Below, in pieces: positions 1-34,395 of a stretch of 34,395 nt of DNA (position 1 is its first letter; every line of letters begins with the position of its first letter). This stretch comes from Rubellimicrobium roseum (GTDB lineage: Bacteria; Pseudomonadota; Alphaproteobacteria; Rhodobacterales; Rhodobacteraceae). The stretch lies in contig NZ_VDFV01000041.1 of assembly GCF_006152145.1 (NCBI RefSeq), positions 1 through 34,395 on the forward strand, given 5' to 3'. A program made the position numbers and the translations under genes. The notes below the pieces were generated by a model that saw only the letters and a list, made by a program, of their open reading frames with translations, was not told where the DNA came from and ran no database searches.

Positions 1-2
1 AC

Positions 3-56
3 CTGTTCCTGTCGGCCATCGCGCTCGCAGCCGCCGTCATCTTCTGGCTGCGATAG
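3..56 (+). CDS. 3' end of a truncated gene, probably a membrane protein
   Basis: The frame is open from the left edge and stops at TAG 54-56, leaving 17 residues. They are strongly hydrophobic (leucine, alanine, isoleucine, valine, phenylalanine) and end in Trp-Leu-Arg, which looks like a last membrane helix with a short positive tail. Third positions are GC-rich as in neighbouring genes. The gene would be convergent with the DJ-1/PfpI gene. With so little sequence, neither the family nor the existence of the gene can be proved. Confidence 0.35.
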   Translation: MFLSAIALAAAVIFWLR

Positions 57-107
57 CGAGTCCTGAGCCTAAGAGGGCTGCAAATCGCGGCTCGGGGCGG
101 AAGCTGC

Positions 108-127
108 CTGACATCAGCTGATGTCAG
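108..127. promoter_or_regulatory. Perfect 20-bp palindrome between convergent genes
   Basis: CTGACATCAG is followed directly by its reverse complement CTGATGTCAG, with no spacer. After one mismatched pair (107/128), two further pairs (106/129 and 105/130) extend it to a near-perfect 26-bp dyad. It lies between the end of the partial gene at 56 and the stop of the DJ-1/PfpI gene at 153. With no loop and no T-run, it resembles a binding site for a dimeric regulator more than an intrinsic terminator, although a cruciform is possible. The protein that binds it is unknown. Confidence 0.5.
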
Positions 128-152
128 ACATACGAGCCGACGTTTCCCGGTC

Positions 153-785
153 TCAGGCGGGCAGCCGTTCCCGCGAGCTCGGTGAGAAGGTTTGGTCCTC
201 GGTATGGATGATCTTCGTGCCCAACACGTTCAGGCATTCACGCATGAAGGCCGCGAGAGCGGTCCAGCCCTTGGCCGAGACCATGTTGCCGTCCACGTAG
301 GCCTCGGTCGGGGACAGGTCGATGTAGGTACCGCCCGCCAGCCGCACCTCCGGCGCGCAGGCACCCAGGCCCGCGACCTTGCGGCCGGTCAGGACGCCGT
401 CCACGGCCATAAGGATCTGGACGCCGTGGCAGATCGTGAAGATCGGCTTGCCGCTCTCGTGGAAGTGGCGCACCATGTCCTGCACCCGCGGGTCGGTGCG
501 GATGTACTCGGGCCCGCGGCCCCCGGCGCAGTAGACGGCGTCGTACTCGGCCGGGACGACCTCGGCGAACGTCTTGTTGATGAGGGCGTTGTGGCCGGGC
601 TTCTCGGTGTAGGTCTGGTGGCCCTCGAAGTCGTGCAGCGAGGTCGCGATCACGTCGCCCGCGGCCTTGTCGGGGCATACGACGTGGACGGTGTGGCCCA
701 CGGCCTCCATCCCCTGCTGGAACACGAAGATTTCGTATTCCTCGGTGAACTCGCCGCAGAGCATCAGGATCGATTTGCCGGGCAT
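153..785 (-). CDS. DJ-1/PfpI family protein
   Basis: This 210-residue single-domain protein has the class I glutamine amidotransferase-like fold of the DJ-1/PfpI family. The nucleophile elbow is visible as Ile-Cys119-His120-Gly-Val. Glu18, in the N-terminal Thr-Glu-Glu-Tyr-Glu stretch, matches the conserved glutamate that contacts the cysteine in DJ-1. A Gly-Gly-Arg-Gly-Pro-Glu segment at 88-93 follows the third strand. Family members act as glyoxalase/deglycase-like enzymes, proteases or chaperones, so the exact reaction is open. There is no signal peptide, so it should be cytoplasmic. It is the last gene of the minus-strand sugar-transport block, 77 bp after the binding-protein gene, which suggests co-transcription and perhaps detoxification or hydrolysis of a carbonyl intermediate. 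That role is inference. Confidence 0.85.
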   Translation of the reverse strand: MPGKSILMLCGEFTEEYEIFVFQQGMEAVGHTVHVVCPDKAAGDVIATSLHDFEGHQTYTEKPGHNALINKTFAEVVPAEYDAVYCAGGRGPEYIRTDPRVQDMVRHFHESGKPIFTICHGVQILMAVDGVLTGRKVAGLGACAPEVRLAGGTYIDLSPTEAYVDGNMVSAKGWTALAAFMRECLNVLGTKIIHTEDQTFSPSSRERLPA

Positions 786-862
786 AGGTTTCTCCTTCGC
801 TTTTCGTTCAGGGGGCGCCCGCCGGGTCGCGGCGGGGCCAGTTTCGTCTGGGCAGGTCGAGA

Positions 863-1819
863 TCAGAACGGGGAATCGGGGAAGTAGAACTGCTCCGCGT
901 TCTCCGGCGTGATGAGAGGCGCGTCGAGCAGCACGGTGCCGCGGACCGGCGCCTGGCCGTGGAACTGGGCGGCGGTCATGTAGATCGCGGTCTTGATCAT
1001 CGAGGGCGGGTAGGGGGTCGAGATGGGGGTGACCGGATCGTTGGCCATCACCTTCTCGATGATGTCCTTCATGCCGTTCCCGCCCAGCGCATAGCGGATC
1101 TCGGTGCGGCCGGACTGCTCGATCGCCTCAAGGACGCCCAGGAGCATGTCGTCGTCGTTGGCCCAGACCGCGTCGATATGCGGGTACTTGGCGAGGTAGT
1201 CCTGCATCAGGGTGAAGGCCTCATCCTGGTTCCAGTTGGCGTACTGGATGTCGAGGATCTTGATGTTCGTGCCGTCGATCACCTCGGTGAAGCCCTGGAT
1301 GCGCTCGTCGTCGATGACGGTCGGGATGCCGCGCAGGACCACGATCTCGCCTTCGCCGCCGAGCTGCTCCGCCAGGTACTCGGCGGTGTTCGCGCCCACG
1401 GCGATGTTGTTGCCCGCGACGTAGAGGTCCTGGATCGAGGGATCGGTCAGGCCGCGGTCCACCACCGTGATGAAGGTGCCGCCCGCCTTGACCTGCTCGA
1501 CCGGCCCCGTCAGCTCCTCGGAGGTGAAGGGCAGGATCACCAGCGCGGCGATCTCCTGGCTCGCGGTCAGGTCCTCGAGGGCCGAGACCTGCGCTGTCGC
1601 GGAGGGCGAGGTCTTCAGGACGACGTCGATGTCCGGGAAGGCGGCCTCGATCTCCTGCTCCGCCTGCTCGGCGTGGTACACGACACCGCCGGTCCAGCCG
1701 TGGGTCGCGGCGGGGATCGAGACGGCGATGACCGTCTTGCCATCCTGGGCCGTGGCGGCGGTGGCGATCAGGGCCGCAAGGGCTGCGGACAGGCCGGCCG
1801 TCCTCGCAAAGGTGTTCAT
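863..1819 (-). CDS. Sugar ABC transporter periplasmic binding protein (RbsB-like)
   Basis: The 318-residue protein starts with a Sec signal peptide: Arg6, then an Ala/Leu-rich core, with probable cleavage after Ala-Thr-Ala near residue 24. The rest matches the periplasmic-binding-protein type 1 fold of ribose/autoinducer-type receptors. Visible elements are the opening beta strand (Thr-Val-Ile-Ala-Val-Ser), a domain-crossing Val-Val-Asp-Arg motif, and an Ala-Asn-Asp-Asp-Asp segment near the ligand site. It delivers substrate to the permease and ATPase encoded immediately upstream in the same direction. A 44-bp gap separates it from the permease gene. The family binds pentoses, polyols and related compounds, and the specificity here is not readable. 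Confidence 0.9.
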   Translation of the reverse strand: MNTFARTAGLSAALAALIATAATAQDGKTVIAVSIPAATHGWTGGVVYHAEQAEQEIEAAFPDIDVVLKTSPSATAQVSALEDLTASQEIAALVILPFTSEELTGPVEQVKAGGTFITVVDRGLTDPSIQDLYVAGNNIAVGANTAEYLAEQLGGEGEIVVLRGIPTVIDDERIQGFTEVIDGTNIKILDIQYANWNQDEAFTLMQDYLAKYPHIDAVWANDDDMLLGVLEAIEQSGRTEIRYALGGNGMKDIIEKVMANDPVTPISTPYPPSMIKTAIYMTAAQFHGQAPVRGTVLLDAPLITPENAEQFYFPDSPF

Positions 1820-1863
1820 GTCTTCTCCTCCTCTGGAATTTGAGCCGCGTTTCTCTGCCGCAG

Positions 1864-2853
1864 CTATTTGGTGAAGCGGTGGACCAGCATGGCCACGATG
1901 ATAATGACCCCCTGCACGGCAGCGACGAGGTATTCGGACACGAGGTCGGACAGGACCATGAGGTTCGCGATGGCCTCAAGGATCAGGGCCCCGGCGACGG
2001 TGCCCCAGATGCGGCCCTTGCCACCGCGCAGCGCGGTGCCGCCGATCACAACGGCGGTGATGACCTGAAGCTCCCAGAGCTGGCCGGTGGTGGGGGTCGC
2101 GGCGCCAAGGCGCGGGACGTAGCAGATCGCGGCCACGGCGACACAGAGGCCTTGGATCACGTAAGCCAAGGTCTGCACCCGCGCCACGGGGACGCCCGAG
2201 AAGCGGGCCACCTCGGGGTTGGCGCCGACCGCGGCGCAGCGCCGCCCGTACTTGGTGCGATACAGGAGGAACGCACCCAGAAGGATCACGACCAAGCTGA
2301 TGAGGATTGGGATCGGGACGCCCAGGACGCTGCCGAAGTAAACCGGGCGGTAGGCGTCGCGCAGGCCGCGGTCGATGGGGAGCGAGCCGCCGTCGGTCAT
2401 GAAGGTGATCAGCGCGCGGAAGATGCCCATCGTGCCCAGCGTGACGATGAAGGGCTCGATGCGCCCGACGGTCACGATCAGCCCGTTCGCGGCGCCGCAG
2501 AGCGCGCCCACCACCAGAGCGGCCGCGCCGCCGACGAGGATGGCCCCGCTGCCGAGCGAGGGCGCCAGCGCGTTCATGATCATGATCATGATGCCGGTCA
2601 CGAACGCCATCATCGAGCCCACCGACAAGTCGAGCCCGCCCGAGGAGATGACGAAGGTGGCGCCGATCGCGATGATCGCCACGAAGGCGCTGCGCGTGAC
2701 GACGTTCAGCACGTTCGTCTCGGACAGGAAGCTCGGGTTCACGAGGGCACCCAGCACGAGGATGACGGCCAAGGCGATGAAGGGCCCCGCGTCGCTCCAG
2801 CGAATGGGCCAGCTTCGGTCCCGGGCGGCCACCTGGGCGCTGGTGATGCTCAT
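1864..2853 (-). CDS. Sugar ABC transporter permease (RbsC-like)
   Basis: This 329-residue integral membrane protein has about eight to ten hydrophobic segments and belongs to the branched-chain amino acid/ribose permease family (BPD_transp_2). Hallmarks are the Ser-Gly-Gly-Leu-Asp-Leu-Ser-Val-Gly-Ser motif near residues 69-78 and the Gly-Gly-Thr-Ala-Leu-Arg-Gly-Gly-Lys-Gly motif in the C-terminal half. These are the conserved cytoplasmic loops that contact the ATPase. It should form the inner-membrane channel for the binding protein encoded next. The start is 13 bp after the ATPase stop, which supports translational coupling within one operon. Length is normal for the family. Confidence 0.93.
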   Translation of the reverse strand: MSITSAQVAARDRSWPIRWSDAGPFIALAVILVLGALVNPSFLSETNVLNVVTRSAFVAIIAIGATFVISSGGLDLSVGSMMAFVTGIMIMIMNALAPSLGSGAILVGGAAALVVGALCGAANGLIVTVGRIEPFIVTLGTMGIFRALITFMTDGGSLPIDRGLRDAYRPVYFGSVLGVPIPILISLVVILLGAFLLYRTKYGRRCAAVGANPEVARFSGVPVARVQTLAYVIQGLCVAVAAICYVPRLGAATPTTGQLWELQVITAVVIGGTALRGGKGRIWGTVAGALILEAIANLMVLSDLVSEYLVAAVQGVIIIVAMLVHRFTK

Positions 2854-2866
2854 GCGTCGTCCTCCC

Positions 2867-4408
2867 TCAGGTGTCGTTCCGGCCGCCGGCCGCGGCGTAG
2901 ACCACGTTCGCGTCCGTGATCTCCTCGCCCGTGAACTCGGCCACGAGCCGCCCGCCGCGCATCACCAGCACGCGATCAGAAAGGCCCACCAGTTCCGGCA
3001 GCTCGGACGAGATGACGATGCAGGCCTTTCCGGCCCGCACCAGCCTGTCGATGAAGTCGTAGATCTGGCTCTTGTTGCCGATGTCGATGCCACGCGTCGG
3101 CTCATCGATGATCACCACCGACGGGTAGCTCATCATGACCTTAGCCAGCAGGAGCTTCTGTTGGTTGCCGCCGGAGAGCTGGCCCGCGTCGAGATGGACG
3201 GTCCGCACCCGAATGTCGTAGTCGCGCACCGCCACATCTAGGGCGGCCGCCTCGCCGGAGCGGTCGAGGACGAAGGAGCGATGCACCTGGTCGAGCGCGA
3301 GCAGCGTCAGGTTCGGCGCGAGGCGCTGCTCGAGCAGCAGGCCGCGGCCCTTGCGGTCCTCGGTGAGGTACACCAGGCCGGCGTCGCGCCACGCGGCGAC
3401 CGAGCGGCGGCCGATGGGACGCCCGTTCAGCACAACGCGGTCGGCGCGGGCGGGGCGCAGGCCCATGAGGCCTTCGAAGAGCTCCGTCCGGCCCGATCCG
3501 ATCATGCCGCCGATGCCCAGGACCTCGCCCGGCCGGACCTCGAAGGAGCCCGCCTGTGCGCCGTGGCCGACAGAAAGCCCAGTCACCTCGAGCAGTGGTG
3601 CCCCGGTCGGCGCCGGGCGCTTGGGCGGGTAGAGCATCGCAAGCTCCCGCCCGACCATCAGCTCGGCCATGGCGCGCTGGGTAAGGCTTGCGGCGGGGTA
3701 GGTGCCGATCATCTGGCCGTCGCGCAGGACGGTGATGCGGTCGGCCAGCGCCTCGACCTCCTCGAGCCGGTGGGAGATGTAGAGCACGGCCACGCCCGCC
3801 TCGCGCAGCCGCCGCACGATGTCCATGAGCGCCTCGACCTCGGCGTTGGCGAGCACGGCGGTCGGCTCGTCGAGGATGACGAGCTTGCGGGGGTCCAGAA
3901 GGGCGCGGGCGATCTGCACGAGCTGGCGCTGCGCGAGCGGCAGGTCGCGGACGAGGTCGCCCGGGCGCGCGGCTGCGCCGATCGAGGCCAGGACCTCGGC
4001 CGCGCGGCGGTTCATCGCGCGGTCGTCGACCGTCAGGCCGCGCGTGATCTCGCGCCCCAGGAACAGGTTCTCGGCGACGGTCAGGTCGGCCGCGAGCAGG
4101 ATCTCCTGATGGACGAGCGCGATCCCCGCCGTCTCGGCCGCCACGGCATCCTCGAAGGCCACCGGCTGCCCGTCCATGACGAGGCGGCCCGCGCTCGGGC
4201 GCACATGGCCGGAGAGGAGCTTCATCAGGGTGGACTTACCGGCCCCGTTCTCGCCGATGATGGCGTGGACCTCGCCGGCGCGGATGTCGAGCGTGACCCC
4301 GGACAGCACGGTGATCGGGCCATAGGTCTTGCCGAGATCCTCCGCGCGCAGCGTCGGCGGCGCTTCGCGGGGCTTGTCCAGGCTCGGCATGGGGCGGGGG
4401 ACCGTCAT
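2867..4408 (-). CDS. Sugar ABC transporter ATPase, two-domain (RbsA-like)
   Basis: The 513-residue protein has two fused nucleotide-binding domains, as in RbsA/MglA/XylG. Domain 1 has Walker A GENGAGKST (52-60) and Walker B VILDEPT (177-183). Its signature is degenerate (LPLAQRQ, 156-162), as is common in this group. Domain 2 has a Walker A without the lysine (GMIGSGRTEL, 301-310), a full signature LSGGNQQK (411-418) and Walker B VIIDEPT (432-438). One canonical and one degenerate site is typical of the family. It powers import through the permease encoded 13 bp downstream. The start codon lies 2 bp after the GntR stop, so regulator and transporter are probably one transcript. Confidence 0.95.
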   Translation of the reverse strand: MTVPRPMPSLDKPREAPPTLRAEDLGKTYGPITVLSGVTLDIRAGEVHAIIGENGAGKSTLMKLLSGHVRPSAGRLVMDGQPVAFEDAVAAETAGIALVHQEILLAADLTVAENLFLGREITRGLTVDDRAMNRRAAEVLASIGAAARPGDLVRDLPLAQRQLVQIARALLDPRKLVILDEPTAVLANAEVEALMDIVRRLREAGVAVLYISHRLEEVEALADRITVLRDGQMIGTYPAASLTQRAMAELMVGRELAMLYPPKRPAPTGAPLLEVTGLSVGHGAQAGSFEVRPGEVLGIGGMIGSGRTELFEGLMGLRPARADRVVLNGRPIGRRSVAAWRDAGLVYLTEDRKGRGLLLEQRLAPNLTLLALDQVHRSFVLDRSGEAAALDVAVRDYDIRVRTVHLDAGQLSGGNQQKLLLAKVMMSYPSVVIIDEPTRGIDIGNKSQIYDFIDRLVRAGKACIVISSELPELVGLSDRVLVMRGGRLVAEFTGEEITDANVVYAAAGGRNDT

Positions 4409-4410
4409 GG

Positions 4411-5121
4411 TCAGTCGAACGCCGCGAGGAGGCGGTCGCGCGACCGCTCGATGTGCTCGTGCATGGCGGCTGCGGCGTCCGGACCGTCCCCGTCCCGGAA
4501 GGCGGCCATGAGGCGGTCATGCTCCTTCAGCGCTTCCTGCGTGACGCGGCTGTGGAACATGAGGCGGAAGATGTGCAGGTGGACGTGCTGGCTGGCCAGC
4601 GTGCTGCGGATGACCTCGTTCCCGCCGATACGAAGGATCAGGTCGTGGAAGTCCGCGTCAGCCCGGGCGAAGCTCGAGTAGCGGCTGCTGCGGTCCGGCG
4701 CCGTGCCGTCGTGGCGCATCCGGGCGGCGCGCGCCTCCAGTTCCGCCAATCCCTCAGCGGTCATGTTGCGGACGGCCAGGCGGGCGCCCTCGGGCTCGAT
4801 CAGCAGGCGGAAGCTGTAAAGGTCGTCGAACTGCTTGCGCGTCAGCTGTGGCGCGGCGCTGTAACCGATCAGGTGCGCCTTTCGGACCAGCCCCTCGCGC
4901 TCGAGCCGGCTCAGGGCCTCGCGGACGGGCGTCTGCGAGACGTCCAGCTCGCGCGCCAAGCCGTCGATGGTGATGCGGGCGCCCGGCGCGATGTGGAGCG
5001 CCATGAGCTGCTCGTAGATGGCGGTGTAGACGCTATCCACGATGCTGGATGGACGCAGCGGGGGCGCCTTGCCTTCCCGTTCCGCCGTGATCCCCATCCG
5101 AGCCCCCATCCGGCTTGACAC
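4411..5121 (-). CDS. GntR-family transcriptional regulator, FCD (FadR-like) subgroup
   Basis: This 236-residue protein has an N-terminal winged helix (about residues 25-90) containing the typical GntR stretch Leu-Asp-Val-Ser-Gln-Thr-Pro-Val-Arg-Glu-Ala-Leu. It is followed by an all-helical FCD ligand domain. Asp and His residues in the Asp-Ala-Asp-Phe-His stretch, with later His residues, fit the metal/ligand pocket of that domain. The likely start is GTG at 5121, with AGGA upstream on the minus strand; ATG codons at 5109 and 5097 are alternatives. It is first in the ABC transporter operon and divergent from the dehydrogenase block. It therefore probably binds the 72-bp intergenic region and responds to a carboxylate or sugar-acid intermediate. 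Confidence 0.92.
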   Translation of the reverse strand: MSSRMGARMGITAEREGKAPPLRPSSIVDSVYTAIYEQLMALHIAPGARITIDGLARELDVSQTPVREALSRLEREGLVRKAHLIGYSAAPQLTRKQFDDLYSFRLLIEPEGARLAVRNMTAEGLAELEARAARMRHDGTAPDRSSRYSSFARADADFHDLILRIGGNEVIRSTLASQHVHLHIFRLMFHSRVTQEALKEHDRLMAAFRDGDGPDAAAAMHEHIERSRDRLLAAFD

Positions 5122-5193
5122 AGCCGCAGTCCTGCCAGATAGCTTCTCTCATGTCAAATATAATATCGTATAGGATCCGGAGGCGAGGCTGGC
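5122..5193. promoter_or_regulatory. Divergent promoter region between the GntR and Ldh2 genes
   Basis: This 72-bp gap separates the two blocks. It contains an AT-rich stretch (about 5153-5173) unlike the surrounding GC-rich DNA. A perfect TATAAT at 5159-5164 could serve as a plus-strand -10 box, but no good -35 is spaced correctly before it. TTGACA at 5115-5120 overlaps the GntR start region and lacks a good -10. A short ATA-TCG-TAT dyad follows. GGAGG at 5179-5183 is a plausible ribosome-binding site for the GTG at 5194. No classic FCD operator is evident by eye. Confidence 0.4.
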
Positions 5194-6204
5194 GTGAACT
5201 TCTCGGAGCAGGATCTTCGGAAGCTGGCCGGCGACCTGCTCGTCCGGCACGGCGTGCCGCCTGAAGCCGCGGCTCTCCAGGCCACGGTGCTCATCGAGGC
5301 CGAGCTGCGGGGGCTGCCCTCCCATGGCCTCCAGCGTCTCCCCCGGCTGCTGTCGCGGCTCGAGAAGGGGCTGGCGCATCCGACGGCCACGGGTCACCAG
5401 GACTGGCGCCGCCCCGGCTTCCTGGCGGTGGACGGCGAGCGCGGGCTCGGCCCGGTCGTGGTGATGGCGGCGCTCGAGGCGCTCGCTCCAAAGGCCGCCG
5501 AGACCGGGATCGCCGTCGCCGCGATCCGCAACGCCAACCACATCGGCATGCTGGCCTACTACGCCGAGCAGGCCGCCGAGCGCGGGTTCGTGGGCGTCGT
5601 GCTCTGCACGAGCGAGGCGCTCGTGCATCCCTTCGGCGGCACTCGCGCCATGCTGGGGACCAACCCCATCGCCATCGGCATCCCGACCGGGGCCGATCCC
5701 TTCGTGCTCGACCTCGCCACCAGCCAGGTTTCCATGGGGCGGATCCATGCCCGCGCGCTGCGGGGCGAGCCGCTCGAGGCGGGCTGGGCCGTCGACGCGC
5801 AGGGCCGGCCCACCACGGACGCCGAGGCGGCCAAGCAGGGCGCGCTCGCGCCCTTCGGTGGCGCGAAGGGCTATGGGCTCGGGCTGGCGGTGGAGTTGAT
5901 GGTGGCGCTCCTCGCGGGCTCCGACCTCGCTCCGGAGGTTCGGGGCACGCTGGACGACACCCATGTCGCCAACAAGGGGGACCTGCTCCTCCTGATCGAT
6001 CCGCGCGGCGCGGCGGCCGAGGCCTGCGGGCTCGCGGAGTATCTGGACCTTTTGCGCGCCTCGCGCCCGGCCGACCCGGGGCGCCCGGTCGCGACTCCCG
6101 GCGACGGCATGCGCGCCCGCCGGGCCGCCGCGCTCCGCGACGGCATCGACCTGCCCGACGCCCTTGTGGCGCAACTCAACGGGGTCCGGGCCGCGATGGC
6201 CTGA
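5194..6204 (+). CDS. Malate/L-lactate (Ldh2) family NAD(P)-dependent dehydrogenase
   Basis: The 336-residue protein belongs to the Ldh2/MDH2 oxidoreductase family, which oxidises or reduces 2-hydroxy/2-keto acids and includes malate, sulfolactate, ureidoglycolate and diketogulonate enzymes. Conserved features are Ser-His44-Gly, Asn-Xaa-Xaa-His116-Xaa-Gly, the cofactor segment GTNPIA (155-160), LDLATS (172-177), and GGAKGYGL (222-229). Length is typical. The GTG start is chosen because GGAGG lies 10 bp upstream. It is first in a same-strand run with an alcohol and an aldehyde dehydrogenase and diverges from the sugar transporter operon. That makes a 2-keto or hydroxy acid intermediate of the imported compound its likely substrate. 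The exact substrate is unknown. Confidence 0.9.
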   Translation: MNFSEQDLRKLAGDLLVRHGVPPEAAALQATVLIEAELRGLPSHGLQRLPRLLSRLEKGLAHPTATGHQDWRRPGFLAVDGERGLGPVVVMAALEALAPKAAETGIAVAAIRNANHIGMLAYYAEQAAERGFVGVVLCTSEALVHPFGGTRAMLGTNPIAIGIPTGADPFVLDLATSQVSMGRIHARALRGEPLEAGWAVDAQGRPTTDAEAAKQGALAPFGGAKGYGLGLAVELMVALLAGSDLAPEVRGTLDDTHVANKGDLLLLIDPRGAAAEACGLAEYLDLLRASRPADPGRPVATPGDGMRARRAAALRDGIDLPDALVAQLNGVRAAMA

Positions 6205-6225
6205 CCCAACCTTCGCGAGGAACGA

Positions 6226-7428
6226 ATGGATCTTTTCGGAACGATCAGGGCGCCTCGGGAGCTGCTGTTTGGATACGGGCAGCGGCATGCCCTGTCGGCT
6301 GTCGCGCGCAGGCTCGGGCGGCGGGCGCTCGTCGTGACGGATGCGCGCCTTGCGGCCGATCCGGCCTTTCTGGAGCTGGTCGAGGACCTGCGCCGCGAAG
6401 GTCTCGAGGTCCGGGTGGAGCCCGGCGCGCTGCCGGACGTGCCAGTGGACTCCGCGCTCGCCTGCGCCGAGGCCGCGCGGCCCTTCGCACCCGACCTCGT
6501 GATCGGGGTGGGGGGCGGGTCCTGCCTCGACCTCGCGAAGTGCGTGGCCCTCCTGCTCACGCATGGCGGACGGCCGCAGGACTACTACGGCGAGATGAAG
6601 GTCCCCGGGCCGATCCTGCCGCTGATCGCCCTGCCCACCACCGCCGGGACCGGCTCCGAGGTTACGCCCGTGGCCGTCCTGTCCGACAGCGAGCGCAGCC
6701 TCAAGGTGGGGATCTCGAGCCCGCACCTCATCCCCGTGGCCGCAATCTGCGACCCCGAGCTGACGCTGACCTGCCCGCCGGGCCTCACCGCCATCGCCGG
6801 GGCCGACGCCATGACCCACGCCATTGAGGCCTTCACGGCCGTGCGCCGGCCCGTCACGCGCCACCTGGCGACCGAGCGGGTCTTCGTCGGCAAGAACGCG
6901 ATGTCCGACCGGTTGGCACTCCAGGCCATCGCGCTACTTTGGCAGGGGCTGGAGGCGGCCTGCACCGACGGGTCGGACCGCGTGGCGCGCGAGAAGGTCA
7001 TGATGGGCGCCACCTTCGCGGGGCTCGCGTTCGGCGTGGCGGGGACGGCGGCGGCCCATGCCATCCAGTACCCCATCGGCGCCACGACCCACACCGCCCA
7101 TGGCACGGGTGTCGCCTGTCTTATGCCTTACGTGATGGAATGGAACCGCCCCGCCATCGCGCCCGAGCTCGAGGAGATCGCGGCGGCCATCGGCCTGGCC
7201 GGCGGGGCGGCCGAGGTGATTCCGGCCATCGCCGCCCTCTTCGCGCGCCTCGGCATCCCGGGCTCGCTCAAGGCGCTGGGGCTCGAGGAGGACCGGATCG
7301 ACTGGGTCGCCGACCAGTCCTGCGGGATCGAGCGCCTCATCCAGAACAACCCCCGTCCGATCGACCGGACCGACATGCGCCGCCTCGTCGCCGCCGCCTA
7401 TGCGGGCGACCGGGCTCTCGTCCACTGA
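6226..7428 (+). CDS. Iron-containing alcohol dehydrogenase (group III)
   Basis: The 400-residue protein has the Fe-ADH fold. The nucleotide-binding loop is GGGSCLDLAK (96-105), and TTAGTGSE (138-145) follows. The four metal ligands are in place: Asp194, His198, His278 and His292, with the +4 and +14 spacings of FucO-type enzymes. It starts 21 bp after the Ldh2 stop. Family members interconvert alcohols and aldehydes (1,2-propanediol, 4-hydroxybutyrate, butanol) or reduce maleylacetate. Placed before an aldehyde dehydrogenase, it could oxidise a hydroxy compound to the aldehyde used by the next enzyme, for example 4-hydroxybutyrate to succinic semialdehyde. That step is inference. Confidence 0.93.
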   Translation: MDLFGTIRAPRELLFGYGQRHALSAVARRLGRRALVVTDARLAADPAFLELVEDLRREGLEVRVEPGALPDVPVDSALACAEAARPFAPDLVIGVGGGSCLDLAKCVALLLTHGGRPQDYYGEMKVPGPILPLIALPTTAGTGSEVTPVAVLSDSERSLKVGISSPHLIPVAAICDPELTLTCPPGLTAIAGADAMTHAIEAFTAVRRPVTRHLATERVFVGKNAMSDRLALQAIALLWQGLEAACTDGSDRVAREKVMMGATFAGLAFGVAGTAAAHAIQYPIGATTHTAHGTGVACLMPYVMEWNRPAIAPELEEIAAAIGLAGGAAEVIPAIAALFARLGIPGSLKALGLEEDRIDWVADQSCGIERLIQNNPRPIDRTDMRRLVAAAYAGDRALVH

Positions 7429-7447
7429 TGCCCAGGAAAGCCCAGTC

Positions 7448-8920
7448 ATGACCCTCGCATCCGTCCTCAACATGAACCCGGACTTCTCCAATCCTGCCCT
7501 CCATTCCGAGGGTCAGTACATCGGCGGCCGCTGGTTGCCGGGAGGCGGCATTCCGGTAACGAATCCGTCCACGGGCGCCGTTCTGGCCGAGGTGCCGGAC
7601 GCGCCGGTCGAGGTCGGGCTCGCCGCCGTGGAGGCCGCCGCGGCCGCCGCCGCCGGCTGGCGCGCGACGCCGCCGCGGCAGCGCTCCGAGATCCTGCGCC
7701 GCTGGTGGGCGCTGATGACCGAACGCGCCGAGGAACTGGCGGTGCTCATCTCTCTCGAGAACGGCAAGGCCCTGGCGGACGCGCGCGGCGAGGTGGCTTA
7801 CGCTGCCGAGTTCTTCCGGTGGTACGCCGAGGAGGCGACGCGCATCCCGGGCGAGTTCCGGACTGCCCCTTCGGGCGCGCACCGTATCCTCGTGGATCAC
7901 GAGCCGATTGGCGTATCACTTCTGATCACACCGTGGAACTTCCCAGCCGCGATGGCGACGCGCAAGATCGGCCCGGCGCTCGCGGCCGGTTGCACGGTGA
8001 TCCTGAAGCCGGCCAGCGAGACGCCGCTGACCGCCTTTGCCATGGCGCGGCTGGGCGAGGAGGCCGGCGTGCCGCCGGGCGTGGTCAACGTCCTGACCAC
8101 CTCGCAGCCGGGAGCGGTGGTGTCCGCGATCTTGGCCGACCCGCGGGTGCGGAAGCTGTCCTTCACGGGCTCGACTCCCGTTGGGCGCCTCCTGCTCGCC
8201 GAGGCGGCCAAGTCCGTCGTGAGCTGCTCGATGGAACTCGGAGGGAACGCCCCGTTCCTTGTCTTCGATGACGCCGACCTTCCGGCCGCCCTGGACGGCG
8301 CCATGGTGGCGAAGATGCGCAACGCGGGCGAGGCCTGCACCGCCGCCAACCGCTTCTACGTGCAGGATGGTATCCACGACGCCTTCGTGGCGGGTCTGAC
8401 CGAGCGGATGGCCGCCCTTCGGGTGGGCGCCGGCACCGACCCCGCCACGCAGTGCGGTCCGATGATCACCGCGAAGGCGGTGGCAAAGATAGAAGGGCTG
8501 GTCGCGGATGCGGTGGCGCGCGGCGCGCGGGTTCGGACCGGCGGGGCTGCGCTGGACGGGGCAGGTAACTTCTATGCGCCGACGGTCCTCGACAACGTCC
8601 TTGCCAGCGCCGCGATGGCGCGCGAGGAGATCTTCGGCCCGGTCGCCGCGGTCTATCGCTTCTCCGACGAAGCCGAGGCCATTCGGCTGGCCAACGACAC
8701 CGAATATGGCCTTGCTGCTTATGTCTACACGTCCGACCTCCAGCGCGCCTTCCGGGTGGGCCGGGCGCTGGAAAGCGGCATGGTCGCCCTGAACCGTGGT
8801 CTCATGTCCGACCCCGCTGCCCCGTTTGGCGGAGCCAAGCAGAGCGGTCTCGGGCGGGAGGGCGGCACGACCGGCATCCTCGAGTTCATGGAAGCCAAGT
8901 ACTACGCCGTCGACATCTGA
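7448..8920 (+). CDS. NAD(P)-dependent aldehyde dehydrogenase, succinate-semialdehyde type
   Basis: The 490-residue enzyme has the full ALDH catalytic set: Asn164 in PWNFP, Lys187 in LKPAS, FTGST (239-243), Glu263 in MELGGN, and nucleophile Cys297 in GEACTAAN. The sequence around the cysteine and the overall length resemble GabD-type succinate semialdehyde dehydrogenases, a group that also includes enzymes for related semialdehydes. ATG 7448 is chosen because AGGAAA precedes it at 7432-7437. The same frame is open back to 7400, but that would overlap the Fe-ADH gene. It lies 19 bp after the Fe-ADH stop, so the pair plausibly performs alcohol to aldehyde to acid oxidation. Confidence 0.92.
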   Translation: MTLASVLNMNPDFSNPALHSEGQYIGGRWLPGGGIPVTNPSTGAVLAEVPDAPVEVGLAAVEAAAAAAAGWRATPPRQRSEILRRWWALMTERAEELAVLISLENGKALADARGEVAYAAEFFRWYAEEATRIPGEFRTAPSGAHRILVDHEPIGVSLLITPWNFPAAMATRKIGPALAAGCTVILKPASETPLTAFAMARLGEEAGVPPGVVNVLTTSQPGAVVSAILADPRVRKLSFTGSTPVGRLLLAEAAKSVVSCSMELGGNAPFLVFDDADLPAALDGAMVAKMRNAGEACTAANRFYVQDGIHDAFVAGLTERMAALRVGAGTDPATQCGPMITAKAVAKIEGLVADAVARGARVRTGGAALDGAGNFYAPTVLDNVLASAAMAREEIFGPVAAVYRFSDEAEAIRLANDTEYGLAAYVYTSDLQRAFRVGRALESGMVALNRGLMSDPAAPFGGAKQSGLGREGGTTGILEFMEAKYYAVDI

Positions 8921-8947
8921 AGTATGCGGGTCGGGTGAGAGGCTGGG

Positions 8948-9799
8948 ATGGACAGGCAGGACCCCTACCGCATTCGGGATTACGTTCCGGACTTCGACGC
9001 GATCGCGGCCGAGTTCGCCTCGCGCAGCGAAGCCGTGACCCAACGGGCGACTCTTCGGACTGACATCGCCTACGGGCCGGGCCCTCGCGAGACACTCGAC
9101 CTGATCTTCCCCGACCGGGTCTCCCCGGACGCGCCGCTCCACTTATTCGTTCATGGCGGCTACTGGAGATCGGGAGAGAAAGCCAACTACCGCCTCGTCG
9201 CCGAGCCGGTGCTGAAAGCGGGCGGGATCGCGGCCCTCGTCGAGTACGATCTCCTGCCCGGTGCGCGGCTCGCCACGCTGGTTGGGCAGGTCCGACGCGC
9301 GGCGCTCTGGCTACAGGAGAATGCTCTAGGATTTGGGGCCGACTCGGGCCGGTTCACGGTCAGCGGCCATTCAGCGGGGGCGCACCTCGCCTCCTACCTT
9401 GCTGCCAAGGGGCCGCAGGAGAGCCAGCCGCGTCTTCCGGAGGTCGCTGGACTGCTTCTTGTGAGCGGCATCTACGACCTATCCGAGATCCCTGACAGCT
9501 TCTTGAAAGAGGAGGCAGGAATGACGCCCGAGGAGGCCGCAGCTTGGACGCCGATAACTTCCGCCCAACTTCCGGGTCCGCGGCGAACACTGGTCGTCGG
9601 CGCGGAGGAAACGCGTCCGTTCCACGACCACGGCCAGCAACTGAGCGATCTTCTGAAGTCGCAGGGACTGGACGCGAACCTGCGAGTCGAGCCTGGCCTC
9701 GATCATATGAGCATCGTCCTGGCCCTAGCCGACCCCGACCACCCGCTCGGCCGACATTTCGCTGACATGGTGGCTGGACTAAACGGCTGTTCGCCATAG
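8948..9799 (+). CDS. Alpha/beta hydrolase, kynurenine-formamidase/BD-FAE-like
   Basis: The 283-residue cytoplasmic protein has an oxyanion loop HGGYW (69-73) and a nucleophile elbow GHSAG with Ser142. The catalytic His is probably His253 in Leu-Asp-His-Met-Ser. HGGYW is characteristic of arylformamidase-like and BD-FAE esterases. It follows the aldehyde dehydrogenase by 27 bp and may hydrolyse an ester, lactone or formamide in the same pathway. The last residues and the stop codon lie inside repeat copy A: the frame ends in the repeat core at TTCGCCATAGT, where other copies read TTCGCCAGAGT or TTCGCCAAAGT. The C-terminus may therefore have been reshaped by that element. Confidence 0.88.
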   Translation: MDRQDPYRIRDYVPDFDAIAAEFASRSEAVTQRATLRTDIAYGPGPRETLDLIFPDRVSPDAPLHLFVHGGYWRSGEKANYRLVAEPVLKAGGIAALVEYDLLPGARLATLVGQVRRAALWLQENALGFGADSGRFTVSGHSAGAHLASYLAAKGPQESQPRLPEVAGLLLVSGIYDLSEIPDSFLKEEAGMTPEEAAAWTPITSAQLPGPRRTLVVGAEETRPFHDHGQQLSDLLKSQGLDANLRVEPGLDHMSIVLALADPDHPLGRHFADMVAGLNGCSP

Positions 9800-9857
9800 T
9801 CCAAATCCTGACCCCGCAACCAGATTCGAACCCCGTCACAGCAAGTGACGGGGGTTC
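9787..9857 (+). repeat. Dispersed repeat copy A: initiator-tRNA-like 3' end plus inverted repeat
   Basis: The core reads TTCGCCATAGTCCAAATCC, then a segment ending CCCCGCAACCA, then an inverted repeat at 9828-9857 (GAACCCCGTCAC, loop AGCAA, GTGACGGGGGTTC, with one bulged G). The same order of elements recurs at about 20.98, 28.13 and 33.74 kb, all on the + strand. The first part resembles the T-loop, T-stem and acceptor 3' end of an initiator tRNA including CCA. However, the conserved TTC of the T-loop reads TCC, so it is not a working tRNA. The hairpin could act as a terminator for the hydrolase gene it overlaps. Confidence 0.8.
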
Positions 9858-10085
9858 TATCGTTACGGGCACCGTATACTTCGGGGGTTGCGTCCTCCAC
9901 AACCAGCTTTCCTTGCGTCTGAACGACAGGCCCGGTTCCGTCTGGGGCGGCGCCCTTGTCGTCCGGAGGGTGGCCTCAGGGTGACCTCGGCCGAGAAGTC
10001 TCCGTCCGCGGCCACACCCCCTCTGGCTCCGTGGCCATCCGCATAGCTCCTTTGCCGGCGAAACCGGCACGCCAGCGGCCGCCCG
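9858..10085. other. Intergenic region between repeat copy A and the MFS gene
   Basis: No convincing gene is seen in these 228 bp. The only structure noted is a short inverted repeat at 10053-10069 (TGCCGG, loop CGAAA, CCGGCA). It lies just beyond the stop of the minus-strand MFS gene and could contribute to its 3' end. It has no clear T-run. Confidence 0.5.
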
Positions 10086-11435
10086 TCAGGCGCCGCTCGA
10101 CACGATCCCGCCGCGCACGCCGTCGTCCCCAGTCGCGCCGCTCGCATAGGCGTCCGACAACTGCCTGTAGTAGCGCGAGTTGAACGCCAAGATCGTCACC
10201 AAGAGCCCGATCAGTCCGGCCACCGTGAACACCAGCGCGATGCCGCGGTCCGGCCCGGTGCCGAACCAGCCACCGATGGCGTCCGCTCCGGCCCCGTCCG
10301 TCATGAACGGGATGACGATGAACTGCGTCAGCGGCCCGATCAGAAAGGCTGTGACCGGCGAGGCGGATTGCTCCACTGACTGCGCAAAGCCGAAGACTCG
10401 TCCTTGCCGTTCCAGCGGGACCACCTTTTGCAGCGTCGTCTGCTCCGCCGCTTCGGCATAAGGTCCCAAGAGCATCCATACGAAGCACCCCGCCGCCAGC
10501 AGCCAGATCGAGGGCTGGATGGTGAAGACGCAGCAGACGGACCACGTCATGACGTTCACCAGCAGCAGGGTCCGAATGGGGTTCTTTCCCAAGCCGGTCT
10601 TGGAGATGATGAGCCCGCTCAGGATGAAGGCGGTCGACAGCCCACCGAACATGAGGCCCCACACCTCCACGGAGACGAGCGACAGGCCATAGGCATCCAG
10701 GAGCGCCATAAACACGCCTCCCAAAAAGTTGTTGAAGCAGGCGAAGAAGATCAGCGCGAAGAGGCCCGGCACCGCGGCGATCACTTGGATCGTGCCGGCG
10801 ATGTCGACGCTTCTGGGCTCTTTGGGTGCATCTGCCGATGGCTCCGCCCGGCCCTCGTCGATCCGGATCAGGCTGAGGTGGAGGATTGCCAACAGGGTCG
10901 TCGCCAGCGCCAATACCAGGACACCCAGCATGCCGGTGTAGGCCACGAGGAACCCCGAGATCACTGAGGTGGTGAGAAAGCCAATCCCCGTGACCATGCC
11001 CACGAGCCCGTTGGCCCTGTCACGGCGATCCTCGGGAATGAGGATGGTGACCAGGGTCGGCAGGGCGATGGAGCGAAGGTTGCCGGCAATGACCCCCAGC
11101 ATGACCGTCAGGATGAAGGACCACAGATACAGGCTGTAAGGATCGGTGAAGGCGTCCTGTGGTTCCAGCAGCACCATGGCGAGACTGATCGCATAGAACG
11201 TCGCAGAGACCGCACTGGAGGCCAGCATCGCCGCCTTCTTGGAGTTGTGATCGACGATGGAGCCGAGCCAGATGCCGAACCCGGCCGTCAGCACCAGGTA
11301 GATGCCCGCGATCATGCCCGTCGCGAACACCGAGTGGGTCTCCAGGAATACCCAGAAGGTGATGGCGAACCACACCGTGAAGTTCGTGATGTTGGCCACA
11401 AGGTTGTTGACAAGGACGTTGTAGAAGGTCCGCAT
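10086..11435 (-). CDS. Major facilitator superfamily exporter (EntS/MFS_3-like)
   Basis: The 449-residue protein has about 12 hydrophobic helices. The loop between helices 2 and 3 reads Gly-Ser-Ile-Val-Asp-His-Asn-Ser-Lys-Lys, the equivalent of the MFS A-motif. The arrangement resembles the enterobactin-exporter/macrolide-efflux group of drug and siderophore exporters. It is convergent with the hydrolase at 8948 and begins 141 bp beyond the stop of the PhnB-like gene on the same strand. Substrate is unknown; efflux rather than uptake is favoured by family resemblance. Confidence 0.85.
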   Translation of the reverse strand: MRTFYNVLVNNLVANITNFTVWFAITFWVFLETHSVFATGMIAGIYLVLTAGFGIWLGSIVDHNSKKAAMLASSAVSATFYAISLAMVLLEPQDAFTDPYSLYLWSFILTVMLGVIAGNLRSIALPTLVTILIPEDRRDRANGLVGMVTGIGFLTTSVISGFLVAYTGMLGVLVLALATTLLAILHLSLIRIDEGRAEPSADAPKEPRSVDIAGTIQVIAAVPGLFALIFFACFNNFLGGVFMALLDAYGLSLVSVEVWGLMFGGLSTAFILSGLIISKTGLGKNPIRTLLLVNVMTWSVCCVFTIQPSIWLLAAGCFVWMLLGPYAEAAEQTTLQKVVPLERQGRVFGFAQSVEQSASPVTAFLIGPLTQFIVIPFMTDGAGADAIGGWFGTGPDRGIALVFTVAGLIGLLVTILAFNSRYYRQLSDAYASGATGDDGVRGGIVSSGA

Positions 11436-11576
11436 GTCGGCTTTCCCATGTTGGTGACCGGTCTTTCCCGGCGGGTCCAGCGGTGCTCAGGCGGTCGTTG
11501 AGGAAGGCGACGGAAGCAGGACGGGATTAGGTGCCGCTCCGAGCTTCCGCACGTCAGCACCAGGTCGGCCCCACCC

Positions 11577-12056
11577 TCAGCCTCGCCGGGCCGCCTTGAT
11601 CGCGGCCACGTCGATCTTGCGCATGCTCATCATGGCGGCGAACGCGCGCTTGGCCTCGTCGCCGCCGGCGGCCAAGGCCTCGGTCAACACGCGCGGCGTG
11701 ATCTGCCAGTTCACGCCCCAGCGGTCCTTGCACCAGCCGCAGGCGCTCTCCGCACCGCCGTTCCCCACGATGGCGTCCCAGTAGCGGTCGGTCTCCTCCT
11801 GGTCGTCCGTCGCGACCTGGAACGAGAAGGCTTCGGTGTGGGGGAACGCCGGCCCGCCGTTGAGGCCGAGGCACGGGATGCCGACGACGGTGAACTCGAC
11901 CGTGAGGACATCCCCGGCCTTGCCGCCCGGAAAGTCGCCGGGCGCGCGGTGGACGGCGCGGACCGAGCTGTCGGGAAAGGTCCGGGCGTAGAAGGTGGCC
12001 GCCGCTTCGGCGTCCTTGTCGTACCACAGGCAGATCGTGTTCTTGGGGGTGGTCAT
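11577..12056 (-). CDS. PhnB-like VOC protein (3-demethylubiquinone methyltransferase-like fold)
   Basis: This 159-residue protein belongs to the PhnB-like glyoxalase/bleomycin-resistance superfamily. It has the typical opening Asn-Thr-Ile-Cys-Leu-Trp-Tyr and the alternation of Ala-Ala-Xaa-Phe-Tyr and Trp-Gly-Val-Asn-Trp-Gln segments. Databases often label relatives 3-demethylubiquinone-9 3-methyltransferase, although they lack a SAM fold. The start ATG at 12056 is preceded by GGAGC on the minus strand. The frame is open further upstream to 12122, but that part has no family resemblance. The biochemical role is unknown. Confidence 0.85.
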   Translation of the reverse strand: MTTPKNTICLWYDKDAEAAATFYARTFPDSSVRAVHRAPGDFPGGKAGDVLTVEFTVVGIPCLGLNGGPAFPHTEAFSFQVATDDQEETDRYWDAIVGNGGAESACGWCKDRWGVNWQITPRVLTEALAAGGDEAKRAFAAMMSMRKIDVAAIKAARRG

Positions 12057-12182
12057 TGCTTCTTGCTCCACTGTCCGCGCCGAACTGCTCGGCGCTCCTG
12101 CTGTTGGTGGCGAATGGCACATGCCGATCAGTGCCGTGCCACAACCTTGCGCCTATCGTCACGTCTCAATGGCAGCCGCGGC

Positions 12183-12530
12183 CTAAGCCTCGACCAGCAC
12201 CTCGAAGCCGCCGTAGATCATCCGCTTGCCGTCGAAGGGCATCTCCTCTGCCTGCATCTGCTGGTCGTCCATCATCCGCTTCTACGCGTCATCGCGGGTC
12301 GCCTTGTCCGGCCACCACACCCAGGAGAAGACGACCGCCTCATCGGCTTTGCGCTGGACGGCCATGCTGAAGGAGGTGACCTGCCCTTCGGGCACGTCGT
12401 CGCCCCAGGTCTCCACGCACCGCGTGGCGCCATAGCGCTTCATGATCTCCGCCATCCGGGCGGCGTGATCGCGGTGAAGCGCCTTGTTGGCGGTGGATAC
12501 CGCGGCCACGAAGCCGTCGATGTAGGCCAT
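12183..12530 (-). pseudogene. DUF1428 family gene interrupted by an in-frame TAG
   Basis: Reading from ATG 12530, the product matches DUF1428: Tyr-Ile-Asp-Gly-Phe-Val, then Gly-Asp-Asp-Val-Pro-Glu-Gly, then Val-Val-Phe-Ser-Trp. At codon 83 (12282-12284) there is a TAG. In the same frame the family's C-terminal block continues directly (Met-Pro-Phe-Asp-Gly-Lys-Arg-Met-Ile-Tyr-Gly-Gly-Phe-Glu) to TAG at 12183-12185. Full length would be 115 residues, normal for the family. A single nonsense change with no frameshift suggests a recent mutation, a base-call error, or stop-codon readthrough. DUF1428 function is unknown. It sits between the PhnB-like and DUF899 genes on the same strand. Confidence 0.85.
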
Positions 12531-12610
12531 GATGGATCTCCCTGTTCAACTAAGTCGCTGAAGCTGTTTGCGCTCTACTGTGTTCGTCTGGCCTTTTACG
12601 ACCGCTCGGT

Positions 12611-13321
12611 TCAGCGCCGCCCGGCCCAGTTGAGCGAAGGATACCAATCCGACCGCCGCCCCGCCGGGCTTATGTCGAGGACGTGCCAGAGCGGATCGAA
12701 CTCGGGAGGGTCGCGGGGGTCCTGGCCCGGATCGCTTTCGGTCATCTCGGAGGAGTAGAAGTGACGGATGAGATCGCCATCCTTGCGGAAGACGTTGGCT
12801 CCTGGAATGTCGGCATCCTCGGGGTGGACCCAGTCGCGGGTATAGTCGCCCGAGACATCGCTGTAGACCGGCAGGTCGGGCATGCCGAGCTCGCGTTTGG
12901 CCTCGACCAGTCGTAGCAGCGGCGATCGGGCCACGAAGGCGATGCCCAGATTCTCTCGGATGGCGGGGACCCGCAGGGCAAGGGCGTTCATCAGGCCCGT
13001 GCACATCGGGCAGGGGTTCTTGCGCTGCGGTCCGAACATGTAACTGTAGACGAAGACCGCGTCGTGACCGCCGAAGAGGTCGGCGAGGCTCACCTCGCCG
13101 TCCTCGCCATCGAAGCGGTAGTCCTTGGTCACCACCGCTCCGGCTGGCAGCCCGCGCCGCTCGGCGGCGATGCTCTCGATCTGGCGACGAAGCTCATACT
13201 CGCGCACCAGCAGCCGCTGACGTGCGGCCCGGTACTCATTCGACTCCCCGAGCTGCCGGATCGGGTTGCGGGCGGCCAGCGCCTCGGCTGGCTCAAGGGT
13301 GAAGTCGTCGGGCATGGTCAT
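12611..13321 (-). CDS. DUF899 family thioredoxin-like protein
   Basis: This 236-residue protein matches DUF899, a cytoplasmic family with a thioredoxin-like fold. Visible features are the Phe-Gly-Pro-Gln-Arg-Lys-Asn-Pro-Cys104-Pro-Met-Cys107 segment, where CPMC sits at the position of a redox CXXC, and the C-terminal His-Val-Leu-Asp-Ile-Ser-Pro-Ala-Gly-Arg. Either Met1 (13321) or Met3 (13315) may be the start. It follows the MFS gene at 13407 on the same strand and precedes the DUF1428 pseudogene. The reaction is unknown; a peroxiredoxin- or disulfide-type activity is only suggested by the fold. Confidence 0.85.
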   Translation of the reverse strand: MTMPDDFTLEPAEALAARNPIRQLGESNEYRAARQRLLVREYELRRQIESIAAERRGLPAGAVVTKDYRFDGEDGEVSLADLFGGHDAVFVYSYMFGPQRKNPCPMCTGLMNALALRVPAIRENLGIAFVARSPLLRLVEAKRELGMPDLPVYSDVSGDYTRDWVHPEDADIPGANVFRKDGDLIRHFYSSEMTESDPGQDPRDPPEFDPLWHVLDISPAGRRSDWYPSLNWAGRR

Positions 13322-13406
13322 TCTCCTTGAGCGTCAAGTCGGTGGGTTGATGCGGGCCAAGGCTGTGTTCATCGGGGCATGCCGAGGTCGTCAGGAACGG
13401 CCAGCC

Positions 13407-14621
13407 TCAGGCGGATTGCGGCTGTGCGGCAACTGTCGCCTTCGGGAACGGCCTGAAGGTCATGGCGATCAGGAAAGCGCCTAGGCCCAGGCCGAAGCTG
13501 GTGACGTAGAGCGCGCCGTAGCCCCCGGTCGTGTCGAAGATCCAGCCGCCCAGGACCGGCCCCGTCGCCATGCCGAGCCCGCCCGCCATCCCAGTGCCCC
13601 CCATGATCGTGCCCAGGATGTGCATGGGGAAGTTCTCGCGGATCAGCACGGCATAGAGCGGCATGACGCCCGCGTAGATGAAGCCAAAGGTGGCGGCGAC
13701 GAGGTAGAAGTGCATGAGGTTGGTGGCGAAGAAGAAGCCCAGCGCGCCGATGGCCTGGGCCAGCAGCCCCGCCACCAAGACGCGCTTGGCCCCGAAGCGG
13801 TCGCCCAAAAGGCCGAAGCCCAGGCGGCCGCCCATGCCTGCAATTCCCTCGACCGAGTAGATCGAGACGGCGGCCAGGGCCGAGATCCCGCAGATCTGGG
13901 CATAGCTCACGGTGTGGAAGATCGGGCCCGAATGCGTGGCGCAGCAAAAGAAGTTGGTGAGCACGAGGACGATGAAGGGCGGCGAGGTCACGGCTTCGCG
14001 CACGGTCATTCCTTCGCTCGGCGCGTCGGCGGTCCCATCCAGCGTGGCGGCCTGCGCCGGCGGTCGGCGCAGAAGCAGCGCGAGGGGTAGGGTCGTCACC
14101 GCGACCAGCACCGCCAGGATCGACAGCACGGTGCGCCAGTCGTAGGCCTCGGCCAGCCGCGCCGCGAGCGGGGACATGGTGACCGGAGCCAATCCCATCC
14201 CGGCCGAGACAAGGGAGACCGCCAGCCCGCGCTGGGTGGTGAACCAGCCCATGACCGTGGCCATCATGGGGGCGAAGAAGGCCGCGACCGCGCCGCCGGC
14301 CAGAACACCGAAGCTGAGTTGGAACAACGGCAGTGTGGGCGCGCGGCCCGCAAGCCATAAACTGAGTGCGAAGAGGCTAGCTCCCGCGAGGACCACCGGC
14401 CGGGCGCCGAACCGGTCCGACAGCGAGCCCCAGACCATCGAGGTGACCGCCATGGCCAAAAAGCCGACGGTCATCGCCATGGAGATGCCGGTCCGCGACC
14501 ATCCCGTGGCTTCGGCCATGGGCGTGAGGAGCACGGGGAGGGAAAAGAGCGATCCCATGGCGACGCAACCCATCAGGCCTCCAGCGGCCACGATCACCCA
14601 ACGATACGGTGAATCCGACAT
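13407..14621 (-). CDS. MFS transporter (oxalate/formate antiporter or monocarboxylate type)
   Basis: The 404-residue protein has 12 predicted helices. It has an A-motif-like loop, Gly-Ser-Leu-Ser-Asp-Arg-Phe-Gly-Ala-Arg (about 65-74), and a second, Gly-Leu-Leu-Gly-Asp-Arg-Phe-Gly-Ala-Lys, between helices 8 and 9. The overall pattern resembles the oxalate:formate antiporter/monocarboxylate group. It is divergent from a MarR regulator 85 bp away, a common arrangement for a regulator controlling its transporter. Substrate is unknown. Confidence 0.88.
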   Translation of the reverse strand: MSDSPYRWVIVAAGGLMGCVAMGSLFSLPVLLTPMAEATGWSRTGISMAMTVGFLAMAVTSMVWGSLSDRFGARPVVLAGASLFALSLWLAGRAPTLPLFQLSFGVLAGGAVAAFFAPMMATVMGWFTTQRGLAVSLVSAGMGLAPVTMSPLAARLAEAYDWRTVLSILAVLVAVTTLPLALLLRRPPAQAATLDGTADAPSEGMTVREAVTSPPFIVLVLTNFFCCATHSGPIFHTVSYAQICGISALAAVSIYSVEGIAGMGGRLGFGLLGDRFGAKRVLVAGLLAQAIGALGFFFATNLMHFYLVAATFGFIYAGVMPLYAVLIRENFPMHILGTIMGGTGMAGGLGMATGPVLGGWIFDTTGGYGALYVTSFGLGLGAFLIAMTFRPFPKATVAAQPQSA

Positions 14622-14706
14622 GCGAACGCCTCCTGCGACAGCAGGTCGCTGGTCGCCCAGACCTGCGGATGTTGTTGTGGTGTCGATGCTTTGGTATCAA
14701 GGTAAC
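14622..14706. promoter_or_regulatory. Divergent MFS/MarR promoter region
   Basis: The 85-bp gap holds promoters for both genes. The segment nearest the MarR start (about 14692-14709) is less GC-rich and contains TTGGTATCAAGGTAACAT, a candidate place for an autoregulatory MarR site. A direct repeat of GTGTTCT lies at 14709 and 14720, but it falls inside the first MarR codons. No perfect dyad was found. Confidence 0.3.
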
Positions 14707-15150
14707 ATGTGTTCTGCAAGTGTTCTCATCGAGACCGTTCACGAAATCCGCGACCAGTGTCTCTGCCTGGCCACGCAGCGGGCGGCGCGGCGCCTGGCCC
14801 GAAGGTTCGACCGGCTCTTCGCGCCCCTGGGCCTGACCAATGGGCAGTTCTCGATGCTGGTGGCCTTGAGCGGGCAATGGCGACCGCGCCTGGGCGAGCT
14901 GGCCGAGTTCTTGGGCATGGACGCAACCACGATGACGGCTGCCGTCAAGCCGCTGGAGAAAAGGGGCCTGGTCGCGCTTCAGGCGGACGAGGCCGACGCT
15001 CGCGTCCGCCGCCCCAGGCTCACCGAGACGGGGCGCGACCTCGTGGCCCAAGCCGTGCCGCTCTGGCGCGAGGAGCACGCCAGGGTGCAAGCCGAGCTTG
15101 TGGGGCAGGACGCGGCGGCACTGGCGCGGGTCCTGAAGGATGTGGGCTGA
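14707..15150 (+). CDS. MarR-family transcriptional regulator
   Basis: This 147-residue protein has a winged helix at about residues 61-107, including Leu-Gly-Met-Asp-Ala-Thr-Thr-Met-Thr in the recognition helix. The Asp-Glu-Ala-Asp-Ala-Arg-Val-Arg-Arg wing is typical of MarR. Cys2, Cys18 and Cys20 in the N-terminal dimerisation helix are worth noting, since some MarR proteins sense oxidants through such cysteines; this is inference. ATG 14707 is preferred; ATG 14686 is the nearest alternative. It likely represses itself and the divergent MFS gene. Confidence 0.9.
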   Translation: MCSASVLIETVHEIRDQCLCLATQRAARRLARRFDRLFAPLGLTNGQFSMLVALSGQWRPRLGELAEFLGMDATTMTAAVKPLEKRGLVALQADEADARVRRPRLTETGRDLVAQAVPLWREEHARVQAELVGQDAAALARVLKDVG

Positions 15151-15198
15151 GGACCATGCGGTCGCCCGTGCCGCCTCGGCCGGTGCCTCCACTCTGGC

Positions 15199-16056
15199 TC
15201 ATTCGAACATCCCCTTCGGCGTCTCGCCTCGCAGGAAGGGTTCGACGAAGCCCATCAGGAGGTCGGTCTGCCCGATGACTGCGGTGTGCGACGTCGCCGG
15301 GAGGACGGCGAGCCGGGAAGCGGGCAGGGGGTTGCCCATGTCGCCCATGGCGCCACCACCCAGGAGGCGGAACATGGCCACCGTGTGCTCGAGGGTGACG
15401 ACGTCGGCGTCGCCGGCGATGAGAAGGACCGGCGCTCGAAGGTTGCGCACGTCCTCCTCCCAGTGCTGGGGCTCGTGCTCGAGCGCGATGAGTTTCTCGA
15501 CGAAGCCGCGGAAGCCGTCGGGGTTGGGCGATAGCTCGCGGAAGGATGTCTCCATGGGTGAGCCCACGAACATCTCAGGGCTCATCTGCGGGATCATCGC
15601 CACCATCTCGGGCTGCCAGCCGCTTTCGTCGTAGCTCACCGAGGCCGCCACGAGTTGGTCCACCTTCCCGGGGTGGCGGATGGCGAGCTGGAGGCCGGCC
15701 GCCGCGCCCATGGAGTAGCCGAAGACGTCCGCCGTCTCGAGCCCCACCGCGTCCATGAAGGCCGCCACGTCGTCGGCGAGGTTCTCATAGGTGATCGGGC
15801 GATCAATGTCGTTGGTGCGGCCGTGGCCCTGCATCTCGACGGCATAGACCCGGTGGGTCTCGGCAAGCCGGGGGATGATGGCGCCCATTGCGGGGATGTT
15901 CATGTAGGCGCCGTGCAGGACCACGATCGGATCACCTTGGCCCGAGACCTCATAGTACATCTGCATGCCGTTGACCTCGACGGTCTGCCCCGCGGGCTGG
16001 GCATGGAGGGCGGTCGTCGTCAGCAAAGCTCCGACGAAGGTGGCGAAACGGATCAT
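15199..16056 (-). CDS. Exported alpha/beta hydrolase
   Basis: The 285-residue protein begins with a signal peptide (Met-Ile-Arg-Phe, hydrophobic core, Ala-Leu-His-Ala near residue 19), placing it in the periplasm or outside. The fold is classical: an oxyanion His-Gly at 48-49, nucleophile Ser115 in GYSMG, acid Asp216 or Asp218, and His257 in Thr-Ser-His-Thr. ATG 16056 is chosen because AGGAG precedes it on the minus strand; the frame is open upstream to 16179 but that part looks non-coding. It is convergent with the MarR gene. Substrate is unknown; epoxide, ester or haloalkane hydrolases share this architecture. Confidence 0.9.
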   Translation of the reverse strand: MIRFATFVGALLTTTALHAQPAGQTVEVNGMQMYYEVSGQGDPIVVLHGAYMNIPAMGAIIPRLAETHRVYAVEMQGHGRTNDIDRPITYENLADDVAAFMDAVGLETADVFGYSMGAAAGLQLAIRHPGKVDQLVAASVSYDESGWQPEMVAMIPQMSPEMFVGSPMETSFRELSPNPDGFRGFVEKLIALEHEPQHWEEDVRNLRAPVLLIAGDADVVTLEHTVAMFRLLGGGAMGDMGNPLPASRLAVLPATSHTAVIGQTDLLMGFVEPFLRGETPKGMFE

Positions 16057-16130
16057 CGTCGACTCCTGGGGGGAGGGGGTGGATGCGAAGGGGGAGGGCG
16101 GGGCGTTTCGGGATCTGGTCCGATGCCTGA

Positions 16131-16580
16131 TCACGCCGCCATGCCCCAGGCCTTCAGGGCACGGTCCACGTCCATCCACATGATCTCGAGAACGTTGCCG
16201 TCGGGATCGCAGACGGAGCGTCCGTACATGAAGTCGCCCGCCTCCTGGGTCTTGTTGTTGTCCCTGCCGCCATGGACGAGGGCGCGGGTGACGAACGCGT
16301 CCACGGATGCGGCAGAGGGCTGGGACAGGCAGACCAGCGCGCCCACGGTGCCCCCGGGCGCCACCGGGCAGGGCGAGAAGGACGCGAACTTCTCGCGGTC
16401 GAGGATCATCAGGTGGATGGTGTCTGACACGCCCACCATGAGGCTGTCCGAATTGCAGAACCGCTCGTCGAAGGGGAAGCCCAGGCCGGCATAGAAGGCG
16501 CGGGCACGGGCGATGTCGGTCGAGGGGAGGTTCACGAAGATCATCTGCGGCTGGGCGGGGGCGGTGGTATGGGCGGTCAT
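16131..16580 (-). CDS. VOC (glyoxalase/dioxygenase) family protein
   Basis: The 149-residue protein fits a single VOC unit pair. It has an opening Met-Ile-Phe-Val-Asn-Leu-Pro strand, an Arg-Ala-Arg-Ala-Phe-Tyr helix, and a C-terminal Asp-Pro-Asp-Gly-Asn-Val-Leu-Glu-Ile-Met with the usual metal-ligand Glu. The start at 16580 has a strong AGGAGG on the minus strand. It diverges from an HxlR regulator across a distinctive AT-rich segment. Relatives include lactoylglutathione-lyase-like and resistance proteins; the reaction is unknown. Confidence 0.88.
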   Translation of the reverse strand: MTAHTTAPAQPQMIFVNLPSTDIARARAFYAGLGFPFDERFCNSDSLMVGVSDTIHLMILDREKFASFSPCPVAPGGTVGALVCLSQPSAASVDAFVTRALVHGGRDNNKTQEAGDFMYGRSVCDPDGNVLEIMWMDVDRALKAWGMAA

Positions 16581-16630
16581 GCGAGCCTCCTGGGGCGAGG
16601 GTGAGTCGGGCTGTGCTTGCAGGCTGCGCC

Positions 16631-16663
16631 TATTAGTACTATGTTGCAAGTATTAGATTGCAA
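16631..16663. promoter_or_regulatory. AT-rich repeat segment, candidate HxlR operator
   Basis: In an otherwise GC-rich genome this 33-bp stretch is AT-rich and repetitive. TATTAGTACTATGTTGCAA is followed one base later by the shortened copy TATTAGATTGCAA. It includes the perfect 8-bp palindrome TAGTACTA at 16634-16641 and two TTGCAA hexamers, themselves palindromic. It lies between the divergent VOC and HxlR starts, where an HxlR dimer would be expected to bind. Binding by the HxlR protein is inference. Confidence 0.5.
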
Positions 16664-16691
16664 AAAGAAACTGAGAAGCTGGAGGCTGCCG

Positions 16692-17390
16692 ATGGACCGC
16701 AAGCGGAGCTACGACGACGGCTGCGCCTTTGCTCAGGCGCTCGACCTAGTGGGCGAGCGCTGGGCCCTTCTGATCGTGCGGGAACTGATGTTCGGGCCCA
16801 AGCGCTTCACCGATCTCAAGCAGGACCTGCCCGGCATCGCCACCAACGTGCTGACCCAACGCCTGATCGGGCTGGAGGAGGCCGGCCTCCTGCGGCAGGT
16901 CGACCTTCCCCGGCCGGCGCGGGGCAAGGCGTATGCTCTGACCCCTTGGGGGCTGGCCTTCAGAGAGCCGCTGCGAGTGATGGGGAGCTGGGCCTCTCGT
17001 TCGCCGCACCTGCGCTTCGAGCACCGGCTCAGCGCAGCCGCGGCCATGCTGAGCCTGGGCAGCATGTTCGACGCCGACAGGGCCAAGGACCTGGACGTCG
17101 CGGTGGACCTGCGCCTGCCCGACGGCGACTTCGCCGTCTGCGTCCGGGATGGCCGGCTCGCCGTGGAGCCCGGGTGCAACCCCGTTCCGGACTGCCTCGT
17201 CGCCGGCGACCAGAACGCGCTGCTGCCCGTGCTCTATGCGGGCAAGCCCATCGAGGCTGCGACGGCAGACGGGTCGCTGAAGGTCGAGGGGGACACCGGC
17301 GCGCTGGAGCGACTGGCGCGGGCGTTCCGACGGCCGGAGCCGATGAACGCCGGCGACGGCATGATGCCCGCGGACGGCGCGCATTCATGA
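16692..17390 (+). CDS. HxlR-family regulator with C-terminal SCP2-like domain
   Basis: This 232-residue protein opens with the HxlR pattern Tyr-Asp-Asp-Gly-Cys, Ala-Leu-Asp-Leu-Val-Gly-Glu-Arg-Trp and Arg-Phe-Thr-Asp-Leu (residues 6-45), followed by a winged helix. Classical HxlR proteins are about 110-130 residues. The extra C-terminal region here (about 135-225) has Leu-Arg-Leu-Pro-Asp-Gly-Asp and Ala-Asp-Gly-Ser-Leu-Lys-Val-Glu-Gly segments reminiscent of the SCP2 lipid-binding domain seen in longer HxlR relatives. ATG 16692 is preceded by GGAGG. It overlaps the GST start by ATGA and diverges from the VOC gene, so it likely controls both. Confidence 0.88.
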   Translation: MDRKRSYDDGCAFAQALDLVGERWALLIVRELMFGPKRFTDLKQDLPGIATNVLTQRLIGLEEAGLLRQVDLPRPARGKAYALTPWGLAFREPLRVMGSWASRSPHLRFEHRLSAAAAMLSLGSMFDADRAKDLDVAVDLRLPDGDFAVCVRDGRLAVEPGCNPVPDCLVAGDQNALLPVLYAGKPIEAATADGSLKVEGDTGALERLARAFRRPEPMNAGDGMMPADGAHS

Positions 17391-18040
17391 TCCCTGTTGT
17401 CACGGCCTTCGCGCAGTCGCCCGACCGCGGCCGCGGTCTCGCGCGCGACATGCGCGTCCGCTGGGCGCTCGAGGAGGTGGGCCAGCCCTACGAGGTGCGC
17501 TTGGTCTCGTTCCGCGAGATGAAGGAGCCTTCGCATCGGGCGCTCCATCCCTTCGGGCAGATCCCGACCTACGAGGACGGCGACCTCGTCCTGTTCGAGA
17601 CGGGGGCCATCGTGCTCCACATAGCTCAGCGTCATCCGGGCCTGCTGCCTGACGACCCCGACGCCCGCGCCCGGGCGGTCGCCTTCATGTTCGCCGCGCT
17701 CAGCACGGTCGAGCCGCCGATCTTGGACCTCGCGACGGCCAAGCTCCTGGAGCACGACAAGCCCTGGGCCGAGGCGCGCCTGCCCTTGGTCGAGGACCGC
17801 ATCCGCACGCGGCTGGGCGAGCTGTCCGCCCGCCTTGGCGGGGCCGAGTGGCTCGACGGCGCGTTCAGCGCCGGGGACCTCCTGATGGTGCACGTCCTGC
17901 TCAGGCTGGGTGCATCGGGCCTTCTGGACGAATACCGGCCTCTCGCCGCCTATGTCGCCCGAGGCCAGGCGCGGCCTGCCTACCAGCGGGCCTTCGCCGC
18001 GCAACTGGCGGTGTTCACCGGTCAGGCCCGTCCCGGTTGA
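17387..18040 (+). CDS. Glutathione S-transferase family protein
   Basis: The 217-residue protein has a thioredoxin-like N-terminal domain (about 1-85) with the GST motif Gln-Ile-Pro-Thr-Tyr and the glutathione-binding Leu-Phe-Glu-Thr-Gly-Ala-Ile. A helical C-terminal domain follows, with Trp-Leu-Asp-Gly-Ala-Phe-Ser-Ala-Gly-Asp-Leu, the N-capping box of GSTs. The ATG overlaps the HxlR stop (ATGA), implying translational coupling. It probably conjugates an electrophile sensed through the HxlR regulator; that link is inference. Confidence 0.9.
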   Translation: MIPVVTAFAQSPDRGRGLARDMRVRWALEEVGQPYEVRLVSFREMKEPSHRALHPFGQIPTYEDGDLVLFETGAIVLHIAQRHPGLLPDDPDARARAVAFMFAALSTVEPPILDLATAKLLEHDKPWAEARLPLVEDRIRTRLGELSARLGGAEWLDGAFSAGDLLMVHVLLRLGASGLLDEYRPLAAYVARGQARPAYQRAFAAQLAVFTGQARPG

Positions 18041-18303
18041 CGGGACTGCAAGAAAGGCCGGGCTCGGCCCCGCTCGCGGTCGGAGTTTCGCAGCCAGCCG
18101 TGCCGGGGGATCGTTGGCTCCTGACGGGGACGGGGCTGGGCTCGACCGCCCGGAGCGCCGCCAACCCCGCTGCCCGCTCGTCGTCCGGAGGGGCAGGATG
18201 GCCGGCTGGACAGGCGCGAGGACTGCTCCGGAGGAGGGACCCGGGGGCAGTCGCTGGCGGACCATCGGTCCGACCGCGCGGGCCCGATCCATCGGTCCTG
18301 TTC
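18041..18303. other. Intergenic region without recognised genes
   Basis: These 263 bp separate the GST stop from the end of the XRE pseudogene. Open frames cross it on both strands because of the GC content, but none shows a family resemblance or a plausible start. A small GC-rich inverted repeat (GGCCGGGCTCGGCC) lies about 20 bp after the GST stop and could slow transcription. Confidence 0.4.
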
Positions 18304-19164
18304 TCAGGTGGATCCGCCCGACCCCGGGTGGGGCCAGGAGGAGCCTGCAACTGTCCTCGCCGACCTGGCCAGTTCGGCCAGAGCCCTCGCCGTCTCGGCA
18401 TCGGCTGGGAAGAACGACTCGATGGCGAGCTCGGACAGGCCGATGTCCAGCGCCGTGCCGAACACCGTGGTGGTGGAGATGAAGCGGAGGAGCCGGTCGC
18501 CGTCCCCTGCCGCCAGTTCCAGGGGCACCGCCAGTCCCCCGTAGAGGTCGGGCGACGGCGTTGGCGGACGAGCGTGGGGCGGGACGGGGTAGCCTTGCAA
18601 TTCATCGAGAAGCGCCACCAGCGCCGGGTCGGGTACGGCGTCGATCTGCCGGGCCAGCCGGGCCAGAACGTGGCGGCGCCAGTCGCGGAAGTTGCGGAGG
18701 CGTGGCGCGAGCCCCTGGGGATGCAGGCTGATCCGCAGGACGTTCGCACCGGGACCGAGCAGCGACGGCGCCACTCCGGCAAGCAGGGGCGCCACGCCTT
18801 CGTTCGCCGCGACCAGCGTTCAGTGCCGATCTACCGCGAGCGCCGGATTCGGGGCATGGCCCGCGAGAATCGCATCGATGGCTCGCCGGGCGGCCGCAAA
18901 GTCAGGGTGGTCGAGCCTCCGCTCCTGTAGCAACGGCGCGAAGCCTGCCGCCAGCAGGAGGGCGTTGCGTTCACGCGGGGGCACGTCGAGGTGCTCGGCC
19001 AGATGCAGCACCATCTCGCGGCTGGGCGCGGCGCGGCCGGTCTCGATGAAGCTCAGACGGCGCTGGGAGATGCTGGCCTCGGAGGCGAGGTCGAGCTGAC
19101 TGAAGCGCCGGCGGCGGCGCCACGACTGGAGCAAGGCTCCAAAGCTGGGCTGATGGTCCGTCAT
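18304..19164 (-). pseudogene. MmyB-type XRE regulator split by an in-frame TGA
   Basis: From ATG 19164 the product has a helix-turn-helix of the XRE class (about residues 8-62: Arg-Phe-Ser-Gln-Leu-Asp-Leu-Ala, then Ser-Gln-Arg-Arg-Leu-Ser-Phe-Ile-Glu). The linker is typical of MmyB-like regulators (Pro-Pro-Arg-Glu-Arg-Asn-Ala-Leu-Leu). It ends at Val-Asp-Arg-His114 followed by TGA at 18820-18822. The same frame continues with Thr-Leu-Val-Ala-Ala-Asn and the complete ligand-binding domain to the stop at 18304. Relatives have Trp at the stop position, so TGG to TGA is the simplest explanation. The intact length would be 286 codons, normal for the family. The gene is probably inactive unless TGA is read through. 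Confidence 0.85.
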
Positions 19165-19291
19165 GGGGGCAGTCTCTGCCGGTCGGAAGCGCTTGACCAT
19201 GACCTCCGAGGTCATCGCATGGCGCACGGCCTTGGTCCACGTCTGGTCCATGTCGGCTCCATCCCGGGGCCGCGGGATCAGGAGATCAAGG

Positions 19292-19888
19292 ATGACACTG
19301 CTCGAGAGACGCCCCGCCCTTCGCAGTATCCTCCGCCTCGACGGCATAGCCTGCCTTGCCATGGGGGTGGGCTTGGCTGCCCTGGCTCCGGCGCTGGGGT
19401 CGTTCACCGGCCTTGGGCCGGGTTTCCTTCGCTGGGCGGGGGTCGCCTTGCTGCCGGTTGGCGCGTTCATCCTGGCGGTGGCCTCGCGCCGGGAGATCCC
19501 AGCCTGGAGCGTCGCCGCCGTCGTCGTTGGAAACGCGGCCTGGGTCCTGGCGAGCGTAGCCCTGCCGCTGCTTGGACTCGTCCAGCCCAACCTCATGGGC
19601 TGGGTGCTTCTTCTTGGGCAGGCGGCCGCGGTGGCGGGTTTGACGGCGCTGGAACAGGCGGGCCGTCCCGGACGCCAGAACCCCATGTCAGTGGCAGAGG
19701 GGCGAGGTCCGCGGGGGCGGAGGGCAGGCCAGCGCGACGATCCGCCCGCGCCCCCGCCCGCTCGGCTGGGCCCGGATCGTCTCTCAGTGGTGCCGCCGTT
19801 CGGATGCTTTCGGTGCTCCTTGAGGCCATGGCCATCGCCGGTGGTCATCACCGCAGGGTGCGGAAGGTGTCTCGCACGTCCTAAATGA
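19292..19888 (+). CDS. Small integral membrane protein with an atypical C-terminal extension
   Basis: The start ATG 19292 has GGAG 11 bp upstream. The first ~125 residues contain four hydrophobic helices (around 16-38, 46-66, 72-92 and 98-118), like short four-helix membrane proteins often found next to MmyB-type regulators. The protein would normally be expected to end soon after the last helix. Here the frame runs on for about 70 Pro/Arg/Gly-rich residues into the remnant of an oppositely oriented epoxide hydrolase. The tail is probably an artefact of a lost stop. It diverges from the XRE pseudogene across 127 bp. Function is unknown. Confidence 0.6.
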   Translation: MTLLERRPALRSILRLDGIACLAMGVGLAALAPALGSFTGLGPGFLRWAGVALLPVGAFILAVASRREIPAWSVAAVVVGNAAWVLASVALPLLGLVQPNLMGWVLLLGQAAAVAGLTALEQAGRPGRQNPMSVAEGRGPRGRRAGQRDDPPAPPPARLGPDRLSVVPPFGCFRCSLRPWPSPVVITAGCGRCLARPK

Positions 19889-20640
19889 GGCGTTCGGTGC
19901 CTCGAGGGCTGCGAACTGCCCGCCGTGATCCGCTTCGCGGACGTGGACGAGGCGCTGGAACCGGCGCTCGACCCAACGACGGGCCAGGCGGAGCTGCTCG
20001 CCCCGGAACATGCTGATCGCGGTGGGCGTGGGGACCGGGGTGTAGGGCATGCCGCCGGCCTGCATGGCCTGAAAGCCTTCCCAGTAGAGCCGCGCCGAGC
20101 TCGGGCCTGCGTTGGGCAGCCAGTGAGTATAATATCGTCGACCATGTCGTCGAGGGAGAAGACCCGTCTCGGCTCGCCGCCGCGGTCCGAGACGTCCTGG
20201 AACAGCGCGTAGATCCAGGACGCCAGCCCGACCAGCGAATCCGCCAGCCCCAAGGCCACGGATTGCGGCCGCGTGCCCTGGAGCTTCATGTAGGCCGAGT
20301 AGCCCCGCTCGTAGCGGGCCGGGTCCTCCAGCATCCGGCGCTCGTCCGGCGTCGGCTGGAACGGCACGAAGTTCAAGTTCAGCCCGGCCCGGGCCTTCGA
20401 GGCCATCTGGCCGAGCGTCAGGGCCGCCCTGGCGCCCCAGTCGCCGCCCTGCACACCCCAGCGAGCGTAGCCGAGCCGGTCCATGAGCGTGATCCAGGCC
20501 ATGGCGATCCGCCCGATGTGCCAGCCCGGCATGGAGGGGATGACGAGGTGGGACGCGTCCTGCGACTCACTTCCTTGGCCAGTGGGGTTCACCAACGGGT
20601 CGATAACGTGCCCGAACTCCAGCACCGACCCGGACCCGGT
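19848..20640 (-). pseudogene. Epoxide hydrolase (EphA-like) remnant, truncated and frameshifted
   Basis: Reading from about 20640 the minus strand gives Gly-Ser-Val-Leu-Glu-Phe-Gly-His-Val-Ile-Asp-Pro-Leu. It then gives Arg-Leu-Gly-Tyr-Ala-Arg-Trp-Gly-Val-Gln-Gly-Gly-Asp-Trp-Gly, the nucleophile-Asp elbow of epoxide hydrolases. Damage includes a missing N-terminal domain, a short internal deletion after Pro-Ser-Met-Pro-Gly, and a frameshift near 20125 after Asp-Asp-Ile. The family sequence resumes there in another frame (Leu-Pro-Asn-Ala-Gly-Pro-Ser-Ser-Ala-Arg-Leu-Tyr-Trp-Glu-Gly-Phe). A second frameshift near 19885 precedes Asp-Val-Arg-Asp-Thr-Phe-Arg-Thr-Leu-Arg-stop. It is certainly not a working enzyme. 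Confidence 0.88.
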
Positions 20641-20668
20641 TCATCGACCTCGCCTTGGTCCTCACCAG

Positions 20669-20788
20669 ATGCGCACCCTTCTCGGCGACGAGCCCGCCGA
20701 CCTGGACCGAGCGCTGGAAACCCGCGTCGCCATCAACGCGCTCGAAGCAGCAGGGCTGATCCTGACAGAGCCGCATCATTTGGCGTGA
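20669..20788 (+). pseudogene. 3' fragment of an unrecognised coding sequence
   Basis: The plus-strand frame ending at TGA 20786-20788 gives about 38 residues (Met-Arg-Thr-Leu-Leu-Gly-Asp-Glu-Pro-Ala-Asp-Leu-Asp-Arg-Ala-Leu through Leu-Ile-Leu-Thr-Glu-Pro). It has helical character and coding-like third positions. Upstream, the frame runs through DNA antisense to the epoxide hydrolase remnant, so the real 5' part has been lost. It may be the C-terminus of a helical protein such as a regulator. The family is not recognised. Confidence 0.25.
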
Positions 20789-20977
20789 CGCGGCGCGTTT
20801 CCTTCAGTGTGGCGTCAGTGGAGGCCTCCGTCCTCGGTCCCGATGTCGGCCTCATCTGCGCGCCAGGACGGCTCCGGTGAATCAGACATCCTCCAGTCGC
20901 GAGACATCCCAGTCGAACTTATGAGCGTTGATCCGGGACGATCCCGTCTTCAGCGATGTCCAGAAAAAACAAGGGTC
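20789..20977. other. Intergenic region before repeat copy B
   Basis: No gene or clear signal was recognised in these 189 bp. The last part contains TCAGCGATGTC, which resembles the TCAGCGAGAG that precedes the core in copies C and D. The repeat may therefore extend into it. Confidence 0.35.
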
Positions 20978-21046
20978 CGTTCGCCAGAGTCCAAATCCTG
21001 CCCCCGCAACCATTCGAACCCCCGTCACAGATAGTGGCGGGGGTTC
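20978..21046 (+). repeat. Dispersed repeat copy B with the best-preserved hairpin
   Basis: The core CGTTCGCCAGAGTCCAAATC continues to CCCCCGCAACCA and then to an inverted repeat. The left arm is GAACCCCCGTCAC (21016-21028), the loop AGATA, and the right arm GTGGCGGGGGTTC (21034-21046): 13 pairs with one G-U. This is the cleanest of the four copies and would form a very stable RNA hairpin. The nearest upstream plus-strand sequence is the fragment ending at 20788, and the downstream neighbour is the fusion hydrolase. Confidence 0.85.
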
Positions 21047-21236
21047 CCATTTAAGACGAGTTGCATATCTCCCGGACGACGCACTTCAGGTTGCTGGTCC
21101 TCTATAAGGCCCAAGGGATGAAGCTACCGTTCGCGCGGGGGCGCATCTCTCAACAACCAGATCGAATGACCGAAGCGCAGTATCAGCAACGATGGGCCTG
21201 TGAATGACCCACGGGTGAGACAGCCCGTCTCAGATC

Positions 21237-21265
21237 ACTGTCTACCGGACTGATATCGGGACAGT
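21237..21265. promoter_or_regulatory. Inverted repeat upstream of the fusion hydrolase gene
   Basis: ACTGTC-TA-CCG and CGG-GACAGT form a dyad around the 9-base centre GACTGATAT. The nine paired bases have a 2-base bulge on one side. It lies about 35 bp before the preferred start at 21300, so it could be an operator or a 5' leader hairpin. The rest of 21047-21236 shows no gene. Confidence 0.4.
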
Positions 21266-21299
21266 AGGTTCTCCGTGCATGAGCGACATGGAGGCCATG

Positions 21300-22847
21300 A
21301 TGACCAACCTCACCATCACCCATCCCCTTTCGCCGTCGGACGCGCAGGCCATGGACCTCCTGCGCACGATGCTCGCCGGCGCGCCCCGGCTTTCCTTTGA
21401 GCCCGCGAGCCGCCCCGCCTTCGACGCTATCATTGGCCAGGCGCCGGCGCCCGAAGGCGTCCTCTTCGAACAGGCCACAGTCGGCGGCGTGCCGGGCTGG
21501 TGGGCTCGGCCCCAGGGGGCAACCGACGGCTCCGTCCTCCTCTATCTGCACGGAGGCGGCTACGTGATCGGCTCGGCCGGGGCGTATCGCCACTTCGTCG
21601 GCCACATCGCCAAGGCCGCGAAGGCCGCCGCGTTCATCGCCGATTACGCGCTGACCCCCGAGCGGCCGTTCCCAGCCGCCCCTGAGGACGCGCGGGCCCT
21701 GCACGAGGGGCTGCGCGCCTTGGGCTACAGCCGCATTGCGGTTGCAGGCGACTCGGCCGGGGGTGGGCTCGCACTGGCGCTGGCCGCCGGGGCCCCGCGC
21801 GGTACCTTCGCCGGCCTGGTCGCGCTGTCGCCGTGGATCGACTTGAACTTGACGGGCGAGTCCATGGCGACGCGCGCCGACGCTGACCCGATCCTGTCGC
21901 GGCAGGCTCTGGCCGCCGCAGTCCCGCTCTACCTCGGGACGCACGGCGCCAATGATCCCCGGCTGCCTAGCCTGCCCATGGACCTCTCCACCCTGCCGCC
22001 CGTCCGCATCCATGTCGGCGACGCCGAGGTGCTGCTCGACGACGCGCGGCGCTTCGCCCAGCAGGCCGCGTCGGCCAGGCTCGACGCCGAGGTGCATGTC
22101 TGGGACGGCATGACCCACGTCTTTCCGTCGAGCTTCGCCATGCTGGAAGCGGGCGCGGCGGCGCTCGACGCGATGGGGACGTTCCTGGCCGAGAGGCTCG
22201 CGCCCAAGGCACCCCGGGCGCGCCGCGTCCTGGTGCTGGGCGCGACCGGTGGCACGGGGCGGGCCATCGTGCGTCGGTTGCGCGAGACGGGCGACGTGCC
22301 GGTGGCGCTCGTGCGCTCGCCCGATAAGGCCAGGGACCTCGACGCGGAAATCGTCCAAGGCGACGCGCGCGATCCCGCAGCGCTCGACCGGGCGCTGGAA
22401 GGCGTGGACGCTGTCGTCTCGGCGCTGGGCACCCCGGCCAGCCCCTTCCGCGAGGTGACGGCGCTCTCGACCGCCACCAAGGTCCTAGTGACGGCGATGC
22501 GGCGCAAGGGCGTGCGGCGGCTCGTCGCCATCACCGGCATGGGGGCCGGCGACAGCCGGGGGCACGGCGGCGCGCTGTTCGACCGGGTCCTCATGCCGCT
22601 GCTGCTGCGCAAGGTCTACGCCGACAAGGACCGGCAGGAGGCGATCATCGCCGGAAGCGGGCTCGACTGGATGATCGTCCGGCCGGCCGTCCTCAACGAC
22701 AAGCCGAAGCACGGCGCCGTCCGGGCACTCCTTGACCTCAGCGGCTTCCAAGGCGGTACGATCGCGCGCGCCGATGTGGCCGACTTCGTGGTCGATCAGG
22801 TCGGGTCGGACGCGTACCTTGGCCAGAAGCCGCTGATTGCGTGGTGA
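21300..22847 (+). CDS. Fusion: HSL-type alpha/beta hydrolase + NAD(P)-binding (NmrA-like) domain
   Basis: The 515-residue single frame has two complete halves. Residues 1-303 form a hormone-sensitive-lipase-type esterase, with oxyanion HGGGY (84-88), nucleophile Ser152 in GDSAGG, probable acid Asp241 in Val-Gly-Asp-Ala-Glu-Val, and His273 in Met-Thr-His-Val-Phe. Residues 308-515 form an atypical SDR/NAD(P)-binding domain, with a Rossmann glycine motif GATGGTG (314-320), Val-Ser-Ala-Leu-Gly, and a C-terminal Asp-Trp-Met-Ile-Val-Arg-Pro. ATG 21300 is preferred because GGAGG lies at 21290-21294; ATGs at 21279, 21288 and 21297 are in frame. The gene is convergent with the LysR gene, 42 bp away. 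Coupled ester cleavage and redox chemistry is possible but unproven. Confidence 0.9.
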   Translation: MTNLTITHPLSPSDAQAMDLLRTMLAGAPRLSFEPASRPAFDAIIGQAPAPEGVLFEQATVGGVPGWWARPQGATDGSVLLYLHGGGYVIGSAGAYRHFVGHIAKAAKAAAFIADYALTPERPFPAAPEDARALHEGLRALGYSRIAVAGDSAGGGLALALAAGAPRGTFAGLVALSPWIDLNLTGESMATRADADPILSRQALAAAVPLYLGTHGANDPRLPSLPMDLSTLPPVRIHVGDAEVLLDDARRFAQQAASARLDAEVHVWDGMTHVFPSSFAMLEAGAAALDAMGTFLAERLAPKAPRARRVLVLGATGGTGRAIVRRLRETGDVPVALVRSPDKARDLDAEIVQGDARDPAALDRALEGVDAVVSALGTPASPFREVTALSTATKVLVTAMRRKGVRRLVAITGMGAGDSRGHGGALFDRVLMPLLLRKVYADKDRQEAIIAGSGLDWMIVRPAVLNDKPKHGAVRALLDLSGFQGGTIARADVADFVVDQVGSDAYLGQKPLIAW

Positions 22848-22889
22848 CCGCCGCTTGTCCGAGCCGGTCCGCCTGGGCCGCCCGGAGCG

Positions 22890-23780
22890 TCAGCGCTCGA
22901 CATAGGCGGCCAGCTCGTCGGGGGTGCCCTGCGGGAAGGCCGCCTTCAGGTGCTCGAGGAAAGCCGAGACGCGGGCGCTCAGCAGGCGCCGGCTCGGGTA
23001 CAGCGCCCAGAGCGCGATCTCCGGCCCCTCGACGTCGCCCCAGTGCGCAAGCGTGCCCCGAGCCAGGTCGTGGCTGACGAGCGACAGTGGAAGCCGTGCG
23101 GCCCCTGCGCCCGCCCGCACCGCATCACGAACCATGATCATCGATGAAAGGGCGACCACCGGATCGACGGCAATCGTCTTGTGCCCCCCGGGAGTCCTGA
23201 CCTGCCACGCCTGCCGGTCGGCGGCCGAGCGCACCACCGCAGGGACCGGCTGGCCCGCAGCTGGCCGCACAAGGTCCGGGGTCGCGACGACGACGAGGCG
23301 ATCGCGCAGGAAGATCCGGCCCACGAGGCTCTCATCGGGGTCCGGGTTGACCCGGATCACGAGGTCGAACCCTTCCTCGATCATGTCGACGGGGCGGTCC
23401 TCGGTCGTGACCTCCAAGCGGACCTCGGGGTAGGCGCGGGCGAACTCGCCGGCGATGCGGCCCATCGCCGTCTGAGAGAACAGGAGGGGGGCGCTGATCC
23501 GCAGCCGCCCCCGCGGCGCCTCGCCCCCGGCGGCGATGGCCGAGGCCGTCTCCTCCAATTCGAGTAGCAGGCGCCCGGCCCGCTCCGACAGCGCCCGGCC
23601 TTCCTCGGTCAGCTTGAGCGTCTGCGAGCCCCGCTCCAGAAGACGTAGGCCCAGGCTCGCCTCCAGCTCGGCCACCCTCCGCGACAGGGTCGCCTTGGGA
23701 CGACCAGCAGCGCGCGCCGCCCGGCCGAAACCGCCATGGCGGGCGACGAGCGCAAAGTCGGCAAGGGCGAGCAAGTCCAT
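22890..23780 (-). CDS. LysR-family transcriptional regulator
   Basis: The 296-residue protein has a standard LysR N-terminal helix-turn-helix (Phe-Gly-Arg-Ala-Ala-Arg-Ala-Ala-Gly-Arg-Pro-Lys-Ala-Thr-Leu-Ser-Arg-Arg-Val, residues 18-36). Its effector domain has Gly-Arg-Leu-Arg-Ile-Ser-Ala-Pro and Asp-Leu-Val-Ile-Arg. This is the CrgA/DmlR-like subgroup common in proteobacteria. The start at 23780 keeps the usual Met-Asp-Leu-Leu opening; the longer frame to 23909 has no family match. It diverges from the cupin gene (285 bp), its most likely target, and converges on the fusion hydrolase. Confidence 0.9.
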   Translation of the reverse strand: MDLLALADFALVARHGGFGRAARAAGRPKATLSRRVAELEASLGLRLLERGSQTLKLTEEGRALSERAGRLLLELEETASAIAAGGEAPRGRLRISAPLLFSQTAMGRIAGEFARAYPEVRLEVTTEDRPVDMIEEGFDLVIRVNPDPDESLVGRIFLRDRLVVVATPDLVRPAAGQPVPAVVRSAADRQAWQVRTPGGHKTIAVDPVVALSSMIMVRDAVRAGAGAARLPLSLVSHDLARGTLAHWGDVEGPEIALWALYPSRRLLSARVSAFLEHLKAAFPQGTPDELAAYVER

Positions 23781-24064
23781 GGATGTTCCACAGCTGGGAC
23801 GGTGTGGGCCGAGGCTAACAGAATGCGGGGCAGGGCGGAACGGCCTCGGTGCCTGGACCAGCATCCGGCTGCTGGCAGCATGTCCCGCTGGCGAGACACG
23901 CCGTCCCAATTGCGAGCCTGTCGGATCATCGTTGATCCACCGATATTGGACTCATCGGAACCAGCTCCTCGGAAGATCCCCACAACCATCCTCGTCAACG
24001 TCTCTACTAGCAGGGCTATCGCCGATCTCACCCCTGCCTGAACCCCCAAGCACAGGGAGCCACC
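23781..24064. other. Divergent LysR/cupin intergenic region
   Basis: This 284-bp region should carry the promoters of both genes. The part at 23925-24020 is less GC-rich and includes ATCATCGTTGATCCACCGAT, with short T-N11-A-like patterns of the kind LysR proteins bind. No site stands out enough to name. GGGAG at 24056-24060 is the cupin ribosome-binding site. Confidence 0.3.
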
Positions 24065-24604
24065 ATGGCCGACACAACCTCCACATTTGCCTCACTCCCC
24101 GCCGACGACCTGTCGCGCGGCGCGACCCTGGTCGACCCCGACGGGCCCGGTCTCACGCACCTCGCCATCGGACCAGGCACCTACACGATCCTCTTCTCGG
24201 GCAGCCAGACCGGCGGGGCCTACGCCCTCATCGACATGCTGGTGCCGCCCAACTCCGGGCCGCCCCCGCATCGCCACGACTTTGAGGAGATGTTCCACGT
24301 CCTTGAGGGCGAGCTGGAGGTGACCTTCCGGGGCGAGACCATGCGCCTCAAAGCCGGCCACAGCCTGAACATCCCAGCCAACGCCCCGCACGGCTTCCGT
24401 GTGGCGTCCGCGACGGCGGCCCGGTTCTTGTGCCTCTGCGTGGGCCCCGGCCAGGAGGAGTACTTCGAGACCGTGGGTGACCCGCTGCCCTCGCGCACCG
24501 CGCCCGCCCCGGCGCTTTCGCCCGAGGAGGTCACGGCCAAGCGGGCGCTGGCGCTGTCTCTGGCCGCCCGCTTCCACTCCGAGTTCCTACCGCCGCCGCA
24601 TTGA
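24065..24604 (+). CDS. Cupin-domain protein
   Basis: This 179-residue single-domain cupin has the metal site His69-Xaa-His71-Xaa3-Glu75 (in Pro-Pro-His-Arg-His-Asp-Phe-Glu-Glu) and the second-motif His109 (Asn-Ala-Pro-His-Gly-Phe). Glycine-rich turns lie between the two motifs. There is no signal peptide. Stand-alone cupins of this size include quercetin-dioxygenase-like and sugar-binding proteins, so the substrate is open. It diverges from a LysR regulator and ends at a strong inverted repeat. Confidence 0.9.
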   Translation: MADTTSTFASLPADDLSRGATLVDPDGPGLTHLAIGPGTYTILFSGSQTGGAYALIDMLVPPNSGPPPHRHDFEEMFHVLEGELEVTFRGETMRLKAGHSLNIPANAPHGFRVASATAARFLCLCVGPGQEEYFETVGDPLPSRTAPAPALSPEEVTAKRALALSLAARFHSEFLPPPH

Positions 24605-24619
24605 GCGTTGCCGCGAGAT

Positions 24620-24650
24620 GACACGGCCAGCCAGGCGGGCTGGCCGTGTC
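24620..24650 (+). terminator. Strong hairpin after the cupin gene
   Basis: GACACGGCCAGCC and GGCTGGCCGTGTC form a perfect 13-bp stem with a 5-base loop AGGCG, starting 15 bp after the cupin stop. The following bases (GTTGGGTCTG) are only weakly T-rich, so termination efficiency is uncertain. It lies between convergent genes (cupin + and SDR -) and could serve both. Confidence 0.7.
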
Positions 24651-24721
24651 GTTGGGTCTGCTGGGGATGAGGGTGGCATCGGCGGTGCCGACCTCCGCGC
24701 CAGTCCTGCGAGCTTCGCGCC

Positions 24722-25477
24722 TCAGATCACCTGGCCGCCCGAGACTTCGATGCGCTGACCCGTGACCCAGCGGTTCTCCGGGCCGAGAAGGCTCCCGATC
24801 ATGGGGCCGATGTCGTCGGGCACGCCCACGCGCCCGAGTGCGGTGAGCCCGGCAAACTGGCGGTTGACTTCGGGCGTGTCGCGCACGAGGCCGCCGCCGA
24901 AGTCCGTCTCGATGGCGCCGGGCGCCACCGAGTTCGCGGTGATGCCGCGCGCGCCCAGCTCCCGCGCCATGTAGACGGTGAGCATGTCGCTTGCAGCCTT
25001 GGCGGCGGCATAAGCCGAGAAGCCCGGATAGGAGACGCGGGTCAGGCCCGTGCCGATGTTGATGATGCGCCCGCCATCGGCGAGGAGCGGCAGCAGCGCC
25101 TGCACTAGGAAGAACGGGCCTTTGACATGAACATCGAAGAGACTATCGAACTGCGCCTCCGTCGTGTCCGCGATCATGGCATACTCGCCGTGGCCCGCGT
25201 TGTTGACGATGGCGTCGATCCGGTCGCGTCCCCAGGTCTCGCGCAATACTGTGCGAAGGGTCTCGGCAAAGGCCGGAAAGGCCGAGACGTCGCCGGAGTC
25301 GAGTTGGAAGGCGAGCGCCTTGCGGCCCAGCGCCTCAATCTCCGCCACGACGGCCTGTGCCTCGTTCGCGCTCGATCGGTAGGTGAGTATGATGTCACCC
25401 CCACGACGGGCGATGCTGAGGGCGGTGTTGCGGCCAAGTCCGCGGCCGGCGCCGGTGATCAGGGTGATGGTGGTCAT
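24722..25477 (-). CDS. Short-chain dehydrogenase/reductase (SDR)
   Basis: This 251-residue classical SDR has the Rossmann motif TGAGRGLG (8-15), NNAG (92-95) and catalytic Tyr156-Xaa3-Lys160. The position that usually holds the catalytic Ser (13 before the Tyr) is Thr143 in Ile-Gly-Thr-Gly, a substitution that can be tolerated. Arg34 in Thr-Tyr-Arg-Ser-Ser after the second strand suggests NADP preference. The C-terminal Ser-Gly-Gly-Gln-Val-Ile is usual for the family. It diverges from an AraC regulator 118 bp away (to ATG 25596), the usual arrangement of a regulator and its target. Substrate unknown. Confidence 0.93.
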   Translation of the reverse strand: MTTITLITGAGRGLGRNTALSIARRGGDIILTYRSSANEAQAVVAEIEALGRKALAFQLDSGDVSAFPAFAETLRTVLRETWGRDRIDAIVNNAGHGEYAMIADTTEAQFDSLFDVHVKGPFFLVQALLPLLADGGRIINIGTGLTRVSYPGFSAYAAAKAASDMLTVYMARELGARGITANSVAPGAIETDFGGGLVRDTPEVNRQFAGLTALGRVGVPDDIGPMIGSLLGPENRWVTGQRIEVSGGQVI

Positions 25478-25595
25478 GATTGTGTCTCCGATGAGGTGAT
25501 GTACCCAACATCGCCGAAGACACGCTCCCGAATTTGCCGGATCCTTAATTGTTCTTGCCTATTCCTCCGACTTCCCTTTGCGGAGGCGGGTCCCA

Positions 25596-26597
25596 ATGCC
25601 TACACTCGTGTCCATGCACCTCGATCTCCGCGACGCCCTCCACCGCTTTGTCGAGGCACATGCCGACCCGGCCGGGATCGCACGCCTGCCCATCCCTGGC
25701 CTCACAGTGGTTCGTGCGACGGCCCCGACCGAGATCCAGTACGAGATCTTCCATCCCTTGGTCGCCCTCGTCGTCCAAGGCAGCAAACGTGTGACACTAG
25801 GGGATCAGGACATCGTCATGCACGCGGGCGACTCGCTCGTCATCAGCGCTGACGTGCCGACACGAAGCCAGATCACCAAGGCCAGCGTGGCCGAGCCTTA
25901 TTTGGCTCTGGTGATCGACCTCGACCTCGCGACCTTGACCGAGCTCACGATGGAGATGCGGACCTCGGTGTCCGGCCCGCCAGATTACCTTCAGCGGTCC
26001 CTGTGGTCGGAGCCCACCGAAGCCGAGGTGTCGGACGCGGCCCTGCGGCTCCTGCGCTTGCTCGATCGCCCGGCTTCCCTGCCAGTGCTGCAAGGCCAAC
26101 TCCTGCGCGAGCTTCACTACTGGCTCCTCGCGGGCCGGCATGGGACAGCCATCCAGCGCCTGGGCCGGCCCGACGCCCATGTGAGCCGCATCGCCCGCGC
26201 CGTGGCCGTGCTGCGGGCCGAGTTCACTCAGCCCATTCGCGTCGGGCACCTAGCCTCCATCGCCGGCATGAGCCCGTCGTCGTTCCATCAGCACTTCCGC
26301 GCCGTGACCTCGCTCTCGCCCTTGCAGTTCCAAAAGCACCTCCGCCTTGTGGAAGCGCGCCGCCTTATGCGCACCGAGAACCTGTCCGCGAGCCGCGCCG
26401 CCTTTGAGGTCGGCTACGAAAGCGTGCCCCAGTTCACCCGCGAGTATGGGCGGCTGTTCGGCCTTCCGCCGGCCAAGGACACCAGAGCTTCCAGGGAGCA
26501 AGATGGCGGGAAGTCCCTTGAAGGCGATGAGCTCCTCCTAAACAGCGGGTCGGGAGAGCTTGCTGTCAAGGACCAAGTCACTGCTCTTCACGTTTGA
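25596..26597 (+). CDS. AraC-family transcriptional regulator
   Basis: The 333-residue protein has an N-terminal AraC_N-type cupin domain (about 15-190: Ile-Gln-Tyr-Glu-Ile-Phe-His-Pro, Val-Val-Gln-Gly-Ser-Lys). A double helix-turn-helix follows (about 205-300: Ile-Arg-Val-Gly-His-Leu-Ala-Ser-Ile-Ala-Gly-Met-Ser, then Ala-Ala-Phe-Glu-Val-Gly-Tyr-Glu-Ser). ATG 25596 is chosen for GGAGG at 25582-25586; ATG 25614 is possible. After the usual end at Arg-Leu-Phe-Gly-Leu-Pro-Pro there are about 35 extra residues with no family match, perhaps because the original stop was lost. It probably controls the divergent SDR gene. Confidence 0.9.
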   Translation: MPTLVSMHLDLRDALHRFVEAHADPAGIARLPIPGLTVVRATAPTEIQYEIFHPLVALVVQGSKRVTLGDQDIVMHAGDSLVISADVPTRSQITKASVAEPYLALVIDLDLATLTELTMEMRTSVSGPPDYLQRSLWSEPTEAEVSDAALRLLRLLDRPASLPVLQGQLLRELHYWLLAGRHGTAIQRLGRPDAHVSRIARAVAVLRAEFTQPIRVGHLASIAGMSPSSFHQHFRAVTSLSPLQFQKHLRLVEARRLMRTENLSASRAAFEVGYESVPQFTREYGRLFGLPPAKDTRASREQDGGKSLEGDELLLNSGSGELAVKDQVTALHV

Positions 26598-26635
26598 AGG
26601 GGAGCGGGATCGAAGAGCCGCATCGTCTCCAGTAG

Positions 26636-26827
26636 TCAGGCCCTGATGCCGATCCAGCCCTTGAACGTGAGGGCGGAATAGAGAGTTCGACGTCCGAGAA
26701 GCCGGCTGCTCGCAGGAGGGCCACGTTCTGAGGGTGAGGGGATGCTGACACCATCGGGCAGGCGCGCGATCTCCTCGCTGAGGCGGGCTACGAGCTTCTC
26801 GACGAGATCTGCCGCCGGGACAGCCAT
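26636..26827 (-). pseudogene. C-terminal remnant of a class I SAM-dependent methyltransferase
   Basis: One minus-strand frame gives Asn-Val-Ala-Leu-Leu-Arg-Ala-Ala-Gly-Phe-Ser-Asp-Val-Glu-Leu. After a 2-bp shift at a CTCTCT run, another frame gives Tyr-Ser-Ala-Leu-Thr-Phe-Lys-Gly-Trp-Ile-Gly and stops at 26636. This is the usual tail of small SAM methyltransferases (Ala-Gly-Phe-Xaa-Asp-Val, then Thr-Phe-Xaa-Gly-Trp). The preceding helix, from ATG 26827, is in the second frame, so at least two shifts are needed. The SAM-binding domain is absent. The rest of 26598-27003 shows nothing further. Confidence 0.55.
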
Positions 26828-27003
26828 GGAGGCTCCACTAACGCGTGAACTGGTTCCCGGCACGTCATGCCGCTCTCGGCAGCTGATCACGCCTGCGTCC
26901 CGTGGGCTACCTACGGGCTCGGAACGAGTAGTGATGGAAACGGTTAGGCCTCGTAGCGCCTAGGCAGGCGCTGATCGTCTTCACAGCATTCCAAGGATAC
27001 TCA

Positions 27004-28026
27004 GTGAGCGACCAGCAATCCCGCGCACGCCCCCGCAGCGTCATCACGTCGGCCGGGCAGATTGGCAGCTACAGGCCGTCGGCGGGGACCACAGTTGTCG
27101 CCGGCGCGGCAGCGGCCCTGGCAGGCGCGGCGCTGTTCAACATCTATCAGGCTCGCCAAGCCGAGAAGGCGAACCCACCGCTGGGCCGGTTCGTCGAGGT
27201 TGAGGGTATCCGCCTCCACTATCTGGAGGCGGGACAGGGCTCGCCGGTGGTGCTGCTGCACGGCAACAACACGGCGATTGAGGATTTCCTATCCAGCGGC
27301 CTCTTTGACCTCGTCGCCCGGTCGCACCGGGTGATCGCCTTCGACAGACCCGGCTACGGGCACAGCGAGAGGTCGCGCGACCGGTTGTGGACGCCTGACG
27401 CACAGGCCAGCCTCCTTCGCCAAGCCTTCTCGCAACTCGGCATCGAGCGTCCGGTCGTGCTAGGCCATTCCTGGGGCACGATGGTTGCGACGGCTCTGGC
27501 GCTTCAGGATCCGACGGCCCTGCGTGGCCTCGTCCTGCTGTCCGGCTACTACTTTCCGACAGCACGGCTGGATGTGCCGATCTTCGCCCCACCGGCCGTG
27601 CCGCTGATCGGCGACGTTCTGCGCTACACCGTCTCACCACTATTCGGGCGGCTGATCCTGCGGCCAGCCATCAAGCAGATGTTCGCGCCTCATTCGATCC
27701 CGGCTCGCTTCGATGCCGAATTCCCCAAGGAGCTCATGCTTCGGCCGTCGCAGATTCGCGCCACGGCTGAGGAAGCAGCGTTCATGGTTCCAGCCGCCCT
27801 CGCCATGCGCGACCTGTATCGTGGCCTCCACCTGCCAGTGGAAATCATGGCCGGGGATGCTGACCGTATCATCGGGCACGACGACCAGTCGGTCGCCCTC
27901 GCCCAGGAGCTGTCGTCCAGTTACCTGCACATCGTCCCCGGAGCAGGACACATGGTTCACCACGCTGTGCCGGAACAGGTGGCTACAGCTATCGAGCGCG
28001 TCGCGCACATGGTGCAGGGCCGTTGA
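27004..28026 (+). CDS. Membrane-anchored alpha/beta hydrolase
   Basis: The 340-residue protein has an N-terminal hydrophobic segment (about 29-49, Ala/Gly/Val-rich) that probably anchors it in the inner membrane. A full alpha/beta hydrolase domain follows: oxyanion His-Gly at 86-87, nucleophile Ser156 in GHSWG, Asp in Ala-Gly-Asp-Ala-Asp-Arg near 289-291, and His in Gly-Ala-Gly-His-Met. The GTG start has AAGGAT about 7 bp upstream. GHSWG and the Asp-Arg-Pro-Gly-Tyr-Gly loop fit epoxide-hydrolase/haloalkane-dehalogenase-type enzymes. Repeat copy C begins about 20 bp after the stop. Confidence 0.9.
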   Translation: MSDQQSRARPRSVITSAGQIGSYRPSAGTTVVAGAAAALAGAALFNIYQARQAEKANPPLGRFVEVEGIRLHYLEAGQGSPVVLLHGNNTAIEDFLSSGLFDLVARSHRVIAFDRPGYGHSERSRDRLWTPDAQASLLRQAFSQLGIERPVVLGHSWGTMVATALALQDPTALRGLVLLSGYYFPTARLDVPIFAPPAVPLIGDVLRYTVSPLFGRLILRPAIKQMFAPHSIPARFDAEFPKELMLRPSQIRATAEEAAFMVPAALAMRDLYRGLHLPVEIMAGDADRIIGHDDQSVALAQELSSSYLHIVPGAGHMVHHAVPEQVATAIERVAHMVQGR

Positions 28027-28047
28027 GGGCGGGTTAGGACTTCGTCC

Positions 28048-28201
28048 TGACCAGCCTTGTTGCCGCGGAAAGATGATCTGGACAGCGCTCGCCTTGATTG
28101 ACGTCAGCGAGAGCTCAACCCTAACCGAGCTGTTCGCCAGAGTCCAAGTCCTGCCCCCGCAACCACATTCGAACCACCATCACAGCCCATGTCAGAAGTT
28201 C
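28048..28201 (+). repeat. Dispersed repeat copy C, extended form
   Basis: From 28048 the sequence parallels copy D for about 120 bp: GCCGCGGAAAGATGATCTG, then GTCAGCGAGAGCTCAACC, then GTTCGCCAGAGTCCAAGTCC and CCCCCGCAACCA. The inverted repeat after it (28170-28201) is degenerate here and keeps only GAAC/GTTC at the ends. It lies between the hydrolase gene and the convergent FAD monooxygenase gene. Confidence 0.75.
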
Positions 28202-28205
28202 GAAG

Positions 28206-29738
28206 CTAGGACGGTGACGCGCGGTTCGATACGCTCTTGAACGACAGCTCCCTCTGCTTGGCGTAAGCCTCGACGGCAGCCGCAGCGGTGCGGTTGCTCA
28301 GGCAGCCGATGTGTCCGTCGGGTCGCACGAGCACCGCCCCATCGCGTCGCAATCCCGCCGCATGGGCCTCCGCGTCCCACGGCCAGACGTGCAGGGGCAG
28401 ACCCCGCGCCTCGGCCCAGGCCCGAATTTCAGGCCCGGCCTCCCCGTGCACGTGCACCTGCCAAGTGAAGTTCAGCACCGCGTGGTTGTCCTGGCTCTTG
28501 AGCCAGGGCAGCCGATCCCCGGCCGCGAGCCGGCCCCAGCGCCCGTCAGAGAGGGGACTGTCCCGATAGGAGATCCGCGTCTGGCTGATGGTGCGGAACA
28601 TGAGGGGGCCCAGCACGCCCAGCCGGGACACTAATGCCAGAACAGCGGGCATGACGCGCGTTCGTGTGGTCCGCCCCACCCAGCTGTCGTCCGCGACCCG
28701 CAGGAAGGCGGCATCCGTGGTGGCCACAAGCCTTCGCGCGAAGGGCAGCCGCTCGGGCTCGTAGCTATCAAGGATCGCGGCTGACGCCTCGCCCCGCACA
28801 ACCGCCCCGAGCTTCCAAGCGAGGTTCAGCGCATCTCCGATGCCGGTGTTCATGCCCTGTCCGCCCAGAGGCGAATGGACGTGCCCCGCATCCCCAGCCA
28901 GAAAGCAGCGCCCGTGGCGGAACTGGGCGGCAACCCTGTGGCGGACATGGTAGGTCGAGAACCAGGCCACCTCCGGGGCCTCAAGCCCTGTCAGGCACCG
29001 GGCATCGGGTGCCACATCCTCGTAATCGATGTGGCCGTCCGCCTCTGAGCCTAGCGGCACCATCCCGATCAACCGGGCCCGGCCCTCGGGCAGCGGGAAC
29101 AGAACCGCAAAGCGGTGGGTCCCGAAGCCCAGGACGGCCGTGCCCCCGAGGCGGTGAGCCTGCACGTCGGCCACGTAGAACAGCCCCTCGGCCGTGCCGC
29201 CCTCGAAGGCGATCCCCAAGCCTTCCCGAACTGTGCTCCGACCGCCATCAGCCCCCACGAGCCAATCCGTCCGGATCACTTCGGGCTGCTCGTCGCGCTC
29301 CAAGCTGGCCGTGACGCCCTCCGCGTCCGGCGTGAAGCCCAGGAGCGACGTGTGCCAGTCAACCTCGACGCCCACTTCGGCCAAGGCGCTGATCAACATG
29401 GGCTTATGGGCGTCCTGAGGGTAGATGAGCAGGTAAGGGAAGGGGCTGATCCCCTGGCCCATGCGCCCGAGAGGTAGGACAGCCCGGGGCTGGCCCTCAA
29501 CCCAAACCTCACCGGCCTTCATGAGGAGCCCCGCAGCCACCACCCGGTCGGAAAGGCCGAGGGCGCGGTAGAGTTCCAGCGTGCGCGCCCGCACTCCGAG
29601 TGCGCGGGACTCGCGGGAGGGACCAGGCTTCCGATCCACGATGCGGACCGCCACCCCCATTCGGGCGAGGACCAGGGCCAGCACGAGACCGGTGGGTCCG
29701 GCTCCCACGACAAGGACAGAGGCGTCGCGCTCCCGCAT
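28206..29738 (-). CDS. FAD-dependent aromatic monooxygenase (PheA/TfdB-like)
   Basis: The 510-residue protein is a class A flavoprotein hydroxylase. It has the dinucleotide motif GAGPTG (12-17), the DG motif GADGGRST (162-169), and the second FAD motif Gly-Asp-Ala-Gly-His (282-286) followed by Pro-Leu-Gly-Gly-Gln-Gly-Met-Asn. The C-terminal part (about 400-500) matches the thioredoxin-like domain of phenol hydroxylase-type enzymes, including Ala-Val-Leu-Val-Arg-Pro-Asp-Gly. Such enzymes hydroxylate phenols, polyketides or antibiotics such as rifampicin and tetracycline. Without further data the substrate is open. It diverges from a PPOX-type flavoprotein gene 74 bp away. Confidence 0.92.
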   Translation of the reverse strand: MRERDASVLVVGAGPTGLVLALVLARMGVAVRIVDRKPGPSRESRALGVRARTLELYRALGLSDRVVAAGLLMKAGEVWVEGQPRAVLPLGRMGQGISPFPYLLIYPQDAHKPMLISALAEVGVEVDWHTSLLGFTPDAEGVTASLERDEQPEVIRTDWLVGADGGRSTVREGLGIAFEGGTAEGLFYVADVQAHRLGGTAVLGFGTHRFAVLFPLPEGRARLIGMVPLGSEADGHIDYEDVAPDARCLTGLEAPEVAWFSTYHVRHRVAAQFRHGRCFLAGDAGHVHSPLGGQGMNTGIGDALNLAWKLGAVVRGEASAAILDSYEPERLPFARRLVATTDAAFLRVADDSWVGRTTRTRVMPAVLALVSRLGVLGPLMFRTISQTRISYRDSPLSDGRWGRLAAGDRLPWLKSQDNHAVLNFTWQVHVHGEAGPEIRAWAEARGLPLHVWPWDAEAHAAGLRRDGAVLVRPDGHIGCLSNRTAAAAVEAYAKQRELSFKSVSNRASPS

Positions 29739-29812
29739 GGCGGCCTCCCGGAGACGTAAGCTTGAGACTATCTCGTAGCCACCAGATCATCGCCGATGAA
29801 GGAGGTCGAAGG

Positions 29813-30346
29813 ATGGATTACGATAGCGAGCCAATGCACGTTGCGGAACCAACAAGGGCAGCCAGGACGCTTCTGACAAGAGCTGTGCTGGAGGACCTCG
29901 ATCGGGCCGTGCTCTGCTGGCTCGCCACGGTGGATCAGGATATGGTGCCCAATGTCTCGCCCAAGGAGATCTTCTGTCCCTACGGCGACGACGTGCTCCT
30001 GATCGCCAACATCGCATCGCCGGGCTCCATGCGAAACATTGCCCGAAACCCGCAGGTCTGCGTGAGCTTCATCGACGTCTTCCGGCAGCGTGGCTTCAAG
30101 CTGATCGGTCGGGCGACCGTCATTCCCCGAGATGCTCCAGACTTCACGAAGCTGGCGGAAGGCCTCCTGCGGAAAGCCGGCGCCGACTTCCCGGTGCATG
30201 ACGCCATTCACGTTCGGATCGAGAGAGTGGAGCGGATTTGGGCCCCGAGCTATCGCCTCTTCCCCGACCGCAGCGTGGAGGAGCGGATGCAGAGCGCCTA
30301 TGCGGCTTACGGTGTTCGGCCTTCCAGCCCTGACGAACGCGTGTGA
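29813..30346 (+). CDS. Pyridoxamine 5'-phosphate oxidase-like flavin-binding protein
   Basis: This 177-residue protein has the split-barrel fold of PPOX-type FMN/F420-binding proteins. Features are Leu-Ala-Thr-Val-Asp, Pro-Asn-Val-Ser-Pro-Lys-Glu-Ile, Asn-Ile-Ala-Ser-Pro-Gly-Ser-Met-Arg-Asn, and a conserved Val-Ser-Phe-Ile-Asp strand. GGAGG at 29801-29805 supports the ATG. It is divergent from the FAD monooxygenase and could supply or use reduced flavin, but no partner domain for that is visible. True PdxH C-terminal motifs are absent, so pyridoxal synthesis is unlikely. Confidence 0.88.
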   Translation: MDYDSEPMHVAEPTRAARTLLTRAVLEDLDRAVLCWLATVDQDMVPNVSPKEIFCPYGDDVLLIANIASPGSMRNIARNPQVCVSFIDVFRQRGFKLIGRATVIPRDAPDFTKLAEGLLRKAGADFPVHDAIHVRIERVERIWAPSYRLFPDRSVEERMQSAYAAYGVRPSSPDERV

Positions 30347-30477
30347 GGCCATTCGCTGTCCGCCGAGCGGCGCCCGCGGCGTAGGTCAGGTTTCCCGCCG
30401 TGGACAGATAGAGCGGGAAGGGGATCTTCCGGACTGCCATCACCCGCAGGAGTCTGCGGCGTTCTCGGGATCCGTTC

Positions 30478-31021
30478 ATGCGTGCCTTGTCGCTTTGTCG
30501 CCTCCTATTGGCCTCTCCCGCCTTGGCGCAGGGGCCGGAACTCCTGACCGGGATACACGCCGGCCTTGACGGTGATGGCGTGCAGGAGACCCACATTCTG
30601 TGAGAGACTGGCGATCTCGTGGCGTCGGAGTGGGCTGGGAGCTGCTCGTCCCCGGCTCCGCATTTGTCGGTCCTGTCGCAGGACAGCGGCCGAGCCTGGG
30701 GATCAGCGAGACCGGTTCAGTCCTCCTCCCCTCCATGAACGAGGGGCTGGGACGGGACCGCGTCCGCATGACACTGACCACCCCCATCGCCAAGGAGACT
30801 GGAGCGTCGCGGGTTACACCTACGACTTCTACGACCCGATGGACTTCGAGTCCTTGGGACACTGCGACCTCAACCTGCCCACCGGCAAGGGCGTCGCCGA
30901 AACCGATAAAGGTCCGTTCGCGCTTGTGGCTCCTTCGGCCCCGCTGCTCTGGGAGTGGCGTGCCTTAGAACTGCTCCTTCCCATAGGCAACATCTGCTTT
31001 GACAGCCGGGTGGTCCCATGA
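30478..31021 (+). pseudogene. Frameshifted tandem copy of the adjacent exported protein
   Basis: The first frame (30478-30603) gives a signal peptide, then Leu-Asp-Gly-Asp-Gly-Val-Gln-Glu, and stops. A second frame (to about 30800) resumes with Gly-Ile-Ser-Glu-Thr-Gly-Ser-Val-Leu-Leu-Pro-Ser-Met-Asn-Glu-Gly. A third frame continues with Tyr-Asp-Phe-Tyr-Asp-Pro-Met-Asp-Phe and Pro-Leu-Leu-Trp-Glu-Trp-Arg-Ala to TGA 31019-31021. Each piece aligns in order with the intact gene at 31018. At least two frameshifts have accumulated since duplication. The final TGA overlaps the start of the intact copy (ATGA). Confidence 0.85.
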
Positions 31022-31572
31022 TCCGTCTGAGCGCAATCCTCATGGTTCTTGCCGCACCGGCCTTTGCGCAGCAGCCGGGGCCGTCCGTGCGGGCCGACTT
31101 GGACGGCGACGGCGTGGAGGAACTCTACACGTTGCTCCTTGAGGACCCCGAAGCCGCAGACCCTTCGAACTCGGCTGATCTCGTCGTGCAGACGGCAGGT
31201 AAAGTTCGAGTGGTCGAGGGCGTCGTCTGGCAGGGCAACCATGATGCCGGCCGGCCGGAACTCGACATCGGCCCTGAGGACACGCTCCTCCTCACTGCCA
31301 TGAACGACGGCTATGGGCGCCATCGCTGGTCCGAGACGATCACCATCGCTCACCATGACGGTGATTTGCGCGTCACGGCCGTGAGCTATGGCTGGTACGA
31401 CCCGCTGGACCTCGATGCAGGGGAGACCTGCGATGTGGACCTCGTGTCGGGCCGAGGTCGTGTGAAGACGCCTGAGGGCAGCCGCGAGATCGCGGCGCCC
31501 TTTCCGCCGCCGCTCCTTTGGGTCTGGCGGGCCGGAACTTTCGTTCCTTTCGAGGTCTGCGGCTTCGAGTAG
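31018..31572 (+). CDS. Exported protein with an EF-hand-like DxDGDGxEE motif
   Basis: The 184-residue protein has a signal peptide (Met-Ile-Arg-Leu, hydrophobic core, Ala-Phe-Ala near residue 17). Asp27-Leu-Asp29-Gly-Asp31-Gly-Val-Glu-Glu35 follows, a calcium-loop-like motif also seen in FG-GAP/VCBS-type repeats. The remainder is rich in Asp and aromatics and has one Cys in Glu-Thr-Cys-Asp and one near the C-terminus, a possible disulfide. It is the intact member of a tandem pair and overlaps the stop of the decayed copy. The family is not recognised; a small periplasmic or secreted role is inferred. Confidence 0.8.
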   Translation: MIRLSAILMVLAAPAFAQQPGPSVRADLDGDGVEELYTLLLEDPEAADPSNSADLVVQTAGKVRVVEGVVWQGNHDAGRPELDIGPEDTLLLTAMNDGYGRHRWSETITIAHHDGDLRVTAVSYGWYDPLDLDAGETCDVDLVSGRGRVKTPEGSREIAAPFPPPLLWVWRAGTFVPFEVCGFE

Positions 31573-31654
31573 CGGTGCATGACGAGAGTCACGATGGTAA
31601 TCAGGAGCTGGTGATCAACAGGCCAAACTGGCCTCGCATCGAAGCTCAGCGCTC

Positions 31655-32839
31655 ATGGATCTCGACATTGGAGAAGCAGCATCCGTCGCGCCTCGCGTGC
31701 GGACACGCAAGGCCGCCCTCGATGCCCTGGAGCGGCTGCTGCGTGCCCACGCGGCTCTCAGCGAGCACCGCGACCCGGAGAGCTCCTACGGCATCCTACG
31801 TGGCGCGACCGACGAGGAGCTTGATCTCGTCGAGGCCGTCTTCCTCCACTGCGGCGTGCCCCTGCCTGACACCTTGCGCGCGATCTACCGTCGCACGCTC
31901 GGCGTCGGAAACCCCGTCGCGTCTACGCCCGTTCTGACGGTCCCCTTCCTCAGCGCTGCCCTGCCGGACGAGGGCTTCGGCTCCCCGATCGTCGGCATCG
32001 AGGCCTTCGAGATGGACCTCAAGGTCTTCCGTGACGAGCTCGCCTATGAGCGCCCGCCGTTCCTTCACCTGGGTCACGCCGCGCCAGCCGGCCTGACGGT
32101 CAGTCGCAATGGGCTCTGGTCGGTCAAGGATTACGCGCAGCGCCACCACCTCCCGGCGCTCGAGGACTTCAACCTCGTCTTCGAGACGGCGTTCTGCGCC
32201 TTCGTCGATCAGGTCCTTGTCCTTTGGGCCAATGATCTCGCGGGCGCGCCGGTGAGGAGCCGAGATCTCGACCTCGCCCATGGCGCGCGTCTCGCGGGGA
32301 TGCCGGCCGACGTGCAGACGGCGATCGGGCGTCTTGTCGCGCCGCGCACTTTGAGCCCAAGGACCTGGAGCGAAGCCCAGCCCATCGACAACCCGGACCT
32401 TCTCCGGGCCACGCGCCGTGCTGTGGACCACAGATCGGCCGATCTCCTGACTTCGCATCTGGCCGTTGTGGGTCTGCCCTATGTCGAGCGCCCCGAACTG
32501 GTCGCGCGCATCGTACCAGGGGATCTCCTTCGCCTGCGCCCCGTCGACAACAACCCACATGATCCGAACGCGGTCGAGGTCTGGCACGATGGGGTGACCT
32601 CGATCCGTGTAGGCTTCATCGAGCGCAAGGACGCCCCGATGGTTCGGGCGCTCCCTCCGGATCCGGCCGCCTGGCGCCTCAGGGTCACGGATCGCTCCAA
32701 TCGCGTCCTTGTCGCACAGCTGGAACGTACGCCGCCGGAAGAGGAGAGTCTCTTGGGTGCGAACGGTCCAGCGCAGCGCGAAGAGTCCGACAGTCAGCTG
32801 CAAGATCTCTTCTCGCAACTCCCTTGCTCCAGAGGATGA
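31655..32839 (+). CDS. SMI1/KNR4 (SUKH)-like domain plus HIRAN domain protein
   Basis: The 394-residue protein joins two domains. The N-terminal half has the SMI1/KNR4 pattern Ala-Thr-Asp-Glu-Glu-Leu-Asp-Leu-Val-Glu (51-60) and Leu-Pro-Asp-Thr-Leu-Arg-Ala-Ile-Tyr-Arg-Arg-Thr-Leu-Gly (70-83), with later aromatic strands to about 190. Residues about 267-357 look like a HIRAN domain: Val-Val-Gly, then Pro-Val-Asp-Asn-Asn-Pro-His-Asp-Pro-Asn-Ala-Val (296-307), then Val-Gly-Phe-Ile. SUKH proteins are frequent immunity proteins, and HIRAN domains bind DNA ends in helicases. The pairing is unusual. No signal peptide. No strong ribosome-binding site precedes ATG 31655. Confidence 0.75.
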   Translation: MDLDIGEAASVAPRVRTRKAALDALERLLRAHAALSEHRDPESSYGILRGATDEELDLVEAVFLHCGVPLPDTLRAIYRRTLGVGNPVASTPVLTVPFLSAALPDEGFGSPIVGIEAFEMDLKVFRDELAYERPPFLHLGHAAPAGLTVSRNGLWSVKDYAQRHHLPALEDFNLVFETAFCAFVDQVLVLWANDLAGAPVRSRDLDLAHGARLAGMPADVQTAIGRLVAPRTLSPRTWSEAQPIDNPDLLRATRRAVDHRSADLLTSHLAVVGLPYVERPELVARIVPGDLLRLRPVDNNPHDPNAVEVWHDGVTSIRVGFIERKDAPMVRALPPDPAAWRLRVTDRSNRVLVAQLERTPPEEESLLGANGPAQREESDSQLQDLFSQLPCSRG

Positions 32840-33146
32840 GCGCCGGCACCATGAGTGATCGTCGCCGGCCGTCAGGTCACCGCGCGAACCTATCACATAG
32901 CCTTTACCCGGCCCTGTCGCGCGTCCGGTAATCCCGGGCAGCATGGGCGTGCCCATCCCGGCTCCTTCATAGGTCTTGCTCCGTTCCCATGTCTGTTCCG
33001 GGCCGGCCCGCACGGACAAACCGGAGAAAGCGGTTCCTGCCCGCAGCCATCGCAATCGGTGCCGCGCGAGGAGACTGCGCTCGTGAATCCAATAGCATCG
33101 TTGTTGGCCAGATTGGCCGATGTCAGCATGAAGGACTGCGAATATC
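32840..33146. other. Intergenic region between the HIRAN and ATPase genes
   Basis: No recognisable gene was found in these 307 bp on either strand. The only usable signal is AAGGA at 33131-33135, which precedes the ATPase ATG by 11 bp. Open frames crossing the region lack family resemblance. Confidence 0.4.
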
Positions 33147-33689
33147 ATGGGGCACCACCAGCTTGTCTTGCTCACGGGCTGCTCCGGTGGCGGCAAGTCG
33201 ACGCTCCTTGCGGAGCTTGCCGCTCGGGGACATCGGGTGGTGGAGGAGCCCGGCCGCCGTATCGTCGCGGAGGAGCTTGCGAGCGGCGGCTCGGCTCTGC
33301 CTTGGATCGACATGGTCGCGTTTGCGCGTCGGGCGCTTGAGATGGCTCGGCAGGATCATACAGCGGCAGCAGATCTGGAGGGGTGGACCTTTTTCGACCG
33401 GGGTCTCGTGGATGCAGCCGTGGGTCTGGAGCACCTGACAGGAACACCAGCGGTCGAAAGCCTTGCATCTGATAGGTACCACCAGCGGGTGTTTATGGCT
33501 CCGCCTTGGCCGGGGATCTACCGGACTGACAGCGAGCGGCGCCATGGGATGGATGAGGCGGTGGCCGAATACGAGCGACTGCTCGTCGCCTGTCCGGCCC
33601 TGGGCTACGAAGTCATTCACCTGCCCAGGGTCAGCGTGACAGAGCGGGCCGACTTCGTCCTGGCCAGTCTTGCTGCCGCGACAAGATGA
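33147..33689 (+). CDS. Small AAA_28-type P-loop ATPase/kinase
   Basis: The 180-residue protein opens with a P-loop strand, Leu-Val-Leu-Leu-Thr, and Walker A GCSGGGKST (11-19). Glu-Glu-Pro-Gly-Arg-Arg-Ile (33-39) and a Walker-B-like Trp-Thr-Phe-Phe-Asp-Arg-Gly (80-86) follow. This is the layout of AAA_28 family proteins, related to small nucleotide kinases and NadR-type domains. The length is complete for the family. Its last residues (Leu-Ala-Ala-Ala-Thr-Arg-stop) are encoded by the beginning of repeat copy D. It follows the SUKH-HIRAN gene by 307 bp on the same strand; a functional link is possible but not shown. Confidence 0.85.
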   Translation: MGHHQLVLLTGCSGGGKSTLLAELAARGHRVVEEPGRRIVAEELASGGSALPWIDMVAFARRALEMARQDHTAAADLEGWTFFDRGLVDAAVGLEHLTGTPAVESLASDRYHQRVFMAPPWPGIYRTDSERRHGMDEAVAEYERLLVACPALGYEVIHLPRVSVTERADFVLASLAAATR

Positions 33690-33815
33690 CCTGCACGGCT
33701 CCCGCCCGGAGCGTCCATTCAGCGAGAGCGCAACCGGAGCCGGGCCGTTCGCCAAAGTTCCGATCCTGCCCCCGCAACCAGATCTGAACCCCCGCACCCC
33801 AAGTGGCGTGGGTTC
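33660..33815 (+). repeat. Dispersed repeat copy D, extended form
   Basis: Starting within the ATPase 3' end, it parallels copy C: GCCGCGACAAGATGACCTG, then TTCAGCGAGAGCGCAACC, then CGTTCGCCAAAGTTCCGATC and CCCCCGCAACCA (33769-33780). An inverted repeat follows, GAACCCCCGCAC (33786-33797) and GTGGCGTGGGTTC (33803-33815), imperfect but clear. The first part is coding sequence for the ATPase C-terminus. Confidence 0.78.
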
Positions 33816-34139
33816 GTTGCATCTGAGGGCGGCAACTCTCGGTGGGATCTAGCCCCCGCAGCCACCAACAGTTGACCCTGTGCCTGGGCGACGACCACCA
33901 CCGAAAGCTCCTGCGGCGATAACCTCGGGGGCTTGTTGGATATGCGGCTCCAGAGCGGATCGACCCAGCTAGCCCGGCCGCCACACCAGGACCGGGGGGA
34001 TGTTCTGTTGCTGAACCGAACGCCGGCGCTGACATCGCAACGTTTGGTGCAGCGTATTACGCAGCGACTTCGCCCTTGTGTCTGAATGAGACGTAGGCCC
34101 ATTTAGCGCGAGCGTCGATCCAGCCGGCGGAGGAGTCGC
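33816..34139. other. Intergenic region before the chemoreceptor-like frame
   Basis: These 324 bp carry no recognised gene. A GGAGGAG at about 34130-34136 is a good ribosome-binding site for the ATG at 34140. Nothing else stands out. Confidence 0.4.
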
Positions 34140-34388
34140 ATGCCGCTCAAGAAAACCTCGGATCCTAGCAGGGAACAGGAACCGGGGCGCGTTCCAGCTG
34201 TGGCGGATCAGCCCTCACGCGACCAATCCCGCTCGCGGGATCGGGTGCGCGCACGCCAGGATAGAATCGCGGAGCGCATAGGGGCAGCAACGGAAGAGCT
34301 GGCCAGTGGCATCGCCGAGGGCGCGGCCGCGGCGGAGGAGCTCCGCCGAGCCATGTCGCAGATAGCCTCGGGCGCTGAAGAGTGTTGA
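34140..34388 (+). CDS. Chemoreceptor (MCP)-like N-terminal fragment
   Basis: The 82-residue frame has a charged, Arg/Ser-rich N-terminus. Residues about 44-81 then give Arg-Ile-Gly-Ala-Ala-Thr-Glu-Glu-Leu-Ala-Ser-Gly and Ala-Ala-Glu-Glu-Leu-Arg-Arg-Ala-Met. This matches the heptad pattern of the methyl-accepting signalling coiled coil of soluble chemoreceptors. It stops at TGA 34386-34388 after Gly-Ala-Glu-Glu-Cys, where relatives continue for hundreds of residues. Either a frameshift lies near 34380 or the gene is broken; only 7 more bases are available. The ATG is well supported by GGAGGAG. Confidence 0.45.
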   Translation: MPLKKTSDPSREQEPGRVPAVADQPSRDQSRSRDRVRARQDRIAERIGAATEELASGIAEGAAAAEELRRAMSQIASGAEEC

Positions 34389-34395
34389 TCAGCAT

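Follow-up and report, generated by a model that had tools for sequence, protein, structure and literature searches.

Islands that lie in tandem at the 3' end of tRNA or tmRNA genes are known as a kind. In the portion of the Dehalococcoides report that we drew on, islands lie in tandem behind the RNA gene ssrA, each bounded by a repeat of the gene's 3' end; a motif without match to the gene stands beside each repeat, insertion takes place in the T-loop region, and a serine recombinase of ~540 residues is encoded on the reverse strand beside attL (PMC3146451). Of the islands treated in the same portion, 15 have no integration module and are regarded by its authors as possible cis-mobilizable elements (PMC3146451). 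Such elements, in the excerpt consulted from another paper, have lost their integration and transfer genes, have kept their att sites and are stacked beside later arrivals; serine-integrase IMEs are described in that excerpt as usually disrupting dispensable genes (PMC5704250). In Sinorhizobium meliloti, according to the part of the account used here, tRNA genes are integration hot spots, fMet genes lie in rrn operons, and the integrases are all of the tyrosine type, save one of mixed similarity (PMC11476347).

We analysed a window of 34,395 nucleotides of Rubellimicrobium roseum, which is the whole of contig C86 (NZ_VDFV01000041.1). It is very probable that each copy of the repeat found in it is a hybrid attachment site, left by integration at the 3' end of the initiator (fMet) tRNA gene, and that the window is a row of stacked islands. 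The features are the following (no strand is given for segments):

135 to 9822: segment A, 84% alignment to R. rubrum contig C18, ending at the last base of CCA
9787 to 9822, + strand: junction 1, left arm type 1 (GTTCGCCATAG) and fMet 3' end
9828 to 9857, + strand: right-arm hairpin of junction 1 (Ra), assigned by eye, the strict pattern having missed it
9823 to 21012: segment I, 11,190 bp, ending at junction 2
20977 to 21012, + strand: junction 2, left arm type 1 and fMet 3' end
21016 to 21046, + strand: right-arm hairpin of junction 2 (Ra), the strongest of the four
21013 to 28165: segment II, 7,153 bp, ending with junction 3
28130 to 28165, + strand: junction 3, left arm type 1 and fMet 3' end
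28171 to 28201, + strand: right-arm hairpin of junction 3, decayed
28166 to 33780: segment III, 5,615 bp, ending at junction 4
33745 to 33780, + strand: junction 4, left arm type 1 and fMet 3' end, T-loop part worn
33786 to 33815, + strand: right-arm hairpin of junction 4 (Ra), assigned by eye
~33828 to 33877, + strand: junction 5, left arm type 2 (GGCAACTCTCGGTGGGATCTAGC), core CCCCGCAGCCA at 33854-33864, right arm Rc (CCAACAGTTGACC)
33865 to 34395: start of another segment, truncated at the end of the contig

The pattern GTTCGCCANAGTCCAAATCCTGCCCCCGCAACCA occurs at 9789, 20979, 28132 and 33747, always on the + strand, with 1, 0, 1 and 3 mismatches respectively, and it has 0 matches in 100 dinucleotide shuffles. 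The four-copy + strand repeat described in the earlier note is thus real, with the starts listed above; the count itself was one short, as the fifth junction, which has different left and right arms, had been overlooked. The arms of this fifth junction mirror each other at 15/25.

The fMet tRNA gene of the genome, cut by the end of contig C109, terminates in GCAGGTTCAAATCCTGCCCCCGCAACCA. This shows that the copies do resemble the 3' end of an initiator tRNA and differ from it by a TTC to TCC change in the T-loop, as had been noticed from the letters alone. A genome-wide model search gave 15 matches at E<1e-4, namely three fMet 3' ends and 12 junction copies (three of them partial or with a different left arm). 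Within the window, ARAGORN found no tRNA and Rfam gave no match at gathering scores. Contig C109 has the fMet gene and, on its strand, three junctions, with spacings of 4.6, 7.2 and 8.4 kb, and the orientation of junctions is uniform in each of the five contigs which have two or more. The gene closes an rRNA operon: in G292 the order is 23S, 5S rRNA, then fMet.

The same site bounds elements in other genera of Rhodobacteraceae. At five loci an intact fMet gene forms the near end, and the site recurs on the same strand, 1.9-14.2 kb away, as the far end of a single element. Between species, homology breaks at the CCA of the tRNA: Roseivivax and Pseudooceanicola have 3.2 kb in common, ending exactly at CCA, and the 7.5 kb common to Roseivivax and Marinibacterium end one base past it. 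There is also a filled/empty pair, for in G008 the intact fMet gene and the flank are attached, and Roseivivax has both parts 9.5 kb apart. Of the origins which the earlier note had offered, att-site scars are therefore the right one: the copies have the fMet 3' end, they lie downstream on the strand of the tRNA (C109), and elsewhere they are the far ends of elements.

In some of these elements the tRNA end encodes a large serine recombinase, identified by Pfam (PF07508), on the strand opposite to the tRNA, and the far end encodes a MobV-like relaxase. Among 28 recombinase-like ORFs examined, nine run 41 nt into the fMet 3' end, or into a copy of it, before they stop. Recombinase and relaxase are both present in the Roseivivax loci L252 and L254, which have the make-up of integrative and mobilizable elements; Mob_Pre scores above the Pfam cut-off in L221 and below it in L225. 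In G014 a recombinase element is seated on a copied fMet end, and G315, G292 (C16) and G065 have fMet-site intervals without a recombinase. We had considered relaxase-driven integration on the strength of the MobV-like genes, and dropped it once the serine recombinase was found.

We propose the following course of events. The fMet tRNA gene closing an rRNA operon would receive integrative elements at its 3' end. Each element would supply a copy of that end (attL), by which the gene is kept intact, and a hybrid of left arm and tRNA end would remain at the far side (attR). The crossover probably lies close to where T-stem and acceptor stem meet, at GC|CCCC, which is the symmetry centre of the reconstructed attP. 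Since related elements encode a large serine recombinase beside the tRNA and their attP halves have inverted arms (GTTCGC...GCGAAC), an enzyme of this class presumably made the junctions of the window as well. Elements that came later would enter either at the tRNA or at a copy already present, so that the row points in one direction; the islands of the window, in which recombinase and relaxase would have been lost or absent from the start, would have kept their cargo genes.

The way in which the arms combine is consistent with such a history. Around the one core, each of two left arms is found with each of three right arms, giving all six combinations, both halves having been assigned in 15 of 25 rows and type-2 junctions scanned on fetched contigs only. 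In four attP of type 1 the arms mirror each other in 9-10 of the outer 12 bases, and in type 2 in 8; Ra mirrors either left arm poorly. At the recombinase-bearing fMet sites of G007 and G065 the right arms score 2 and 3 of 12, so that there must be more than one type of arm. The order on C11, where the Rb junction is upstream and the L1 junction downstream, counts against simple stacking. The left side of L072 (C72) passes the loose type-1 pattern and looks by eye like one of its own.

The window itself contains no serine recombinase in its segments by PF07508, tblastn or profile, no MobV homologue, and, like the fetched array stretches of the genome, no recombinase of either kind. This absence counts against the hybrid-site reading, and so do the recombinase-less fMet-site intervals of G315, G292 (C16) and G065, the low-scoring right arms of G007 and G065, the poor mirroring of Ra with its varying offset from CCA, the 1.3 kb between the R. 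rubrum recombinase and its site, and the failure to find an empty site of the C109 array. A tyrosine integrase had been a candidate for the window's enzyme; it was dropped, as PF00589 found none on C86, C109 and C119, contigs which are fragments, and a custom profile none in the array stretches. By PF00589, PF07508 and MobV the window thus holds neither integration nor transfer genes, as in cis-mobilizable elements, and lacks the integrase and relaxase that would make it an integrative and mobilizable element. Its segments look like decayed or cargo-only islands in tandem, and their att-type junctions appear to have been kept, as the excerpt on cis-mobilizable elements describes (PMC5704250). 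The fMet target differs from the usual targets of serine-integrase IMEs given there, being an essential tRNA gene which is kept whole. Compared with what we used of the ssrA report (PMC3146451), the far-end repeat of the target's 3' end likewise lies downstream on the target's strand (C109 and the five loci elsewhere), and the relatives' serine recombinase likewise stands beside attL on the reverse strand, the window's own segments being without one; the target (an fMet tRNA at rRNA operons), the host, the cargo and the MobV-like relaxase of some elements are different. As in the part of the S. meliloti account cited (PMC11476347), alphaproteobacterial tRNA genes serve as integration sites and fMet lies in an rRNA operon, whereas here a serine recombinase would be at work. 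The family and its fMet target look undescribed, the principle being known: in the literature searched no named family turned up, in agreement with the earlier note.

Could the junctions have been made by tyrosine integrases crossing over in the T-loop, the serine recombinases merely using the same target? In relatives, fMet genes do serve as targets of tyrosine integrases, with copies on the anticodon side (G013, G014, G001, G006), and one window-type interval (G373) has a tyrosine integrase at its far-left end. Apart from this case and two weak partial matches (L261, L263), none was found in the fetched window-type loci, nor on the three contigs named above, and the arm symmetry fits elements with a serine recombinase; we therefore hold this origin to be improbable. 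We give little credit, too, to the idea that integrations were few and that homologous exchange, between the copies or between rRNA operons, then multiplied the row and changed its order. Arms that combine freely would suit it, as would two window copies with ~140 bp more of common flank (77%), but the core copies of only ~35 bp are short for such exchange, gene content differs between segments, and independent elements in other genera end at the identical point.

In integrons, recombination sites of one orientation separate the cargo units of a row. The fMet array likewise consists of cargo units between one-directional sites; unlike those of integrons, its sites are tRNA-derived and two-armed, and its units measure 5-11 kb with genes on both strands. 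The fragmentary contigs C86, C109 and C119 showed no tyrosine recombinase that could be an integron integrase. A rather unlikely extension of the hybrid-site reading is that the arrays are an integron-like store, in which serine recombinases from visiting elements, acting in trans, would insert, remove and rearrange recombinase-less islands between tRNA-derived sites, the array junctions being entry points as well as the tRNA. The free combination of arms, the R. rubrum recombinase island beside segment A and the G014 element fit this idea. Worn cores and hairpins argue against some copies still recombining. Should the junctions still recombine, the arrays would be a natural system of cassettes, comparable to integrons and the ssrA islands of Dehalococcoides.

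The hairpin attributed to every copy is strong at junctions 1 (-21.7 kcal/mol, z -5.4) and 2 (-26.3 kcal/mol, z -6.6), weaker at junction 4 (-14.8 kcal/mol, z -2.2) and largely lost at junction 3 (-6.7 kcal/mol, z -3.1). The offset of Ra from CCA varies, being 3 or 5 bases. That the repeat as a whole is a dispersed transcription terminator, as had also been suggested, is very improbable. Two of the four window hairpins are indeed strong, and by eye a hairpin is frequent in the DNA behind fMet genes elsewhere; yet the core persists where the hairpin has decayed or been replaced, base-pair changes on both sides show no covariation (1 pair observed against 1.1 expected in shuffles), and, of the two marks of an intrinsic terminator, the GC-rich hairpin is present and the T-run is, on reading the sequence, absent after all four. 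Termination can be no more than a secondary function of the right arm, whose hairpin may end transcription of the tRNA. As for a tRNA-derived SINE-like retroelement, another earlier suggestion, a tRNA part is indeed present in several copies, but it is the 3' end only, in a single orientation per contig, with left and right sides that vary independently and different multi-gene segments as flanks, so that there is no single copied unit and the suggestion is hardly credible.

On the hybrid-site reading, a family of large serine recombinases has a defined target with clear half-sites, namely the fMet gene closing rRNA operons. The reading also offers a reason for the build-up of metabolic genes (in relatives, phage-defence genes are among the cargo) behind the rRNA operons of Rhodobacteraceae. 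Segment A ends with aldehyde dehydrogenase and hydrolase genes. Segment I carries MFS transporters, a MarR regulator, a hydrolase, a GST and an HTH gene, segment II a hydrolase/NAD-binding gene, LysR, SDR, AraC and a hydrolase, and segment III an FAD monooxygenase and genes without Pfam match. No empty site of the C109 array was found, the far flank of the array not lying beside an fMet end where it matches R. rubrum. A search of a plasmid collection with one repeat copy gave no similar DNA, viral contigs had no exact match to the site pattern, and one window protein had no relative among the genome contigs. In R. rubrum, a serine recombinase island follows where the alignment of segment A stops at CCA, its recombinase ending 1.3 kb from the site. 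Part of segment II (23881-26726) is present in R. rubrum C18 as well, at 84%, and the stretch 34066-34382 of the last segment has a 78% match behind a junction in R. rubrum C33.

The four-copy repeat claimed in the earlier note is real, lies on a single strand and goes beyond chance. Each unit consists of a left arm (GTTCGCCANAG), then the 3' end of the initiator (fMet) tRNA (TCCAAATCCTGCCCCCGCAACCA) and then a right arm, which in most copies is a hairpin whose stem begins 3 or 5 bases past the CCA. A covariance model built on eight copies gave 26 matches at E up to 1 in the genome of R. roseum; 15 lie below 1e-4. Twelve of these are junction copies and the other three are fMet 3' ends; on contigs C2 and C103 the fMet end is truncated by the end of the contig, its left half being unseen. 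Some of the rows of weaker score are the hairpin on the opposite strand. The fMet gene stands at the end of contig C109. Window stretches 28038-28178 and 33651-33793 have about 140 bp in common (77%), extending about 95 bp 5' of the site, and the same stretch occurs on contig C389 of genome G004; from this likeness, the segments ending at these two copies may be related elements.

We searched a sample of 394 genomes of the family for the window-type site, allowing up to three mismatches: it is present in 14, R. roseum counted, while the reversed site pattern is found in none of the 394. In 5 of the 17 stretches fetched around such sites the fMet gene and the site occur together, on the same strand and 1.9 to 14.2 kb apart; several of the others run into a contig end first. 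The Roseivivax element (9,546 bp) holds, in order from the tRNA, a serine recombinase, a reverse transcriptase, a MobV-like relaxase, a small gene and the site. Its recombinase, of which 562 aa were scanned, has Resolvase, Recombinase and Zn ribbon domains, and UG13a (1.6e-201) is the defence model that its reverse transcriptase matches best. Relaxases of this family are present in 6 of the 17 compared elements, and also in Marinibacterium and Pseudooceanicola; relative to the Pfam Mob_Pre cut-off, the relaxase of locus L221 is above and that of L225 below, and Pfam recognises neither that of L233 nor that of L242. Among defence genes in the fMet elements of relatives we noted a UG13a-like reverse transcriptase (L252 5204-7018, oriented) and a type III restriction-modification pair (L260 8587-12943).

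Nine of the 28 recombinase-like ORFs (those of L271, L273, L275, L274, L272, L278, L270, L277 and L269) run antisense into the fMet 3' end, or into a copy of that end, and stop exactly 41 nt inside it; they share the tail VAGxGFEPxxFRL. Hence, the tail of the recombinase would be encoded by its target, and integration would alter the last residues of the protein. In a comparison of the Roseivivax left arm with 67 distinct fMet-type right halves, in which fetched loci are over-represented, eight mirrored it at 8 or more of 12 bases. Five of these sites have an overlapping recombinase of the 41-nt kind and a sixth, in G002, a recombinase match 2.5 kb away; of the last two, the fMet gene of C109 lacks a recombinase and the site in G052 lay outside the recombinase examination. 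Two observations count against this match of arm and recombinase. The recombinase-bearing fMet sites of G007 (C50:19852) and G065 score only 2 and 3, which means that further arm types exist, and the end of the R. rubrum recombinase lies 1.3 kb from its site.

Alignments between genomes mostly break at or next to the CCA. Contig C18 of R. rubrum aligns with window 135-9822 (84%) up to the last base of CCA; beyond this point R. rubrum has an island that contains a serine recombinase frame of 633 aa. Roseivivax has 3.2 kb in common with Pseudooceanicola (92%), ending at CCA, and 7.5 kb with Marinibacterium (95%), ending one base past it; between Marinibacterium and Pseudooceanicola the alignment continues about 50 bases beyond CCA into terminator-like DNA. 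In G008 the flank that lies past the far end of the Roseivivax element stands directly 3' of the intact fMet gene (118 bp at 90%), and in G292 the gene order is 23S, 5S rRNA, then fMet.

Scanning both strands of the array stretches that had been fetched, we obtained 25 rows (16 from R. roseum, 9 from relatives). Both halves were assigned by pattern in 15; one half is unassigned in the other 10, among which window 9787 and 33743 look Ra-like by eye.

Arm types, with pairings in the 15 fully assigned rows
Left arm type 1: GTTCGCC...; with Ra 8, Rb 1, Rc 1
Left arm type 2: CAACTCTCGGTG...; with Ra 2, Rb 1, Rc 1
fMet gene: with Rd 1
Right arm Ra: hairpin
Right arm Rb: AATCCCAGACAAACGG
Right arm Rc: CCRACAGTTGAC
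Right arm Rd: ACTGAAGCGAAC, downstream of the C109 fMet gene

The arms of the junctions recombine; type 1 with Rc occurs in R. rubrum only. Wherever a contig has more than one row (five contigs), all of its rows lie on a single strand. The order on C109 is fMet/Rd, type 1/Ra, type 2/Ra and type 1/Rb, at successive spacings of 4,607, 7,219 and 8,425 bp. On C103 the DNA past Rb is 81-87% alike to that past fMet-end copies in G006 (of the same genus), G030 and Marinibacterium. Rb is probably the original downstream side of an rRNA operon, and the C109 array appears to be complete. This array also contains a TPP riboswitch and a phosphomethylpyrimidine kinase gene (L046 14127-15086, minus strand).

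We propose that the attP of a circular element would join the fMet 3' end; the tRNA sequence would be kept, a right arm gained, and the far end of the element would turn into a hybrid site. The next element could enter at the tRNA or at an existing copy. The latter route is shown by the layout of G014, where an island with a tyrosine integrase occupies the fMet gene; its far-end copy is followed by a serine-recombinase gene and, 23 kb further on, by a window-type site. The mechanism does not account for Ra, whose mirror match to either left arm is poor, for the lack of a recombinase in the fMet-site intervals of G315, G292 (C16) and G065, or for the junction order on C11. There (L055 3749 and 10077), an Rb junction, presumed native flank, is located upstream of a further junction, at odds with simple stacking. 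Intervals without serine recombinase span 7.0, 6.4 and 1.9 kb at L256, L257 and L253; a transporter set is among the cargo of L256, and RTX-repeat proteins are among that of L257.

For the islands of the window itself, a Pfam scan of twenty ORFs beyond window position 7400 gave matches that include aldehyde dehydrogenase, MFS transporters, hydrolases, a short-chain dehydrogenase, an FAD monooxygenase and regulators. No tyrosine recombinase was found on C86 (the window), C109 or C119, no PF07508 match on the array contigs, and neither a serine recombinase (tblastn and profile) nor a MobV homologue in the fetched array stretches. The R. roseum genome has four PF07508 matches (C111, C118, C115 and C108), and the full-length protein, encoded on C111, reaches no more than 44 bits in comparison with that of Roseivivax. 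The islands could have moved in trans; we favour decay, because the hairpins are worn and the core has changes.

Our literature search, weak since subscription journals lay mostly outside it, gave nothing on point about fMet-targeting serine integrases in Rhodobacteraceae; the available excerpts of the R. mesophilum genome paper do not contain "integrase" and mention genomic islands once. The ssrA islands of Dehalococcoides (PMC3146451) have a layout nearly identical to that of the fMet arrays: in both, each repeat is accompanied by a motif that does not match, and some islands lack integration genes. Accretion and cis-mobilizable elements are covered in a review of IMEs (PMC5704250).

Finally, a separate integrase class, of tyrosine type, targets the same fMet gene. 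In G013 (L171, L172 and L173) each of three fMet genes has a copy of a second type 7.3-8.0 kb on; these copies start at the anticodon loop, and a tyrosine integrase adjoins each.
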